The notes beneath the pieces were generated by a model, which had not been told where the DNA came from, did not search any database, and worked only from the letters and a program-made list of their open reading frames with translations. From positions 62,001 to 126,000 of the forward strand of contig WBUK01000011.1 of the NCBI GenBank assembly GCA_008933765.1: 64,000 nucleotides of DNA, written 5' to 3'. Positions 1 through 64,000 of the stretch are shown here, in pieces. Numbering within the stretch: the stretch's first letter is position 1; each line of letters opens with the position of its first letter. The position numbers were made by a program, and so were the translations under genes. Source of the stretch: Ignavibacteriaceae bacterium. GTDB taxonomy: Bacteria > Bacteroidota > Ignavibacteria > Ignavibacteriales > Ignavibacteriaceae.

Positions 1-894
1 ATTACCGGTGGATTCAAGGGGGTTATTCCATATTTAACCATGTTTTCGCTGATAAAGGGGTTCCCGATAACTTATGTTTTTGAAAATACAAATCAGTTGA
101 TTGAAATTCCGCCTCTCCCGTTTGGTTTCGAAGGTGCGTATGTGGAAAAATATGCTTATATGCTTTTCAACCGGAGGAAATTAGATTATGAGTCAAAGCA
201 GGAGTTAAGATCCCTCGGCTTGATGGACGAAAAGAATGAACTTACAGCGCTCGGTTCGCTCCTTTTTGAATACGAGGTTGAATACCGCCCCACTTCCGTT
301 AATGTTATCGGGTTGGTTATTGAATATAAATTAATGGAGTACTACACACAAAATCCTTTTCCGGATTATACATACCTCGAACGCGGCAATCTTTTTCTTG
401 CAGGCGAGAAAATTAAAGCGCCTCCAAAGGGTGCGGAGATCGATCTTGTACTCAAAGAATCAGAAGAGGAAATCAACAATACAAACTACATAGCCGTTGA
501 GTGTAAATCTGCAAGAATTTTCCTTTCCAAATTTGAGAAGATCAAAGAACAGTTCAAAAAGAAATTAAAATTAATGCTTAGTAATGCAACCGTGCCCGAC
601 GAGTTTCACTTCTTTTTCTATACTTTTCCTCCTAAAAAGGGAGATATTTCCCGGGAGATTGAAATTTTCAAACACCGGGCGTACCGTACTGATGGCGGCA
701 CAAACACAAAAACATCTCACTTTGAAGAACTTAGCCGACTGCTTACCGATTTTTTCCCCGGGAAAAAAATCCGTTTCTTCTTTGCCACATTCGAGCTTAA
801 CCGTGTTTACGACTATGATAACCCCTACCAAAGTTTTGTTAACGAAAAATTAGTCCGGGGTGTTAATTTTGCGGAGATAGAGATTGAAAAATAA
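1..894 (+). CDS. CARF-domain effector with PD-(D/E)XK nuclease, 5'-truncated
   Basis: The reading frame is open from base 1, so the gene begins before the window; an internal ATG at 40 is not the real start. The first visible residues (TGGFKGVIPYLT, then PITYVFE and LPPLPF-like IPPLPF) match the conserved end of a CARF (CRISPR-associated Rossmann fold) domain, which binds cyclic oligoadenylate made by Cas10. A middle stretch (window residues about 85-120) could be a helical or winged-helix linker. The C-terminal part holds AEIDLVL followed about 20 residues later by YIAVECKS, the D...ExK pattern of PD-(D/E)XK nucleases, as in the Card1/Can2 group. The expected role is an ancillary nuclease switched on during type III interference. 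It is followed 70 bp later by cas2 and probably shares an operon with cas2 and RT-cas1. The family assignment rests on motifs only; whether it prefers DNA or RNA cannot be told. Confidence 0.75.
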   Translation: MTGGFKGVIPYLTMFSLIKGFPITYVFENTNQLIEIPPLPFGFEGAYVEKYAYMLFNRRKLDYESKQELRSLGLMDEKNELTALGSLLFEYEVEYRPTSVNVIGLVIEYKLMEYYTQNPFPDYTYLERGNLFLAGEKIKAPPKGAEIDLVLKESEEEINNTNYIAVECKSARIFLSKFEKIKEQFKKKLKLMLSNATVPDEFHFFFYTFPPKKGDISREIEIFKHRAYRTDGGTNTKTSHFEELSRLLTDFFPGKKIRFFFATFELNRVYDYDNPYQSFVNEKLVRGVNFAEIEIEK

Positions 895-964
895 AGCGCT
901 TTAACAACCGGGTTCCGGTGGTTATTCATCCGGTAAAATAATTGTTTCATAAGCAAGGCGTAAA

Positions 965-1249
965 ATGTTCTACCTTGTTACTTACGATGTAGTAAAAGAT
1001 AAAAATCGTAAAAAAGTTTCTGATTTACTTGTTGAGTATGGTGTCAGAGTACAGTACAGTGTTTTCGAGTGTGACTTAACCGAAAAAGATCTGAAAACTA
1101 TAATCAAAAAAGCAGAACCCCTTATTGACGAGAGCACCGATTCAATTTTTTTCTATCCGTTTTGTAAAAATTGTTCAGGTAAAAGGGTTTCATTAGGTAC
1201 AACTTATTCTTTGGTCAAAATAAAAAGAGAATTTCTCGATGTAATGTAA
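965..1249 (+). CDS. cas2: CRISPR-associated endoribonuclease-like Cas2
   Basis: This 94-aa protein has the Cas2 ferredoxin-like pattern: an N-terminal strand MFYLVTYDVVKDKNR with the conserved Asp after Tyr at residue 8, a VQYSVFEC strand, and a C-terminal half containing two Cys (FCKNCSGK). Cas2 forms the core dimer of the Cas1-Cas2 integrase that inserts spacers at the leader end of an array. Its stop lies 4 bp before the RT-Cas1 start, which indicates translational coupling and a joint adaptation module. Length is normal for the family. The upstream gap of 70 bp contains no obvious terminator, so cotranscription with the CARF nuclease is likely. Confidence 0.95.
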   Translation: MFYLVTYDVVKDKNRKKVSDLLVEYGVRVQYSVFECDLTEKDLKTIIKKAEPLIDESTDSIFFYPFCKNCSGKRVSLGTTYSLVKIKREFLDVM

Positions 1250-1253
1250 CAGT

Positions 1254-3647
1254 ATGGAAAATCTGCACGCTCTTTTCTCTGATGCTGCATTGCAGGAAGC
1301 GTGGCAAAAGGTAAGAAGTAAAGGTAAAAGCGGTGGTATCGATAATATATCCATCACTGAATTTGAAAGTGACCTCGCTAAAAATCTGAAATCTCTTCGT
1401 GCCGAGGTGATAGCGGGGAATTATGTGCCCGAACCGTACAAATTATTCTTTATTGAGAAAGAAAATAAACCGAAAAAAGAACTCCGGCCTCTCGCCTTGA
1501 TGACAATCCGCGATAAAATAACCCAGCATGTAATCGCACTTCATTATTCTCCTTTATTTGAAAAAAAGTTCATTGATACCAGTTACGCCTACCGTTCCGG
1601 TAAAGGGCATCCAAAAGCCATTGCCCGAGTTGCCGACTTCCTCAACCGTAAATTCACCTTTGTTGCAAACCTTGATATAGATAATTTTTTTGATACAATT
1701 AACCGAAAAACTCTTTTCAATGCCTGCAGCGAATGGTTCAGCCAACCGGAAATATTAAAACTTTTGGAAATGTGGGTGCTGACCGGGTTCGTCCATCACG
1801 GAAAATATATCAAATCCGAAACAGGGATTGCTCAAGGCGGCGTGCTCTCTCCTCTGCTTTCAAACATTTATCTCCACCCTTTGGATCAGATTCTGTTTGA
1901 CAATGCGATTTCAAATGTAAGATATGCCGATAACATTATCCTGTTCGGGAAATCGAAGCAAGAAGTTCTGGCGCGTAAAAAATTTGTCGCCGATTTTATC
2001 AGCAGCCAACTCTCTCTCAGGTTGAATGATTCCGCCGGAGATGCAGTTTCTGTATCTGATGGATTTGATTTTTGCGGAATAAACTTTGCCGAGGGGAAAA
2101 GATCAATCGCACAGGCAAAACTTCTGCAAATTAAAACAAAAATTAAAACCAACATTCAAAAGCATGACATCAAAACCGCGCTTGAACTTCTGAAAGAAAC
2201 TTTTGACGGGCTGAACAGATACTACTCGCCTTATGATACCGAAGAACAACTCGCCGAAATAAGGCAGACTTTCACGAATTCTCTCGCCGCAAAAATTATC
2301 AACTTACTGAACCAAAAAGTTATAAAAAATGAACAGGAAGTGCATGCGTTGCTGAAAAACTTCCCCCAAATAATTTTCGGTGATTCCGGGAACAAACTCT
2401 TCATCAAAAGTATTTCCGGGACAATAAAAGGTATTAAATCAGGCACCCGAACTAATGGTGAAATTTTGGGGAATGAACATCCCTCCGGCAGCATTTCCCC
2501 TCAGCCAAGCGCACCTCCTGCAACCGGGGAAGAAGTAGCAACTTCCGCTCCGTTGACCGCCATAAAAGATCACGAAAAAGAGGCGAGAAGGCTCGTTGAA
2601 AAGAAACGAAAGGTATATTATAACAAGTTCGTGGCGAGCCTCGATCTGATGGTTAGCGGGAACTTTGCTCACATCGGGAAAGCCGGAGGTAAAATTGTAA
2701 TACGAAGAGAAGGGAAAATAGTGGCTGAAACATTTGCAGGCAAACTTACTTCTCTCATTATCAGTTCCAAAGGTGCCACAATATCCTCGGATGCTATGAG
2801 GCTCTGCATGGAAAATAATGTATCCGTCTGTTATTTCGATGAACTCGGGAAGCCTTACGCCGTGGTTTTTCCTGTCGCTTCAGGTGCAAACAGTGTTTCA
2901 ACCGCACAGGCGCGGGCTGCAGGTACGGTTACAGGCAGGCGGATTGTACAAAGTTTAGTCTGGGGTAAAATCTCAAATCAAATCGCACTGATAAGATATT
3001 TAACAAAGAATAAAAATCTGAGCGCGGAGCAAGCGGCAACAATAAGCAAATCACTGGTTGAAATGGAGGCGATTCTAAAAAAGGTTGCCGCACTTCCTGT
3101 TTCAACTTCAGCTGAAAACTACAGAAACATTCTTTTTGGTCACGAGGGAAGTGCGGCGGTTTCTTACTGGTCAGCGCTGAAAATGCTGATTCCGCCGGGT
3201 TATGGGTTTACAGTTCGTGAGCACCAGAATGCAGCAAATGTGGTGAATCAGATGTTGAATTATGGTTATGGAATTCTTTACAGCAAAGTGCTGGCTGCTG
3301 CAGTCGTCGCAGGTTTGAACCCGAATATTCCCTTTTTGCACGCAGAGGTAAAGGGTAAGCCTGCTTTAACCTTCGATCTGATCGAACCTTTCAGACCCGT
3401 GGTTGTGGATAGAACCGTTCTTTCAATCCTGTCTCGCAGCAGCGGGTTTTCCTCTAAGAGCGGGAAATTGCCCGATGATTTAAGAAAAAAGATTGCCTCC
3501 AAAGTTTTGGCAAGGCTCTATTCCGAAGTGAAATATAAAGGGCATACTATGTCCGTGAACGATATTCTGATCTTAAATTCTAAACAGATTGCCGCAGTGC
3601 TGAAGGAAGAAGAAAAGACTTACAAACCGTATGTTATGAAATGGTAG
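1254..3647 (+). CDS. cas1: Reverse transcriptase-Cas1 fusion (RT-Cas1)
   Basis: This 797-aa fusion joins a group II intron-like reverse transcriptase (residues about 1-340) to Cas1 (about 440-797) through a Ser/Pro/Gly-rich linker (about 390-440). RT motif A is DIDNFFD (141-147), motif B is GIAQGG (191-196), and motif C is YADN (224-227) where YADD is usual. In Cas1 the three metal ligands are visible: Glu631 in GHEG, His696 in FLHAE and Asp708 in the FDLIEPFRP block. RT-Cas1 proteins of type III systems can acquire spacers from RNA. There is no N-terminal Cas6 domain; Cas6 is encoded separately in the csm operon. The start at 1254 follows cas2 by 4 bp. The domain call is sure; RT activity is not, because of the motif C change. 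Confidence 0.95.
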   Translation: MENLHALFSDAALQEAWQKVRSKGKSGGIDNISITEFESDLAKNLKSLRAEVIAGNYVPEPYKLFFIEKENKPKKELRPLALMTIRDKITQHVIALHYSPLFEKKFIDTSYAYRSGKGHPKAIARVADFLNRKFTFVANLDIDNFFDTINRKTLFNACSEWFSQPEILKLLEMWVLTGFVHHGKYIKSETGIAQGGVLSPLLSNIYLHPLDQILFDNAISNVRYADNIILFGKSKQEVLARKKFVADFISSQLSLRLNDSAGDAVSVSDGFDFCGINFAEGKRSIAQAKLLQIKTKIKTNIQKHDIKTALELLKETFDGLNRYYSPYDTEEQLAEIRQTFTNSLAAKIINLLNQKVIKNEQEVHALLKNFPQIIFGDSGNKLFIKSISGTIKGIKSGTRTNGEILGNEHPSGSISPQPSAPPATGEEVATSAPLTAIKDHEKEARRLVEKKRKVYYNKFVASLDLMVSGNFAHIGKAGGKIVIRREGKIVAETFAGKLTSLIISSKGATISSDAMRLCMENNVSVCYFDELGKPYAVVFPVASGANSVSTAQARAAGTVTGRRIVQSLVWGKISNQIALIRYLTKNKNLSAEQAATISKSLVEMEAILKKVAALPVSTSAENYRNILFGHEGSAAVSYWSALKMLIPPGYGFTVREHQNAANVVNQMLNYGYGILYSKVLAAAVVAGLNPNIPFLHAEVKGKPALTFDLIEPFRPVVVDRTVLSILSRSSGFSSKSGKLPDDLRKKIASKVLARLYSEVKYKGHTMSVNDILILNSKQIAAVLKEEEKTYKPYVMKW

Positions 3648-3685
3648 TTCCTGTTAGGATAAATAATGTGGGCGATAAAGTTGTG

Positions 3686-3704
3686 ATGCAGTTTTGAGCT
3701 GCAT
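3686..3704. other. Small hairpin downstream of RT-cas1
   Basis: ATGCAG and CTGCAT are separated by 7 nt about 40 bp after the RT-cas1 stop. No T-run follows, so this is not a convincing terminator. The rest of 3648-3816 shows nothing else I can name. Confidence 0.35.
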
Positions 3705-3816
3705 GGTTAAAACCCGGTAGAATGGCCGGAAAAACGGGCTGTTGCATCCGGCTGAATGGTGAAATTTGCAGTGCCGGTATGTTTGATTTTACACTGTTTT
3801 TTATCAGCAGAAAGAC

Positions 3817-4289
3817 CGTTTTCTCGTGAGAAAATTTGACCTTTTCGGGTTTTTCGCGCTAACTCTTTACAGTATAAGGGGTTAAGCCGCTTTTTTTGGA
3901 ACTTTTGAAAAATTTAAAATTTCTCATGAGCACTTTTTGGGGGGTCTTCAAATCGCTCGTGAGAAAATCGGCATTTTTACCCTTCGATTTTGAGCCAAAA
4001 ACGCAACTTTAAAAGGGCGATTTTCTCATGAGCACTTTTTCGACGGGTTTTAAATCGCTCGTGAGAAAATTTTGAGTTTCCCAAATTGTGCGTTTTTGGG
4101 CTGTATTCCAACTTTTTGGGCGTTTTTTACCCATTTTTCGGTACCTTTTTCGCCGATTTGTTGCAAAAAATTTTGTGCTCGTGAGAAAATTTGAGGTTTT
4201 TTCCTATGTTATTTCATTATAATCACTTAAATTGTATAAACCATTTGGGGTTTTTTCTGAAACACGGCTAAGTGATTGTTCCATAAGCT
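3817..4289 (+). promoter_or_regulatory. CRISPR leader of array 1 (473-bp conserved leader, copy 1)
   Basis: The 473 bp directly before the first repeat of array 1 recur with the same length and about 99 percent identity (roughly six substitutions by eye) before arrays 2 and 3, at 19275-19747 and 22337-22809. Position next to the first repeat, plus degenerate repeats at the far ends, marks this as the leader and sets array transcription to the plus strand. It contains six CTCGTGAG or CTCATGAG dyads at about 3824, 3923, 3955, 4024, 4056 and 4177. Near its end an inverted repeat AATCACTTA (4221-4229) / TAAGTGATT (4269-4277) lies just before the first repeat. A TATAAT at 4218-4223 is a possible -10 element, without a good -35. 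Confidence 0.85.
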
Positions 4290-6752
4290 CTTTAGTGGAT
4301 TTGCCTTGACTTAAAAGGATTACGACACCATTCGCCATCAAACCTGTATACTTCCCTATTGGCTTCTTTAGTGGATTTGCCTTGACTTAAAAGGATTACG
4401 ACATTAATCGCAAAGTTTGAACATTTGTTGGTTTTTCTGGCTTTAGTGGATTTGCCTTGACTTAAAAGGATTACGACTCCATCTCCCATTCTTCGGGAGT
4501 GTTGAAGTCTTCGGTTACCGTTTCTTTAGTGGATTTGCCTTGACTTAAAAGGATTACGACAGGGAACTTTTTACTAGTACCCTTATGTAGTGTTCAAAGT
4601 TCTTTAGTGGATTTGCCTTGACTTAAAAGGATTACGACAACCTGCGGTATTAACCGCAAAGATTCAACCTTTACTGGCTTTAGTGGATTTGCCTTGACTT
4701 AAAAGGATTACGACGCGACTTGTGTGCTATATCAAAGCCGCTATGCTGTATGAAACGCTTTAGTGGATTTGCCTTGACTTAAAAGGATTACGACGAACGA
4801 CACAGAGGCGCTGGTTTCCCAGCGCCTTATACTTTAGTGGATTTGCCTTGACTTAAAAGGATTACGACAATATGCATCTACCCAGGTCAGTTTTTACTGA
4901 CACTGGTGTTGTGACTTTAGTGGATTTGCCTTGACTTAAAAGGATTACGACCCTCTTCTTCGTATATTTCATCGATTATATCTACTATGTCTTTAGTGGA
5001 TTTGCCTTGACTTAAAAGGATTACGACATATAAACATCGGACGTGTCGTTTTCTCTCTTTGTTCTTTAGTGGATTTGCCTTGACTTAAAAGGATTACGAC
5101 GTTTGGGTTTGTGGTTGATTATATTGAACCTGCGGTATTAACTTCAGGTCTTTAGTGGATTTGCCTTGACTTAAAAGGATTACGACGAACGGTGACTCAG
5201 AGTACTCATATGGAGTACTGAGTCTTTAGTGGATTTGCCTTGACTTAAAAGGATTACGACAGTTTTGGCGAACTAAGCTTCAGCACTAGCCTTAGCTTGT
5301 CTTTAGTGGATTTGCCTTGACTTAAAAGGATTACGACTTTGACTATAATTTAATTTGTTAACGAAGTCTAACGCTTCGTTAACAGTTTCTTTAGTGGATT
5401 TGCCTTGACTTAAAAGGATTACGACGGATCCCTACCGGCAGGGTAGAATATCAACAGTACTGCTCGCTCCCTTTCGGGACTTTAGTGGATTTGCCTTGAC
5501 TTAAAAGGATTACGACCAATTTCCTCCGCAAGTTGCAATGAGATTGAAGCGGAACTAAAGTAACTTTAGTGGATTTGCCTTGACTTAAAAGGATTACGAC
5601 GCTTCAATCTTTGTTTTGTGTGAATTTTAACGATTCAACGACTTTAGTGGATTTGCCTTGACTTAAAAGGATTACGACACCTGACCAAACGGGTCTTCCT
5701 TTTGCAAGGTTTTCCCGTTCTTGTAGGACTTTAGTGGATTTGCCTTGACTTAAAAGGATTACGACAGTATTCACTCATTTCTAACTCCTTTCGTTTAATT
5801 ATCCTTTAGTGGATTTGCCTTGACTTAAAAGGATTACGACCTCAGCTTTTTCCCGAGCAACATCGAGCGATCCTTTTCTTTAGTGGATTTGCCTTGACTT
5901 AAAAGGATTACGACGAATTGAGCCTGCTGAGCCTGCGGTATAAGTTGCAGGCTCTCCAGCTTTAGTGGATTTGCCTTGACTTAAAAGGATTACGACGTTC
6001 ATATCTTTATGTTCCTCATAACTGAATCTGATAAAACCTGAAACTTTAGTGGATTTGCCTTGACTTAAAAGGATTACGACTTAAGTCTTCACCGTTAGCT
6101 TCCTCTTCTGAGGAAACCAGTCTTTAGTGGATTTGCCTTGACTTAAAAGGATTACGACCCGAATGTAAATGTATGAGTTCTCATACCAATTCCTTTCGAT
6201 TGTTGACTTTAGTGGATTTGCCTTGACTTAAAAGGATTACGACATATTTCGACATTTCTATCAGTTTCCTGTGAGCTATCTGCTCCAGGACTTTTGCTTT
6301 AGTGGATTTGCCTTGACTTAAAAGGATTACGACTGATGGCTGGTTTTGTTGCACCTTTATCCCCTTTTTTAGGGGCTTTAGTGGATTTGCCTTGACTTAA
6401 AAGGATTACGACTCGTTTCCCAGCAGTTTTGTCAATATTTCTGCCAACTGCAAATTCTTTAGTGGATTTGCCTTGACTTAAAAGGATTACGACTTCTCCT
6501 CCGCACTAAGGTTACTTCTTTCGATTAACCCGTGCAGACTTTAGTGGATTTGCCTTGACTTAAAAGGATTACGACATTAGACCAATTAAGATTGTTAGGC
6601 TTACAGCAAACAGCAGCACACCTTTAATGGATTTGCCTTGACTTAAAAGGATTACGACAACCCAATTCCAAGGATTCTACATTTTACTGTAGTCCCTGGC
6701 GAAAGCTCTACAAAACTTTAGTGGATTTGCCTTGACTTAAAAGGATTACGAC
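4290..6752 (+). CRISPR. CRISPR array 1: 31 repeats, 30 spacers
   Basis: The 37-bp repeat begins CTTTAGTGGATTTG and ends AAAAGGATTACGAC. I count 31 copies starting at 4290, 4366, 4441, 4524, 4602 and so on to 6622 and 6716. Repeat 30 (6622) has one change (CTTTAATGG). Spacers are about 36-57 bp. The repeat end ATTACGAC is a plausible 8-nt crRNA 5' handle, as left by Cas6 in type III systems (for example the ATTGCGAC end of a Thermus type III repeat). On the minus strand most spacers read as fragments of genes: spacer 14 (5338-5388) reads TVNEALDFVNKLNYSQ and spacer 27 (6413-6456) reads NLQLAEILTKLLGN. Spacers 2, 5, 11, 17 and 21 encode related peptides. Confidence 0.98.
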
Positions 6753-6776
6753 TTGGCTATTTTTTTGGAAGTTTTC

Positions 6777-6814
6777 CGACCCAATTATATAGAACCACTT
6801 CGACCCAGTTATAT
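6777..6814. repeat. Imperfect direct repeat upstream of the zinc-ribbon gene
   Basis: CGACCCAATTATAT (6777-6790) and CGACCCAGTTATAT (6801-6814) lie 24 bp apart, 30-70 bp before the ATG at 6846. This placement suggests a promoter or operator, which is inference only. Confidence 0.45.
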
Positions 6815-6845
6815 CAATAAAGGTACAATATCAGAAAGGAGGCAT

Positions 6846-7130
6846 ATGTGTACTAATCTTAGATGTGAGGATTTTAATTTAGAAAGCAATGATTTGTGTT
6901 CTGAATGTAATTCTTACTTATTTGATAATTTTCATCTTGCTTATCAATGTCCTTACTGTAAAAAAGTTTGGATGGTAAGGGATAAATTTGTAGATGAAAA
7001 GGAGTATGATTCCAACATGCCATGCTTTATCTGCAATGAAGAAATGGCACGCAGAAGAGCAGATTGGGATAAGGGGAATAGAATTCTCCGAGAGTTAAAA
7101 GAAAAGAAAAATTCCAAAAAGAAAGAGTGA
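6846..7130 (+). CDS. Small double zinc-ribbon protein inside the array 1 trailer
   Basis: This 94-aa protein has four cysteine pairs: Cys2/Cys7, CSEC (18-21), CPYC (35-38) and CFIC (60-63). That pattern suggests two zinc ribbons, followed by a Lys/Glu-rich C-terminal helix. I do not recognise a named family. The start at 6846 is chosen because AAGGAGG sits just upstream; the frame extends further left but only through sequence next to the CRISPR repeat. The gene lies between the last intact repeat of array 1 (ends 6752) and a degenerate repeat at 7170, so it sits inside the array where a spacer would be. It is visibly more AT-rich than the cas genes, consistent with foreign origin. Possible roles, all inference: nucleic-acid-binding regulator or captured phage gene. 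Confidence 0.7.
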   Translation: MCTNLRCEDFNLESNDLCSECNSYLFDNFHLAYQCPYCKKVWMVRDKFVDEKEYDSNMPCFICNEEMARRRADWDKGNRILRELKEKKNSKKKE

Positions 7131-7169
7131 GGTATTGAATGGTACAATCAAGAAGCCCGCCCTGATTAT

Positions 7170-7206
7170 CTTTAGTGGATTTGCCATGACTTAAAAGGAT
7201 TTGAAA
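7170..7206 (+). repeat. Degenerate terminal CRISPR repeat of array 1
   Basis: The first 31 bases match the repeat apart from one change (GCCATGAC for GCCTTGAC), then the end diverges to TTGAAATC. It lies 417 bp after the last intact repeat, with the zinc-ribbon gene between. Degeneration here supports the right side as the old, trailer end. Confidence 0.85.
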
Positions 7207-7577
7207 TCAGGAATTTAGAGGGTGTTTAAGCCGCGGGGATATTTTTGTGCGGTAAAGATTTGAAAGATGAGATTAGTTTAAAAATTTCTTAACCGATTTA
7301 GAACATTCCGGGAAAGAAGACAAAACAGATGGGTTAAGAAAAATTTCGATTCATATTTTTTGGATATTCATCTCCGTCTCAGGATTTTTCCATCCAATCC
7401 ATTACAGTAAGAAGTTCATCAAAAAACTCAGTTCCACCAAGGTGAAAACCCCCTCAGTAAGCCACCCCTCTGTCGTCGTCGCCCCAAAAAACCACAAACA
7501 AGATTTGAAAAACGGACCAAGAAAAAGGGCCTGCCTTTAAGGGCAGGCCTCTGTTGAGCGTTAATAAAAACCGAAAT
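7207..7577. other. Intergenic region with a 10-bp inverted repeat
   Basis: No gene seen. TTTCTTAACC (7285-7294) and GGTTAAGAAA (7332-7341) form a 10-bp inverted repeat with a 37-nt loop. It could end the array transcript or be a binding site; no T-run follows directly. The end of the region holds the terminator of the minus-strand zinc-ribbon gene. Confidence 0.4.
7522..7550 (-). terminator. Rho-independent terminator of the minus-strand zinc-ribbon gene
   Basis: On the minus strand GGCCTGCC and GGCAGGCC form an 8-bp GC-rich stem with a 6-nt loop, followed by CTTTTTCTT. It lies about 30 bp after the stop of the small gene at 7578-7751. Confidence 0.8.
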
Positions 7578-7751
7578 TTACCTTTTGACCCGGTAAATTT
7601 CCCCGAACCGAAATTCCACCTTAAAATCTTTGTGGCAAGTACGGCAATGCAGATGGAAATTACCGGAAACTTTGCTTCCGGGTGACATCCCGATTGAATA
7701 CGCCGCTGCAGTTCCGCAATTTGGGCAAGGTACCACTACTGTTTGTGTCAT
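7578..7751 (-). CDS. Small zinc-ribbon protein (57 aa)
   Basis: A 57-aa minus-strand gene, shorter than common ORF cut-offs. It has CPNC (residues 9-12) and CRTC (36-39), a four-Cys zinc ribbon with strands before and after, resembling small zinc-ribbon domain proteins such as the MJ0042/zinc_ribbon_5 type. The start is supported by AAAGGAG five bases before the ATG, and a strong rho-independent terminator follows, so this looks like a complete monocistronic gene. It sits between array 1 and the helicase-csm operon and is transcribed against both. Function unknown; binding of nucleic acid or protein is the usual role of such folds. Confidence 0.75.
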   Translation of the reverse strand: MTQTVVVPCPNCGTAAAYSIGMSPGSKVSGNFHLHCRTCHKDFKVEFRFGEIYRVKR

Positions 7752-8362
7752 AGTAACTCCTTTGTTTTGTTTTTGGATGTTTTGTTCATTCAGACCATTG
7801 GTTTACAAACTTCAGGCAATTTGTTGCCGGATATTATTAAAAGTGAAGTGTCGGTTTAAATAAACTGCCGCTGAAACTCCTCCCTAAGACGCTTTTCCCG
7901 GGGTCGGGTTTCCTTTCCTCCCTCAGCCAAATCGATTTCCCGGGTCATTCTAAAAAAGTTGATAATGCTGACTTTATTAACTCTCTGCCCCCAACACCCA
8001 CACGCTTTTTCTCCATTCATTCAAAAAGTTAAAGAGACCGGCTTCAAATAATTCTTTTCCCCTTCACACGCAAACCCTCTTTACCCTCACGCCGCCCCCA
8101 AAACAAAAGCGAGGATTAACCTAAACAAAAAAGGGCGAAGAAAAAAATAAAAAATCACCACCACTTCCGGAAAATAATAAAGCTTACCCCTCTTAGTTAT
8201 TTGAAAGCTGTTACTAAGGCTAAAACAAAAATGGCTAACAACAACAATCACGGAATAAAACCAACAGCAACAATCACAAAAAGAGAATTAGCCAAAAACA
8301 AAAACCGAAAACAAAACCAAAACCAATATGTCAGTTAACAAAAACAATTTTAAGGAAAAAAC
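7752..8362. other. Intergenic region before the csm operon, A/C-rich
   Basis: No convincing gene. From about 8150 the plus strand becomes very rich in A and C (runs of AAC and CCAAAACA), and this bias continues into the first 39 codons of the helicase ORF. CTTAGT and ACTAAG at about 8189-8218 form a short dyad. The promoter of the helicase-csm operon should lie here, but I cannot place it. Confidence 0.4.
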
Positions 8363-9628
8363 ATGTCATCAGCAGCGGCAAAACTTTTCGCAACAAACAA
8401 TTACCCAAACAACGCGAACAACCCAAACAGCCCAAACAACACTTACAAAATCATTAATAACCAAACAAACGGGGAAAAAATGAGCTGGTTAATACCCCTT
8501 ACTCAACTCGATAACGAACAAAAAGGAATTTTGCAGAGCGTCAGAAACTCGCCCGGAAAGAATTTTTGGATAACGGGTTACGCCGGAAGCGGGAAATCGG
8601 TTCTCCTGATTCATATTGCTCTCAATCTGAAAGAGAGAAACCCGAACGCACGCATCGCAATTGTCGGGTTCACCCGTGCATTGGTTGACCAGCTGAACAC
8701 CGGCATCCCGTTCGAACTGAAACAAAGCATAAGTCTGTTTACTGTTTATGGTTTCATGCAGGACTACAGGGAGTGGGATTTCGTTCTTGTGGATGAAGTG
8801 CAGGATTTAAAACACGATTTCTTCGTGAAACTGAGCAGAATCAAAGCGAAAGTTATCGCCGCCGGGGATATGAACCAGTCAATTTATGATAACACCTGCC
8901 CCGAAGCAGATATAATAGAGTATTTGGATTTGGATATCCGCAGGCTGAACATAATCCATCGTCTCAGCCGGAGTGGGCGCCGGGTGGCAGCCCCTTTCTG
9001 CAACGATAAGGCGGGGTTTATGTCCGCTTCACTAAGTTCTGCTGTTGAATTGCGCCCTTCTTTGGTATCGGCAAAAAACAGAACCGAAGAATTGAAGTGG
9101 CTATCGGAAACAGCCGAAGAATACGCCCGGAAAGGGTATCAGACTGCTATACTTCTGCCTACACATGAGATTATTAAGAACTTCATCATCGATTTGTGCA
9201 GAGTAAAAAAAATAAACGCGGGGTTTGTAAAAGAAAAAAGCCCGGTGCAGTTTTATCAGGAATACTATGAAGATATTAATTTCGGGCTTCGGAATGCGGG
9301 GTTGAATTATCGTTATCTGGGCAACGGAGCGGGTGATCTGCGTGAGTTCCGCAACTCAAAACAAGTGTTGGTTATGACCTGGCACAGCTCCAAAGGGCTT
9401 GATTTCGAAGTTACTTTCCTGCCGTTTTTAACGAGTGATGCCACAATTTACGCCGGGAACAAACCCGCAGAAACCCTCTTCTTTGTGGCGCTTACCCGTG
9501 CACGGGAGCAGATGTTCCTTTCTTACAGCAATCTGAAACACCGTTTCCTGGGGATGATCGATTCTTCCGCCATAAACAAAATAAACGCCGCGGCAAAATC
9601 CGGTTCAAACCAAACTTTAGCATTTTAG
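8363..9628 (+). CDS. UvrD-like superfamily 1 helicase
   Basis: This 421-aa protein has Walker A GYAGSGKS (about residues 73-80), a DEVQD Walker B, AGDMNQSIYD (motif III-like), and near the C-terminus TWHSSKGLDFE (motif V) and VALTRAREQM (motif VI). It is short for UvrD/Rep and resembles the compact UvrD_C_2 class. It would unwind or translocate on nucleic acid. It is the first gene of the csm operon, 8 bp before the 474-aa unknown gene, so it may assist CRISPR adaptation or interference; that is inference. The start at 8363 has AAGGA upstream, but residues 1-39 are Asn-rich low complexity, and ATG 8480 (MSWLIPL) could be the true start. Confidence 0.85.
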   Translation: MSSAAAKLFATNNYPNNANNPNSPNNTYKIINNQTNGEKMSWLIPLTQLDNEQKGILQSVRNSPGKNFWITGYAGSGKSVLLIHIALNLKERNPNARIAIVGFTRALVDQLNTGIPFELKQSISLFTVYGFMQDYREWDFVLVDEVQDLKHDFFVKLSRIKAKVIAAGDMNQSIYDNTCPEADIIEYLDLDIRRLNIIHRLSRSGRRVAAPFCNDKAGFMSASLSSAVELRPSLVSAKNRTEELKWLSETAEEYARKGYQTAILLPTHEIIKNFIIDLCRVKKINAGFVKEKSPVQFYQEYYEDINFGLRNAGLNYRYLGNGAGDLREFRNSKQVLVMTWHSSKGLDFEVTFLPFLTSDATIYAGNKPAETLFFVALTRAREQMFLSYSNLKHRFLGMIDSSAINKINAAAKSGSNQTLAF

Positions 9629-9636
9629 GAGAAAAT

Positions 9637-11061
9637 ATGTATTATTTACCTGTAACCGTCTTGGAATTTACGAGCAAATACCGCATGGGGGCAATCAGTG
9701 CGCCGGAAGAATTTCTGATGAAAGAATTGCAGCCCGACGGGTGCTCCGAGCCCCTTCTGGAACATTTCTGCGGATTGTTCGAAGAGGAAGTGGATATTAT
9801 TTTCATCGGGTTCGAAAATTTTTCTTCCGGAGAGGGGAATTGGGCGCAGGTGCTTTCGCATGACATAACCGAGGTTCGTCCCTTATCCGATGGGGCGCGT
9901 GCATCGTTGGCTGCTAAACTGAGTGACTTGTATATCGGCGAGCCTGTTCCCGAAGCCCTTGCAATTAAGGTGCTCGAGTTCAGGAACAAAGAGTTAGCAG
10001 AGCGGGGTGCGGCTTTTTTGCGCGGGGTTTTCAATATTTCCGAAAAAGCTGTCGTATGGGAGTGGGTTGACAGCTGGATGGCTGCCCTTGAGTTGTTCAG
10101 AAGGGATCATCTTTTTACCCCTGAATCGGTCGCTGAGTGTATGATGACTTATGAAAGACGAAAAAGTTTTGAAAGGAGCGACATCGGCTTCTTCGAGGAT
10201 GCCGTAAGCCTTCTGAAGGGGATTTTGGGTGTACCCGAGGACTACAACAACAGGAAAAAATACCCGAACCGGAAGGAAATTGATAAAGCAATTAATCAAC
10301 TGAACGACCTGGCGGTCTTTAGAAACGAACTTATAGCGTCGGAAGCGACCGATATCCGGAATTTCATCTGTTTGGTAAGCAACCATCCGGTGGTAAATGA
10401 GATTAACGGTCAGATTTCCGAAGGAATTGGCGGTGCTCTTAACCCCATTCTGATGATTTTGTTCTATCTGAAGTTCAGGGCAATGATCCGGAACGGATTG
10501 GATGAGTATTTGCAGGAAGATTTCAAACGCACTGCGAGCGACCTGCTCACGGTTGCGCCGGCTGAAGCTTCAACGGCGCTGTATTTAGCCGGGCTGCGCT
10601 TTGGAATCGTTGCTTTTACCCCGATGTTCGGGTTGAAAAACAGGGCGAGTGCGCCGGTGGTGCACACAATGCACACAGACCGTGTTGTGCTTGATGGAGT
10701 GTCGCCATCGCAGGAGGGTGCCCGTCATTCTGAAAAGGCAACCCGCTCGAAAGCCCGGAAAAGCACAAAAAAAGAACCCACTGCTAAACCTGAAGGTAAA
10801 ACGAAAAAAAACCCGCTCGGGAAAGCTGAGTATGATGGAATGAAAGAACCGGTTGCGAAAAACCAATGTGTGGTTGTGGCCCCGGAACCGGAGGTATGGA
10901 AACAGAAGGCGTATTCGGACAGCCTGTTCCCTGATGAAGAACCGGAGGCGCAGAGCAAACCGGAAGATAGCAATCCGCGCAGATCTAAAGCCACATCCGC
11001 GCAAAATCCGAAGAAAAAGGCGGCGGGCACAATCCGGAAGAGGATAAATCAGAATGTCTGA
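9637..11061 (+). CDS. Unknown 474-aa protein of the csm operon
   Basis: I do not recognise this protein. Residues 1-330 look globular and mostly helical, with no catalytic motif I can name. Residues about 350-474 are a low-complexity tail very rich in Lys, Pro, Glu and Ser (KSTKKEP, GKTKKNP, NPKKKAAG), likely disordered and able to bind nucleic acid by charge. It starts 8 bp after the helicase stop, behind AGGAG, and precedes cas10 in the same direction. Co-operonic position makes it a candidate partner of the helicase or of the Csm complex; no sequence motif proves that. Confidence 0.8.
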   Translation: MYYLPVTVLEFTSKYRMGAISAPEEFLMKELQPDGCSEPLLEHFCGLFEEEVDIIFIGFENFSSGEGNWAQVLSHDITEVRPLSDGARASLAAKLSDLYIGEPVPEALAIKVLEFRNKELAERGAAFLRGVFNISEKAVVWEWVDSWMAALELFRRDHLFTPESVAECMMTYERRKSFERSDIGFFEDAVSLLKGILGVPEDYNNRKKYPNRKEIDKAINQLNDLAVFRNELIASEATDIRNFICLVSNHPVVNEINGQISEGIGGALNPILMILFYLKFRAMIRNGLDEYLQEDFKRTASDLLTVAPAEASTALYLAGLRFGIVAFTPMFGLKNRASAPVVHTMHTDRVVLDGVSPSQEGARHSEKATRSKARKSTKKEPTAKPEGKTKKNPLGKAEYDGMKEPVAKNQCVVVAPEPEVWKQKAYSDSLFPDEEPEAQSKPEDSNPRRSKATSAQNPKKKAAGTIRKRINQNV

Positions 11062-11281
11062 AAAAAATATTCGAAGTTTTATGAAAACAGTGTTTGATTT
11101 TTCAAAAAAATGTAGTAATATGTACCCTGAATTTCGAAGATTTTTAACAAGGGGGTACTCCTGCAGCCTCCTCAACAATACACACAATTTTTTGATTCAT
11201 CAAGCAAGCGTAAAAGCCGGGTTTACATCCGGTAACTACGGATATTTTTACTTCGGGAGCATAAATGGGAAAAAGCAATAA
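11054..11281 (+). CDS. Possible 75-aa ORF bridging the gap before cas10
   Basis: This ORF overlaps the end of the 474-aa gene by 8 bp and the start of cas10 by 17 bp, filling the only large gap in the operon. A GAGG stands about 12 bp before its ATG. The protein (MSEKNIRSF...) has no motif I recognise. The overlap pattern fits a translationally coupled small gene, but a chance ORF in a noncoding gap is at least as likely. Confidence 0.22.
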   Translation: MSEKNIRSFMKTVFDFSKKCSNMYPEFRRFLTRGYSCSLLNNTHNFLIHQASVKAGFTSGNYGYFYFGSINGKKQ

Positions 11282-13673
11282 ATATTCAGTTGCCTTAGCC
11301 GCACTTCTAAGCGATATTGGAAAAAGTAACCTGAAGCCGGCCGCCGGCGTTCAAAACACAGTGGAAGAGGCGATGGCATTTTTTGACGCGGCTTTCAACG
11401 GACAAAGCAAGGTGATTGCCTTAAGGGATGAAATCAGGCAACTTCTTGAAAACAAGGAAAACCCGATACTAAGGCTTACCGCTAATGCAAGCGAACACGA
11501 AGCCGGTGCCCGGGGTAACGACCGCAAGGTTCAAAGCAAGCCGCTGTTTTCCGTCCTTTCATTGGTTGAAACGGGGCGACCGTTGCCGAAAGGTGAGAGC
11601 TATTACCTCCCCGGCACTTCAAGTATTACAGATTGTTACCCCCGATCCGCCGGTTTACCAACAGTGGATGAACTGCAGGCTGCATCTGACAGTGTTTACC
11701 AAAATCTGCTGAACGACATCCACTCCATTCAGGATTCAGAGCCGGAGCAATTGATTGAAACACTGCTGTTTCTCTTCGAAAAGCACCTTTCTTACACACC
11801 TTCCGCCCGCTATCTGAGCAAACCGGATATTTCGCTGTTCGATCACCTTAAATCGACCGCAGCGCTTGCGGCATGCTACAACGAGACGGATAACGAAGAA
11901 AAACCATTTTTAATTGTGGCGGCGGATGTAAGCGGAATTCAAAATTTCATCTATTCGGAAACTAACCCGATCGAAAATATTCAGAAGGGGAGATCTAAGC
12001 AGTTCCGCGGAAAATCTTTCTATCTCTCGTTGCTTACCGATACTTTCAGCAGCTATCTGTTGCGCGAGGCGGGGGTTTCTTCAGCTAACCTGCTGATTAA
12101 CGGCGGCGGGCACTTCATTTTGGTCCTCCCGAACAGCGGGAATATTCGTAAAAAGATGGATGAAGCGAGAAAGAAGATTCAGACCTGGTTCTACAAAACC
12201 TACCGCGGCGAACTTAACCTGATTTTGGAAACCCTTGAAGTTGATGAAGAGCTTTACCAAAACTTCCCGAAATGGCACGGAAAGATCGCCAACAAACTTA
12301 CTGCCGCAAAAAAACAGAGAAGTATTCAGTTTCTGCCCGATATTTTTAAACTTAACCTTGATACTGCCCCGGTACAATATATTGCAAGCCCCAACAAAGA
12401 AGATGAAGACAGAGAGGATTGGGAGCGCCTGAATGGTTACGAGAAATTCCTTTACAGCCTCACTGTTATGTTCCAGGAGATCGGCGCTGTTATTCCGAAA
12501 GCCAAATTTATTTTGCGGAAAGATACACCGGCTGACAGAAAACCGGCGTACAACCGAAACCAAAGCTGTGCGGAAATTGCTTTCCCCGCCTTTGGGATTA
12601 CATGGCTGATCGCTTCATCGGTGAAAGATGTGAACAAGTGGTTGGAAAATAACCCCGGCGGCAACACTTCGGTTTACTCCGTTAATTCCTTTGAGCTGAC
12701 CGGCGGTCTGAATGTCGCCGAAGAAGAAGCCGCGCGGATGGCGTTCGGCACGAAACTTATCGGGAAATATGCGCCCGCAGTTCAGGGAGGTGACTCCGTG
12801 CTCGAGTTCCCCGCACTTGCCGAGCTTAACACCGAAGGTGAAAAGAAATTGGGCTATCCGCTCCTCGCAGTCCTTAGGATGGATGTTGATAACTTAGGCG
12901 CCGTTTTCAGTTTTGGGCTTGAAAGAGAAAATGACAGCGAGAGTATCCGCTCGCTTTCAAGAACCGTGAACCTTTCCCGTCTGTTGAACCTCTTTTTTAC
13001 CGGTTATATCAATCAACTTGCCGAAAAACGGAAAATTTACATCACTTACTCCGGTGGCGACGATCTTTTTGTGGTCGGCTCCTGGATTAACGCCGTTGAG
13101 TTTGCCTTTGAAGTCCGCGAGGCGTTCAATAAGTTTTCCGGAGGCAACTCTAACCTCTCTGTTTCCGCAGGAATGTACCTCTGCAAGGAAAACTATCCGA
13201 TCCATAAAGCGGCGGCGCACGCCGGAAGTGCGGAAACGAGTGCAAAAAATTCATCACCCGACAAGGACAGTATTTCCCTCTTTGGGAAAGAAATGAAGTG
13301 GAGCCGCGCTAAGGAACTGCTGAATTACGGGAAGGCTATCGACTCGTTGGTTGAAACTAATAATGAAGACGAGAAGATTTCGGCGAGCTATGTCCATTTT
13401 CTGCTAAGCCAAACTTCTAAAATGTTGAATGATGATAAAAAGATCGACCTTGAAAAATATTTCAAAGGAATGTTTAAAATTAAATATTCGTTAGCGCGCA
13501 AGCCGAGAAATATCGATTACAAAGCAATACAGGAAGACAGCAACAAAACAAAACCGAACAAGAAAGTTGAGTTGTTCGGCCGCCTGATTAACAGCGAAAA
13601 AAGCACCGAATTAATTCAGGATTTTGTCGTGCCCGCTTCCTATGTAATTTTTAAAAACAGAACCACCAAATAA
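11265..13673 (+). CDS. cas10: Cas10/Csm1, type III-A, HD motif degenerate
   Basis: Cas10 is the large subunit of the Csm complex. The palm domain that makes cyclic oligoadenylate carries an intact GGDD at residues 597-600 (YSGGDDLFVVG), preceded by MDVDNLGAVF; an earlier palm has DVSGIQNFIY at about residue 225. The N-terminus ALAALLSDIGK (10-20) aligns with the HD signature LLHDIGK of Csm1, but His is replaced by Ser, so DNA cleavage by the HD site is doubtful. The N-terminal HD region also looks short. Start at 11265 has GGGAG upstream. The next gene, csm2, follows after 12 bp with a strong AAAGGAGG. Presence of csm2 fixes the subtype as III-A. Confidence 0.95.
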   Translation: MGKSNKYSVALAALLSDIGKSNLKPAAGVQNTVEEAMAFFDAAFNGQSKVIALRDEIRQLLENKENPILRLTANASEHEAGARGNDRKVQSKPLFSVLSLVETGRPLPKGESYYLPGTSSITDCYPRSAGLPTVDELQAASDSVYQNLLNDIHSIQDSEPEQLIETLLFLFEKHLSYTPSARYLSKPDISLFDHLKSTAALAACYNETDNEEKPFLIVAADVSGIQNFIYSETNPIENIQKGRSKQFRGKSFYLSLLTDTFSSYLLREAGVSSANLLINGGGHFILVLPNSGNIRKKMDEARKKIQTWFYKTYRGELNLILETLEVDEELYQNFPKWHGKIANKLTAAKKQRSIQFLPDIFKLNLDTAPVQYIASPNKEDEDREDWERLNGYEKFLYSLTVMFQEIGAVIPKAKFILRKDTPADRKPAYNRNQSCAEIAFPAFGITWLIASSVKDVNKWLENNPGGNTSVYSVNSFELTGGLNVAEEEAARMAFGTKLIGKYAPAVQGGDSVLEFPALAELNTEGEKKLGYPLLAVLRMDVDNLGAVFSFGLERENDSESIRSLSRTVNLSRLLNLFFTGYINQLAEKRKIYITYSGGDDLFVVGSWINAVEFAFEVREAFNKFSGGNSNLSVSAGMYLCKENYPIHKAAAHAGSAETSAKNSSPDKDSISLFGKEMKWSRAKELLNYGKAIDSLVETNNEDEKISASYVHFLLSQTSKMLNDDKKIDLEKYFKGMFKIKYSLARKPRNIDYKAIQEDSNKTKPNKKVELFGRLINSEKSTELIQDFVVPASYVIFKNRTTK

Positions 13674-13685
13674 AAGGAGGAGATT

Positions 13686-14090
13686 ATGCCTTTAGAAAAT
13701 CTCAACGGAGTTAAAGACCTTTCGGAAATCAAACCGGAAGATATTGACAGTATTGGCAAAACGATGGGCAAAAGTTTAGTTGACCGTGAAGTGAAAACTA
13801 ACCAGCTCAGGAATTTTTATTCTTCCATCATCTCAATAAGAACAAAATTAAGAAAAGAGAAGAGTGTAACTCCGGCGATAGAGAGGGAATTAGTGCTCTT
13901 GAAGCCTAAGCTTGCATACGCAACCGGCAGAAACAAAAAGGTTATGGAATTATACAATTTAATGCAGGACGGTATCGGTGCTACCGTATCCGAAAATGTG
14001 AGCGATAAGAAAGCAGCGCTTGCTAACCTTATTTCAATTACGGAAGCGATTGTTGCCTACCATAAATTTCACGGCGGAAAAGATAAATAA
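13686..14090 (+). CDS. csm2: Csm2, small subunit of the Csm complex
   Basis: This 134-aa helical protein carries the Csm2 pattern VKTNQLRNFYSSI near residue 37, LLKPKLAYATGR in the middle, and a C-terminal EAIVAYHKFHGG. Csm2 is the small subunit that lines the crRNA-target duplex in type III-A complexes. It has an excellent ribosome site (AAAGGAGG) and sits 12 bp after cas10 and 11 bp before csm3. Its presence separates III-A from III-B and III-D. Confidence 0.93.
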   Translation: MPLENLNGVKDLSEIKPEDIDSIGKTMGKSLVDREVKTNQLRNFYSSIISIRTKLRKEKSVTPAIERELVLLKPKLAYATGRNKKVMELYNLMQDGIGATVSENVSDKKAALANLISITEAIVAYHKFHGGKDK

Positions 14091-14101
14091 AGGAGTTAAA
14101 G

Positions 14102-14848
14102 ATGTCATTCGAATTTAAAAAAAATATTATAATCAGAGGCCGGATCGAGACCCTCACAGGTATGCACATCGGCGGAAGTAAAGAAAAACTTGAAATTGGC
14201 GGTGTGGATAGCCCCGTTATCCGCGATCCATTCACTCAGCAGCCTTATATTCCCGGCTCTTCTCTGAAAGGAAAAATGAGGATGCTCATTGAATTTGCAC
14301 ACGGGAAAGTTGTAAATTCCGGAAAACCTTATGAATCAGACGATCCGGATGATGAAATCTGCCGTGTTTTTGGAAACTTCGTTAAAGGCACTAAGGGGGG
14401 GCCCACAAGGCTAACAGTACGGGATGCGTATCCAACGAAAGAAACGATTGAAATGTGGGAAGGGATGGAATCTGAACTTCTTTTCACCGAGCTGAAACCT
14501 GAAAACTCGATAGACCGGTTGACCTCCGAAGCTAACCCCCGTTTTCTTGAAAGAGTGGTTAAAGGGTCAATGTTTAACTTTGAGATGATCTACAGTGTTT
14601 ACGACGATAAAGATGAAGAGAATCTTAAAATCGTTTATCAGGCAATGCGGCTGCTTGAGCACTCCGGTATCGGTGGGAGTATCTCAAGGGGATACGGAAG
14701 AATTGCCTTTTATCTTGCTGACCCCGTTGAGGTGGCTGCCGAAGATTATATAACCGGAAATGAGAGATACAAAGAGAGCACTGCCTCTGTTTCCGATGAG
14801 GATACTTCGAAGCTTAAAACATTAGACAATTTAGAACCGGTGAATTAA
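14102..14848 (+). CDS. csm3: Csm3, RNase backbone subunit
   Basis: This 248-aa RAMP protein forms the helical backbone of the Csm complex and cuts target RNA every 6 nt. The N-terminal block GMHIGGS is followed by GGVDSPVIRDP; Asp36 in it corresponds to the catalytic Asp of Csm3. PYIPGSSLKGKMR (48-60) is the RAMP Gly-rich motif, and a second Gly-rich loop (SGIGGSISRGYGRI) lies near residue 195. RNA cleavage should therefore be intact. AAAGGAG precedes the start. Tight spacing on both sides (11 and 19 bp) shows operon structure. Confidence 0.96.
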   Translation: MSFEFKKNIIIRGRIETLTGMHIGGSKEKLEIGGVDSPVIRDPFTQQPYIPGSSLKGKMRMLIEFAHGKVVNSGKPYESDDPDDEICRVFGNFVKGTKGGPTRLTVRDAYPTKETIEMWEGMESELLFTELKPENSIDRLTSEANPRFLERVVKGSMFNFEMIYSVYDDKDEENLKIVYQAMRLLEHSGIGGSISRGYGRIAFYLADPVEVAAEDYITGNERYKESTASVSDEDTSKLKTLDNLEPVN

Positions 14849-14867
14849 GACCAATAAAAGGGATGAA

Positions 14868-15941
14868 ATGAAAATTGTTTATTTAACTCCGAAATCTTCA
14901 TTCCGGGAGACAATGAGGTCAGACAGTCTCTGGGGCTTAATCTGCTGGGGGGTGCGAACCCTTTGGTCGGAGGAAGAGCTTTTGGCTATGATCGAGGGCT
15001 ACAATTCCGGTGCCCCGTTGAAGGTCTCTTCCGCTTTTAAGTGGATAAATACCGACAGCGGCCTCCGGCGGTTTTTCCCTAAGCCGTTGTTGCCTCCGTT
15101 TGACCTTTCAGATTTACTCGAAGGGAAGCCCAAAAGCGAAAAAATGAAGATTTTCAGCAATCTGAAGAAGTGGCGAAGCCAAAAAACCGTTTCCGAAGAA
15201 GTTTTCTTTAGGTTCATTACCGGTGATTTGGATGAAAAAGGCTTCTTTACCGATGAGGCTTTGTGGGCTTCTGACTCAATGAAAAAAAGATTCAGGGTTG
15301 AGACCACCATTCACAACTCGATAAACAGACTGACTGCTTCCGCGAACAAACCGGTTGACCCCGAGAACCCTGAGCAGAGTGAAAAAGGCTTTGGCGGTCC
15401 GTTTACGCGGGAAAATGTTTTTGCCAAAGACGCCGGGCTTTTCTTCCTGATTGATGGTGAGCCTGAGTATTTGGAAAAAGCTGAGGCTGCCCTTAGGCTC
15501 TATTCTCATATAGGGTTTATGGGAGATTCTTCCGTGGGTAAGAGCCACTTCGATATAAGATTTGAAGACTTCGCAGCACCATCCGTTGATAACCCTTCCG
15601 GGTTTGTTACGCTTTCACTATTTATCCCGACTGAAGAAGAAGCGGCGTTCTTTTCAGCCGGCGTAAACAACGCAAACGAAGAGGGAAATAACAACGGAGA
15701 ACCGGGCGCTGCCCCTTATTATGAACTTGAAACACGGAAAGGGAAGGTTAGCTCGGCTCACTTGAGTACTGAAGATTTTTGGAAAAAATCGGTCCTCGCT
15801 TTTCGTGAAGGCTCTTATTTCCCCGGTATGAAAAAAAATAATTACGGAACACTGAAAGAAGTAAAACAAACCGGGGGGGAAAGCGGGTTCACCGTATATC
15901 AGTCCGGTATTGCATTTAATCTTCCTGCGAGGTTGAAATGA
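14868..15941 (+). CDS. csm4: Csm4, crRNA 5'-handle-binding RAMP
   Basis: This 357-aa protein shows the Csm4 N-terminal pattern MRSDSLWGLICWGVR (LRSDtLFGal type) and KVSSAFKW, and C-terminal RAMP-like segments. Csm4 caps the complex next to Cas10 and holds the 5' tag of the crRNA. Its stop overlaps the csm5 start by 4 bp (ATGA), a coupled arrangement typical of this gene pair. Confidence 0.9.
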   Translation: MKIVYLTPKSSFRETMRSDSLWGLICWGVRTLWSEEELLAMIEGYNSGAPLKVSSAFKWINTDSGLRRFFPKPLLPPFDLSDLLEGKPKSEKMKIFSNLKKWRSQKTVSEEVFFRFITGDLDEKGFFTDEALWASDSMKKRFRVETTIHNSINRLTASANKPVDPENPEQSEKGFGGPFTRENVFAKDAGLFFLIDGEPEYLEKAEAALRLYSHIGFMGDSSVGKSHFDIRFEDFAAPSVDNPSGFVTLSLFIPTEEEAAFFSAGVNNANEEGNNNGEPGAAPYYELETRKGKVSSAHLSTEDFWKKSVLAFREGSYFPGMKKNNYGTLKEVKQTGGESGFTVYQSGIAFNLPARLK

Positions 15942-17632
15942 AATTAAGAATTAAAACTATCACCCCGCTGCACATCTCTACGGGGAAAGATTTGGAAACG
16001 CTCGATTATGTGTATCAGGATAACTTTATCTACAGGCTGCACTTGGAGAAATCGTTGGAGATTCTGGCAACCGAAGACCCCGGCGTTTACTCTAAGTTTT
16101 CCGACTGGGTGGATGCCAAGATCGGAAGCCTTCTGAAAACTGATGACAACAAGGAGCAGAGCGAAACCCGGAAAACCACAAACCTGAAAGAGTTTTGCAG
16201 GGTTAAATACCCGCAATCCGGCATTTTTTCCAAAGTGCTGGAGGGGGCAACACTTTACAAAGCGTTTGCACCTTTTGGGCGCGGCGAAAGTTCCCTCCTG
16301 AATGAACAGATTAAAGACTCTGCTAACAAACCCTACATCCCCGGTTCAAGCATTAAGGGGGCGATTAAAACTGCGCTTGCCGCAAATGCCTGGAGTAAGT
16401 TGAGCGATGGTGAAAGAAAGAAAGTTTTGGGTGATGAAAAAACCCGTGTGCTAAAAAAGAACAATCGTATAGAATATTCAGACGAACCTTTAATGAATCA
16501 TCTGTTTACCTGCAGGGTCGTTCCTGATGAACAAAGGTGGAGAAACAAAAAAATATTTTTTGACCCTGCGCGCTTCAGCATAATGAGGTTTTTTCACTTT
16601 TCCGACGCACACATCGTTGAACCTTTCGGGGAAAACGCTCTCGAGGTACTGCCCGTTTATCTCTATCTGAAAGGGAAAGAACCGCAACCGCAAACCAACT
16701 CCCAGGAAGTTATCCCCAAAGGGGTGGTATTTGAGTTTGATTTCAGAGTTGATGTTGAAGGGCTGTACACCGCCTTCAGGGAAAGTAAACATCCAAAAGG
16801 GATGTGGCGCGATTTAAGCACCAAAATTGAACGGCTGTTTGATGTAAAGTTGGATAATGTGGCGAAAGGTGATTACGAGAAACTCCTTACCGACGGGCTT
16901 TTTTCCGTACTTGGTGGGGTTCAGGCGGTTGAAAAGTTTAATCAGGACCGGGCTTGGCTGAGAGAGTTTCTTAAAATATCCGGAGGCGGAGGAATTGCGC
17001 CTGATGCGGCTGAAAGGCTCAATGCGTTTATCGGCGACAGAGTCTCCGAGGTAGGCGGGACTATTAAGATCGGATGGGGTTCCGGGTTTACCTCGACTAC
17101 CATTTTTAACCCTTTGAAGACCTCTGACAAAGAGTTTGTCAGGGAGATGTTTAAAGAACTCGGGATTGGGGTCAGAAAAAGTAAAGGAGAGAAAAAGAAT
17201 GCGCCTGTTGACTTAGACAATTTCCCGAAATCAAAAAGGATGACTGCGCAGTCGATAACTTCTCCTGAATTTTTCCTCGGCTGGGTTCAGATTGCACCGG
17301 ATTTGAAGCCGGAGCCTTTTGTGAGGAAAAAGATTGAAATGGTTACCGAGAAAGAACCTCTTACAAGAGAAGAATGGATAAAAGAACTTCAGAAAGAAAA
17401 CGAGAGCCAAAAGCCGAAGAACAATCAGGCGGTAAGGATGAATGCTGTCGTTCTAAGGTCTGAACCGCCTTTTATTTTTGTGCAACTTCTGCACAGTGAA
17501 TTTAATGCTGAGTATAGAGTTAAATACCCCGCCGGTTTACAGGCAGATACTTTGGTAACGGTGCAGGTTACTTTTCAGAAAGGGAAAATTGTTAATCAAC
17601 CGACACTTCCAAAACCGTTAAATCAGCCATAG
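15938..17632 (+). CDS. csm5: Csm5, with extended C-terminus
   Basis: Csm5 is the RAMP subunit at the 3' end of the crRNA. Visible motifs are ITPLHISTG at the N-terminus and PYIPGSSIKGAIKTA (about residues 131-145), plus a Gly-rich loop KIGWGSGFTS near residue 381. At 564 aa it is long for the family (usually about 350-420). The extra C-terminal part (about 410-564) has a charged helix and then a beta-rich segment (MNAVVLRSEPPFIFVQL ... VTVQVTFQKG) that could be a small OB-like domain. It overlaps csm4 by 4 bp and is 64 bp from cas6. Confidence 0.9.
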   Translation: MKLRIKTITPLHISTGKDLETLDYVYQDNFIYRLHLEKSLEILATEDPGVYSKFSDWVDAKIGSLLKTDDNKEQSETRKTTNLKEFCRVKYPQSGIFSKVLEGATLYKAFAPFGRGESSLLNEQIKDSANKPYIPGSSIKGAIKTALAANAWSKLSDGERKKVLGDEKTRVLKKNNRIEYSDEPLMNHLFTCRVVPDEQRWRNKKIFFDPARFSIMRFFHFSDAHIVEPFGENALEVLPVYLYLKGKEPQPQTNSQEVIPKGVVFEFDFRVDVEGLYTAFRESKHPKGMWRDLSTKIERLFDVKLDNVAKGDYEKLLTDGLFSVLGGVQAVEKFNQDRAWLREFLKISGGGGIAPDAAERLNAFIGDRVSEVGGTIKIGWGSGFTSTTIFNPLKTSDKEFVREMFKELGIGVRKSKGEKKNAPVDLDNFPKSKRMTAQSITSPEFFLGWVQIAPDLKPEPFVRKKIEMVTEKEPLTREEWIKELQKENESQKPKNNQAVRMNAVVLRSEPPFIFVQLLHSEFNAEYRVKYPAGLQADTLVTVQVTFQKGKIVNQPTLPKPLNQP

Positions 17633-17696
17633 TAACCGGCTGTTAATCGCATATTTGGGAACTTAAAACTTAGGAAACCGTAACGACAATCAGAGG

Positions 17697-18653
17697 ATGA
17701 AAATACCGGAACTTGACATTTACTCATTCGAGATAACCCTCGGTATGTTGGGGCGCTTTGAAACCCCAAAATATATGGGTTCTCTCCTTAAGGGTTCTTT
17801 CGCCTGGGCGTTCAGAAATATCGTTTGCGTTACGAAGCAGCCTACATGCGAGGGGTGCATGCTGAAAGATACATGCGCCTACTTCCGGATTTTTGAAACT
17901 GAAATCTCTGCCGGCCATATTCCATACTTAAAAGGGGTGCGCAAAGTACCGCATCCCTTTGTGCTTACGCCGCCACTTAACGGCAAAACCCTCTATGAGC
18001 CGGGCGAAAAGCTGAAAATTCAGCTGCGATTGTTCGGTTCTGCCGTGCAGTTGCTCCAATATTATGTTTTTGTCTTTCAGCAGATCGGAAAGCGCGGCTT
18101 CGGGAGGGCGGATACTTTGTTTGAGGTTTTGGAGTTCAACGCAGTCATAGGGAACGAAGTGGTGCCCGTGATAACTCCGGACGGCAAAACTATGACCGCC
18201 GATCTCCCAACTCTGAGAGTGCCTGCCGCCACTGAGGAGAATTTTATCGGCTTTCAAAGCGTTAATTTAGAGTTCACAACCCCCGTAAGGATTCAGGAGG
18301 CGGGCAAAGTGCTGCTGAAAAAAGACAATGTTACACCCGCCGTTATTCTGAACGGATTGTACAGACGCTATCTGGCACTGGCGGGGCTTTACGGCAACGG
18401 GGGTTTTTTGGATCAAAAACCGGATTTTCCTTATGAAGAGATTGAAGTCTCTTCCAATTCCCTTGCACCGTTCGACTGGGGGAGGTACTCGAATCGTCAG
18501 AAAAACTATTTGGATATGAGCGGTCTGATTGGCAGCATCTCTCTTTCCGGGAATATCCTCCCGGCAATTCCGTGGCTGTTGGCTGGCTCGCGCATAAATA
18601 TGGGCAAAAACACAGCCTACGGTCTGGGGCAATTTCGCGTGGTGCTGAGCTGA
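17697..18653 (+). CDS. cas6: Cas6 crRNA-processing endoribonuclease
   Basis: This 318-aa protein fits the Cas6 family with C-terminal domain PF10040. It has MGSLLKGSFAWAFRN near residue 27, a Cys cluster CEGCMLKDTC (52-61), HPFVLTPP, GKRGFGRAD, and the terminal Gly-rich MGKNTAYGLGQF. Cas6 cleaves the repeat transcript, which here would leave the 8-nt handle AUUACGAC. No His lies in the first 70 residues, so the catalytic base is not obvious. It is the last gene of the operon and is encoded apart from RT-Cas1, unlike Cas6-RT-Cas1 fusions. Confidence 0.9.
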   Translation: MKIPELDIYSFEITLGMLGRFETPKYMGSLLKGSFAWAFRNIVCVTKQPTCEGCMLKDTCAYFRIFETEISAGHIPYLKGVRKVPHPFVLTPPLNGKTLYEPGEKLKIQLRLFGSAVQLLQYYVFVFQQIGKRGFGRADTLFEVLEFNAVIGNEVVPVITPDGKTMTADLPTLRVPAATEENFIGFQSVNLEFTTPVRIQEAGKVLLKKDNVTPAVILNGLYRRYLALAGLYGNGGFLDQKPDFPYEEIEVSSNSLAPFDWGRYSNRQKNYLDMSGLIGSISLSGNILPAIPWLLAGSRINMGKNTAYGLGQFRVVLS

Positions 18654-19274
18654 AGGCTTTGCTGTCTTGGATTGACGGAAACTCCGGGAACTCTTGTGTC
18701 CGGGGCAATATCGTCTTGTGTTGAACTAAATGCTTAGCTAAAAGTTGAGTTAAAGACCAAGCGAAAGAACCGGAATTTTATGTTTGGGTAAAGTAAAGAT
18801 ACTATAGTATTTCCCCACAGAAACAACCCTGCACCACCAAGACACTTCTTCTATCCTGCCTTTCATTATGTGTGTTTTTTTTTACAGTTTTACCGGGGGC
18901 ACAACCCTTTTAAACCAACACTCCGAACTTGCCCAAACAATCACTTCATTTTTTATAATTTTCTGAATAGAAACTGTAAGTAACAATGGTTAAAATCTAA
19001 GTCAAAATTTTTACAAGTTTTAGTTATCATTATTATAACATGAAACGCCCCCGCCGGATGAAATCAAACATGCCAATTTCCTGTCCGGTCTGTCCTATCC
19101 TCTCGATGTTGTTATAATATGAAACGCCCCCGCCGGATGAAATCAAACATGCCAATTTCCTGTCCAATCGGTCCTGTCGTTTCGATGTTTTTAAGGTGTG
19201 TAACCCCTGTGCAGGGTTAAACCGGAAAGCACTTCAGGCACAGTTTGAAATCGTTTTTTAGGAGAATAAAAGAC
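18654..19274. other. Intergenic region between cas6 and leader 2
   Basis: No gene seen. It holds a 12-bp perfect palindrome ATACTATAGTAT at 18799-18810 and the 79-bp tandem repeat listed separately. No clear terminator follows cas6. Confidence 0.5.
19033..19190. repeat. 79-bp tandem duplication upstream of leader 2
   Basis: Two head-to-tail copies (19033-19111 and 19112-19190). The first 54 bp, including ATGAAACGCCCCCGCCGG, are almost identical; the last 25 bp differ at several positions. Not coding in any convincing frame. Confidence 0.9.
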
Positions 19275-19747
19275 CGTTTTCTCGTGAGAAAATTTGACCT
19301 TTTCGGGTTTTTCGCTCTAACTCTTTACAGTATAAGGGGTTAAGCCGCTTTTTTTGAAACTTTTGAAAAATTTAAAATTTCTCATGAGCACTTTTTGGGG
19401 GGTCTTCAAATCGCTCGTGAGAAAATCGGCATTTTTACCCTTCGATTTTGAGCCAAAAACGCAACTTTAAAAGGGCGATTTTCTCATGAGCACTTTTTCG
19501 ACGGGTTTTAAATCGCTCGTGAGAAAATTTTGAGTTTCCCAAATTGTGCGTTTTTGGGCTGTATTCCAACTTTTTGGGCGTTTTTTACCCATTTTTCGGT
19601 ACCTTTTTCGCCGATTTGTTGCAAAAAATTTTGTGCTCATGAGAAAATTTGAGGTTTTTTCCTATGTTATTTCATTATAATCACTTAAATTGTGTTAACC
19701 ATTTGGGGTTTTTTCTGAAACACTGCTAAGTGATTGTTCCATAAGCT
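19275..19747 (+). promoter_or_regulatory. CRISPR leader of array 2 (copy 2)
   Basis: Second copy of the 473-bp leader, exactly the same length as the other two and ending at the first repeat of array 2. Differences from copy 1 are single substitutions, for example CTCATGAG for CTCGTGAG in the last dyad. The terminal inverted repeat AATCACTTA/TAAGTGATT is kept. Confidence 0.85.
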
Positions 19748-20119
19748 CTTTAGTGGATTTGCCTTGACTTAAAAGGATTACGACTTAGAGATTGCGGCGT
19801 TGCTAAAGTACCGCCGTCTGTCTGTTGGGGCTTCAAGACTTTAGTGGATTTGCCTTGACTTAAAAGGATTACGACATCAGAGATGCTGCCTCTCTGATAC
19901 CCCAGCTTATCCTTTAGTGGATTTGCCTTGACTTAAAAGGATTACGACATTATCAATAGCTTTCGTGTCTATTTTATCAAAGTTATTTTTCCCTTTAGTG
20001 GATTTGCCTTGACTTAAAAGGATTACGACACTTCGGTAAGTTCATCACCCTCTTTGGGGTGATCATCCTTATCGATACACTTCTTTAGTGGATTTGCCTT
20101 GACTTAAAAGGATTACGAC
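19748..20119 (+). CRISPR. CRISPR array 2: 5 repeats, 4 spacers
   Basis: Repeats of the same 37-bp type start at 19748, 19839, 19912, 19993 and 20083; all look intact. Spacers are 54, 36, 44 and 53 bp. Spacer 2 holds ATCAGAGA/TCTCTGAT and spacer 4 holds ATCACCC/GGGTGAT as hairpins. On the minus strand spacer 4 reads KCIDKDDHPKEGDELTEV. The shortness suggests a young or rarely used array. Confidence 0.98.
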
Positions 20120-20348
20120 CCTGGAACTCACCTTGTTTGGTTCTCTTATCTTCTTATATTACTCCGTTGAAGTTTCAATTATTTTGGATTTTATGGCAAC
20201 TGTTATTTTGTAAAAATTCCGGTACATTAAAAAAACACAGAGTAACTCATCGTTACTATGCGCTTCGCGGTCTCCGGTTCATTCGGCAAATATGATAATC
20301 CGTTAAAAACAGAAAGCAACGAAAGGAAAAACCTTCGAGGGAGTTGAC

Positions 20349-22244
20349 ATGCAACTATTTTTAATATTTTTATCCCTTTATTTTTATTTTACTTTTTCAC
20401 CCGACGGGGTTGCGCAGTATCAAATAGAGTTCATCGAAGAATTCGATATGCCGGTTTTCACGAAAGAAGAGGATACCCTTTGGATTGGCGGCAAAGGTAA
20501 GTTGGTTAAATATGAGATAAACACGGGTAAAAAAACTGATTATGCCGCGGATTTAATCGATACCGTAATTAGCGAAATTGTCTTAGGTAACGGAGGGGTT
20601 AAATATATCCTTTTGAAATCGTCACGCCTCTTAACATTCAACGGCAACGGCTTCCGGACGATCAACACTTCTGATTCATCGGGATATAGAATCGATGATG
20701 TTGCCGTTGACCCAAACGGTTACCTGTGGTTTGCCAATACTGAAAAAGTGATTAAGTATCAGGATGGAAAATATATCTTGTTTAACTTACCGGAGGTTTC
20801 AAATTCTCTGAATGGTGCGGCAAAAAATTTAACGATAGCAAAAGACGGTACCGTTTGGGTTACAATCGAAATACCTCCTTTAATTGTCATGCGTGATCTC
20901 CCTACATTTGGAGAAGTTTATAACTTTGTAAAGACGAAAAACTCCGCCGGTTTTGTTCAATCTGAGCAGCTTTCAGCAGCGGTTCTGTTTTCTCAAAATG
21001 GGGAGGTATTTACAGCAGATTACTTAAATAACATCTATAAGTATCAAAACGGGAGGTGGTATCCCTCTAATAATCCCCTTATTACAGGATATTACAGAGA
21101 GGGAAAAAAGGTTTATCAGGAAACTCCTTTGTCGGAACAGGAACCTCAGGGTTGGTTTTCCCCCAAGTTAGTGGGGGAATTGCAGATTTACGGAAATGAA
21201 GGATGGTTTTCGCTGAGAAAAGGATTTATCTGCAGACTAAGGAACAAACCGGAGTATATTCAACTTAATCCGCTGGCGTACGGAAAGATGGAATTTTTCC
21301 TCAACCGGAAACGAGAGGTTGTCGGTAAGTTAGGGAACGACTATTACGGCATAAAAGCAGGTGAGTTGCGTAAACTCGCAGCTAACGAGAATGATACCGG
21401 TTCGGTTGTTGAAAAGGAAAACCCATTCTCTGAAGCGAGATTGCCCTTTTGGTTAGAAGATCGCGACTTATGGGTTTACGATTTTAATCCAAAAACAGAT
21501 TCGGTTCTGCTGAAAAAACTAAAGTCCAAAAATTCCAAATACCTTAAATTTCACGGTTCAAAATCAGTGGAGTTAATTTTACCGGAGGGAATTAAGGATA
21601 CTTACCCATCAAGTTTCACTTTTGATAACGAAGGTGTTCTGTGGGGTTTGGGTGGTCTTTCTGTACTGCGTTTGAAAAATGATAAATGGGAAAAATTTGC
21701 TGTTGAGATAGTTAATAAAACTCCCGTTAATAATACAGAAACCACCGGAGAAGATGCGCCTGAAGTATCCGGTTATTTGGCGAGGATCGTTGTAGATAAC
21801 AACAACCAAAAGTACTTGTGTGCTATAGAGGGTTTTTTTCGTCTGAATGATTCAATGAAATTAGAAATGTTGCAGCCGCACTTTGGGTTATACAGCGACA
21901 AACATTTCCGGTTTACCGGCGATTTAATTTTTGAGACTGAAAATTATTTATCAGGGCAGGAGCCACAAAACTATTTTTATTTTAAAAACGAGTTTATTGA
22001 TAATTTCTCGGGCAATTATTGTTTAGATGAAGAACGAAACCTGTGGACTGTCAGTAAATATCCGAGTGAGATAACGGTTTATTACGCTGATTCCGCTTAT
22101 AAAGGAAAAGAGAAGTTCAATATTTCGGGCATTCCTGACTTAAGTTTGGTCAAAAAAATTATGGCGGATAAATACTCCAACATTTGGGTGGTTCATTCAA
22201 GCGGGGTTAATGTGTATAACCGTGAGGGAGTTCGCTTTCAGTAA
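20349..22244 (+). CDS. Secreted beta-propeller-like protein between arrays 2 and 3
   Basis: This 631-aa protein starts with a hydrophobic signal-like segment (MQLFLIFLSLYFYF). The body shows repeated blade-like units of the two-component-regulator-propeller type, such as VAVDPNGYLWFANT, TIAKDGTVWVT and FTFDNEGVLWGLGG. It has no membrane anchor or output domain, so it is probably a periplasmic or exported binding protein of unknown ligand. GAGGGAG precedes the ATG. It is the only gene between arrays 2 and 3, about 230 bp after array 2 and 90 bp before leader 3. It shows no link to CRISPR function beyond position and may be host DNA split by array duplication. Confidence 0.75.
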   Translation: MQLFLIFLSLYFYFTFSPDGVAQYQIEFIEEFDMPVFTKEEDTLWIGGKGKLVKYEINTGKKTDYAADLIDTVISEIVLGNGGVKYILLKSSRLLTFNGNGFRTINTSDSSGYRIDDVAVDPNGYLWFANTEKVIKYQDGKYILFNLPEVSNSLNGAAKNLTIAKDGTVWVTIEIPPLIVMRDLPTFGEVYNFVKTKNSAGFVQSEQLSAAVLFSQNGEVFTADYLNNIYKYQNGRWYPSNNPLITGYYREGKKVYQETPLSEQEPQGWFSPKLVGELQIYGNEGWFSLRKGFICRLRNKPEYIQLNPLAYGKMEFFLNRKREVVGKLGNDYYGIKAGELRKLAANENDTGSVVEKENPFSEARLPFWLEDRDLWVYDFNPKTDSVLLKKLKSKNSKYLKFHGSKSVELILPEGIKDTYPSSFTFDNEGVLWGLGGLSVLRLKNDKWEKFAVEIVNKTPVNNTETTGEDAPEVSGYLARIVVDNNNQKYLCAIEGFFRLNDSMKLEMLQPHFGLYSDKHFRFTGDLIFETENYLSGQEPQNYFYFKNEFIDNFSGNYCLDEERNLWTVSKYPSEITVYYADSAYKGKEKFNISGIPDLSLVKKIMADKYSNIWVVHSSGVNVYNREGVRFQ

Positions 22245-22336
22245 GCGGAAAGATTTGGCGATATTTTCCCTTTTTTTGTCGGTTATTGGCGCCGGTTTCA
22301 GAGGGGTTTGATTAGGGAATTGCCGGTGAAAAAAGG

Positions 22337-22809
22337 CGTTTTCTCGTGAGAAAATTTGACCTTTTCGGGTTTTTCGCTCTAACTCTTTACAATATAAGGG
22401 GTTAAGCCGCTTTTTTTGAAACTTTTGAAAAATTTAAAATTTCTCATGAGCACTTTTTGGGGGGTCTTCAAATCGCTCGTGAGAAAATCGGCATTTTTAC
22501 CCTTCGATTTTGAGCCAAAAACGCAACTTTAAAAGGGCGATTTTCTCATGAGCACTTTTTCGACGGGTTTTAAATCGCTCGTGAGAAAATTTTGAGTTTC
22601 CCAAATTGTGCGTTTTTGGGCTGTATTCCAACTTTTTGGGCGTTTTTTACCCATTTTTCGGTACCTTTTTCGCCGATTTGTTGCAAAAAATTTTGTGCTC
22701 ATGAGAAAATTTGAGGTTTTTTCCTATGTTATTTCATTATAATCACTTAAATTGTATAAACCATTTGGGGTTTTTTCTGAAACACTGCTAAGTGATTGTT
22801 CCATAAGCT
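22337..22809 (+). promoter_or_regulatory. CRISPR leader of array 3 (copy 3)
   Basis: Third copy of the 473-bp leader, ending at the first repeat of array 3. It differs from copies 1 and 2 by a few substitutions only, for example TTTACAATATAAGG for TTTACAGTATAAGG. All six dyads and the terminal inverted repeat are present. Confidence 0.85.
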
Positions 22810-23897
22810 CTTTAGTGGATTTGCCTTGACTTAAAAGGATTACGACCCTTAGGGAGAAAACATACTGATTTTCAGTATCATCCTTTAGTGGATTTGCCTT
22901 GACTTAAAAGGATTACGACCTGATTGAGTTTGATTCCAGTATTTTTCTCATTTGAACCTCAAATTCTTTAGTGGATTTGCCTTGACTTAAAAGGATTACG
23001 ACAAGCGGGTGCACGGGGTGTTCTTTCACCGCCGTAAGGTTTAACACCCTCACTTTAGTGGATTTGCCTTGACTTAAAAGGATTACGACAATTAATATAG
23101 CCTCTACGATCGATCTATACATAGCCTATCCTTCTTTAGTGGATTTGCCTTGACTTAAAAGGATTACGACGTCATCGACCGCAATGGTCGTTTGTGTCTT
23201 TCCGCTCTCGGCTTTAGTGGATTTGCCTTGACTTAAAAGGATTACGACAATGGTGATTCACTGTACTCGTACGGAGCACTTAATGCTCCGCCGGTACCGT
23301 CTTTAGTGGATTTGCCTTGACTTAAAAGGATTACGACCATTAAAACGATATACTTCCCGTCCAGCTTTAGGATCTTTTTGATCCCTACCTTTAGTGGATT
23401 TGCCTTGACTTAAAAGGATTACGACAAATGAGATAGACGCACTTTCTGTCCATCTCTTCACGGCTTTAGTGGATTTGCCTTGACTTAAAAGGATTACGAC
23501 TCGTTTATTAACATTGCCATGCTGTCAATGGTTTGGTAACCACTTTAGTGGATTTGCCTTGACTTAAAAGGATTACGACCCCACAAGGATGGAGCTCCGA
23601 TGAAATTGTTGTTGTCTTTAGTGGATTTGCCTTGACTTAAAAGGATTACGACTCATGGCCCCACAAGGATGGGGCTCTGATGAAATTGTTACTGTTTTTC
23701 TTTAGTGGATTTGCCTTGACTTAAAAGGATTACGACCCCTCTATTCTGGACGTCAGTATCAGGCCTAAGCCTTCGATACTGTTTCTTTAGTGGATTTGCC
23801 TTGACTTAAAAGGATTACGACTTGCTAAAAACTGGGCTATTTCGCCCTTGATTTTCTTTTCTTTAGTGGATTTGCCTTGACTTAAAAGGATTAGAAA
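22810..23897 (+). CRISPR. CRISPR array 3: 14 repeats, 13 spacers
   Basis: Repeats of the same type start at 22810, 22883, 22966, 23053, 23134, 23212, 23301, 23389, 23464, 23543, 23616, 23700, 23785 and 23861. The last one is degenerate at its end (GGATTAGAAATT instead of GGATTACGAC), marking the trailer. Spacers 10 (23580-23615) and 11 (23653-23699) are variants of one target. On the minus strand spacer 4 (23090-23133) has AAGGA plus ATG and reads MYRSIVEAILI, and spacer 5 (23171-23211) reads ESGKTQTTIAVDD, a P-loop-like fragment. Confidence 0.98.
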
Positions 23898-24242
23898 TTT
23901 GGATGTATGAGAATGATTGCGCCCGGGGTACAGTTTTTTGTTTCGGCGAATTAAAACTTACCGATTACTGCTCAGCAATCACTCCCGTGATGTGCCTGAG
24001 TTTCCATATAAACACTCCCTCAAGCGGTAGATAAGCCTAAAAACCTCCCCCAAGCTGTACACAAATCAACGGCAGCCCAAAACCCCTGACCCACGGGTCA
24101 GAAACAAAACCACAACTGCTTAAAAATCAATCAGTAACAAACGCCGTAACCGGTGAAAAATATTTCAACACCGGCGAAAATCTGCCGCATAGCGATAAAT
24201 TTCATTAAATTTGGTAGGTAATTCAATAATTTTTTGCAGCTG
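23898..24242. other. Intergenic region after array 3
   Basis: I see no gene, array remnant or clear terminator here. The CRISPR island ends at about 23900 and ordinary chromosome begins. Confidence 0.5.
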
Positions 24243-25349
24243 ATGCGTTTTTTCCCTTTTTTTTCGCTTCCTGTTGTTGGTGCCCGTCGGAAAAGTGGCC
24301 TCCTTAGAAGCAACAGCGGACTTTTTTTTTCATTTCTTGTTGTTTGTGCGGTTTCGGTTTTTTTATCGGGTTGCTCTGAGGTTGCCTCTTCGGAGAATGA
24401 GAAACTGGTTGATCTTACGGGTGAGTGGAAATTCAGAATCGGTGATGACTCCGCCTACGCAGCGCTCGATTATGACGACAGCGACTGGGATACTATCCTG
24501 GTACCTTCATCATGGGAGAACCAGGGCTACCACGGCTACAACGGCTATGCGTGGTACCGGTATTCGTTCAACGGGAAATCTTCGCTGGCAAGCAAAAACC
24601 TCTCGCTGCACCTCGGTTATATCGATGATGTGGATGAAGTGTGGCTCAACGGAACTAAAATCGGCACTTCGGGAAATTTTCCGCCCGACTATACCACCGC
24701 TTACAACGCATACAGAATTTACTACCTCCCTTCATCTTTGGTAAATATAAACGCAAAAAATGTGATTGCCGTGCGCGTTTACGACGCACAGCTTGAAGGG
24801 GGGATTATTTCGGGCGACCCCGGCATCTTCGTGAACGAAAACTATATCCGCCCTGATTTTAACTTGGAAGGGAACTGGAAATTTACAGCGGGTGACTCTT
24901 CATTCTACAAAGACGACGAGATTCAGGATTCAGCGTGGAAAGAGGTATTCGTTCCTTCTTATATTGAGAATCAGGGGTTTTCGGAGTATCACGGCTTCGG
25001 GTGGTACAGATTTAAATTTGAATACCCGGAGCACGATACAAAAGCCCGCCTCCTTTTGCTGCTCGGTAAAATTGATGACTACGACGAGGTCTTCCTCAAC
25101 GGCAAACTGATAGGCAGAACGGGCAACTTAAATGATACGGTTCAGCAGACTCAAAACACGCGCGAAAGCGCTCAGAACCGGATTTACCAGATCCCGCCCG
25201 GGTTAATCAGAACGGGTCGCCTCAACACGCTTGCCGTCAGGGTTTTCGATGCTTTCGGGCAGGGAGGGATTTACTCGGGTCCCATCGGCATCATCAAAAA
25301 AGACCGCTACGACGCCTTCATCAGAAAGGCTTACGATAAGGATCAGTAG
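24243..25349 (+). CDS. Lipoprotein with two sugar-binding-like (GH2 N-domain type) modules
   Basis: A 368-aa protein with a long signal peptide ending in a lipobox LSGC (about residues 44-47). Two homologous beta-sandwich modules follow (about 55-205 and 208-360), each with GxWKFxxGD, a SWENQG/YIENQG block, WYR, DDxDEVxLNG, IG and AVRVxDAxxxGGI. This matches the jelly-roll domain found at the N-terminus of glycoside hydrolase family 2, but no catalytic domain is attached. It is probably an outer-membrane or periplasmic carbohydrate-binding lipoprotein. ATG 24243 is preferred over an upstream TTG. The 3' end, including the stop, is duplicated in tandem. Confidence 0.75.
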   Translation: MRFFPFFSLPVVGARRKSGLLRSNSGLFFSFLVVCAVSVFLSGCSEVASSENEKLVDLTGEWKFRIGDDSAYAALDYDDSDWDTILVPSSWENQGYHGYNGYAWYRYSFNGKSSLASKNLSLHLGYIDDVDEVWLNGTKIGTSGNFPPDYTTAYNAYRIYYLPSSLVNINAKNVIAVRVYDAQLEGGIISGDPGIFVNENYIRPDFNLEGNWKFTAGDSSFYKDDEIQDSAWKEVFVPSYIENQGFSEYHGFGWYRFKFEYPEHDTKARLLLLLGKIDDYDEVFLNGKLIGRTGNLNDTVQQTQNTRESAQNRIYQIPPGLIRTGRLNTLAVRVFDAFGQGGIYSGPIGIIKKDRYDAFIRKAYDKDQ

Positions 25350-25419
25350 TAATCGGCATCATCAAAAAAGACCGTTACGACGCCTTCATCAGAAAGGCTT
25401 ACGATAAGGATCAGTAGTA
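25284..25419. repeat. 68-bp tandem duplication of a gene 3' end
   Basis: Copies 25284-25351 and 25352-25419 differ at one base. Copy 1 encodes the C-terminus and stop of the lipoprotein. Copy 2, read on the other strand, encodes the last residues and the stop of the convergent NADH dehydrogenase. Confidence 0.95.
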
Positions 25420-26651
25420 ATCAGCCGTGCACCGGGTTTGTACGAAAGATAATACCACATCCATTCAGCCATCACGCGGTAGCGGTTCCTGAACCCGATC
25501 AGATACATAATGTGAATAAAAACCCACAAAAACCAGGCGAAAAAGCCCGAAATTTTGATGTTACCCGCCTGAAAAACCGCTCTTGCCCTTCCGATTGTAG
25601 CCATGCTTCCCCGGTTGAAATATTTAAAAGGAGGTGTATTCTTCCCCTTAAGCCGTCGTTTAAGCAGTTTTGCCACATACCTTCCCTGTTGCATTGCGAC
25701 CGGTGCAATACCGGGGAGAGGTTTACCCTTTTCAGTGAAGAGAGCTGCGTCGCCGATAACAAACACCTCGGGGTCGTCCGGGAGTGTGCAGTCGGGGTTA
25801 ACAACAGCCCTGCCCGCGCGGTCGGTTTCAGTCTCAAGCGAGGCGATGACGGGTGAGGCGGTGTTTCCGGCAGCCCATATAACATTCCGGGTTTCAATTT
25901 TTTCATCTCCGATGTAAACGCCCGTTTCGTCGATGTTGGTTACTATGGTATTCAGCCTGACTTTCACGCCGAGAGCGGTTAAATCTTTCAGAGCCTTTTG
26001 GTTCAGAGGCTCGTCGTAGGCTGTAAGCAGGCGGTCAGCGCCCTCGATCAGGATAATTTCGGTTTTTGAAGTGTCGATCGTTTTGAAATCGTGTCGCAGT
26101 GTTTTACGGGCAATCTCGGCGAGTGCGCCTGCGAGTTCCACGCCGGTGGGGCCACCCCCGACGACCACAAAGCGCACGGGCGGAGTATCGCTCCCGGTGA
26201 AGGCGTTGCTTTCAGCTTCTTCGAAAGAGATCAGCATTTTTCCTCTTATAGCCAGCGCATCGGCGAGGGTTTTCAATCCCGGTGCGTGCGCCTCCCATTC
26301 GTCGTGCCCAAAATAAGCGTGTTTAGCGCCGGCGGCAATGACGAGCGTGTCATAATCAATCGAAGCACCGTTGACATACAGGGATTTGGTTTTCCTGTCG
26401 ATAGCCTGCACTTCGCCCATAATCACTTCAAGATTTTTTGAATTTTTCAGGATAGTTCTTATGGGTGCCGAAATGTCGGCGGGTGAAAGAGCGCTCATCG
26501 CCACCTGGTACAGGAGCGGCTGAAAGAGATGGTGGTTCGTTTTGTCGATTAAAATTATGTTGTAATCCGTGTGGTTCAGGTGCTTTACGAGCTGCAGCCC
26601 ACCAAAGCCCGCACCGACTACCACTACGGTTTGTTTCTCTTTGTGTTTCAT
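25389..26651 (-). CDS. ndh: Type II NADH dehydrogenase (NDH-2)
   Basis: A 420-aa FAD-dependent NADH:quinone oxidoreductase. The N-terminal dinucleotide site VVVGAGFGGLQ (FAD) and an internal FVVVGGGPTGVELAG (NADH) are clear, with the PLLYQVA and PGIAPVAMQQG blocks typical of NDH-2. A hydrophobic C-terminal segment (FFAWFLWVFIHIMYLIGF) fits membrane attachment. It passes electrons from NADH to quinone without pumping protons. The extreme C-terminus lies inside copy 2 of the 68-bp tandem duplication, so the last few residues may be altered from the ancestral form. Confidence 0.93.
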   Translation of the reverse strand: MKHKEKQTVVVVGAGFGGLQLVKHLNHTDYNIILIDKTNHHLFQPLLYQVAMSALSPADISAPIRTILKNSKNLEVIMGEVQAIDRKTKSLYVNGASIDYDTLVIAAGAKHAYFGHDEWEAHAPGLKTLADALAIRGKMLISFEEAESNAFTGSDTPPVRFVVVGGGPTGVELAGALAEIARKTLRHDFKTIDTSKTEIILIEGADRLLTAYDEPLNQKALKDLTALGVKVRLNTIVTNIDETGVYIGDEKIETRNVIWAAGNTASPVIASLETETDRAGRAVVNPDCTLPDDPEVFVIGDAALFTEKGKPLPGIAPVAMQQGRYVAKLLKRRLKGKNTPPFKYFNRGSMATIGRARAVFQAGNIKISGFFAWFLWVFIHIMYLIGFRNRYRVMAEWMWYYLSYKPGARLITTDPYRKPF

Positions 26652-27007
26652 ATTTTATCAATGCCAACGGCATTCCTCATTCGTTTTAAGTAATAAAAAG
26701 TTCAGGTCTCCCTGCTTCCCCGCTTTTTGAAGTGTTGCCCCCGAAGGTTGATGCAGAAAAACCTCCGGCTTCCCCCTGCATTTCAAAGGATTTCCCTTTC
26801 ATTTTTGGAAAAGAAAAAAATTAAAATCCTGTACATATAAAAGGTTTTTTCGGCGGGGTTAGTTCCTTAAGCATTTGCGAAGAAAGAAAACAGGAAGCCC
26901 GGGCAAAAGCGAAGAGAAAAACAGCAAATTGGTGCAAAAGCGAAGAAAAAACAGATCAGGTTGGTGCAAATTTTTTATATTTCCCGTCAAAAAAAACGAT
27001 AATCGCC
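26652..27007. other. Divergent promoter region between ndh and corA
   Basis: No gene is supported. The region must hold promoters for ndh (leftward) and corA (rightward), but I cannot place consensus boxes. Confidence 0.4.
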
Positions 27008-28072
27008 ATGAAAATACATTTCAGAAAACTGAGCCAAAAAGTGGGGGCACCACCCGGAACAATTCAGTACACCGGCGAAAGGGCTTCCGCAGCGACAAAA
27101 ATAATAATCACCCGCTTCAACGAGGATGATTTCAGCCGGAAAGAGATGATCTCAACTGCAGAGTTGGAGCAATATCTGAAGACTGAGCCACAGGGGTTTC
27201 AGTGGATAAGAGTGATCGGCTTCAGCAAGCGGGAGTATTTCAACATTCTGTTTCGACACTTCAAAATTCACGAAATGACGATGGAAGATATTTTCAATGT
27301 CTATCAACGCCCGAAAATCGAGCAAATTGGGGATGCACTTTTTGCAGAGGTCAACAGAATAAGCATTTTGCAGGGGAATTGCTGCACTTCCGATCAGGTT
27401 GCGATGCTGCTTGACGGCAAAACACTTCTTACCTTTCAGGATTTTGAGGAAGATTTTCTGCAGTCGGTTGAAAAAAGGATAGAAAACCACAACTCGTTGA
27501 TTAGAAAGAACATACAGTTTCTTTTTTACTCAGTGATCGATACGGTGGTTGACGAGTATTATGTGGTGCTCGAAAAGCTGAACGATAAAATTGAAGAAAT
27601 TGAAGAGCTTTTCATCGGAGGGGAGGTGAACGATAACTTCAAGGTGCTGCAACTGCTGCGCAACGAGATGAGGAAACTACGGCAGGCGGTATGGCCCCTA
27701 AGGGAGATTATAAATAAAATCAACAAAAACGAATTTCTTGTTATTTCCGAAGACCTCAGTATATACTTCAACGACCTGAATGACAACATGAAGCAGATAA
27801 TCGAGCTGCTGGAGAATATGCGCGAGACCACCCTCGGGCTGATCGATGTTTATATGTCGTATGTAAGCAACCGCCTAAACGATATAATGAAGGTTTTGAC
27901 GATAATTTCCACAGTTTTCATCCCTCTCACCTTTATAACGGGTATTTACGGGATGAATTTCCACTTTATGCCTGAAATAGAAGAACCATGGGGCTACCCT
28001 GCGGCGCTTTCGATTATGGTGGTGGTGGTGCTTTCTTCGGTGTTGTTTTTCAAGAAGAAGAAGTGGTTTTGA
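27008..28072 (+). CDS. corA: CorA-type magnesium/cobalt transporter
   Basis: A 354-aa protein with a long cytoplasmic helical domain and two C-terminal membrane helices. The signature YGMNF (about residues 315-319) follows the first membrane helix, with PEIEEPWGYP in the periplasmic loop and a basic end KKKKWF. This is the pentameric CorA family of Mg2+ channels. No strong ribosome site precedes ATG 27008, although the protein start fits homologues in length. Confidence 0.93.
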   Translation: MKIHFRKLSQKVGAPPGTIQYTGERASAATKIIITRFNEDDFSRKEMISTAELEQYLKTEPQGFQWIRVIGFSKREYFNILFRHFKIHEMTMEDIFNVYQRPKIEQIGDALFAEVNRISILQGNCCTSDQVAMLLDGKTLLTFQDFEEDFLQSVEKRIENHNSLIRKNIQFLFYSVIDTVVDEYYVVLEKLNDKIEEIEELFIGGEVNDNFKVLQLLRNEMRKLRQAVWPLREIINKINKNEFLVISEDLSIYFNDLNDNMKQIIELLENMRETTLGLIDVYMSYVSNRLNDIMKVLTIISTVFIPLTFITGIYGMNFHFMPEIEEPWGYPAALSIMVVVVLSSVLFFKKKKWF

Positions 28073-28267
28073 GATTAGCAAGGGCGTAGGAAAAGCGAAA
28101 CTGAACCCGACAAAACCGGTTTATCAAAAGCAGTGAAGAATATACCGGGTTAAACAGGAACCACACGCCGCCACTTCCCCGATAAAACCGGCAGTTCAGC
28201 GGTTGTAATATGAATTATTATTTGTATGTTTGAAGACGGGAAATAATTCTTATTTAAGGATATAAAA

Positions 28268-29965
28268 ATGGATATACACGGAAAGAAAGTGCTGGTTCTC
28301 GGAGGGTGGGGGTTGGTCGGAAGGGCGATCACCCGCCGTCTGATGGAAGAAAAACCGGCAGGTTTAATTATTACCTCGCTCAGAGAAAGCGAAGCTAAAG
28401 ACGAGGTGGAACACCTCAAAAAAACTTACCCCGACAGACCCGAGGGCTTCTTCATCCCATGGTGGGGAAATGTGCTCGTAAGGCACGAGTATAAAGACCT
28501 TCCGCGACCGGAGATGCTCGCAGACCCCGAGCGACGGCGAAAAGTGATTGACGATGTGATGGCAGACCTGAGCGATGAGGTCCTTTCCTCGCAGGCGCTT
28601 TATAAACTGTTAGAAGAGCACAAACCGGATATTATAATCGACTGTATTAACACCGCCACGGGTATTGCTTATCAGAACATCTTTGCAGCTTACAACAACC
28701 TGAAAAAAGTGCTTTACGATGAAAACAAACGGGAGCAAATGATAGAGGAAGTGGAGAAATTAGTTGCCGCTCTATATATCCCGCAGTTGATTCGGCACAT
28801 TCAGGTGCTCTACAATTCGATGCACAAGTTTGAAACGCAGGTTTACCTGAAGATCGGAACCTCCGGCACCGGCGGAATGGGGCTGAACATCCCTTACACG
28901 CACAGCGAAGAACGACCCTCGAGGGTGCTGCTTAGCAAATCCGCCATTGCGGGTGCGCACACTCTTCTTCTTTTCATTATGGCGCGCACACCGGGCGGAG
29001 CAATAACCAAAGAAATTAAGCCCGCCGCCGCTATTGCGTGGAAGAAGATTGAGTTCGGAACGATCAAAAAAGCCGGGAAAGAAGTGGAGATTTTCGACAT
29101 CCCCGTTGACGAAGCAATTCCGCTTGAAGGGAAAATTTACCGGAACTTTGATAAATCGTTCGAAAAAACGGGCGTTTTGCGATCTGTTTACATCGATACA
29201 GGTGAAAACGGAATCTTCTCCCGCGGCGAGTTCGAAGCGATCACGGCACAAAAGCAGATGGAATTTGTTACACCCGAAGAGATAGCAAACAACGCAATTT
29301 ACGAAATTTTGGGCGGTAACACCGGGCGCGATGTGATAAACGCACTTGATAACGCAAACATGCAGCCGACCTATCGCGCCGGATACATGCAGCACCTTGC
29401 AGTTGCAAAACTTGCCAAACTTGAGGAAGAGCACGGCGTTGCCTCTGTTGCTTTCGAGATGTTGGGGCCACCGCGCCTTTCAAAACTGTTGTTTGAGATC
29501 GAAATGCTTAAGCGCACCTGCGGCTTGATGAAAGAGATAGTCAACAAAGCCCCCGAAGAGCTGACTCTGCTGTGCGAAAACTACATCTTAGAGCACGATA
29601 AATTCCGCAACGAGGCGATTTCAGTCGGGATACCCGTTCTAATGCCCGACGGTAAGCGGCTGCTGCGCGGCGAGCTGATGAAAATTCCGGTGTTTGGGCC
29701 TGAAACCGAACTGGAAATTACCGACAAACGGATCGATAAATGGGCTGCAGCCGGGTGGATTGACTTAAGAACCTCCAACTGGGAGTTGTGGATCCACAGG
29801 CTTACGGCGCTTATTGAAGAAGCGGAAGCTATTCCTGAAGAAGATACTTCATCACAACATGTGAGAACGCGGCAATACTGGAACTATTTCGGAGAGATCG
29901 AAGTGGGTAAGGTTGTCTCCTGGCTCTTCATACACGAGGAACAGGGAAGAAGAATGAAACACTGA
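28268..29965 (+). CDS. Rossmann-fold, SDR-like NAD-dependent protein
   Basis: A 565-aa soluble protein. The N-terminus KKVLVLGGWGLVGRAITRRL is an extended short-chain-dehydrogenase/epimerase nucleotide site, followed by KPDIIIDCINTATG. The remaining 400 residues are mixed alpha/beta, and I cannot assign a substrate; the length is well above usual SDR size. AAGGA precedes the ATG. It is followed by a strong terminator, so it seems to be monocistronic. Function beyond nucleotide binding is unknown. Confidence 0.75.
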   Translation: MDIHGKKVLVLGGWGLVGRAITRRLMEEKPAGLIITSLRESEAKDEVEHLKKTYPDRPEGFFIPWWGNVLVRHEYKDLPRPEMLADPERRRKVIDDVMADLSDEVLSSQALYKLLEEHKPDIIIDCINTATGIAYQNIFAAYNNLKKVLYDENKREQMIEEVEKLVAALYIPQLIRHIQVLYNSMHKFETQVYLKIGTSGTGGMGLNIPYTHSEERPSRVLLSKSAIAGAHTLLLFIMARTPGGAITKEIKPAAAIAWKKIEFGTIKKAGKEVEIFDIPVDEAIPLEGKIYRNFDKSFEKTGVLRSVYIDTGENGIFSRGEFEAITAQKQMEFVTPEEIANNAIYEILGGNTGRDVINALDNANMQPTYRAGYMQHLAVAKLAKLEEEHGVASVAFEMLGPPRLSKLLFEIEMLKRTCGLMKEIVNKAPEELTLLCENYILEHDKFRNEAISVGIPVLMPDGKRLLRGELMKIPVFGPETELEITDKRIDKWAAAGWIDLRTSNWELWIHRLTALIEEAEAIPEEDTSSQHVRTRQYWNYFGEIEVGKVVSWLFIHEEQGRRMKH

Positions 29966-30002
29966 TTTATATCAACACCAAGTAAACGCTTAAAATGCGA
30001 AA

Positions 30003-30036
30003 AAAAAAGCGGAGGTGCCTAAGCTTCCGCTTTTTA
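30003..30036. terminator. Bidirectional rho-independent terminator
   Basis: AAAAAGCGGA and TCCGCTTTTT form a 10-bp stem around a 12-nt loop, followed by TTTATTT on the plus strand. It lies after the SDR-like gene and also faces the end of ferritin on the other strand. Confidence 0.8.
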
Positions 30037-30141
30037 TTTAATGGAAATTTGGTGTTCTCTGCAAACAGAAATTGAGGTGTTTTCCGTAAACCTCTGTCAA
30101 AAAATTGATTGTAAGAAAGCGGGAAGAACCACGGCAAAAAA

Positions 30142-30633
30142 CTATTTTGTTCTTTTCCCCATATCTCTGTCGAAAAGATAAAGGGAGTTTTTCGATTCGC
30201 CGATCATTTCAAGTTTATCTATCAGGTTAACGGCGTTTTCTTCCTCTTCAACCTGTTCTTCCACATACCACTGCAGGAACTGATTTGAAGCGTGGTCTTT
30301 CAGTTCAATCGCCAAATCAACCAGTGAGTGGATGCTGCCGGTTATGAATTTTTCGTGGTTATAGGCGTCTTTCAGAGCGTCAAGCGGACCGTTCCACTCA
30401 GTTTTTGGTTTTTCTATTGCTTCCAGAACCACTCTTCCGCCGCGTGTGTGGATATATTCAAAGATTTTCATTGCGTGTTCGTGCTCTTCATCAGCCTGAA
30501 CATGGTAATATTTAGCAAAACCGCTGAGGCTTAATGACTCAAAATAAGCCACCATACTGCGGTAGAGATATTCGGAGAATAGTTCTTTATTTATCTGCTC
30601 GTTAAAAGCTTTTTCCATCTTTTCGGATAACAT
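30142..30633 (-). CDS. ftnA: Ferritin-like iron storage protein
   Basis: A 163-aa four-helix ferritin. Ferroxidase-type residues are visible in helix A (EQINKELFSEYLY), helix B (HVQADEEHEHAMKIFEY, with the E..H pair) and helix D (YVEEQVEEEENAV). The start at 30633 (MLSEKMEKAF) matches the usual ferritin N-terminus and has GAGGA just upstream; the frame extends 31 residues further, probably noncoding. It oxidises Fe(II) and stores iron as a 24-mer. Confidence 0.92.
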   Translation of the reverse strand: MLSEKMEKAFNEQINKELFSEYLYRSMVAYFESLSLSGFAKYYHVQADEEHEHAMKIFEYIHTRGGRVVLEAIEKPKTEWNGPLDALKDAYNHEKFITGSIHSLVDLAIELKDHASNQFLQWYVEEQVEEEENAVNLIDKLEMIGESKNSLYLFDRDMGKRTK

Positions 30634-30915
30634 TCTGTCCTCGATTTTCAATTCATCAAAAAAAATATTTAACCACGAAATATAAGTATGAAACATTGAA
30701 CTATTTTCACCGGAAATTTCACGCAAGTTCGAAAAGCGCAGGCGCCAAAAAATGATTTAAACTCCCCCCAAACCTTCGCCCCCTGCACCTTAAAACACCG
30801 ACATTTCACCCTCTAATATCCCGCAACTCAGGTACCCGTAAATCACTCACCGCTTATTTCAAAAAACTTCTTAAATTTATTAATTGTTTATTTTCATTTT
30901 TTGCAAAGGATATTG

Positions 30916-31794
30916 ATGAAAGGTATAATACTTGCCGGCGGTTCCGGTTCAAGGCTCTACCCAATCACAAAGGTTTACAGCAAACAACTTGCAGTTATCT
31001 ACGACAAACCGCTGATCTACTATCCGCTTTCCGTTCTTATGCTCGGTGGAATAAAAGAAGTGTTGATAATTTCAAACGAGGAGACAATTCCGCTTTACAG
31101 AAGTTTATTCGGCGACGGGTCGCACCTTGGAATGGCTATTTCGTACAAGCTGCAGGATGCACCCCGGGGCATTGCGGAATCTTTCATCCTTGGTGCCGAA
31201 TTTATCGGTGATGATAATGTAACTCTTATTCTGGGGGATAACATCTTTTTCGGCGAAATTGAGTTCTTTTACAAAGCCGTTGCGCAGCACAAATCGGGCG
31301 CTAAAATTTTCGGCTACAGGGTAACCGACCCCGAAAGATACGGTATTGTGAACTTTGACCGTACCGGAAAAGTTCTGTCTATTGAAGAAAAGCCGAAAAT
31401 GCCCAAATCGAACTACGCCGTTCCCGGGCTTTATATTTACGATAAGGATGTGGTTGAAATATCGAAAAACCTGAAACCTTCCGCCCGCGGTGAATTGGAA
31501 ATAACCGATGTGAACAATGAATATCTGAAGCGGGAGGAGCTGATGGTTGAGCTGATCGGCAGGGGCGTTGCATGGCTTGATACAGGAACTCCGCAGGCGT
31601 TGCTTCAGGCTTCCAATTTCTTCGGTGTTATCGAAGAGCGGCAGGGGCTTAAAGTTGCCTGCATCGAAGAAATTGCCTTTGCTAAAGGGTTTATTAACGA
31701 AGCAGAGTTCAGGGATGTGATCGGAACGATCCCTCAGAGTATGTACAGGCAATATTTAGAAAAAGTTTTGCAGGAATTTGAAGAAAAAAGATGA
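30916..31794 (+). CDS. rmlA: Glucose-1-phosphate thymidylyltransferase
   Basis: A 292-aa nucleotidyltransferase that makes dTDP-glucose, the first step of dTDP-rhamnose synthesis. Motifs are GIILAGGSGSRLYPIT at the N-terminus, YDKPLIYYPLSVLM, LGDNIFFG and VEEKP-type IEEKPKMPKSNYAVPG. ATG 30916 with AAAGGA upstream is the start; the frame runs a few codons further left without support. rmlC follows 22 bp later. rmlB and rmlD are not in the window. Confidence 0.95.
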   Translation: MKGIILAGGSGSRLYPITKVYSKQLAVIYDKPLIYYPLSVLMLGGIKEVLIISNEETIPLYRSLFGDGSHLGMAISYKLQDAPRGIAESFILGAEFIGDDNVTLILGDNIFFGEIEFFYKAVAQHKSGAKIFGYRVTDPERYGIVNFDRTGKVLSIEEKPKMPKSNYAVPGLYIYDKDVVEISKNLKPSARGELEITDVNNEYLKREELMVELIGRGVAWLDTGTPQALLQASNFFGVIEERQGLKVACIEEIAFAKGFINEAEFRDVIGTIPQSMYRQYLEKVLQEFEEKR

Positions 31795-31816
31795 AATTTA
31801 ACACGGAGAAAAGAAC

Positions 31817-32374
31817 TTGAAAATTATTAACGGCAAACTTGACGGTATCCGGCTGATTGTTCCGAGAGTTTTCCCGGACCAAAGAGGTTTCTTTTTTGAG
31901 TGTTTCAGGGAAGATATCTTCAAAGAAGCGGGGATTAACTACAATTTCGTACAGGATAACCTCTCCCGCTCTGCAAAAGGTACTATCAGAGGGTTGCATT
32001 TTCAAATCCCGCCTTATGAACAAGGGAAGCTTTGCCAGGTTGTTCAGGGTGCTGTGCTCGATGTGGTGGTGGATATCAGGGTTGGTTCACCAACTTACGG
32101 GCAGCACTTCTCTGCCGTCCTTTCAGACGAGAATCATCACATCCTTTGGATCCCGCCGGGGTTCGCACATGGGTTTTCTGTTCTTTCTGAGGTTGCTACT
32201 TTTCACTATAAATGCACCGCTGTCTATAGCAAAGAGTCGGAAAGAACACTTTTTTACAATGATCCGGAATTGGGGATCGACTGGCAGACCGATGCGCCCG
32301 TTGTATCGGAAAAAGATACTTCAGGCGTGCCGTTAAGCCGCTTAGGGGAGTTTTTCACTTTTAATACGATATAG
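31817..32374 (+). CDS. rmlC: dTDP-4-dehydrorhamnose 3,5-epimerase
   Basis: A 185-aa cupin epimerase. FPDQRGFFFE, QDNLSRSAKGTIRGLHFQ (with the catalytic His), VVDIRVGSPTYGQ and IPPGFAHGF are the family blocks. It starts with TTG at 31817 behind GGAG. It acts on the product of RmlB on the way to dTDP-L-rhamnose, for surface polysaccharide. Confidence 0.93.
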   Translation: MKIINGKLDGIRLIVPRVFPDQRGFFFECFREDIFKEAGINYNFVQDNLSRSAKGTIRGLHFQIPPYEQGKLCQVVQGAVLDVVVDIRVGSPTYGQHFSAVLSDENHHILWIPPGFAHGFSVLSEVATFHYKCTAVYSKESERTLFYNDPELGIDWQTDAPVVSEKDTSGVPLSRLGEFFTFNTI

Positions 32375-32381
32375 GTTAGTT

Positions 32382-34883
32382 ATGAAAAACACACTATTTT
32401 TTACCGATCGCGAGTCGTTAGACAGCTACACACTATCCAACCAGTTTGCCGAACACTTGGAGTTTATACTCGTTAAAACACGGCAGACCGTTACGATGAA
32501 CGATATGTATTATGCCCTTTCTCTTTCAATACGGGATAGATTAGTTCGTAACTGGTTGCGCACACAGTATGCCTATAACACAAAAGATGTTAAACGGGTG
32601 TACTACCTTTCGCTCGAGTTTTTAATGGGGCGCATTCTCGGCAATGCCCTTATTTCTATGGATTACTATGAAGAGTGCCGTAAAATACTCCGACAGGACG
32701 ATTATGTGCTTGAAGATATTATCGAAATAGAGCATGATATGGCGCTGGGCAACGGCGGTTTGGGAAGATTAGCCGCATGCTTCTTAGACTCGATGGCAAC
32801 ACTTCAACTGCCTGCTTTTGGCTACGGTATCAGGTATGAGTTTGGTATTTTTAAGCAGGATATCGTTAACGGAAGGCAGGTTGAACAGCCGGACTACTGG
32901 CTCGCCTTCGGTAATCCGTGGGAAATACCAAGGCGCGAGCTTACCTTTAAAGTCCGCTTCTTCGGAAGGGTGGTTACGGTCAGAACACCCGACGGAACAG
33001 TGAAGCACAACTGGATTGACACAGAAGATATCCTCGCACTTGCCTACGATGTCCCCGTGCCGGGGTATAAATCTGACACCGTAAACAACCTGAGGCTGTG
33101 GGCAGCCCGTGCTAACCAGGAGTTTAATTTTAAGGACTTCAACGAGGGGAACTATGTTGCAGCCGTTGAAGGGAAAAATATTTCCGAGAACATTTCTAAA
33201 GTGCTTTACCCGAACGACAGCTACACGAAAGGGAAATTCCTGAGGCTGAAACAGCAATACTTCTTCTCTTCGGCTTCTCTGCAGGATATTATCAGAAAAT
33301 ACAGGATAAAGCACGATTCGTTCGACGAATTTCCGGAGAAAGTTGCAATTCAGCTGAATGACACGCACCCTGTTATCGCCATCCCCGAGCTGATGAGGAT
33401 TCTGATTGACGAGCACAACATGCCGTGGGAAGAGGCTTGGACTATAACAACCGGAACCTTCGCCTACACGAACCACACCGTTGTGCCCGAAGCGCTTGAA
33501 GAGTGGTCGGTTTCAATTTTTGAAGAATTGTTGCCGCGCCACCTGCAGATAATTTACGAGATCAACCAGCACTTTTTGGATGAAGTGCGGGAAAAATATC
33601 ACCTGCCCGATGATGTGATTTCCAGAATTTCGATTATCAGAGAAAGCCCCGAGAAGAAAATCAGGATGGCGCATCTTGCCATTGTTTCCTGCCACTCGAT
33701 TAACGGCGTGGCGGCACTTCACTCCGACATTCTGAAACAGTTGATTTTCAACGATTTCTACAAAATTTACCCGGAAAAATTCAAAAATGTTACCAACGGA
33801 ATCACTTTCAGGCGGTGGATAAGGCACGCCAATCCGTTGCTTTCTTCTCTGATTTCCGATCGAATTGGCGACGACTGGATTCTGCACAACGAAAAAATCA
33901 GGGATATTGAAAAGTTCATCGACGACCCCGAGTTCCTTAACGACTGGAGCCACATAAAATGGTTCAACAAGCAGCTACTTGCCAAGTTTATTAAGAGCGA
34001 GTATGGCATTTCGGTTTCCACCGATTCCATTTTTGATGTTCAGATTAAGCGCTTCCACGAGTATAAGCGCCAGCTTTTGAATGTGCTGCATGTAATTACG
34101 CTTTACAACAGAATTAAAGAGAACCCGCGCTACGATGCTACACCAAGAACGGTTATTTTTGCCGGAAAGGCTGCGCCGGCATACACAATGGCGAAATTAG
34201 TTATCAGACTGATTCACGCAGTTGCCGATGTGGTTAACAACGACCCCGCCGTTGGCGATAAACTTAAAGTTGTGTTCATTGCTAATTATGGGGTTTCGCT
34301 GGCGGAAAAGATCATACCCGCTGCTGATCTTTCCGAGCAGATTTCTACCGCAGGGTTGGAAGCATCGGGAACAGGCAATATGAAGTTTGCGCTTAACGGT
34401 GCGCTTACAATAGGCACGATGGATGGCGCAAACATCGAGATAAGAGAAGAGGTCGGCGACGAAAATATCTTTATTTTCGGTTTGTTGGCAGACCAGGTTC
34501 TGCAGATGAGGGCTTCGGGCTACAACCCAAGGGAATATTACGACCGTATCCCGGAACTCCGCCGGGTGATAAACATGCTGGCGGGCAACTACTTTGCACC
34601 CGCCGAGCCGGGTATATTCCAGCCGCTGGTTGATTCGCTGATGGGAAGTGATTACTACATGCTTTTTGCCGACTATGAAGACTACTGCCGCATCCAGAGG
34701 GAGGTTGCAATAGCCTACAAAGACCGCGAGCGGTGGGCGCGCATGTCGTTACTCAACACGGCAAGAATAGCCAAATTCTCGAGCGACCGTGCAATAAAAG
34801 ATTACGCAAAACATATCTGGGGCATTAAGCCTGTTAAAGTGAAAGTAAAACAATCCAACGGAGATAACGGCAACGGTAAATAG
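32382..34883 (+). CDS. glgP: Glycogen phosphorylase
   Basis: An 833-aa GT35 enzyme that releases glucose-1-phosphate from glycogen. Blocks include YYLSLEFLMGR, LGNGGLGRLAACFLDS, QLNDTHP and, near the C-terminus, EASGTGNMKFALNGALTIG, whose Lys binds pyridoxal phosphate. Full length for the family. It lies 7 bp after rmlC and 11 bp before an ABC permease, so rmlA-rmlC-glgP and perhaps the transporter share a transcript; glucose-1-phosphate links GlgP to RmlA. Confidence 0.95.
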   Translation: MKNTLFFTDRESLDSYTLSNQFAEHLEFILVKTRQTVTMNDMYYALSLSIRDRLVRNWLRTQYAYNTKDVKRVYYLSLEFLMGRILGNALISMDYYEECRKILRQDDYVLEDIIEIEHDMALGNGGLGRLAACFLDSMATLQLPAFGYGIRYEFGIFKQDIVNGRQVEQPDYWLAFGNPWEIPRRELTFKVRFFGRVVTVRTPDGTVKHNWIDTEDILALAYDVPVPGYKSDTVNNLRLWAARANQEFNFKDFNEGNYVAAVEGKNISENISKVLYPNDSYTKGKFLRLKQQYFFSSASLQDIIRKYRIKHDSFDEFPEKVAIQLNDTHPVIAIPELMRILIDEHNMPWEEAWTITTGTFAYTNHTVVPEALEEWSVSIFEELLPRHLQIIYEINQHFLDEVREKYHLPDDVISRISIIRESPEKKIRMAHLAIVSCHSINGVAALHSDILKQLIFNDFYKIYPEKFKNVTNGITFRRWIRHANPLLSSLISDRIGDDWILHNEKIRDIEKFIDDPEFLNDWSHIKWFNKQLLAKFIKSEYGISVSTDSIFDVQIKRFHEYKRQLLNVLHVITLYNRIKENPRYDATPRTVIFAGKAAPAYTMAKLVIRLIHAVADVVNNDPAVGDKLKVVFIANYGVSLAEKIIPAADLSEQISTAGLEASGTGNMKFALNGALTIGTMDGANIEIREEVGDENIFIFGLLADQVLQMRASGYNPREYYDRIPELRRVINMLAGNYFAPAEPGIFQPLVDSLMGSDYYMLFADYEDYCRIQREVAIAYKDRERWARMSLLNTARIAKFSSDRAIKDYAKHIWGIKPVKVKVKQSNGDNGNGK

Positions 34884-34894
34884 ATGATAAAAGA

Positions 34895-36610
34895 GTGAAT
34901 AAATTCTTTTTCAGTCTTTTTTTCAGCAGTCGGCGTAAACTCAGCGTAATCGATCTGTTGGTGGTTTTGGGGCTTGTATCGATACTCTATGCGGGTGTTT
35001 GGCTTGCTTCGCGTGCCCCGGCAATCGTATCGGCGCCCGAAATTTCCACCTCCCCGGCAGCGCTGCCGTTTTATGCTTTTTTCTCCTTTTTGCGGATGTT
35101 GGCGGCATACATCCTTTCGGTTGCTTTCACCTTAGTTTACGGAAGAGCAGCATCGCAGAACAGGCGTGCGGAAAAAATCATGATGCCCATCCTGGATATT
35201 CTGCAGAGTGTGCCGATACTTTCGTTTTTGCCCGTTGTAGTGCTTGCTTTGCGGGCGATACTCCCTCAGGGAATTGCCGCCGAGCTTAGCTCCGTGGTGC
35301 TGATTTTCACATCTCAGGTGTGGAACATGACCTTCGCCTGGTACCAGTCGCTTAACACAATCCCGAAAGACCTAAGCGAGGCAGCCGCAGTTAACAACCT
35401 GACCAAATGGCACAGATTCACGCTTCTCGAGTTTCCCTTCGGCACAATCAGTTTCATCTGGAACAGTATGATGAGTTGGGCAGGAGGATGGTTCTTCCTG
35501 ATGGCGGCTGAGATTTTCACCGTGGGTGATAAAGATTTTCGCTTGCCCGGGCTTGGTTCTTTTCTGCATGAAGCATCCGATAAGGGTGATTTCACGGCAA
35601 TCGTGCAGGGTGTTGTTACGCTTGTGTTGATGATTGTGATTTTGGATCAATTAGTTTGGCGGCCCCTTTTGGCGTGGTCTGACAAGTTTAAACTTGAAAT
35701 GACAACAGGTGCCGAGCCGCCAAAATCGTGGTTTTACTCATTACTTAAAAATTCAAACTTAGTGAAATGGTTCGATAACCGTGTGTTAAAACCCTTGATA
35801 AGCAGGGCTGATAAAAAAATATCAAGGCGGTCAACCCCGATAGAAATCCACTCCGAGCCGGGGAAAGGGGGCATAATCGGTAAAGTTGTACCGGTTGCCG
35901 TTATTGGGCTGATTTTGTTCGGCATCAGCAGTGGTGCAGTTATGCTTTCGAACCTGACTTTGAGCGAGTGGAGCGGCGTTTTCGAAGGTTTGGTGATGAC
36001 CTTTCTGCGGGTTTTCGTTACCCTGTTGATTGCTTTTTTGTGGACTGTACCCGTAGGCGTGCTTATAGCCACGAACCGTAAGGCAGCTGAGGTGCTTCAG
36101 CCATTGGTTCAGATTCTGGCGGCAGTGCCCGCTACGGCGCTTTTCCCGGTGGTGCTGTTGTTTTTCCTTTCGCTTCCTTTTGGGATGAACCTGGCGTCAA
36201 TTTTGCTGATGTTAATGGGCACGCAGTGGTACATCCTTTTCAATGTAATTGCGGGGGCTTCGGCTATCCCGACCGATCTGAAAAACACGGCGACACTTCT
36301 GCACTTAAAAGGGTTTAAGAAGTGGCGCATGCTGATTTTACCCGCTCTTTTCCCGTACCTTATCACCGGTGCCATTGCTGCCGGTGGCGGAGCGTGGAAT
36401 GCAAGCGTGGTGGCGGAGTTTGTCTCGTTTAACGGGAAAACCGTTGTTACCGGTGGGATTGGGGCTACAATTTCGCAGGCGACTGCCGAGGGCAACTTTC
36501 CGCTGTTGCTTGCCGCAACGCTTATTATGGTGGTTACCGTGGCACTTATCAACAGAACAGTTTGGCGGAGGCTCTACAATTTGGCGGAGGACAGGTTTAG
36601 AATTGATTAA
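34895..36610 (+). CDS. ABC transporter permease, duplicated anion-type (NitT/TauT-like)
   Basis: A 571-aa protein with two permease halves fused (about residues 15-265 and 325-560). Each half has several membrane helices and an EAA-type loop (EAAAVNNLTKWHRFTLLEFP in the first). This matches the COG4986-type duplicated anion permease. It starts with GTG at 34895. Its ATPase partner follows at 36727. No substrate-binding protein is nearby, so the substrate is unknown. Confidence 0.88.
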   Translation: MNKFFFSLFFSSRRKLSVIDLLVVLGLVSILYAGVWLASRAPAIVSAPEISTSPAALPFYAFFSFLRMLAAYILSVAFTLVYGRAASQNRRAEKIMMPILDILQSVPILSFLPVVVLALRAILPQGIAAELSSVVLIFTSQVWNMTFAWYQSLNTIPKDLSEAAAVNNLTKWHRFTLLEFPFGTISFIWNSMMSWAGGWFFLMAAEIFTVGDKDFRLPGLGSFLHEASDKGDFTAIVQGVVTLVLMIVILDQLVWRPLLAWSDKFKLEMTTGAEPPKSWFYSLLKNSNLVKWFDNRVLKPLISRADKKISRRSTPIEIHSEPGKGGIIGKVVPVAVIGLILFGISSGAVMLSNLTLSEWSGVFEGLVMTFLRVFVTLLIAFLWTVPVGVLIATNRKAAEVLQPLVQILAAVPATALFPVVLLFFLSLPFGMNLASILLMLMGTQWYILFNVIAGASAIPTDLKNTATLLHLKGFKKWRMLILPALFPYLITGAIAAGGGAWNASVVAEFVSFNGKTVVTGGIGATISQATAEGNFPLLLAATLIMVVTVALINRTVWRRLYNLAEDRFRID

Positions 36611-36726
36611 CTTTCTTCAGCGTAAGCTGCAAATTAAAACGGGATTGATTGTCGCCAACAACCGGTTAATTTGGGAGTAAAATAAATAATTTAAGAAGCA
36701 GGCGCGTGAAAAAACGGTAAAACAGA

Positions 36727-38007
36727 ATGAAAGCACCATTAGTACAACTGAAGAAAATCAACCAGGTTTACGGTAAAGGCGAGAAGCAGTTCCCCGCTTT
36801 GAAGCACATCGATCTGCAGATTAGGGAGGGTGAATTTGTTGCTTTGGTTGGGCCCTCCGGTTGCGGCAAGAGCACGCTTTTGCGCATAATCACCGGACTT
36901 CAAAAGGCGTCTTCGGGGGTAGTGAACTACAAAGGCGCTCCGCTTAAAGGTGTGAACAAAGAAGCAACAATAGTGTTCCAGACTTTTGGGCTTTTCCCAT
37001 GGTTCAATGTTATTGAAAATGTTGAACTGGCGCTCGCCGACAGGGATATGCCCGCAAAAATGAAAACCGCCCGCGCAACAGAGGCGATTGACCGCGTCGG
37101 GTTGGATGGTTACGAAATGGCATACCCGCGGGAGCTTTCCGGTGGTATGAGGCAAAAAACAGGCTTCGCCCGTGCAATAGTTGCGGAACCGGAACTGCTG
37201 TGCCTTGATGAACCCTTTTCTGCTCTTGATGTGATGAGTGCGGAAAGTTTGCGCGGCGAACTTCTTGAACTTTGGAGCGAGGGGAAGCTGCCAACAAAGG
37301 CTATTCTGCTGGTTACACACAACATTGAAGAAGCTGTTTTTATGGCTGACAGGATAGTGGTGATGGATAAGAACCCCGGCAGGGTTATTCATGAGCTTAT
37401 GGTGGGGCTGCCACACCCGCGAAACAGGAAGCACGCCGAGTTTCAACTGATGGTCGATCAGGTATATTCCCTCTTAGCGGGGCAGACACAACCGGAATAT
37501 TTGGAGTATGGAACAGCGCCGGGCGAGCCCGGTATAACAAGAAAACTTCCGGATGTGCCGATTGCCAATATCGCTTCGCTGCTCGAGGGGTTAATCGAGC
37601 ACAACAACAAAGATGTTGACCTGTACAAATTAGCCGATGAGTTCGGACACGACTCTGATTCGGTGTTGATGGCAACCGAGGCGTGTGAACTGCTGGGGTT
37701 TGTAGATGTGAAACAGGGGGATGTATCAATTACGCCACTTGGGCAAACCTACGCAGAAGCCTCGATAACCGCAAGGAAAGAAATCTTTGCCGCCAGAGTT
37801 AAGAGAATACCTATTTTCAGTTGGCTGATTAATCTGTTAAGCAGTTCTGATGAACGAAAAATTGAACGACCCGTGCTGCTGGCTGCACTGGAACTTGAGT
37901 TTCACCCTGAAGAAGCTGAAATTCAGATTGATGTGCTGATAAACTGGGGCAGGTACGCTGAAGAATTTGTTTATGATGATACCAATGAAACTATCTATTT
38001 GGAGTAG
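36727..38007 (+). CDS. ABC transporter ATP-binding protein with C-terminal AAA-associated domain
   Basis: A 426-aa NitT/TauT-type ATPase. Walker A GPSGCGKST (about residues 42-50), signature LSGGMRQK, Walker B LLCLDEPFSALD and the switch LVTHN are intact. Residues about 275-426 form an extra AAA-associated C-terminal domain often found with the duplicated anion permease. It pairs with the upstream fused permease. Confidence 0.92.
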   Translation: MKAPLVQLKKINQVYGKGEKQFPALKHIDLQIREGEFVALVGPSGCGKSTLLRIITGLQKASSGVVNYKGAPLKGVNKEATIVFQTFGLFPWFNVIENVELALADRDMPAKMKTARATEAIDRVGLDGYEMAYPRELSGGMRQKTGFARAIVAEPELLCLDEPFSALDVMSAESLRGELLELWSEGKLPTKAILLVTHNIEEAVFMADRIVVMDKNPGRVIHELMVGLPHPRNRKHAEFQLMVDQVYSLLAGQTQPEYLEYGTAPGEPGITRKLPDVPIANIASLLEGLIEHNNKDVDLYKLADEFGHDSDSVLMATEACELLGFVDVKQGDVSITPLGQTYAEASITARKEIFAARVKRIPIFSWLINLLSSSDERKIERPVLLAALELEFHPEEAEIQIDVLINWGRYAEEFVYDDTNETIYLE

Positions 38008-38206
38008 AAAGTTTTTGCTGCCGGATTAAATAGAATTGTTAAGTTTTACTTTCCGATTTAATTGGGCTGTCAAATTTTTACAGTCCTGTTAAATTAAATA
38101 GTCAAATTTTTGCTTTCTGTTTAAATAAGACGGTTAAATTTCTACAGATTGATATTTTCCGTTAAGCGGAGTTTAATACAATTAAACAAAAAATTTATGA
38201 GTTGAT

Positions 38207-38995
38207 TTGAAAAAGTTTCTTTTAATATTTGCTGTTTTTGCAACCGCTGTTGCAATATATGGTTCGTTGCACAGCCTGCACTTCTGTAACCGGGCAAATA
38301 CCGGTCAGGATACCCTGATAAATTATAAGCTTGGTGAAACGGAAGTTACAATTAATTATAAAAACTTCCGCAATACAGGCGGAGTTGCTTATATAATACT
38401 TCACGACGATGAAAACACGGCGGTGGAAGCAACTGATTCAGTTATTGCAGACAACGGCAGCGCAATGATTGAAATTCAGGCAAAAGGAACAAGAGATATT
38501 AAATTCAGGCTAAACGGCGCTGTGTTTGCTTTCGATCCGAACAGAATATTCACCCCTGTGGGTGTGGCAAAAACCTTGCGTAATTACGGCAAAACTTCCC
38601 CTGAAGCGGAAAAAACAGTCGGCGATTTCGGCGTGTTTTTAATTTCACTGTTGGAAAAATATGATACCGTTGTTGCGGTTCATAACAACAAACGGGGATA
38701 CTCACTGAAAGATTATCTGCCCGGTGCCGCTTATCAAAACGACGCAGAAGAAGTGTTTTGGGATAAAGAAACCTCGCCTAACGATTTCTTCTTTGTGGTT
38801 GAACGGGACGATTTTGAAGCGCTGAAAGAAAAAGGCTTTAATGTTGTGCTTCAGGCACCGGCTTCGGTAACCGACGATGGCTCTCTCTCGGTTTACTGCC
38901 AGCAAAAAGGGTTAAGATACTTCAACTGCGAAGCGTTCGAAGGCAACCTCAAAAAACAAATTGAAATGCTGCGTGCCCTTTCAGGTGCGGAATAG
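38207..38995 (+). CDS. Exported protein of unknown function, possible zinc-hydrolase-like
   Basis: A 262-aa protein with a signal-like N-terminus (KKFLLIFAVFATAVAIYG). HDDE at about residues 66-69, a conserved-looking FDPNRIFT, and a later VVAVHNN give an H-x-x-E ... H order reminiscent of M14-like zinc carboxypeptidase or deacylase folds. This is only a motif resemblance. The start codon seems to be TTG at 38207. The 200 bp upstream hold degenerate repeats of a GTTAAATTTNTACAG-like sequence. Confidence 0.55.
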   Translation: MKKFLLIFAVFATAVAIYGSLHSLHFCNRANTGQDTLINYKLGETEVTINYKNFRNTGGVAYIILHDDENTAVEATDSVIADNGSAMIEIQAKGTRDIKFRLNGAVFAFDPNRIFTPVGVAKTLRNYGKTSPEAEKTVGDFGVFLISLLEKYDTVVAVHNNKRGYSLKDYLPGAAYQNDAEEVFWDKETSPNDFFFVVERDDFEALKEKGFNVVLQAPASVTDDGSLSVYCQQKGLRYFNCEAFEGNLKKQIEMLRALSGAE

Positions 38996-39135
38996 ATTGA
39001 TTTTTCGTAAAAATTCCACCACCCTTTCCGGCACGAACACAAAACGGCTTACGCACCTATCTTAGCAAAGGTTGCAGTTGAATTTATTAAACTTTATTAA
39101 ACCGGCATAGTGAACCCCGTTCTGAGGCAAGCCAA

Positions 39136-39184
39136 AAGCCCGGCACCACTTCCCCCTGAGCCAAAAGAGGGCGGGCTTTCTTAT
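39136..39184 (+). terminator. Possible rho-independent terminator
   Basis: AAAGCCCG (39136-39143) and CGGGCTTT (39173-39180) form an 8-bp stem with a 29-nt loop, followed by CTTATATTT. It lies between the exported protein and the glycosyltransferase pair. Confidence 0.55.
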
Positions 39185-39215
39185 ATTTAAGGCTTAGTTT
39201 TTAAGTTTTAAGAGA

Positions 39216-40370
39216 ATGTCGAAAAAGAAAATTATTATCGTTGGGCCCGCTTACCCCTATCGGGGCGGGAACTCGTTGTTTGTGCAGAGCCTTTACGATG
39301 TGCTGAAAGATGATTTTGAAGTTAAGGTAATAAACTATAAACTTTTATACCCCTCGTTTCTTTTCCCCGGAACTACGCAGTTCGATAAAAGTGAAAAGAA
39401 TGTTAAAGTTGCCCCTAACGAGCGGCTGATTAACTCGATTAACCCCTTTAACTGGCTTTCCGTTGCAAAAAGAATTGCAGCTGAAAATGCCGATCTTGTT
39501 GTTTTCGACTGGTGGCAGCCCTTTTTTGGCCCCTGCCACAGGGTAATTTCCGGCAAAATTAAAAAGAAATACGGCAAAAAAATTCTTTTTATCACTGAAA
39601 ATTATATTTCGCACGAGGGAAGTTTTATAGACCACACCCTTACCCGGATTGGGCTTAAGCACGCAGGAGCGTTTCTTACACTTTCGGCACGCGTGGCAGA
39701 CGAACTGAAAAACACAGCCGGCGAAAGAAAAATTTACAGAAGCGAACTCCCTGTTTACGACTGCTACAACGAAACTTACGGAATCTCTTCCGAAGAAGCG
39801 AAAGTTTCTTTCAGTTTCCCGAAAGACTCTAAAGTTATACTCTTTTTTGGGTATATACGCAAATATAAAGGGCTTGATATCCTGTTGGATGCAATGCCCG
39901 AGATAATAAAGCGTGATCCTTCGATTAAGCTTCTGATTGCCGGTGAATTTTACGATGAGTTCGAGTTTTACCGCGGAATGATAGATAAACTTAACATCGG
40001 CACCTCTGTTTACATGATAAATAAGTTTATTTCAAACGAAGAGGTTTATAAATATTATGAGCCTGCCGATCTTGTAGTGCTTCCTTACCGAAGCGGAACG
40101 CAGTCGGGGATTTTGAACATGGCGTATGGTTTCTTAAAGCCCGTTCTGGTTACCAATGTGGGCGGTTTGGCAGAATTTGTTGACGAGGGGAAATCAGGGT
40201 TTGTTGTGGAACCGAACTCGCCGGAAGCAATAGCAGAAGGGGTGATGAAATTCTTTGAAGCGCGCGAAAAATTTGATTTCACGGGCTACATTTCGGAAAA
40301 AGTGAGATCGAACGGGTTTAACCAAATGCCGGAGTTGTTCGGCACCATTATCGAAGAGACGGCGAAATGA
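39216..40370 (+). CDS. Glycosyltransferase family 4
   Basis: A 384-aa GT-B protein. The N-terminal VGPAYPYRGGNSLFVQSL and the C-terminal donor-binding part (FFGYIRKYKGLDILLDA, EVYKYYEPADLVVLPYRSGTQSGILNMAYG) fit GT4. It probably adds sugars to a lipid or surface polysaccharide. It overlaps the next glycosyltransferase gene by 4 bp (ATGA). Confidence 0.88.
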   Translation: MSKKKIIIVGPAYPYRGGNSLFVQSLYDVLKDDFEVKVINYKLLYPSFLFPGTTQFDKSEKNVKVAPNERLINSINPFNWLSVAKRIAAENADLVVFDWWQPFFGPCHRVISGKIKKKYGKKILFITENYISHEGSFIDHTLTRIGLKHAGAFLTLSARVADELKNTAGERKIYRSELPVYDCYNETYGISSEEAKVSFSFPKDSKVILFFGYIRKYKGLDILLDAMPEIIKRDPSIKLLIAGEFYDEFEFYRGMIDKLNIGTSVYMINKFISNEEVYKYYEPADLVVLPYRSGTQSGILNMAYGFLKPVLVTNVGGLAEFVDEGKSGFVVEPNSPEAIAEGVMKFFEAREKFDFTGYISEKVRSNGFNQMPELFGTIIEETAK

Positions 40371-41509
40371 TTCTAAAGCACGATTGCGCCCACTTCCCGG
40401 GCGATCGCCCATGCAAATTCAATAAACTTTACGGCAGAATGTGCGATAACTGCGAGGACTATACCCCGGTGAAGCCAAACCGCCCGGAGTTTTCGGTGAT
40501 AATAATTAAACTTGACGCTCTTGGCGATGTGTTGCGTACAACCGCTATTCTCCCTGCAGTTAAAAGAAAATATCCCGCGGCGCATATCACCTGGATTACA
40601 CGGCGAAACGCAATCCCCGTGTTTGATAACCTTCCTACCGTGAACGAAGTGGTGGCTTTTGAAGATACAGAACGGCTTCTGGCTGTGGGGCAGTTTAACT
40701 TTGATGTTTTAATTCATCCCGATGCTTCACCTGAGAGCGCACCCCTTGCAACGATGATCAGAGCGAAAGAAAAATTCGGGTTTATCACTGACAAGGCGGG
40801 CAAAGTTTTCCCCGCAAACAAAGAAGCAGAAGAGTGGTTTGAGATGGGCGCCTTTGACCAATACAAAAAGGCGAACAAAAAAACTTACCAACAGATTATT
40901 CACGAAATTGCACGGCTTCCGTACCAAAAAGATGAAATTCAGATTCACCTCACACCGCAGGAATTTGAAAAACGGGATAAATTCGTAGCCGGGCATGATT
41001 TAGCAGGGGCAAAATATATTCTGGGGATAAATGTAGGCGCTTCGGGCAGGTGGCAGCTGAAACAGTGGCGGATGGATGGATTTTTCGAACTTATCCCTCA
41101 ACTTTACGGTGTTATCCCCGGGTTGAAAATTCTGCTTTACGGCGGCAAGGATGAAGCAAGCAGAATTAATGAGCTTACCGAGCGCTTCCCCGCTCTTATT
41201 TCCACAGGAACTGACAACGACTTGAGGTCATTTTTTGCTCTGATGGATATTCCGGGGGTGGTGATAACAGGCGATACGATGGCTTTGCACGCTGCAACTG
41301 CCTTAAGGAAAAGGGTGGTTTGCTTGTTTGGCCCCACTTCCTCCAACGAAATTGAAGATTACGGCAGGATTATTAAGGTTATACCGAAGATGGACTGCCT
41401 TGTCTGCTACAAACCTACATGCGATTTTGACCCTAATTGCATGGATTTAATCTCGACGGAAATGGTGCTGAACGCTGTCCTTTTTGCGTTTGATTTGGGG
41501 TTGGCATAA
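40367..41509 (+). CDS. Glycosyltransferase family 9 (heptosyltransferase-like)
   Basis: A 380-aa GT9 protein with IIKLDALGDVLRTTAILPA, GASGRWQLKQW, and VVITGDTMALHAATALRKRVVCLFGPT. A short Cys-rich N-terminal extension (four Cys within the first 28 residues, including CDNC) may bind metal and is unusual. More Cys occur near the C-terminus (CLVCYKPTC). The upstream GT4 gene is translationally coupled, suggesting joint work on lipopolysaccharide-type glycans. Confidence 0.88.
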   Translation: MILKHDCAHFPGDRPCKFNKLYGRMCDNCEDYTPVKPNRPEFSVIIIKLDALGDVLRTTAILPAVKRKYPAAHITWITRRNAIPVFDNLPTVNEVVAFEDTERLLAVGQFNFDVLIHPDASPESAPLATMIRAKEKFGFITDKAGKVFPANKEAEEWFEMGAFDQYKKANKKTYQQIIHEIARLPYQKDEIQIHLTPQEFEKRDKFVAGHDLAGAKYILGINVGASGRWQLKQWRMDGFFELIPQLYGVIPGLKILLYGGKDEASRINELTERFPALISTGTDNDLRSFFALMDIPGVVITGDTMALHAATALRKRVVCLFGPTSSNEIEDYGRIIKVIPKMDCLVCYKPTCDFDPNCMDLISTEMVLNAVLFAFDLGLA

Positions 41510-41554
41510 CAGGACTTGGCTGCTGAAATGGTGCTGAAGTGAGTGCCTTTCGGG

Positions 41555-41648
41555 TTTGATCCCGCCCCGGCGAAAAATTTGCGTGCTTAACAACATTTGA
41601 AACATTAATTTTGAAACAGTTTGATCCCGCCCCGGCGGAAAATTTGCG
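41555..41648. repeat. Direct repeat after the GT9 gene
   Basis: TTTGATCCCGCCCCGGCG with flanking AAAATTTGCG occurs at 41555-41583 and 41620-41648, period 65 bp. A related duplication (GAAATGGTGCTGAA at 41459 and 41526) reaches back into the GT9 gene. Confidence 0.85.
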
Positions 41649-41739
41649 ACGGAAACTCTCAAATGAAAATAATGCTGTTATTTGAAAATTATTGGCTATA
41701 TTGCATGTCCTGATTTAGAACCTTGTTAAAAGAAGCTGA

Positions 41740-43197
41740 ATGAAAAAAATTAGTTACTTTTTTTCTTGCCTCGTTCTTTTCTTCTTTACAACGGCGGGGC
41801 AGACAAATTTTCTGAACTTTCTGACTTATATCAATTCAATTGACGACCCGGTCAGAAAAACAGCAGTGGCGGATTCATTTGTTAATGCAAACCGTTCTGC
41901 AGGAATACCTATTCGTGAGGGGAACATGGCGGTGTTTTTGTATAACAACAACGCTAACTATGTTCAAATTGCGGGGGACTTCACTTCATGGTCGGCAAGT
42001 GTTACTATGACAAGAATCAGTAACACCAACCTTTTCTATTATTTCCGTTCCTTTGAATTAAATGCACGGTTAGACTATAAATTGGTGCTGAACGGAAACA
42101 ACATGATCTTAGATCCGTTGAATCCAAGGACCTGCCCGGGAGGGTTTGGGCCTAACTCAGAACTTGCAATGCCGAACTATGTGCAACCGTGGGAGATCGT
42201 AAGGCGTCCCGGGCTGCCCGCAGGTTCAGTTTTAAGTTTGGTAATAAGCAGCACTAACACCAATTCTTCTTTCACTTATTATGTCTATTTGCCACCGGGG
42301 TATGATTCGACTGACACACAGCGCTACCCAACTGTCTATTTCCAGGATGGGTTAGAGTATCTTTCACTGGCACAGGCTGCTACAATTCTGGATAATGCAA
42401 TAGATGTGAAGAAAATTGAGCCGGTTATCGCTGTCTTTGTGAAACCGAACAACAGAAATGACGAGTATGCCGGCGGGCTGAGAAATGCTTATGCTGCTTT
42501 TTTTACGCAGGAATTGGTGCCGCTTATCGACCAACGCTATAAAACAATTCAGAACAAAAAAAAGCGGCTTGTGCTCGGTGATTCTTACGGCGGCAACATT
42601 TCAGCAATAATTTCGTGGAACTACCCGGAGGTTTTTGGGAATTGCGGGCTTCATTCAGCGGCATTTCAACCGAACAATTATGAAATCTATAGAGCAATAA
42701 CAAGCAGCCCGAAAAAAGATATTAAATATTTCGCAATCTGGGGCACTTACGAACCACTTTTCACGATTATGAGAACCTTCCGCGATACTCTTACGCAAAA
42801 AGGATATACTATTAAAACAGCGGAATACCCCGAGGGGCACAGCTGGGGGCTTTGGCGAGCTAATATTATGAACATGATTGCGTGGTACTTTCCGGGTGGA
42901 ACTCTCGCCGTGAAAGAACCCGGAACCGTGCCGGCAGAGTTTAAACTTTTCCAGAACAACCCGAATCCGTTTAACCCGGAAACTAAGATATCCTTCTCAC
43001 TTCCAAAAGGGGGAGAAACTACACTAATCATCTATGATTTACGCGGTAACGAAGTGGCGGTTCTGATAGACCGATACCTTTCATCCGGGTTCCATGCTAT
43101 AGATTTCCGACCGCAGGGGCTGCCTTCAGGCATTTATTTTGCGCGGTTAACCTCCGGCAAATACACCGCTACCATTAAATTAGCGTATCTGAAATAA
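41740..43197 (+). CDS. Secreted esterase with CBM48-like domain and type IX sorting domain
   Basis: A 485-aa exported protein. After a signal peptide, an early-set/CBM48-like domain (about 55-130; VQIAGDFTSWSASVTMTRI) precedes an esterase-D type alpha/beta hydrolase (about 165-385) with nucleophile LGDSYGGN and His in EGHSWGLW. The C-terminal 80 residues are a type IX secretion sorting domain (NNPNPFNPETKISFSLP ... SGIYFARL). Possible substrates are ferulate or acetyl esters on polysaccharide; not determined by sequence. Confidence 0.87.
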   Translation: MKKISYFFSCLVLFFFTTAGQTNFLNFLTYINSIDDPVRKTAVADSFVNANRSAGIPIREGNMAVFLYNNNANYVQIAGDFTSWSASVTMTRISNTNLFYYFRSFELNARLDYKLVLNGNNMILDPLNPRTCPGGFGPNSELAMPNYVQPWEIVRRPGLPAGSVLSLVISSTNTNSSFTYYVYLPPGYDSTDTQRYPTVYFQDGLEYLSLAQAATILDNAIDVKKIEPVIAVFVKPNNRNDEYAGGLRNAYAAFFTQELVPLIDQRYKTIQNKKKRLVLGDSYGGNISAIISWNYPEVFGNCGLHSAAFQPNNYEIYRAITSSPKKDIKYFAIWGTYEPLFTIMRTFRDTLTQKGYTIKTAEYPEGHSWGLWRANIMNMIAWYFPGGTLAVKEPGTVPAEFKLFQNNPNPFNPETKISFSLPKGGETTLIIYDLRGNEVAVLIDRYLSSGFHAIDFRPQGLPSGIYFARLTSGKYTATIKLAYLK

Positions 43198-43336
43198 ACC
43201 GCGGGTTAACGCCTGCCAATTCTTTAGTTACTGCGGAAATTCTGATTTCTTCAAAAACCGTCATATTTTTAAAGAGAAAATTTTCCGAAGACAACTGCTT
43301 TTTCAGCCGGTTACTACTTTTTCAAAGAGATAATTA

Positions 43337-43789
43337 CTATTTTTTCAAAGACATGTTGAAAGTGTAGGTGCTGTCTCTCATAAACGGATAACTTTTGAAA
43401 GTCATAACCAATTTACCGTCAACTTTGCCGGAAGCGGAATTTAATTTGCCCCCAAACTGAAACAAGCTGCCGCCAGATGATTCAAAAGTGAGGTAAAGCG
43501 AATCATTCTTCACTTCACCCATTGGTGATAATCTGCGGGTTATTGTGGTGGAGGAAGAACCGGAATTTTTAAACTCTAAATAACCTTCCCCGGTTAGTGA
43601 TGTTTTTGTGCCTGAAGCATTGTATGCAACGATTGCATATTCAAGCCCCGAGGCTGATTTTACAGAATCGCGCCAGTTGCCCGCATAGGGGGAAGTGGGC
43701 TCCGGTGGCGGACCCGAAGGGTTGTCATCCGATGAACAGCCGACAAATAAAAATACAAGGGGCAAAACTAACAGGAAAATCTTTCGCAT
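43337..43789 (-). CDS. Small lipoprotein, unknown function
   Basis: A 150-aa lipoprotein: signal peptide with FLFVGC lipobox (Cys18), a Ser/Gly/Pro linker (DDNPSGPPPEPTSP), and one beta-rich domain (about 35-150). No family recognised. It faces the esterase gene tail to tail. Confidence 0.7.
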   Translation of the reverse strand: MRKIFLLVLPLVFLFVGCSSDDNPSGPPPEPTSPYAGNWRDSVKSASGLEYAIVAYNASGTKTSLTGEGYLEFKNSGSSSTTITRRLSPMGEVKNDSLYLTFESSGGSLFQFGGKLNSASGKVDGKLVMTFKSYPFMRDSTYTFNMSLKK

Positions 43790-43987
43790 TTTGATTCCGA
43801 AGTTAAATTAAAAAAAGAGAATGCCAAATTTATAGACTAATGCCATCATTTCAAAGATAATTATCAACAAAACCCACATAATTGTTCCATTATTTTATTA
43901 TTTGTAAATTCCAATTAATTGTTGCAATTTAACAGGTTAAATTCAAAACAAAAATCAATCTTTAATTTTAACCCAAAATCAAACTCC

Positions 43988-46675
43988 ATGAAAAAAGTTT
44001 TACTCTTTTTAATTCTTGCCGCTACACTTCTGAATGCACAGGATATTTGGAAAAAGGTAAGAGTTCATCCGTCAAATTCCGAGGGGTTGCTCCCTCTGAA
44101 ACAACTTGCAATTGACCCCGAAGAAATAATTGTTGACAAACAGGGGGATGCCATTTTTTTCGTGGACGAAAAAGATTTTGCACAATTGCAAGCGCTCGGT
44201 TTACAGTATGAAGTGCTGATCGATAACTGGCAAAAATACTTTGAAGCATTGCCCAAACTTACCCCCGGGGAAGAGGCTGCCGCTTTGGAACAAAGCAAAC
44301 GGGAGTTTGGCGTCGAGGGATTCGGTTTCGGCTCGATGGCAGGGTATTATACATTCACTGAGGCAATTATGCAGCTTGACTCACTCTACGCCCGCTACCC
44401 AAATATTGTCTCGCCTAAAATGCAAATTGCCACAACGGAAAACGGAAGACCTGTCTATGCGGTAAAAATAAGCGATAACCCAAACCAGAATGAGGATGAA
44501 CCTCAGGCTTTGTTCGACGGGCTTATTCACGCAAGAGAGCCTATCTCGATGATGACCGTAATTTATTATATGTACTACCTTTGCGAGAACTACGGTACAA
44601 ACCCCGAGGTTACTTATTTAGTGAACAACCGTGAGATTTTCTTCATACCCGTGGTTAACCCTGACGGTTACGAGTATAACCGCTCAACTAACCCCGGTGG
44701 TGGCGGGATGTGGCGAAAAAACAGGCGGAACAGTGGCGGTAGTTTTGGAGTTGACTTAAACCGGAACTACGGCTACATGTGGGGATATGACAACTCAGGC
44801 TCAAGCCCAAACCCGGCGGATGAAACTTACCGGGGACCCTCTGCTTTTTCCGAACCGGAAATTGCCGGGATAAGGGATTTTGTTAACGCCCGGAATATTA
44901 AAACCTACATCAATTTCCACTGTTATCAAAACGCAATGCTTTATCCGTGGGGTTATATTAACGCACCAACACCGGATAACGACATCTATCTCGATTTCTG
45001 CCAATATATGGCGCAATATAACGGTTACGAATACGGCAATGGAGGCACAATTCTCGGCTACAACACCAACGGCGGTGCGAGAGATTGGTTCTATGGCGAA
45101 CAAACAACAAAACAGAAAGCCTTCGGATACACTTTTGAAATTGGTGGGGAATCCGACAATTTCTGGGCGCCGCAAAACAGAATTATGCCCCTGATTCTGG
45201 GCAATCTTCGCCCTTTGCTTTTTAAAACATGGGTTGCCGGCGAGTATGTCTCGCTGTTTAATCCAGGATATCAGCAGACCTACTTCTTCCCGGGCGACCT
45301 TGTTGCCATAAAGCCCGTTTTTAAGAACCGCGGGCTTTCCGATGCTACAGGGGTTACTGTTGAATTGCAGGCGATTAACCCCTCAATAACCGTTGTGAAT
45401 GGTGTGGCAACACTTCCTGCTTTGCCGGCAAGGGATACCGCATCGATAAACGGAACGCTCTCGTTCACGATTTCACCCACGGCACCTTATACAGAACCCC
45501 TTAAATTTTTGCTGAAAACCGTTAAGAACAGCACGGTTATGTCAGTGGATACTATGATGATACCGTTGGGAATGCCGAACTATGTTTTCCTGGATACTGC
45601 CGCAACCCCTGCAACCAACTGGGATATCGCAGTTTCACCCGTCAATGCACCGCAGTGGGGTCCCACAACAGCAACTTTTGCTACACCTCCCGTTTCGTTC
45701 ACAGACAGCCCCGTGGGGAACTACATAGCCAACACAAACTCAACCATCACAACGAAAAATGCGATTGACCTAAGCACGATTACAATGCCCAGACTTTCAT
45801 TTTGGTTGAGATATGAAACGGAAACAAACTGGGATTATGCCCAGGTTTTAATATCAACGGATAACGGTGCAACTTTCACGCCGTTAGCCGGTAAATATAC
45901 AAAAACCTCTTCCGGAAGTTTTCAGCCGTCAAACCAGCCGGTTTACAACGGCACGCAGACAAGTTGGGTGCTGGAAGAAGTTCCATTGGCACCCTACGCC
46001 GGTCAGCAGGTGAAAATAAGGTTTTTACTCCGAAGCGACGGTTCAGTGCACAGAGACGGAATATATGTTGACGATGTGGGAATTGTCGGCTACTCAGCTA
46101 TTCCTGTTGAGCTTACTTCCTTTACGGGTGCAGTGGGGGAAAACGGAAACCCGGTGCTTCGGTGGTCGGTGGCTTCCGAGCTTAACAACAAAGGCTTTAC
46201 GATTGAAAAGCGAACCTCTGAACCCCAAGGGGGCTGGCGCCCCGTAGGGTTCATCAAGGGACAAGGGACAACGCTGCAGCCAAAGGAATACTCATTTGAA
46301 GATGTAACCGGTTTTGAGGGGGCTTCATCCGTTTTCTACCGGTTGATCCAAACGGATTTTGACGGAAAACGCACGGTTTACAACCCGGTGGAGGTTGAAA
46401 ACACTCTGCCGAAAGAATACACCCTTTACCAAAATCATCCAAACCCATTTAACCCGGAAACGGTTATAAAATATTCGCTGCCGGTTGGAGGTTTGGTGGT
46501 TTTGAACCTTTACAACGCACTTGGCGAGAAGGTTGCAGAATTAGTTAACGGCTATCAGCAACCGGGTGATCACTCGGTGAAATTTAACGCAGCCGGTTTA
46601 ACTTCAGGAATCTATTTATACGAATTGAAGGCGGGGAATTTTTCTTCAGCTAAGAAGATGATCCTGATGAAGTAA
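43988..46675 (+). CDS. Secreted M14 zinc carboxypeptidase with type IX sorting domain
   Basis: An 895-aa exported peptidase. ATG 43988 (MKKVLLFLILAATLLNAQ) gives a clear signal peptide; the frame continues left without support. The M14 domain has zinc ligands in GLIHAREPIS (H-x-x-E), later a His in YINFHCYQN, and the catalytic Glu in GYTFEIGGES. Beta-sandwich and MAM-like regions follow, and a C-terminal sorting domain (NHPNPFNPETVIKYSLP ... SGIYLYEL). A 50-bp segment around its stop codon is duplicated in tandem. Confidence 0.9.
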   Translation: MKKVLLFLILAATLLNAQDIWKKVRVHPSNSEGLLPLKQLAIDPEEIIVDKQGDAIFFVDEKDFAQLQALGLQYEVLIDNWQKYFEALPKLTPGEEAAALEQSKREFGVEGFGFGSMAGYYTFTEAIMQLDSLYARYPNIVSPKMQIATTENGRPVYAVKISDNPNQNEDEPQALFDGLIHAREPISMMTVIYYMYYLCENYGTNPEVTYLVNNREIFFIPVVNPDGYEYNRSTNPGGGGMWRKNRRNSGGSFGVDLNRNYGYMWGYDNSGSSPNPADETYRGPSAFSEPEIAGIRDFVNARNIKTYINFHCYQNAMLYPWGYINAPTPDNDIYLDFCQYMAQYNGYEYGNGGTILGYNTNGGARDWFYGEQTTKQKAFGYTFEIGGESDNFWAPQNRIMPLILGNLRPLLFKTWVAGEYVSLFNPGYQQTYFFPGDLVAIKPVFKNRGLSDATGVTVELQAINPSITVVNGVATLPALPARDTASINGTLSFTISPTAPYTEPLKFLLKTVKNSTVMSVDTMMIPLGMPNYVFLDTAATPATNWDIAVSPVNAPQWGPTTATFATPPVSFTDSPVGNYIANTNSTITTKNAIDLSTITMPRLSFWLRYETETNWDYAQVLISTDNGATFTPLAGKYTKTSSGSFQPSNQPVYNGTQTSWVLEEVPLAPYAGQQVKIRFLLRSDGSVHRDGIYVDDVGIVGYSAIPVELTSFTGAVGENGNPVLRWSVASELNNKGFTIEKRTSEPQGGWRPVGFIKGQGTTLQPKEYSFEDVTGFEGASSVFYRLIQTDFDGKRTVYNPVEVENTLPKEYTLYQNHPNPFNPETVIKYSLPVGGLVVLNLYNALGEKVAELVNGYQQPGDHSVKFNAAGLTSGIYLYELKAGNFSSAKKMILMK

Positions 46676-46738
46676 ACTACAGAGGTGGTTTTTCTTCAGC
46701 CAAAAGGATAGTTCTATGAAGTAAACTACAGAGGTGGT
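46639..46738. repeat. 50-bp tandem duplication at a gene end
   Basis: Copy 1 starts at 46639 and copy 2 at 46689; both include TTTTTCTTCAGC and ATGAAGTAAACTACAGAGG. Copy 1 contains the stop codon of the M14 peptidase. Confidence 0.9.
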
Positions 46739-47028
46739 TTTTCTTTTTGCGGCTCCGCTTTTTCAGGGAAACGAAGCCGTTTTTTTTTTTGCAAAGTTGG
46801 CTAAGTTTACCAAATTGGTTAAGATTGCTAAGATTGCTAAGATTGCTAAGTGAATAATTTCACCGGAGTGTCAGGTGATTAATTGGGCTTCAACTTATCG
46901 CCCCGCTTCGGCAGGTAATCATAGTAGCACCACAAAAGTAGCACTACAAAAGTAGCACTACAAAAGTAGCACCACAAAAGTAGCACTACAAGAAGTCTGA
47001 AGTTTTTATAAAATAAATATCTTACGCC
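46676..47028. other. Repeat-rich intergenic region
   Basis: Apart from the 50-bp duplication and the terminator, it contains AAGATTGCT three times in tandem (46821-46847) and five 14-bp units AGTAGCACYACAAA (46923-46992). No gene seen. Confidence 0.8.
46750..46789 (+). terminator. Rho-independent terminator after the M14 peptidase
   Basis: CGGCT and AGCCG, extended inward by CG/CG and TTT/AAA pairs, form an imperfect hairpin followed by a run of about nine T. Confidence 0.7.
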
Positions 47029-47457
47029 TTATTGCCCCAGCAGGTAATCCGCAATTTTACCGAGGTCTTTAACATCTTTGTTGCCGAAGGCAGGCATCAC
47101 GCCTGTGGCATATTTAGTTTTGTATTCATCGAAACGGGTGCCGGTTTGGTTGCGCTCGGGGCTTCTTAAATAAGCGATAAGTGATTCGCGATCGTAGTAT
47201 TTAGCCATCCCTTTTAACGGAGGAGCCATCGGTGTGCCGTTGAGGTCATCGCCGTGGCACCTTGTGCACTCGAATTTCCCCAGCAATTCCTTTCCACTCA
47301 GGTTAGAGGTGTCAGCAGTGCCTCCGGCTTCTCCCATCCCGTTATAATACCCCGCATCCATTGAGGAAGTGCCGGTTTGCCGTGTGAGTTGTTGCAAAAC
47401 GAAAAGTGCCGCAAAAGCGACAAGAAACAATAAAATCCATACCAGAGATTTAGTCAT
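47029..47457 (-). CDS. Membrane-anchored monohaem cytochrome c
   Basis: A 142-aa protein with one N-terminal membrane helix (VWILLFLVAFAALFVL), a linker and a class I cytochrome c domain. CTRCH at about residues 64-68 binds haem, and Met in GVMPAFG is the likely sixth ligand. It is an electron carrier facing the periplasm. It lies 14 bp after the amidase gene, in the same direction. Confidence 0.9.
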   Translation of the reverse strand: MTKSLVWILLFLVAFAALFVLQQLTRQTGTSSMDAGYYNGMGEAGGTADTSNLSGKELLGKFECTRCHGDDLNGTPMAPPLKGMAKYYDRESLIAYLRSPERNQTGTRFDEYKTKYATGVMPAFGNKDVKDLGKIADYLLGQ

Positions 47458-47471
47458 GTTGCCTCAGAATT

Positions 47472-48185
47472 TTAGTTATCGTTAACTGAATCGTAATAAA
47501 GTTTGAATGATTTAATCCCCTCAAAGATAGCCTTTGCAAGCTGCTCCTGCCCTTTTTCACTCAGCAGGTATTTTTCTTCTTCCACATTTGAGATGAAGCC
47601 AAGTTCAATAAGCACATTTGGCATCGAAGCGCCAACCAACACATAAAACCCCGCCTGCTTCACCCCGCGGGAGGCACGGTCGGTGTGTTTTTTAAAAGAG
47701 TTGGTCAAAAAACCCGCAAATTTTTCAGAGTGAATCATATATGCGGCGTGCGCCATCGATGTCAGGATATAGTTCTCGTCGTCCAGTTCTTTGTAGCGTG
47801 CGGGGTCGTCCTCATATTTAATAACGCTGTTTTCCCTCTTTGCAATAGCGATAGCGTCTTTAGTTTTGCCCGGGCGCAACAGATACACTTCGGTTCCGGC
47901 GGCTTTACTGTTTCGCTCAGGAGTTGAATTGCAGTGAATCGAAACAAAAAGATCGCCTCCACTCTCGTTGGCGATCTTGCCTCGTTTATAAAGTTCAACA
48001 AATTGATCGTCTGACCGGGTGTAAACCACCTTAACGCCGGGCATATTTTTCTTAATCAGGTTCCCAACTTTAAGAGTAACCGCAAGGTTAACATCTTTTT
48101 CCCTCCCTTTATTCGTTCCGATCGCACCGGCATCCTTGCCGCCATGCCCGGCATCAAGCACGACTACATCAAAGAGCCATCCTTC
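47472..48185 (-). CDS. N-acetylmuramoyl-L-alanine amidase, catalytic part reached by -1 frameshift
   Basis: This frame encodes an amidase_3 domain: WLFDVVVLDAGHGGKD, HCNS, and the catalytic Glu in VLIELGFISN. It cleaves the amide between MurNAc and the stem peptide of murein. It has no start codon or ribosome site of its own; the catalytic motif begins within about ten residues of where the frame opens. The signal peptide and AMIN domain lie in the upstream frame, one base off. Slipping back one base at A_AAA_AAG (48191-48185 on the minus strand) joins both parts into a protein of about 519 aa. A one-base assembly or natural deletion in the A9 run is the alternative. Confidence 0.85.
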   Translation of the reverse strand, partial: EGWLFDVVVLDAGHGGKDAGAIGTNKGREKDVNLAVTLKVGNLIKKNMPGVKVVYTRSDDQFVELYKRGKIANESGGDLFVSIHCNSTPERNSKAAGTEVYLLRPGKTKDAIAIAKRENSVIKYEDDPARYKELDDENYILTSMAHAAYMIHSEKFAGFLTNSFKKHTDRASRGVKQAGFYVLVGASMPNVLIELGFISNVEEEKYLLSEKGQEQLAKAIFEGIKSFKLYYDSVNDN

Positions 48186-49030
48186 TTTTTTTTTACAGGG
48201 TCAGCCGATGATTCGGAGACAGAATAGATCAACACCTGCAATTCTTTCTTCGATTTTATTCTTTTGACCTCGTATGATGAGTAAGAAGAATTGAGATAAA
48301 TCATCAGTTCGCCGTTGCCTTTTCTGACGCGCCCCTTAACTTCTTTAACAGGACCTGAAGAGAACGATTTGTTCACATTTTTCAGCGTGATATCGCAGTT
48401 TTCGATTGTAAGTGAGATATATTTACCGTTCTCGTTTTTAATTGAGTGTTGAATTTTTGCGGCTTCGCCGGTGTAAGTGAACCTGCAAATTAACCCGTTG
48501 GCTTTTTGGTCGTAATTAGCCTTAGTTATAACAGATTGTTTACCCGGTTTTGTGTCTTTTCCCCCGGCGTTGGTTTCTTTATCATCTTTTTTCCCGCCTT
48601 TATCTTCTTTTGCTGTTGCGTCTTCTTTCGGAATTTTGTAGGAATACTTCCCGTCGAATGCAGATGAGAGAGCGTCTTTACTTGCCACCAACGGAACGAG
48701 CAGATCGTTACCCTGTTTGATGGCAGAACGGGCCATTTTGTATGTTTTGCTCTTTTTTTCCTTTGTTACTATAGCATTCGGGTTTTTTGCCGTGAATTTA
48801 ACAGAGGATTTTGAATAGGTTGTCAGTTCAAACTTAGTGTTTTCGGCTGTTCGGGTAAGTTTAAGCGAAAATTTCGAGGCAAAATCGTTCAGTGAAAAAT
48901 AGGTAATCTTCGATTTTTTAACAGTCTTAACTTTCTTGCTTTTGCCTCCTGCCGTAATTTCCACCCCTTGTGCCGGCACAGTTGCTGCCAACAACATCAA
49001 CAATAAGAGTATCTTTGAAAGGGTCTGCAT
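48164..49030 (-). CDS. AMIN-type N-terminal part of the amidase (0 frame)
   Basis: The 0-frame product is 288 aa: signal peptide (MQTLSKILLLLMLLAATVPAQG), a copper-amine-oxidase-like/AMIN substrate-binding region, a Lys/Glu-rich linker (about 148-170), and a second beta-rich AMIN domain (about 180-275). Reading stops at TAG 48166-48164, six codons after the A_AAA_AAG slip site. Without slippage a secreted peptidoglycan-binding protein lacking the catalytic domain would result. Start 49030 has GGAAAG upstream; the frame extends further left without support. Confidence 0.8.
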   Translation of the reverse strand: MQTLSKILLLLMLLAATVPAQGVEITAGGKSKKVKTVKKSKITYFSLNDFASKFSLKLTRTAENTKFELTTYSKSSVKFTAKNPNAIVTKEKKSKTYKMARSAIKQGNDLLVPLVASKDALSSAFDGKYSYKIPKEDATAKEDKGGKKDDKETNAGGKDTKPGKQSVITKANYDQKANGLICRFTYTGEAAKIQHSIKNENGKYISLTIENCDITLKNVNKSFSSGPVKEVKGRVRKGNGELMIYLNSSYSSYEVKRIKSKKELQVLIYSVSESSADPVKKKKDGSLM

Positions 49031-49433
49031 ATTAACTTTCCGACTTTTTAAAATATAAAGTTTTAAATTAACGAATAAATGTAAACTTTTGAAACATAAA
49101 AATTTACGGCTTAAGGGGCGGGTAATCAGGCAGCGCCACTTCCGGTGTAGGGTTATCACAGTTTCCGGGGTTTTTTAACTTCCCGTCTCGGTGTAGGGTT
49201 ATCACGGCTTGTGAGATTTAAATTACACGCACCGGGTGTTTCGGCATTAACTTTCCTGTATTTATCTGACTGTTCAACTATCTGCTCAACTTTTTTATAT
49301 TTGTTTTTTGAAAAATTTCAATTCAGACTATGTGAAACATGGTCTTAGATAAACACTTCTAAAATATTTTAAAAATATGAAGAAGTGCAGGGCTGTATGA
49401 AACATTGTCTTACACATAAACAGGAGAAGAGCG
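49031..49433. other. Intergenic region with two sets of direct repeats
   Basis: CGGTGTAGGGTTATCAC occurs at 49143-49159 and 49189-49205. TGAAACATGGTCTTA (49333-49347) and TGAAACATTGTCTTA (49398-49412) lie 65 bp apart in front of the lipoprotein gene. Between them CACTTCT (49354-49360) and AGAAGTG (49382-49388) form an inverted repeat. These are candidate operator elements. Confidence 0.6.
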
Positions 49434-50024
49434 ATGAAGTATCGGTTCCTAATTTTCATAATTTTTCCATTGGCGGCTTTATTTCTGTTCAGCTGCAACG
49501 ACCCTAACTCCCGCGAGTACACCTTAGACGACAGTGACGAAGGAACCGGAAGTGAAGTAGATGCACCACCCCCGGTTGAATCACCCGCACCGTCTGAAAC
49601 ACCCTCTTCAAACGGCGAATTAGCCCTTACAATTAAGGGTGCAGGGTTCAAAGAGGATGAAATTAAACTGAGAGCAGATGTTTCCTCTTTCGACGATTAT
49701 TCGGGACAGAAAAAAATGATGTTCACCGGTACTGTGGATAAGGATGAGATCACCGCTGAAATCGCTCTCCCCGATGATAAAGTTGGCAAAACCGCAATTG
49801 GTTCGAAAAGCCCCAAAGGGGAAGGAATTAACGGTATCGTAATTATGGTAAAAGCGGCGAACGGTCAGGATTATAAGTATTTCTACGCCGGTAACTCCGG
49901 TGAAATCGAGATTACAGAATCCGATGCGATGATTAAAGGAACACTAAAAGGGGAGGCAGGAGACCCCAGATCAGACACCCCTGTAACAGTCGCAATAAAC
50001 GGAACATTTTCAATTAAGAAATAA
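49434..50024 (+). CDS. Lipoprotein, unknown function
   Basis: A 196-aa lipoprotein with signal peptide and lipobox LFSC (Cys about 21), an acidic and Pro-rich linker (DDSDEGTGSEVDAPPP), and one beta-rich domain. The end (PVTVAINGTFSIKK) suggests a DUF-like lipid-facing or ligand-binding sandwich; I cannot name it. GGAGAAGAGCG precedes the ATG. Its upstream region carries paired repeats that may control it. Confidence 0.72.
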   Translation: MKYRFLIFIIFPLAALFLFSCNDPNSREYTLDDSDEGTGSEVDAPPPVESPAPSETPSSNGELALTIKGAGFKEDEIKLRADVSSFDDYSGQKKMMFTGTVDKDEITAEIALPDDKVGKTAIGSKSPKGEGINGIVIMVKAANGQDYKYFYAGNSGEIEITESDAMIKGTLKGEAGDPRSDTPVTVAINGTFSIKK

Positions 50025-50049
50025 GCCTTATATTTTTTTTTACCCCAAA

Positions 50050-50150
50050 CTTCTGTGTGGACTATACAGGCTGTTTGGGGCTATAAGGGCTATTTAGGCT
50101 ATGTGGGGTGTTTGAATTGCCTGGGGTGTTTGGGCTGTTTTGAGCTGTAG
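50050..50150. repeat. Degenerate GGCTRTTTGGGG-type tandem repeat
   Basis: Several imperfect copies of a GGGCTATTTNGG-like unit lie between the lipoprotein and the acetyltransferase. No coding sense seen. Confidence 0.6.
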
Positions 50151-50711
50151 TTAACGGGTAACGCCATCAAAGAGAGAGTTCGCCAATTCCTCTTTCAGCA
50201 GACCAAAAATGAGGAGGTCGTAGTTTAACCCGTTTTTATGAAACCCTTTACGCAACACGGCTTCGCGCTTGAAGCCGTTTTTCTTCAACACTCTTACAGA
50301 AGCTTTGTTTGGTGAAGCAACCTCAGCTTCAAGCCTTATAATATCGTAGTATGTGAAAGCAAACACTATCAACTGTCTGCACACTTCAGTAGCTATACCC
50401 TTACCCCAATATTCTTCGCCGAGCCAAAACCCAATTTCGGCAGTTTTTCGCTGCACATCTTCTAATAATTTAACGCCGGCAACTCCGGCAAGCTCATCGT
50501 TAAACCTCACGGCAAACACGGAAGGCTCCCGCTCTAAGGTTAACATCGAAATGAAATCTTCAGCCTGCTGCAGAGTGTATGGGCTTGGGAAGTTATCCCG
50601 CAGAAATTGCGCAACTTTAGGGTTGTTTCCGATAGCGGCTAACTGAGGCGCATCCTCGGGTAAGAAGGAATTTAACTCAATTTTATCTTCGGTTAATTCC
50701 GGTAATGCCAC
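50151..50711 (-). CDS. GNAT acetyltransferase (RimJ/RimL type)
   Basis: A 186-aa GNAT protein. IGFWLGEEYWGKGIATEVCR is the acetyl-CoA-binding motif, followed by LEAEVASPNKASVRVLKKNGF, typical of RimJ/RimL/ribosomal-protein-type acetyltransferases. Substrate unknown. It lies 12 bp after the TonB receptor gene on the same strand. Confidence 0.88.
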   Translation of the reverse strand: MALPELTEDKIELNSFLPEDAPQLAAIGNNPKVAQFLRDNFPSPYTLQQAEDFISMLTLEREPSVFAVRFNDELAGVAGVKLLEDVQRKTAEIGFWLGEEYWGKGIATEVCRQLIVFAFTYYDIIRLEAEVASPNKASVRVLKKNGFKREAVLRKGFHKNGLNYDLLIFGLLKEELANSLFDGVTR

Positions 50712-50723
50712 TTCACTTGTCCT

Positions 50724-53072
50724 TTAAAACGAAAATTCAAAACCCAAATTAAAAAATCTTTCCGTAAAAATCTGTTGCACCCGTAACGGAGAACGGACGC
50801 CGGGAATAACCTGATACCACGAGTATCCTGCAATATTGCGGTTATTGAACACATTAAGCACTTCTGCAATAACGGTTATAAATTTTCCTTCAGAGATATC
50901 AAACTTTGCCGAAAGCCCCATATCTGCGCGCATGTAAAGGGGCAACTCCCACCTTTTGCCGTAATCGACCACAAGATAGTTTTTACCATCGGCGCCCACT
51001 TCAACCCTTCGTGGGTGGAACAGTGTTCCGGTAGCAACGGCAAAGCGCAAATGAGCCTGCCAGTTCGGGTGCTTCTTAATTTTATCCTGAAAGAAAACCT
51101 GCAGGCTGTGAGTTTGATCGAGCAGCCTTCTTTCGAAGCCGGCGTTGCTGCCTTTCAGGCGCTCGCCACTGTCCAAATAGCCGTAAACAAACCAGCTGTT
51201 CAGCCCTTCCTGAATCTCCCCGCGGAGCATCAAGTCGAACCCGCGAGCATACCCTTCAAGCGAATTTTCCTTCCCATACAGTATCCGCATGCCGTCAAAA
51301 TCAACGGGTATCAGGTCATTCAGGGCTTTGTAATACGCTTCAGCACTTATTTCTAACCCTTTTTTAAATATATAATGAAGTGCGGCGATGTAGTGTGTCG
51401 ATTTCTGTGATTTAAGTCCGGAAATATCCTCCGAACCTAACCCCCGCAGCTCGTTGAAAAACGGCGGCTGATTGTAAACCCCTGCCCTCAGGTTTATGCT
51501 AAGCTTTTCGTTGAATTTATACTCAAACGAGCCTCTCGGTGAAAAAAATGTTTCGCCGTTATATGGTGTCGATGTGAATCTGCTTCCGATATTTATTGTA
51601 ATTCGCTCGTTCAGACTGATTTCATCTTCGGCAAAAACCGACCAGTTATCGAGGCTGTTATTGTTAAAATAGTCAGTTACTTCCGGTGCTGCCGGAATTG
51701 AATTAACCCCGGTTTCCGATTTTTTTTCGTACAGCTTATTTTCCAGACCTGAAAACCGTATTTCAGCCCCTGCTTTCACTTTGTGAATACCTTTAAACCA
51801 TGTAATCTCGGGGTTTATGTTGTAAACATTCAGGTCAAGAGTGTTTTCACCCGTTTCGTATGCTGTTTTCAGGTACTCCTGATACTCGGGGTAGTACGCA
51901 TCAGGTATCAGGTAAATATCCGAATCAATATTCCGGCTCTCGCTTTCATTCAGGCTAAAAACGGAAAAACTGACGCCAAACAGGAGATCAGCTGCGGCTT
52001 TAAATTTAAGGTGAACCCCTGCTAATGAAGTGCCGTTCGAGTATTTCGACTCACCGGAGTAATCAACCGATACGCCCATAATGCTGCCATCCAAGCGGAA
52101 GTGCCCCGTCCAATTTTCAGGTGTAAGGTCATATTTATTGTTTGCCCGCAGCATGAAAAGCTGCACGGAAAAATCGGAGCCCGGCATCCAGTTAATGTTA
52201 ATTTGGGCATCTTTGAACTCGGGGCGATAGTCACCCTCGGTGTGTTGTTGTGCCGAGAATATTTTCGGGTAACTCCATCTGCCGCCAATGCTTACATTAA
52301 GTTTACCGTCAGAGTACTGAGCGGCAGCGCCTGCAGAAAGCAGGTTAGCGCGCACCACTCCTCCGAACCCTTGCTGCGCACCTCTTCCGTAGTTAATTTT
52401 AAGCGCCGAAGCCATTTTATCGCCAAAAACTGCGGGGAAAGCGCCGCCGTAAAAATCGAGGCTGCTTACAAGGTCTTGGTTAACGAGCGATTGGTTTTCT
52501 TCAATGCCCTGCCTTAAAAGGAAAGGTCTGAAGATTTCAAAACCGTTCAGGTAAATCAGATTTTCGTCAAAACTACCGCCGCGCACATTGTAGCCGGAAG
52601 TAAGTTCATTGTTCATTTTAACCCCCGGCAGAATGCGCAGAGTCTGCAGCACTTCCCCGTTCAGAGTTGGGATGTTATTTATTGTTTCGGCTTCTAAAGT
52701 CTCTTTTTCCATTCTGTTTTTATCAGCCAGTACAACAAATTCATCTTCAAGATACTCGGCAGGTGTTAGAGCTATAACGAGAGTATCCCATTTTTTTGGG
52801 GAAGTGGTAACGCTTAAGGCGGTATCGCGGTAAGCAATGTGTCTTACGCGTACGGTGTAAGTGCCGGCGGGGAGGTCAAACTTGAATGCCCCGTCTGAGG
52901 AAGTGATCACACCGAGAGGGGATTTCTGAATGAAAACCGCGCAGCCGGAAAGAGGCTCGCCGAGGTGCGATAGTACACGCCCCGTGAGTGTTGTCTGTGC
53001 GGCAGTGTTCCCGGCAAAAAGTGAGAAAATTGCGAGAACTGCCGGCAATATATATCTTAATTTTTGAAGCAT
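50724..53072 (-). CDS. TonB-dependent outer-membrane receptor
   Basis: A 782-aa receptor. After the signal peptide, a carboxypeptidase-regulatory-like domain (about 28-110; TTLTGRVLSHLGEPLSGC) precedes the plug (about 120-220; NVRGGSFDENLIYLNG) and a C-terminal beta-barrel ending in NLGFEFSF with the terminal aromatic residue. It imports a TonB-energised ligand, unknown here. No SusD partner is adjacent. Confidence 0.92.
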   Translation of the reverse strand: MLQKLRYILPAVLAIFSLFAGNTAAQTTLTGRVLSHLGEPLSGCAVFIQKSPLGVITSSDGAFKFDLPAGTYTVRVRHIAYRDTALSVTTSPKKWDTLVIALTPAEYLEDEFVVLADKNRMEKETLEAETINNIPTLNGEVLQTLRILPGVKMNNELTSGYNVRGGSFDENLIYLNGFEIFRPFLLRQGIEENQSLVNQDLVSSLDFYGGAFPAVFGDKMASALKINYGRGAQQGFGGVVRANLLSAGAAAQYSDGKLNVSIGGRWSYPKIFSAQQHTEGDYRPEFKDAQININWMPGSDFSVQLFMLRANNKYDLTPENWTGHFRLDGSIMGVSVDYSGESKYSNGTSLAGVHLKFKAAADLLFGVSFSVFSLNESESRNIDSDIYLIPDAYYPEYQEYLKTAYETGENTLDLNVYNINPEITWFKGIHKVKAGAEIRFSGLENKLYEKKSETGVNSIPAAPEVTDYFNNNSLDNWSVFAEDEISLNERITINIGSRFTSTPYNGETFFSPRGSFEYKFNEKLSINLRAGVYNQPPFFNELRGLGSEDISGLKSQKSTHYIAALHYIFKKGLEISAEAYYKALNDLIPVDFDGMRILYGKENSLEGYARGFDLMLRGEIQEGLNSWFVYGYLDSGERLKGSNAGFERRLLDQTHSLQVFFQDKIKKHPNWQAHLRFAVATGTLFHPRRVEVGADGKNYLVVDYGKRWELPLYMRADMGLSAKFDISEGKFITVIAEVLNVFNNRNIAGYSWYQVIPGVRSPLRVQQIFTERFFNLGFEFSF

Positions 53073-53274
53073 AACGGCTGTTTACCGGATAATTGTTATA
53101 ACTGGGTAGAGTTGTTGTGCCGTCAATTCCTTCATTTTTATTAAATTCCTGATGTGAAATATATCGTTCACGAACTTTTAACACAATTACAAAGTTTATC
53201 TCTTTATTGGTTTTAATTTTTATTAAAATTTTAAATTCGGCGAGGACAAAAATTCAATAAATAAGGAAATCTAT

Positions 53275-54036
53275 ATGAAAAAAATTGCTTTCTCACTCTT
53301 CATTATGCTGTTTGCAGCCGGCGCTTACGCTCAGGGTGATGCCCGGTTGGACGGCAGAGGCGGGATGATCCCTCTTACTCTTTCAGACCGCACAAAATCC
53401 GACGCTTACTTCGTGCGCGCCGAAAAGCAGTCAAATAAGTGGCTCTTTTTATTCCACGAGTGGTGGGGGCTTAACGACTATATCAAGAACGAAGCGGAAA
53501 AATACGCAGCGGCTTTCCCCGACCTGAATGTGCTCGCGCTCGATCTTTATGATGGTAAAGTTGTTTTTGCTGATAATGACAGTGCAAATGCTCTGAAAAA
53601 CGGAATAAAAGCCGACCGCGCATTCAAAATTATCGACGCAGCTTCCAAGCACGCAGGCGCAAAAGCACAGATCGGCACGCTCGGCTGGTGCATGGGCGGC
53701 TATTGGTCGATGCAGGCTTCAATCCGGCTTGGTGCAAAGTCTAAAGCATGTGTATTGTACTACGGTATGCCTGAAATGGATAAGAAAAAGCTGAAAACCC
53801 TTACGGCACCGGTTCTTGGCATATTTGGAAACCAAGACCTTTCAATCACACCGGAAGTTGTCGCAAGCTTTATCAAAGTTTACAGACCATTTAAGCGGAA
53901 ATACGAAATAAAGAAGTATGACGCTACCCACGCATTTGCAAACCCGAGTGCACCGGGCTACAACGCAACTTATGCAAAAGAAGCCGAAGAACAGGCTATG
54001 CAGTTCATCGGCAAATACCTTATGGGCAGAAAGTAA
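53275..54036 (+). CDS. Dienelactone hydrolase family protein, exported
   Basis: A 253-aa protein with a signal peptide (KKIAFSLFIMLFAAGAYAQ). LFHEWWGLNDYIKNEAE, nucleophile Cys in LGWCMGGYWS, Asp in GNQDLSI, and His in DATHAFANPSAPGYN form the Cys-Asp-His triad of dienelactone hydrolases. Substrate unknown. Confidence 0.9.
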   Translation: MKKIAFSLFIMLFAAGAYAQGDARLDGRGGMIPLTLSDRTKSDAYFVRAEKQSNKWLFLFHEWWGLNDYIKNEAEKYAAAFPDLNVLALDLYDGKVVFADNDSANALKNGIKADRAFKIIDAASKHAGAKAQIGTLGWCMGGYWSMQASIRLGAKSKACVLYYGMPEMDKKKLKTLTAPVLGIFGNQDLSITPEVVASFIKVYRPFKRKYEIKKYDATHAFANPSAPGYNATYAKEAEEQAMQFIGKYLMGRK

Positions 54037-54055
54037 GAATAAATTTTTCACAATG

Positions 54056-54090
54056 GGGCGCAAACTAAAGGTTTGTGCCCTTGTGAAGCT
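54056..54090 (+). terminator. Rho-independent terminator after the dienelactone hydrolase
   Basis: GGGCGCAAAC and GTTTGTGCCC form a 10-bp stem with one G-T pair and a 5-nt loop, followed by a partly T-rich stretch. Confidence 0.6.
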
Positions 54091-54160
54091 TTTCTAACTT
54101 TTTTACCGGTTCGGGTAATTCTTTTGGCGAACTCTTTTGTAAAATCGAATAAATTAATTT

Positions 54161-54202
54161 AATTAACCCGTATCAGGCAGAACAACTTATGCGGGGTTAA
54201 TT
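54161..54202 (-). terminator. Hairpin downstream of tex
   Basis: AATTAACCC (54161-54169) and GGGTTAATT (54194-54202) form a 9-bp inverted repeat, followed on the minus strand by AAATTAATTTATT. A possible terminator for tex. Confidence 0.5.
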
Positions 54203-54273
54203 ATCCTGTTACAGGTAAAGCAACCTTGTTGCAGGCGATTACTTGTATCAGGCTGACTAATTTAATTGTTTTA

Positions 54274-56463
54274 TTAATCGACTAAACTCAGGGAGATTCT
54301 TTTACGGTCGAAATCTACATCGGTAACCGTTACTTCGATTTCGTCCCCGGCGGCTAAAACTTCGCTCGGGCTTTTCACGAAACCTTTTCGCATTTTCGAT
54401 ATATGCAGCAGACCGTCTTGCTTAACACCGATATCGATAAACGCACCGAAATCAACTACATTTCTCACGGTACCTTTAACTTTCATTCCCGGTTTAAGGT
54501 CTTCCATCTTCATTATGTCACTCCTTAGTGTTGGTTTGGGCAGAGCCTCTCTGGGGTCACGGCCCGGTTTTTTGATGTTTTCGATTATGTCCTGAAGTGT
54601 CGGCTCGCCAACTTGTATTTCTTGCGAGAGTTTTTTCAGACCAATCTTGTTTATGTAAAAATCTATTACCCGCCCGGTATCTTTCAGGCTTTGCCCGTCA
54701 AGATCGATCATATCGAGCAGTTTTTTCGCTGCGGGGTACGACTCGGGGTGAATCGATGTATTATCTAACGGCTCATCTCCCTCGGGGATTCTCAGGAAGC
54801 CGGCACATTGTTCATATACCTTCTCTCCTACACCCCGAACACCGAGTAGTTCGCTGCGGTTGTTAAACCTGCCCGTGCTTTCCCTGTGCTTTACGATATT
54901 CTCTGCAAGTTTTTTGTTTAAACCTGAGACATAGGTTAACAGTGACGAAGATGCTGTGTTAAGATCTACACCTACGAAGTTAACGCAACTGACAACAACA
55001 TCATCAAGTTTTTTGGCGAGCAGTTTCTGATCAACATCGTGTTGATACAGCCCTACTCCGATCGATTTAGGATCAATCTTCACCAGTTCGGCAAGCGGGT
55101 CCATAAGCCGCCTTGCGATTGAAATGTTGCCCCGTTGCGAGGCTTCGAGGTTTGGAAACTCTTTTTTTGCCACTTCAGAAGCCGAATATACCGAGGCTCC
55201 CGCCTCGTTAACCACCATATATTGGCAAGGAAGTGCATAAAATTTAATAATATCTGCTATAAATTGTTCGGTTTCACGGCTTGCCGTGCCGTTACCGATT
55301 GAAATTACCTCAACCTTGTGTTTTTTAATCAGCGTAACGGTTATTTTTTCCGCTTCGGCTCTTTTGTTTCTTGGCGGGTGTGGGTAAATTGTTGCACCTT
55401 CCAAGTATTTACCGGTGGCATCAATAACCGCAAGTTTTGTCCCCGAGGCGTAGCCGGGGTCAATCCCCATAATAATCTTCCCCGAGAGGGGCGGTTGAAG
55501 CAGAACATTGTGCAGGTTCTCTGCAAAAATCTCAATTGCGTGTAAGCCTGCTTCATAAACCAATTCGTTGTGAACCTCCCTTTCGATCGAAGGGAAAATC
55601 AGCCGTTTGTAAGAATCTTTAACGGCTGAATCGAAAAATTCTTCAAAATTTGATTTTTTATGCCTGAAAAAAGCCAATTTTATTTTTGCGCAGGCTTCTT
55701 CCGGATCGGTTTCAAAGCGGAGTTTGAGGAACTTTTCCCTCACCCCGCGGTCAAGTGCCAAAACCTGATATGGTTTCAGCTTTAAAATATCAATTTCAAA
55801 ATTGTAGTAGTTTCTGTAAACATCCTGCTCGCCGCGCGCCCTTAGTTTCAGGTTTTTCTCGTCGGCTTCCGGTGCATCGGGCGACTTTTCCGATTTCACC
55901 ACGGAAGAGTTGCTTACAAACTCCCTTACACTGCCCCGTACTTCGGCATGGTCGCTTATCATCTCTGCCAGAATGTCACTTGCCCCCTGCAGCGCTTCTT
56001 CAATTGTGAGCACACCGAGCTGCTCGTTGATATAGGGTGCTGCAAGCTCTTCAAGAGAAGCTTTTTCTTTTGGGTTATTCAGAATGTGAAGCGCCAGAGG
56101 CTCCAAACCTTTAGCCTTGGCTACAGTTCCGCGGGTTTTTCTCTTGGGGCGATACGGAAGGTAAAGGTCTTCTAATTCCTGCAGTCTGAGGCTGTTTTCA
56201 ATTTTTTCTTTAAGTTCGTCGGTAAGTTTCCCCTGTTCTTCAATGCTTTTGAGAATAACTTCTTTCCGGTCTTCAAGCATATTGAGGTAAGCGAAACGGT
56301 CTTCAATTACGCGGAGTTGATCTTCATCCAACCCACCGGTGTGCTCTTTTCTGTAGCGCGCTATAAATGGAATTGTAGCACCCTCAGCCAGCAATGCAAG
56401 AACAGCTTCTGCCTGCCCGGGGCGCAAGCCAAGTTCTACGGTAATTTGTTTTGGGATATTCAT
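54274..56463 (-). CDS. tex: Tex family RNA-binding transcription accessory protein
   Basis: A 729-aa protein with the Tex layout: N-terminal helical part, YqgF-like RNase H fold (IIMGIDPGYASGTKLAVID), helix-hairpin-helix motifs (GVRGVGEKVYEQC), and a C-terminal S1 RNA-binding domain (about 650-725; GTVRNVVDFGAFIDIGV). Full length. Tex acts with RNA polymerase and affects transcription or toxin expression in other bacteria. Confidence 0.95.
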   Translation of the reverse strand: MNIPKQITVELGLRPGQAEAVLALLAEGATIPFIARYRKEHTGGLDEDQLRVIEDRFAYLNMLEDRKEVILKSIEEQGKLTDELKEKIENSLRLQELEDLYLPYRPKRKTRGTVAKAKGLEPLALHILNNPKEKASLEELAAPYINEQLGVLTIEEALQGASDILAEMISDHAEVRGSVREFVSNSSVVKSEKSPDAPEADEKNLKLRARGEQDVYRNYYNFEIDILKLKPYQVLALDRGVREKFLKLRFETDPEEACAKIKLAFFRHKKSNFEEFFDSAVKDSYKRLIFPSIEREVHNELVYEAGLHAIEIFAENLHNVLLQPPLSGKIIMGIDPGYASGTKLAVIDATGKYLEGATIYPHPPRNKRAEAEKITVTLIKKHKVEVISIGNGTASRETEQFIADIIKFYALPCQYMVVNEAGASVYSASEVAKKEFPNLEASQRGNISIARRLMDPLAELVKIDPKSIGVGLYQHDVDQKLLAKKLDDVVVSCVNFVGVDLNTASSSLLTYVSGLNKKLAENIVKHRESTGRFNNRSELLGVRGVGEKVYEQCAGFLRIPEGDEPLDNTSIHPESYPAAKKLLDMIDLDGQSLKDTGRVIDFYINKIGLKKLSQEIQVGEPTLQDIIENIKKPGRDPREALPKPTLRSDIMKMEDLKPGMKVKGTVRNVVDFGAFIDIGVKQDGLLHISKMRKGFVKSPSEVLAAGDEIEVTVTDVDFDRKRISLSLVD

Positions 56464-56829
56464 GCTGATTAAGTTATGGGGCTGATTCTAAATGCTTATA
56501 TATAGTTCTTCGGTGTGCTTCCTAAGAGCGGACTGATGTGATTAAACAACGATAAATTTCTTTGTACAATACAGAGGGTTACTTCTTCGGGTCGAAAATT
56601 TTCTTTTTATGAATACAATTTAATCAAATTCGGTGAAGCACAAACATTATTTTTAACTTTTTATCGGTTATTTGTCAATTATTTATTAAAATCAGAAAAA
56701 ATTTACCAAAATTTCCCCATTTTTTGTTAAACTAAAAGAGTTTAGAGCATACTGTCCTTTAAATTGTCAATTTAATTTATATTTTTAAATTCGCCTTTTC
56801 ACACATTTTAATAATATTGGAGAGATATA
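56464..56829. other. AT-rich divergent intergenic region
   Basis: It separates tex (leftward) and cytochrome b561 (rightward). Strongly AT-rich; no RNA gene or repeat is evident beyond the GGAGAG ribosome site before 56830. Confidence 0.4.
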
Positions 56830-57690
56830 ATGGAAGGAAAAAAGCGCTTTTTGGTATGGGATTTACCCGTCCGCTTGTTTCACTGGTTGTTGGTGGTTTG
56901 CTTTGCGGTCGCGGCATATATTGCCTTTATTTACGGTGACCACGATACCCGGTTCCCCTACCATGCAATGCTTGGCGTGGTTATAGCCCTCATGCTGGTT
57001 CTGCGGGTGATCTGGGGGTTTGTCGGTACCAAATATGCAAGATTTAATTCTTTTTTGCACAGCCCCGATAAACTTTTCGGTTACTTGAAAGAAGTGGCAA
57101 CAAACTCGGATAACAATTATGTAGGGCACAACCCGGGCAGCTCATGGGCTATTTACGGGATGGTTATCTGTCTGTTTGGGCTTGCCATAACCGGCTTGCT
57201 TCTTGGGCAGGGTGAAAAGGGCGTTAAAGATTTGCACAAACTTTTTGCAAACGCTATGTTGGTTCTGGTGGCTGTTCACCTGCTGGGCATCTTGATTCAC
57301 ACTATACGCAAAAAGGAAATGATTGCCGCCTCGATGGTGCACGGCAAAAAGGCGATTGATGAGAAAGACGGCATTTCAACCGCAAAATCGATTACTGGTG
57401 TTGCCTTCCTAATTGTCGTGTTTATTTGGGGTTACCTGATTTTCGCAAGTTACGATTCTGTTAATTATAACTTCAAGATTCCGGTTCTCGGTAAAACTAT
57501 GCAGATTAAAGAGGCTTCTAAATACAGAACGGGCCCCGGATTGGAGAAATCGAAAGCTGACAAAGGCGACAATTCCGACAAAGGCGACAATTCTGACAAA
57601 GATAAGAAAGATAAAAAAGACAAATCCGGCAAAGATAAAAAAGATAAAAAAGAGGGCGAAGAAGGAAAAGATCACCACGACGATGATTAA
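56830..57690 (+). CDS. Cytochrome b561 family protein with charged C-terminal tail
   Basis: A 286-aa membrane protein. Residues 1-210 have four to five helices with His residues of the hydrogenase-type cytochrome b subunit (VRLFHWLLV, MLGVVIALML, LHKLFANAMLVLVAVHLLGILIH). The last 50 residues are a run of Asp/Lys repeats (DKGDNSDKG, DKKDKKDK), likely disordered and possibly metal-binding. It may transfer electrons between quinone and a periplasmic partner. Confidence 0.85.
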   Translation: MEGKKRFLVWDLPVRLFHWLLVVCFAVAAYIAFIYGDHDTRFPYHAMLGVVIALMLVLRVIWGFVGTKYARFNSFLHSPDKLFGYLKEVATNSDNNYVGHNPGSSWAIYGMVICLFGLAITGLLLGQGEKGVKDLHKLFANAMLVLVAVHLLGILIHTIRKKEMIAASMVHGKKAIDEKDGISTAKSITGVAFLIVVFIWGYLIFASYDSVNYNFKIPVLGKTMQIKEASKYRTGPGLEKSKADKGDNSDKGDNSDKDKKDKKDKSGKDKKDKKEGEEGKDHHDDD

Positions 57691-57816
57691 TTAAGTATTT
57701 ATAAACACCGATTGAGCGCCTTTTATCGAATTTGACCCCTTAAGATTATTAAATTTCCGAAATTTTTCGTTATTTAGTGGTCTCATTAAAAGATTTTCTT
57801 AAAGGAGTATATAACG

Positions 57817-59079
57817 ATGGCGGTCATTAGACCATTTAAGGCGCTCAGGCCCGAAACCGGCAAAGCCGAAGAGGTTGCAAGCGTTCCTTACGATGTAGTG
57901 AGCACCGATGAAGCAAGAGCTTTAGCCGAGGGGAACCCTTTTAGTTTCCTGCGCATAACCCGTTCTGAAATTGAATTCCCTGACGAACAAGACCCTTATG
58001 CACCCGAAATTTACGCCCGCGCTAAAGATAATTTAGAAAGAATCAGAATTGCCGCCCCTCTTGTTGAAGAAGATGCGGCTTCGTTTTACTTATATCGTCT
58101 GACGATGGAGGGCAGAAGCCAAACCGGCATTGCAGCTACTTTTTCCGTTGACGACTACGATAACGACATCATCCTTAAACATGAAAAAACACGCAAAGTT
58201 AAGGAGGATGACCGTACTAACCACATCATCACCACCGGTGCGCAAACCGGAGTTGTGTTTTTAACTTACAAAGGTGTTGAAAACATCAACAACTTAACTG
58301 CTGCGGTTATGGCGGGAACTGCACCTTTGTTCGATTTCACTGCACCCGACGGCATCAGGCACGAGGTTTGGCAGGTTCCATTGGACGACAACGGCACTAT
58401 TGTTGAAGAATTGCGTAAGGTTAAAAACCTCTACATTGCCGATGGGCACCACAGAGCAGCTTCTGCTTCAAGAGCGCGTGCTGTTGCACGCGAAAACAAC
58501 CCCGCACACAGAGGGTCGGAAGACTATAACTTCTTTATTGCTGTGCTTTTCCCGGCTGAAGAGCTTAAAATACTGCCTTATAACCGTGTGGTTGTTGATC
58601 TGAACGGCAACTCGTCTGAACAGTTCCTCCAAAAGGTTAGTGAACATTTCGAAGTTTCCGAATCGGGTAAAGCCTCACCGTCGCAAAAAGGCGATTTTTC
58701 GATGTTTTTGAATAAGAAGTGGTACACACTGAAACTGAAACCCGAACACTACGAAAACGGCAGGCTTAAAGGTGCTGAAACAGTTGGCGATACCTTAGAT
58801 GTAAGCATTCTGCAGAACTATCTGCTGGCGCCAATTCTTGGTGTGGATGACCCCCGGACAAGCAAACGGATCGATTTTATCGGCGGTATCCGCGGAACCG
58901 GCGAGCTTGAAAAGTTGGTGAACTCCGGTAATTTCGGCGTTGCTTTTTCGCTTTATCCCGTTACGGTGGAAGACCTTATGAAAATTTCCGATGCAGGCGA
59001 AGTGATGCCGCCCAAATCTACCTGGTTTGAACCTAAACTTAGGGACGGCATACTGACTCACCTTATCGATGTTAAATAA
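57817..59079 (+). CDS. DUF1015 family protein
   Basis: A 420-aa protein matching the DUF1015 family: FKALRP, VASVPYDVVS near the N-terminus, IADGHHRAASA in the middle and VMPPKSTWFEPKLRDG at the end. The role is not known; genes of this family often stand next to serine biosynthesis genes, as here (serC follows 71 bp later). Confidence 0.9.
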   Translation: MAVIRPFKALRPETGKAEEVASVPYDVVSTDEARALAEGNPFSFLRITRSEIEFPDEQDPYAPEIYARAKDNLERIRIAAPLVEEDAASFYLYRLTMEGRSQTGIAATFSVDDYDNDIILKHEKTRKVKEDDRTNHIITTGAQTGVVFLTYKGVENINNLTAAVMAGTAPLFDFTAPDGIRHEVWQVPLDDNGTIVEELRKVKNLYIADGHHRAASASRARAVARENNPAHRGSEDYNFFIAVLFPAEELKILPYNRVVVDLNGNSSEQFLQKVSEHFEVSESGKASPSQKGDFSMFLNKKWYTLKLKPEHYENGRLKGAETVGDTLDVSILQNYLLAPILGVDDPRTSKRIDFIGGIRGTGELEKLVNSGNFGVAFSLYPVTVEDLMKISDAGEVMPPKSTWFEPKLRDGILTHLIDVK

Positions 59080-59150
59080 ACGATTGTTCGCTCAATGAGC
59101 ATTATTTCCAAATTTACGCAAATACAAAAAAAATAAACAGGAATACGGAG

Positions 59151-60239
59151 ATGGAAAAAAGAATATATAACTTCAGTGCGGGCCCCGCTATATTGCCGGA
59201 ACCCGTTCTTAAAAAAGCTCAGGAAGACCTCTTCATGCTTCCGGGCGTGGGCATGTCGATCCTCGAGATCAGCCACAGATCAAAAACTTTCGGCGCCTTT
59301 CTGCAGTCGGCTAAAGACGGATTGAGAAAGCTTCTGGATATACCCGAGAACTATGATATCCTCTTCTTACAGGGTGGCGCAAGCCTTCAGTTTTCGATGG
59401 TTCCGATGAACCTGATGCCACCGGTTAACAAAGCAGATTATATTATCACCGGTTCATGGTCGAAAAAAGCGCTGAAAGAAGCAAAAAGAGTGGGTACTCC
59501 TAATGTGGTTTATACCGCAGAAGCCACAAACTTCGACCGTGTGCCAACGCAGGACGAACTGAAGTTTGACCCCGAAGCCGCTTATGTTCACTACACTTCG
59601 AACAACACAATTTTCGGAACACAGTTTGATTATGTCCCTGATTCAGGCAACCTGCCTTTGATCTGCGACATGTCTTCCGATATTCTTTACCGGAAAATTG
59701 ATGTAAGCAAGTTCGCAATGATTTATGCCGGTGCGCAGAAAAATATCGGTCCTTCGGGTGTTACGCTCGTGATTATCCGTAAAGATATGCTCGAAAGGTC
59801 GCCGGATACACTTCCGACTATGCTGAACTACAAAACCCACACGGAAAACGACTCGATGTACAACACCCCGAACACTTTCGGTATCTACATTATCGATCTG
59901 GTTGGGAAGTATCTCTTAGAAAACGGCGGGCTGGATGCTATGTACGCCACAAACAAGAAAAAAGCCGGAATACTTTACGACTGCTTGGATAACAGCAACG
60001 GTTTCTTCAAACCGCACGCTCAACCGGGCAGCCGCTCACTGATGAATGTTACTTTCAACCTGCCGACTCCCGAGCTTGAAAAACAGCTTATCGAGGCCGC
60101 AACTGCAGCCGGGTTTAACGGGCTTAAGGGGCACCGCTCCGTTGGCGGTTTAAGGGCTTCTATATATAACGCCTTCCCGCTTAAAGGTGTTGAAGACCTC
60201 GTCGGCTTCCTTGAAGATTTCAGAAAAAAGAACTCATAA
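59151..60239 (+). CDS. serC: Phosphoserine aminotransferase
   Basis: A 362-aa PLP enzyme that converts 3-phosphohydroxypyruvate to phosphoserine. NFSAGPAILPEPVL, FLQGGASLQF, the PLP Lys in YAGAQKNIGPSG, and GHRSVGGLRASIYNA are conserved. It ends at a strong terminator. Confidence 0.96.
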   Translation: MEKRIYNFSAGPAILPEPVLKKAQEDLFMLPGVGMSILEISHRSKTFGAFLQSAKDGLRKLLDIPENYDILFLQGGASLQFSMVPMNLMPPVNKADYIITGSWSKKALKEAKRVGTPNVVYTAEATNFDRVPTQDELKFDPEAAYVHYTSNNTIFGTQFDYVPDSGNLPLICDMSSDILYRKIDVSKFAMIYAGAQKNIGPSGVTLVIIRKDMLERSPDTLPTMLNYKTHTENDSMYNTPNTFGIYIIDLVGKYLLENGGLDAMYATNKKKAGILYDCLDNSNGFFKPHAQPGSRSLMNVTFNLPTPELEKQLIEAATAAGFNGLKGHRSVGGLRASIYNAFPLKGVEDLVGFLEDFRKKNS

Positions 60240-60267
60240 GTTGTTAACTGAATCTTAATTTTTGAAC

Positions 60268-60310
60268 GGAATGTGAGAAACTAATCCTTTCTCCATTCCG
60301 TTTATTTATT
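60268..60310 (+). terminator. Rho-independent terminator of serC
   Basis: GGAATG-t-GAGAAA pairs with TTTCTC-CATTCC, 12 bp with one bulge and a 7-nt loop, followed by GTTTATTTATT. Confidence 0.85.
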
Positions 60311-60432
60311 CAGACCGGGGTGAAATTTTCTTCCCCGGATGGCGGAGTGATTTGTGAGTGTCAGGCGGAGTGATTCATAATATTTTAAGGAACTTTATTT
60401 TCCAAGGAATTGAAACCTTAAGGAGATTCTAA

Positions 60433-60900
60433 ATGAGAAAACTGATTCTGTCACTGTTTGTGGCGGCTTTGCTTATAGCCCTTTCCGGGTGCAGCAAAGA
60501 GCCTGAAACCGATAAAAAATTTGAGTTTAAAAGCACCGATCCCGTTGTTATGATGAGTGACTCGGCAAAAAGTATCTGGTGGGTTGAAATGCCCGTCTGG
60601 GTGCAAAATTTCGCCGAAAATAAGGTCGATAATAAATTTGAGAGAAAAATTCTGATTAAAGTTGATGTGCTGGATAAAAACGGCAAACCCGTTGTGGACA
60701 GCGAGGGTAACTCAATCAGTGGTGCCGATGGCGAACTTGAAACGGAAAGAGCCGACGAAAGCCAGATTGACGCCAAAGTGGATGTTCAGTTCGAAGTACA
60801 GTGCGAGCCGGGAACGGAGTTCACTCTTAAAATCTCCGCTACGGATCAGATTGGCAATAAAACCATCACTAAAGAACAAAAGTTGGTTATTAAACCTTAG
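60433..60900 (+). CDS. Lipoprotein, unknown function
   Basis: A 155-aa lipoprotein with lipobox ALSGC (Cys20) and a single beta-sandwich-like domain rich in charged residues. No named family. GGAG precedes the ATG. It stands alone between the serC terminator and alaS. Confidence 0.72.
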   Translation: MRKLILSLFVAALLIALSGCSKEPETDKKFEFKSTDPVVMMSDSAKSIWWVEMPVWVQNFAENKVDNKFERKILIKVDVLDKNGKPVVDSEGNSISGADGELETERADESQIDAKVDVQFEVQCEPGTEFTLKISATDQIGNKTITKEQKLVIKP

Positions 60901-61043
60901 ATTTTAATCTCTTTTACGCATATTTACATGCGTAAACCTGCAGACAAAGTTTGCGTCAATTAAGAAAAACCGGTAAGATTATACACAATTAAACAAACGA
61001 AATACAAAACACAAACGAAATACAAAAATACAAACGAAAGACT

Positions 61044-63635
61044 ATGACCTCCAAACAGATCAGACAACAATTCTTCGATTTTTTTGCCGAAAGAGGGCAC
61101 CGAATCGTACCCGGTGCGCCGGTAGTCCCCTATGACGACCCGACACTTCTTTTCACTAATGCGGGCATGAACCAGTTCAAAGATGTCTTCCTCGGCACCG
61201 GAAAACGCGAATATTCCCGCGCCGCAGACACACAAAAATGCATCCGCGTCTCCGGCAAACACAACGATCTCGAAGAAGTGGGGCACGATACTTACCACCA
61301 CACGATGTTTGAAATGCTGGGTAACTGGTCTTTTGGCGATTATTATAAAAAAGAGGCGATCGCTTGGGCGTGGGAGCTGCTAACCGAGGTTTACAAACTG
61401 CCCAAAGAACGCCTTTATGCCACCGTTTACAGAACCGACGACGAAGCATTCGACCTTTGGGGAGCGGTTACAGACATAAACCCCGCACACATTTTACGAT
61501 TCGACGAAAAAGATAACTTCTGGGAAATGGGCGAAACGGGACCCTGCGGTCCCTGCTCCGAAATTCACATACATTTGGGTGAAAACTTTGAAGACGCTTC
61601 GTTGGTGAACGCCGGTGTGCCGGAGTGCATCGAAATCTGGAACTTGGTTTTTATTCAGTTTAACCGGGACGAAAACGGAGTTCTTCACGAACTGCCCGCA
61701 AAACATGTGGATACCGGAATGGGTTTCGAGCGCTTGGTGGCGGTTATTCAGCAGAAATCTTCAAACTACGATACTGATGTTTTTCAACCAATAATTAAGG
61801 CTATCGAGCAAATTTCCGGCGCTCAATACAGCAACGAAAACGATATTGTGCCGATTCGCGTGATTGCCGACCACATCCGTACCTTATCTTTCGCTATTGC
61901 CGACGGCGCCGTGCCCGGTAACGAGGGGCGCGGGTATGTTCTGCGCCGTTTGCTCAGAAGAGCGGCAAGATACGGCAGAAAAATTAATCTTAAAGAGCCG
62001 TTTTTGTTCAAACTTATTGATACGCTCGCCGGGCAAATGGGGGCGCAGTTCCCCGAGTTAATCGAAAATGGTGATGTGATTAAAAAAGTGATTAAAAGCG
62101 AGGAAGAAAGCTTTAACAAAACTTTGGACCGGGGGATTTTCCACTTCGACGAAATTGCCGAACGGCTGAAAAAAGAGGGGAAGACTGAAATTCCGGGCGA
62201 AGATGCCTTTAAATTATATGATACATACGGCTTCCCCGTCGATCTCACCCGTGTGATGGCTGCAGAACAGGGCTTCACCGTGGATGAAAGAGGCTTCGAG
62301 GCTAATATGACTGAGCAGCGGGAGCGCGCTCGGGAAGCCACAAAAAGTAAAATCGGTACCGTGAACATTGTTGCCGACGGGTTGGATGATTTTGTTACCG
62401 ACACTTCCGCACCCACTGAGTTCCTCGGGTACGATTCACTTGCCGATTACGCTACCATCACAGGATTCAAAAAGGAGAACGGAAGCGACCTTGTGGTGCT
62501 GGATAAAACGCCGTTTTATGTGGAAGCCGGCGGACAGATTGACGATACCGGAGTGCTGAAAATTGGCGAAAATAACCTCGCCGTGGATGACCTTATGAAG
62601 AGCGAGGGGCGGGTGATTCACTTGGTTGAAAACCCCAAAAATGTCCTTATTTATCCCGGATTGCAGGTTTTTGCCGAGGTTGACCATAACCGACGGTGGG
62701 ATATTATGCGCAATCACTCAGCCACTCATTTTATGCACGCGGCACTTCGCACAGTACTTGGAACGCATGTTCAGCAGGCAGGCTCGTATGTGGGGCCCGA
62801 CCGGTTGCGCTTCGATTTTTCGCACTTCAGCAAGGTGAGCAAAGAAGAACTTGCCGAAATTGAAGTGATGGTGAATGAACAGCTTCGGGAGAATATTCCC
62901 CTTACGCACCACAGAAATATTCCGATCGAAAAAGCGAAAAAAATGGGCGCACTGATGTTTTTCGGTGATAAATACGGCGACCGTGTGAATGTCGTGCAGT
63001 TCGGCGACCGCTCGATCGAGTTCTGTGGCGGAACGCATGTTAGAAATTCTTCCGAAATTGGGCTTTTTAAAATTGTTTCTGAGTCTTCAATTTCAAGCGG
63101 GGTTCGCAGGATTGAAGCCGTTACGGGTGTGGGAGTCGAGAGGTTTATTCAGCGACAATTCGAGAAAATACACGAAGCGAACGACACGATTGAAAAACTG
63201 CATGACGAGAAGAAAAAACTTGAAAAAGAGATCGCCGGGTTCAAACTTCAGATGAAAAAACAGCAAATCGGCAAAGTTGTGGCGCAGGGGCTTGAGTTTG
63301 AAGGGATTAACCTTTACGCCGCACAAATTGACGCCGAAAGCAACGACGAGCTGAAACAACTCGGTGACGACCTGCGCGATCACATTAAAACCGGTGTCGG
63401 GTTGCTTGTCTCTGTTTTTGAAGGGAAAGTGGGCTTAGTCTGCGTAGTAACTGACGATTTAATAAAAGCAAAGAACCTATCCGCCGGCAAAATTGTGGGA
63501 GATGTAGCCAAAATCCTCGGCGGTGGCGGCGGTGGAAGACCCCAATCCGCAACCGCAGGCGGTAAAGACACCACCAAAGTACCGGACGCCCTGGGCCGGT
63601 TCAAAACCATCGTCGGTGCCTATTTGGGCGGGTGA
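61044..63635 (+). CDS. alaS: Alanyl-tRNA synthetase
   Basis: An 863-aa class II synthetase. The catalytic core has FFAERGHRIVP, TNAGMNQFKDVFLG, and GPCGPCSEIH. The editing domain has HSATHFMHAAL (H-x-x-x-H) and FCGGTH, the zinc ligands. A Gly-rich C-terminal C-Ala domain (GGGGGGRPQSATAGG) ends the protein. Complete. Confidence 0.97.
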   Translation: MTSKQIRQQFFDFFAERGHRIVPGAPVVPYDDPTLLFTNAGMNQFKDVFLGTGKREYSRAADTQKCIRVSGKHNDLEEVGHDTYHHTMFEMLGNWSFGDYYKKEAIAWAWELLTEVYKLPKERLYATVYRTDDEAFDLWGAVTDINPAHILRFDEKDNFWEMGETGPCGPCSEIHIHLGENFEDASLVNAGVPECIEIWNLVFIQFNRDENGVLHELPAKHVDTGMGFERLVAVIQQKSSNYDTDVFQPIIKAIEQISGAQYSNENDIVPIRVIADHIRTLSFAIADGAVPGNEGRGYVLRRLLRRAARYGRKINLKEPFLFKLIDTLAGQMGAQFPELIENGDVIKKVIKSEEESFNKTLDRGIFHFDEIAERLKKEGKTEIPGEDAFKLYDTYGFPVDLTRVMAAEQGFTVDERGFEANMTEQRERAREATKSKIGTVNIVADGLDDFVTDTSAPTEFLGYDSLADYATITGFKKENGSDLVVLDKTPFYVEAGGQIDDTGVLKIGENNLAVDDLMKSEGRVIHLVENPKNVLIYPGLQVFAEVDHNRRWDIMRNHSATHFMHAALRTVLGTHVQQAGSYVGPDRLRFDFSHFSKVSKEELAEIEVMVNEQLRENIPLTHHRNIPIEKAKKMGALMFFGDKYGDRVNVVQFGDRSIEFCGGTHVRNSSEIGLFKIVSESSISSGVRRIEAVTGVGVERFIQRQFEKIHEANDTIEKLHDEKKKLEKEIAGFKLQMKKQQIGKVVAQGLEFEGINLYAAQIDAESNDELKQLGDDLRDHIKTGVGLLVSVFEGKVGLVCVVTDDLIKAKNLSAGKIVGDVAKILGGGGGGRPQSATAGGKDTTKVPDALGRFKTIVGAYLGG

Positions 63636-63657
63636 GATTTGTGGGTTAAACATAAAC

Positions 63658-63751
63658 ATAAACATATAAGACGCAATCCCCTCAAATGGTTATAAATCAC
63701 CACCTTTGCTATAGATGTGGTAGATTAACCATAAACCTATAAGTCGCAATC
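63658..63751. repeat. Imperfect direct repeat after alaS
   Basis: AAACATATAAGACGCAATC (63661-63679) and AAACCTATAAGTCGCAATC (63733-63751) differ at two bases, period 72 bp. Confidence 0.8.
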
Positions 63752-63822
63752 AGCAATTTTGAAAGTATTTTTCAAAATAATCATTCTCCCGGTTTTGGAG
63801 AAAAGTTAATTACATACTTAAA

Positions 63823-64000
63823 TTATTCTTTCGAGGCATTCGAAGCATCTGTTTGAGTATTCACTAACTTAACATAAAGGTGTTTGATCTCGTGCCTTTT
63901 AAGTTTCTGGAATGGGCTAACTTGGATATCTGTCCGCATTTCAGTAATTACCTCTTGCATTGCCGTAGTAAAAACACCTCTCTCAGGCTTCAAGAGAATC
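63823..64000 (-). CDS. 3' end of an unidentified gene, truncated by the window edge
   Basis: The minus strand is open from the right edge to TAA at 63825-63823, giving the last 58 residues of a protein (ending in QTDASNASKE). The fragment has Lys, Thr and Val-rich helical or strand character (FQKLKRHEIKHLYVKLVN). No family recognised. A TTTTGAAA/TTTCAAAA hairpin at about 63757-63776 may be its terminator. Confidence 0.6.
   Translation of the reverse strand, partial: ILLKPERGVFTTAMQEVITEMRTDIQVSPFQKLKRHEIKHLYVKLVNTQTDASNASKE

Follow-up and report, generated by a model that had tools for sequence, protein, structure and literature searches.

The sources of spacers in CRISPR arrays linked to reverse transcriptases (RTs) were mostly untraceable in 2017 (PMC5513706), and have been called enigmatic; a single match to a levi-like virus has been described at an RT-associated type III-B locus (PMC7508674), and spacer matches to Obelisks were reported in 2026 (PMC13096302). 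We analyzed a stretch of 64,000 nucleotides from an Ignavibacteriaceae genome (the window, to which all coordinates refer), which contains three CRISPR arrays of a type III-A system whose Cas1 is fused to an RT. The predicted adaptation module has cas2 (965-1249; NCBIfam TIGR01573, E 3e-17) upstream of a 797-aa protein in which RT and Cas1 are fused (1254-3647; Pfam RVT_1 and Cas_Cas1 in one frame). The effector genes csm1/cas10, csm2, csm3, csm4, and csm5 (11265-17632; TIGR02578 with E 1e-136, and Csm2, Csm4, and RAMP matches) give the combination of Cas10/Csm1 with csm2 to csm5 that marks type III-A, and cas6 is found at 17697-18653 (PADLOC Cas6 model, E 2e-76); all of these genes are on the plus strand. 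Upstream of cas2 there is a CARF/Csm6-like protein (40-894), with weak PADLOC matches (best E 3e-9), and the region between array 1 and csm1 (8363-11061) contains a UvrD/SF1-type helicase gene and a gene of 474 aa, for which no family match was found.

The nearest named relative of the RT-Cas1 protein is from a Chlorobiota MAG (64% identity), followed by Ignavibacteria-type MAGs. Motif C of its RT reads YADN and not the canonical YADD, so RT activity is only putative here, which counts against the explanation that we favor below. YADN is common to the RT-Cas1 proteins of the Ignavibacteria group (L010-L013 and L034), all of which are open frames; the more distant RT-Cas1 proteins used as outgroups have YADD, and none of the papers searched names YADN together with RT-Cas1. 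In Cas10/Csm1 (11265-13673) the GGDD motif is intact, the HD dipeptide is absent, and the N-terminus reads LLSDIGK; the protein has probably lost the HD-domain DNase and kept the synthesis of cyclic oligoadenylate, a combination that would suit an RNA target.

Array 1 (4290-6752) contains 31 repeats and 30 spacers, array 2 (19748-20119) contains five repeats and four spacers, and array 3 (22810-23897) contains 13 spacers, a total of 47; the repeat (CTTTAGTGGATTTGCCTTGACTTAAAAGGATTACGAC) and the leader are common to all three. The leader of array 1 (4140-4289, plus strand) has near-identical copies preceding array 2 (to 19747) and array 3 (to 22809), with a mean column identity of 98% over about 160 columns. 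These near-identical leaders, together with the degenerate final repeat of array 3, which marks its trailer end, place transcription of all three arrays on the plus strand. A single, partly degenerate copy of the repeat is also found at 7170-7208, about 420 bp past the end of array 1. Upstream of the leader of array 1, at 3820-4205, a CTCGTGAGAAAATTT motif recurs in several imperfect copies.

It had been proposed from the sequence of array 1 that five of its spacers, read on the minus strand, derive from one diverged gene family; the coordinates and minus-strand peptides of all five proved exact, and four of the five belong together. These are spacer 2 (4403-4440; PTNVQTLRL), spacer 5 (4639-4677; VESLRLIPQV), spacer 11 (5101-5149; LKLIPQVQYNQPQTQ), and spacer 21 (5915-5959; LESLQLIPQAQQAQF), which we call the LIPQ family. 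At the DNA level, spacers 2 and 5 match with 79% identity over 29 nt (E 2e-4), spacers 5 and 11 with E 6e-4, and spacers 11 and 21 with 79% identity over 24 nt (E 0.005; each E-value refers to a single query spacer); the sequence said to be shared by spacers 5 and 11 is indeed there, exactly 16 nt long (AACCTGCGGTATTAAC on the plus strand). When translated, the pairs 5/21, 11/21, and 5/11 score between 30 and 35, with 35 for spacers 5 and 21, where the null models give about 0.2-0.4 pairs at 30 or more across the whole set. Spacer 17 (5601-5641; VESLKF...) was not accepted as a member, because it has no translated pair scoring 27 or more with any of the 47 spacers in the all-against-all comparison, and its likeness is indistinguishable from chance.

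The LIPQ family is one of at least six diverged, same-strand families among the 47 spacers, and the families span arrays 1, 2, and 3. The proposed independent capture of diverged, homologous coding sequences is borne out for spacers 2, 5, 11, and 21 but not for spacer 17, and extends to at least five further families. All of the additional families are read on the minus strand. The highest translated score (54) is that of spacer 12 (5187-5223) and A3_6 (23249-23300), with the motif LS[TA]PYEYSESP, whose codons differ by six synonymous changes and one nonsynonymous change. Spacer 7 (4795-4831) and A3_8 (23426-23463) share [RK]RW..SAS[VI]SF (score 44), and spacer 1 (4327-4365) and A3_7 (23338-23388) share REVYRF (score 37, with a DNA match too). 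Spacer 19 (5766-5803) and spacer 25 (6244-6296) share RK..EMS.Y (score 33), with no match in the all-against-all DNA comparison, and spacer 16 (5517-5563) and A2_1 (19785-19838) share YFS.A.IS (score 31; 78% identity over 23 nt); spacer 27 (6413-6456), judged by eye, probably overlaps the end of this last family. Spacers A3_10 and A3_11 (23580-23699; 89% identity over 36 nt) are neighboring captures of one site, whose frame is uncertain.

Among the 1,081 pairs that the 47 spacers form, nine minus-strand pairs reach a translated score of 30 or more, where 0.17 are expected from shuffled spacers and 0.43 from comparison of the same spacers with 268 spacers of other RT-Cas1 loci. The homologous pairs found at the DNA level are all in the same orientation (seven, and none in opposite orientation), an outcome with a probability of about 2^-7 under random strand choice. 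Since the arrays are transcribed on the plus strand and the families are read on the minus strand, the crRNAs are antisense to the coding strand. Differences between paired codons fall on positions 1, 2, and 3 in the ratio 33/16/41 in the minus frame, a pattern that supports coding sequence with antisense crRNA and is as expected for it, although the frames were picked by best score and the pattern is no proof of them alone. Many of the differences are synonymous, including swaps of Leu and Ser codons that require at least two base changes. An array of a Bacteroidetes RT-Cas1 locus (L018:13086-16295) has three homologous same-strand spacer pairs, and may be a second case.

The number of recurring pairs also gives a rough estimate of the size of the source. 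Simulated sampling yields about 15 pairs from a single 4-kb genome and 1.5 from a 46-kb phage, so that nine pairs among 1,081 would correspond to a source of a few kb; the figure is approximate, since pairs are lost to divergence and gained from hot spots, and one GC-rich control was inflated. This control, a 50-kb scaffold free of repeated 24-mers, still gave eight pairs, an effect of composition; for this reason, we base the significance of the recurrence on nulls matched in composition to the real spacers.

The spacers are also strongly folded. Their mean folding z on the target strand is about -1.6, as compared with -0.16 for host segments (p 1e-8), about 0 for a dsDNA phage, about -0.2 for a scaffold of a faecal phage, about -0.3 for most of the larger arrays of related RT-Cas1 proteins, and -0.1 to -0.4 for phiX174, M13, and phi6. 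Of the viral genomes tested, the leviviruses alone come close to the spacers, with a mean of -0.74 over 54 genomes and a lowest value of -1.5 (L073). Perfect stems of at least 7 bp are found in nine spacers, compared with 0.64 in shuffles. The two strands of the spacers fold almost equally (Wilcoxon p 0.03) and show no strand asymmetry in G-U pairs, so structure alone does not show an RNA source; and since the average levivirus is less folded than the spacers, either a bias at acquisition or an unusual source is needed, and a bias toward stems at acquisition may add to the excess. A fold-back artefact of reverse transcription is an unlikely cause of the hairpins, because the 9-bp perfect stem of spacer 7 lies inside coding sequence that has a homologue (A3_8).

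We searched for the source in host, phage, plasmid, and viral collections. Searches of the host genome and 145 relatives for array 1, and of the host genome and 58 relatives for array 3, yielded no protospacer; the host's own transcripts were rejected as a source, there being no protospacer in its 90%-complete genome. BLASTN with whole arrays as queries against 50,697 annotated phages, and with array 1 against 72,556 plasmids, gave no protospacer and only chance-level matches; a match to a Paenibacillus phage (E 0.03) falls in the leader region of array 3, outside the spacers. Six motifs are absent from the 2.9 million viral contigs of IMG/VR, and a seventh, the loosest, has three matches there, one in a 14.7-kb contig encoding NRKVIEMSKY, which we judged to be chance. 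No hit was obtained by TBLASTN of single or composite spacer peptides against the phage set, which includes at least 1,287 ssRNA phage records. IMG/VR, too, contains levivirus stretches (nearly 600 or more), so that the source either has not been sampled or has diverged too far. Among leviviruses specifically, no nucleotide protospacer was found in 91 genomes or the phage collection, homology of the 91 genomes to the spacers was not above controls, and the spacer peptides, which are short, scored no higher than shuffled controls against profiles of the coat, maturation, and RdRp proteins, of which the coat and maturation proteins are highly divergent. Four likenesses to levivirus motifs were dismissed, since invariant residues are absent, the strand is wrong, or the scores do not exceed those of controls: A1_8 (resembling VPK..KTDR), A1_11 (FGFVVDY in a plus frame, resembling a maturation-protein motif), A1_16 (FSSAS, resembling RdRp motif A), and A1_30 (a plus frame resembling the FRESCG region). 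The common gene that the original prediction expected behind its five spacers was likewise not found, with all protospacer searches negative and motif searches giving at most chance hits.

We consider it probable, by a modest measure, that the three arrays are the RT-Cas1 type III-A memory of repeated encounters with related small (+)ssRNA phages, most likely Leviviricetes-like. Strong local folding (z about -1.6) and a source of about 4 kb, on a recurrence count that is itself rough, are both what Leviviricetes would give. Against this reading stand the missing protospacers, the negative homology tests with leviviruses, and the related RT-Cas1 arrays, in which the hairpin excess is lacking. 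The main possible rival is a hot-spot transcript of an unseen DNA phage: the spacers could come from an unsampled DNA phage or plasmid and be concentrated in one or a few genes with strong transcription, whether because abundant mRNA is what RT-Cas1 samples or because type III immunity is conferred only by antisense spacers. Such a source is rather unlikely in our view, although RT-Cas1 is reported to acquire spacers from RNA and DNA alike (PMC11014452), matches to DNA viruses have been reported for several RT-linked spacers (PMC5513706), phage diversity is mostly unsampled, and uniform antisense orientation is also expected from selection for type III function. The hairpin excess far exceeds that of dsDNA-phage segments, at least six different peptides recur, and the IMG/VR motif scans found no match, though DNA phages are well sampled there.

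The source could also be another small RNA replicon (Obelisk-like, partiti/picobirna-like, or cystovirus-like), since CRISPR spacers that match Obelisks have been reported, including nine from systems assigned to type III (PMC13096302), and other bacterial riboviruses are cited as targets of RT-containing type III systems (PMC10847044). This is improbable: the rod-like genome of an Obelisk-like source should yield mutually complementary spacers, and the 47 spacers include no opposite-strand pairs; a 1-kb source, we infer, should yield many more overlapping pairs than nine; and the single dsRNA phage segment tested is weakly folded locally (-0.34). Quite improbable, too, is an adaptation complex that prefers hairpins whatever the source, which would make structure uninformative on origin and let hot spots mimic a small genome. 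Many spacers here have no hairpin, the homologous pairs 12/A3_6 and 7/A3_8 have their stems in different registers, and a related array of the same YADN RT clade (G006, 59 spacers) has no excess (-0.2); on the other side, levivirus segments are on average less folded than the spacers, and their mean falls to -2.15 when, of four offsets within 60 nt of levivirus sequence, the best is taken.

Under repeated encounters with small RNA phages, RT-Cas1/Cas2 would take up pieces of phage RNA, in many cases hairpins that form locally in the folded genome, and insert them in the orientation that makes the crRNA antisense to the coding strand; Cas6 would trim the crRNAs, and the Csm complex would pair them with viral RNA. 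The same few genes would be recaptured as diverged copies because related, diverged phages attack repeatedly. Repeated attack by related elements was the better of the two alternatives offered by the original prediction, although the nature of these elements we can only infer; the other, preferential capture of a single transcript, is too narrow, because at least six different peptides recur. An RNA phage, whose small genome is itself a transcript, would unite both readings. More tentatively, and with some doubt, we suggest that most of the memory in these arrays comes from one lineage of unseen RNA phages and was written by the RT-Cas1 clade with the YADN active site, and that such arrays can be recognized without a protospacer, by recurring same-strand diverged families together with excess local structure. 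Reported RNA-phage matches of RT-linked arrays are very few; if our explanation is true, these arrays are dense evidence of sustained RNA-phage immunity in nature, relatives of Ignavibacteria are named as a host group of unseen RNA phages, and the spacer peptides are tags for finding these phages in metatranscriptomes.

The type III systems of Marinomonas mediterranea MMB-1 and Arthrospira platensis (III-B in the latter) resemble this locus in having an RT-Cas1 fusion beside a type III effector, and spacers mostly without a traceable source (PMC5513706); unlike them, the system described here is type III-A, comes from the Chlorobiota/Ignavibacteria group, carries the YADN motif, and has recurring diverged families with strong hairpins. 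The RT-associated type III-B system of Ca. Accumulibacter sp. SK-02 is similar in that an RT-linked type III spacer is directed against a levi-like RNA virus (PMC7508674), but the case there is one direct match, whereas here many spacers, with no direct match, provide statistical evidence only. Obelisk-matching spacers likewise target small structured RNA replicons, some of them from type III arrays (PMC13096302); in contrast, the source estimated here is a few kb long, with several peptides and local hairpins, and has left no complementary spacers.

Follow-up and report, generated by a model that had tools for sequence, protein, structure and literature searches.

Strong hairpin excess in the spacers of a type III-A CRISPR locus with a YADN-type RT-Cas1 fusion from an Ignavibacteriaceae bacterium

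The 47 spacers of a type III-A CRISPR locus of an Ignavibacteriaceae bacterium form perfect stems several times more often than dinucleotide-shuffled controls, and they read like antisense copies of coding RNA. The locus lies within a stretch of 64,000 nucleotides, which was analysed as a whole and is referred to as the window. According to the explanation favoured here, which is held tentatively and at slightly less than even confidence, the spacers would derive, as antisense copies, from coding RNA of a few related invaders that was taken up by an RT-Cas1/Cas2 complex with a preference for folded RNA fragments.

Judged by profile matches, the locus encodes a full type III-A system including Cas2 and RT-Cas1, and its annotated cas genes are located on the plus strand. 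Cas2 (965-1249; Pfam CRISPR_Cas2, 8e-25; NCBIfam cas2 above cutoff) adjoins the RT-Cas1 fusion (1254-3647), in which the RT domain (Pfam RVT_1, 2e-23) covers about residues 1-300 and the Cas1 domain (Pfam Cas_Cas1, 2e-60) residues 466-790, the layout of an RT-Cas1 adaptation module. The effector genes comprise Cas10/Csm1 (11265-13673; NCBIfam Csm1, 1e-136), Csm2, Csm3, Csm4 and Csm5 (13686-17632; NCBIfam models above cutoff), with Csm1 to Csm5 encoded together, and Cas6 (17697-18653; Pfam CRISPR_Cas6, 3.5e-12; PADLOC Cas6, 2e-76). The palm motif GGDD of Cas10 is intact and its N-terminal HD motif reads SD (LLSDIGK, 11265-11340), with serine in the place of the usual histidine of this nuclease motif; presumably, this suggests a loss of DNase activity together with retention of cyclic-oligoadenylate signalling. 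A 284-aa protein at 40-894 is matched weakly by the CARF-RelE and Csm6 models of PADLOC (best E 2.7e-9) and is a possible type III ancillary effector. Further genes are interspersed: the stretch between array 1 and Cas10 (8363-11061) encodes a UvrD-like helicase fragment of 421 aa together with an unknown protein of 474 aa, and a 631-aa protein, the sole match of which is a weak two-component propeller repeat, is encoded between arrays 2 and 3 (20349-22244).

The spacers are distributed over three plus-strand arrays with a common 37-nt repeat (CTTTAGTGGATTTGCCTTGACTTAAAAGGATTACGAC), further copies of which were not found elsewhere in the bacterium's own genome. Array 1 (4290-6752; spacers 4327-6715) comprises 31 repeat copies and 30 spacers of 36-57 nt, array 2 (19748-20119; spacers 19785-20082) four spacers, two of them with stems of at least 7 bp, and array 3 (22810-23897; spacers 22847-23860) 13 spacers, four of them with such stems, and a degenerate final repeat. 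Over all arrays, spacer length ranges from 36 to 57 nt with a mean of 44. In the leader of array 1 (3810-4289, plus strand), CTCRTGAGAAAAT/GTGCTCRTGAGAAAAT recurs in several copies, both direct and inverted (3810-4200), and leader-like elements of about 73% identity occur in the relative G001 (contig C354). Since a 300-nt leader copy lies upstream of each of the three arrays on the plus strand and degenerate repeats lie at the opposite end of arrays 1 and 3, the crRNA is taken to correspond to the plus strand.

Stems were defined as perfect pairing with a loop of at least 3 nt, and 2000 dinucleotide shuffles served as control. Stems of at least 6 bp are present in 19 of the 47 spacers, compared with a mean of 5.8 and a maximum of 14 in the shuffles, and stems of at least 7 bp in 10 of 47 (shuffle mean 1.4, maximum 7); four spacers reach at least 8 bp and two at least 9 bp. 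A first-pass annotation had counted about 16 and 9-10 spacers in the two main classes by hand, the former number being real but slightly low, and had estimated that chance would yield about one spacer with at least 7 bp, in agreement with the shuffles. The comparison of folding with shuffled controls, as suggested there, revealed the same excess in energy terms: the mean MFE is -9.67 for the minus strand, which represents the target RNA (shuffles -5.95 +/- 0.33), and -8.80 for the plus strand (shuffles about -5.9), so that the spacer set deviates from the shuffles by a z of about -10 to -13. Random windows from the host part (25000-64000) carry stems of at least 6 bp in 12% of cases versus 40% of the spacers, and this part of the window is without a stem excess like that of the spacers. 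Chance or a composition artefact can be set aside as the source of the stems with near certainty; while all natural spacers tested share a weak excess, about 1.4-fold for stems of at least 6 bp, the excess at this locus is 3.3-fold for at least 6 bp and 7-fold for at least 7 bp, was never reached in 2000 shuffles and is contributed by all three arrays, which refutes this account here.

All stems named previously were recovered, namely TGTTAACGAAG in spacer 14, AGGCGCTGG in spacer 7, GAGCCTGC in spacer 21, ATCAGAGA in spacer 32 (array 2 spacer 2) and CAGTATC in spacer 46 (array 3 spacer 12). The longest is the 11-bp perfect stem TGTTAACGAAG/CTTCGTTAACA of spacer 14 (5338-5388, plus strand), which ends 4 nt short of the spacer 3' end; the reading frames of this spacer are open on the minus strand only (TVNEALDFVNKLNYSQ). 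The 9-bp stem AGGCGCTGG/CCAGCGCCT of spacer 7 (4795-4831, plus strand) likewise ends 4 nt short of the 3' end. Spacer 21 (5915-5959, plus strand) contains an 8-bp stem, GAGCCTGC/GCAGGCTC, in a hairpin that is the same as in spacer 11, and the hairpin of spacer 12 (5187-5223, plus strand) is mostly kept in the homologous spacer 40. Many of the hairpins lie within coding sequence, in line with the earlier remark that they are not simply terminators.

The coding character of the spacers is apparent from four homologous groups (1/41, 2/5/11/21, 12/40 and 44/45), all of which keep a single orientation. In the minus-strand reading, most changes within 1/41, 12/40 and 2/5/11/21 are synonymous or conservative, and the codon pattern of group 44/45 is ambiguous. 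Spacers 12 and 40 both encode S[AT]PYEYSESP on this strand, with the same serine written as AGT in one case and TCT in the other, and the peptides REVYRF and LIPQ are shared in homologous groups as well. In addition, the minus strand of spacers 19, 24 and 38 shows a ribosome-binding-site-like motif with a start codon. Pyrimidines predominate in the crRNA strand (purine 42.7%, t = -6.8), a skew also found in several other RT arrays, most non-RT arrays being near 50%. On the basis of codon patterns, purine skew and the shared orientation of homologues, the crRNAs are judged to be antisense to coding RNA, which is what a type III effector needs. The spacers look RNA-derived, as far as their single orientation and antisense reading indicate, and both features would fit acquisition from RNA by reverse transcription. 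A wobble-pair test for which of the two strands folds gave no significant difference.

The homologous spacers further allow the hairpins themselves to be followed between variants. The hairpin of spacer 12 lies wholly inside the region common to spacer 40, where one A-U pair of the sense RNA has become G-U and an end pair is lost; between spacers 45 and 44 a C-G pair is changed to U-G, with two outer pairs extending past the end of spacer 44 so that only the inner pairs are shared; and between spacers 11 and 21 an outer A-U pair is replaced by G-C through a compensatory change on both sides. Pairing is kept in three of the four changed pairs, which is suggestive of conserved RNA structure, the cases being too few for a test. 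In spacers 12, 11 and 21 both arms belong to sequence shared with a homologous spacer and the open reading frames span both arms, which marks the hairpins as native to the target wherever homologues permit the check. Since both arms belong to the target, snap-back copying is unneeded. Such copying, in which the RT switches to its own cDNA as template and produces a second arm and thereby a palindrome absent from the target, had been offered as one origin of the stems, and the length of some of them and their position near one spacer end would suit it; with both arms shared in 12/40 and 11/21 (inner pairs only in 45/44) and reading frames continuing through them, it is considered very improbable.

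The first-pass annotation had also suggested a comparison over the RT-Cas1 loci of related genomes, and a generalization of the hairpin richness to RT-Cas1 systems at large fails on the related loci available. Comparison arrays were taken from RT-Cas1 relatives in GTDB contigs and from related genomes. Among 278 other RT-linked spacers, 38 contain stems of at least 6 bp (24.7 expected) and nine stems of at least 7 bp (6.2 expected), and the corresponding numbers for 534 non-RT spacers are 44 (31.2 expected) and seven (7.0 expected). Both sets show an equal slight excess, from which the locus in the window stands out as an outlier, and hairpin richness as a general RT-Cas1 trait was rejected on these numbers. 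The nearest large RT-Cas1 array, L064 with 59 spacers, is at background, and its long spacers are without hairpins. Enrichment beyond both shuffles and other arrays, as would characterize a structure-preferring type III adaptation, is found at the locus described here; the behavior of the other RT-Cas1 arrays, and of L064 above all, counts against the favoured explanation. For the nearest relative, G001, about five spacers are assembled. Mildly raised stem contents were seen in L021 (Flavobacteriales, 18 spacers) and L190 (16 spacers). In the array of the former (L021:13331-14798) the mean stem excess corresponds to z = 5.0 over 18 spacers, and two spacers carry 9-bp stems starting 0-1 nt from the 5' end.

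The stem excess depends on spacer length. Long spacers (at least 45 nt) account for most of it, with a mean folding z of -2.46 compared with -1.06 in shorter ones (p = 0.005), whereas for random levivirus windows z shifts just from -0.62 at 38 nt to -1.02 at 53 nt, a shallower slope than that of the spacers. Moreover, in seven of the ten stems of at least 7 bp, the distance between stem end and spacer 3' end is 3-5 nt (permutation p = 2.5e-4 for a range chosen post hoc). Both the length dependence and the offset of the stem ends argue for an involvement of the hairpin in capture. We infer that the enzyme itself is the chooser of hairpins, and the manner of choice may be pictured as follows. 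The hairpins would be present in the invader RNA before capture; the stem-loop would shield an RNA fragment or offer a duplex with a short overhang which Cas1 could hold; the RT would copy the fragment starting from the single-stranded side, and the copy would be integrated in the orientation that makes the crRNA antisense to the RNA. Capture of folded fragments would explain why long spacers hold most of the excess and why the stems end 3-5 nt from one end. Of the earlier proposal that structured RNA is the preferred substrate of this RT-Cas1, the non-chance hairpins and the RNA-like, antisense nature of the spacers stand, and the snap-back origin finds no support, nor does an extension to RT-Cas1 systems in general.

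A close competitor of this explanation, doubtful but a real possibility, dispenses with any preference and assumes that the source RNA is structured throughout, e.g., the genome of a small RNA phage folded in an ordered manner along its whole length, and is sampled at random. The partial conservation of hairpins between variants, with pair-keeping changes, would agree with it, as would the recurrence of homologous spacers, which fits a small target. The six homology links among the 47 spacers correspond to an effective target size of about 5-20 kb, and at least six links have a probability of 0.004 for a target of 40 kb; the estimate assumes uniform sampling and a single target family, and a larger DNA phage represented by a handful of strongly expressed genes would give the same picture. 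Leviviruses are indeed structured, random 44-nt windows of 52 of them giving a median z of -0.76 and the most structured one averaging -1.28, so that the shorter spacers fall within their range, whereas the long ones lie beyond all leviviruses examined. The mean z of the whole spacer set is -1.72 with a bootstrap 95% interval of -2.24 to -1.21; the interval reaches past the top levivirus, and random sampling of a structured source is thus statistically possible, which speaks against selection.

The search for this source yielded no protospacer in the collections covered. Nucleotide searches of the arrays against phage and plasmid collections and the bacterium's own genome returned chance-level matches only, peptide searches and profile scans with spacer translations returned none, and IMG/VR, searched with degenerate back-translated patterns, yielded nothing beyond two contigs, which were dismissed as chance because the matches are antisense to an unrelated phage ORF. 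The lack of a DNA-phage, plasmid or own-genome match in the collections searched is compatible with a structured RNA source. Leviviruses, the initial idea, were rejected as this source after comparison with 89 sequences: the sense RNA of the spacers has an A-U skew of +0.19, compared with -0.05 +/- 0.04 and a maximum of 0.03 in the leviviruses, and peptide matches of at least 24 bits to them were absent, simulated levivirus sets of the same size giving a median of 7.5 and a minimum of 1. Typical leviviruses are unlikely as the source on these grounds. The spacer composition is close to the coding strands of Bacteroidota DNA phages (A-U skew +0.11 and +0.16), which likewise argues against the random sampling of a structured RNA genome.

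The same DNA-phage-like composition lends some weight to another alternative, in which the substrate would be hairpins of displaced single-stranded coding-strand DNA of a DNA invader and the RT would be unneeded for these spacers. In PMC9048733, adaptation by RT-less type III-A systems is described as preferring hairpin-forming sequence with enrichment of the coding strand, as this alternative would demand. A weakened RT would also fit the enzyme found here, motif C of which reads RYADN and not RYADD (window 1917-1931, RT-Cas1 residues about 223-227). The canonical YxDD is absent, and YADN occurs in the window and in seven of seven clade relatives, i.e., in eight distinct RT-Cas1 proteins, whereas other RT-Cas1 proteins have YADD at this motif. 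The YADN proteins of this Ignavibacteria-like clade form one tree group (support 86/88), and their arrays feature longer and more variable spacers, with locus means of 43.6 nt versus 36.8 nt in YADD relatives (p = 2.5e-4 by a statistic that ignores shared ancestry). Among the papers searched, none mentions YADN along with YADD and reverse transcriptase, and YADN may be filed as a variant of the RT-Cas1 adaptation module. YADN fails to explain the hairpins because L064 has it and is without hairpins. This also weakens the case for DNA hairpins as substrate, as do the intact RT reading frame, fused in eight distant clade members, and a strand bias exceeding that of the non-RT arrays used for comparison, and this alternative is regarded as improbable.

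Acquisition from RNA by RT-Cas1 and spacer repertoires without targets are already known (PMC5513706; PMC11014452). As in Marinomonas mediterranea (III-B), Fusicatenibacter saccharivorans and Vibrio vulnificus (III-D), an RT-Cas1 fusion and Cas2 lie by a type III effector, and the spacers are apparently taken from RNA, without self matches and without known targets, like the enigmatic repertoires described in PMC5513706. Unlike the systems named, the locus presented here combines long, variable spacers of 36-57 nt, a strong stem excess and YADN; type III spacer length in general is given as centred on 36 in the review PMC9048733. With the RT-less type III-A systems of Streptococcus thermophilus and Staphylococcus epidermidis the locus shares its type, an apparent preference for structured sequence and a coding-strand bias, and it differs from them by the fusion of an RT to Cas1. 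The hairpins preferred there belong to rRNA, tRNA, terminators and single-strand origins, and whether Cas1-Cas2 itself senses structure is posed as an open question, both according to PMC9048733. That preference was seen after laboratory acquisition, whereas the hairpins here are inside foreign coding regions and in natural arrays. By analogy, the hairpin preference at this locus would best be filed as one of the same kind as in RT-less type III-A systems, though stronger, and seen in arrays that arose naturally at a type III-A locus linked to an RT.

Which sequences RT-CRISPR systems store in nature, and by what rule the adaptation complexes pick RNA, is an open field, to which the locus adds a natural spacer set with a strong structural signature, a consistent orientation and internal homology, which limits the target to few coding sequences. 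The signature points either to a substrate of folded RNA or to a structured RNA invader that awaits discovery. In a combined reading, which is speculative and rather unlikely, the arrays would be the memory of a group of RNA phages of Ignavibacteria-like hosts that are unsampled and distinct from leviviruses; their coding genome would be small, A-rich and strongly folded, and the recorder would be an RT-Cas1 of the YADN type capturing RNA in folded form. As a possible source, Leviviricetes would agree in their structured coding RNA and small genome, but their A-U skew is opposite to that of the spacers and peptide similarity is absent. If true, unsampled structured RNA phages would help to explain the target-less spacers of RT-CRISPR systems.
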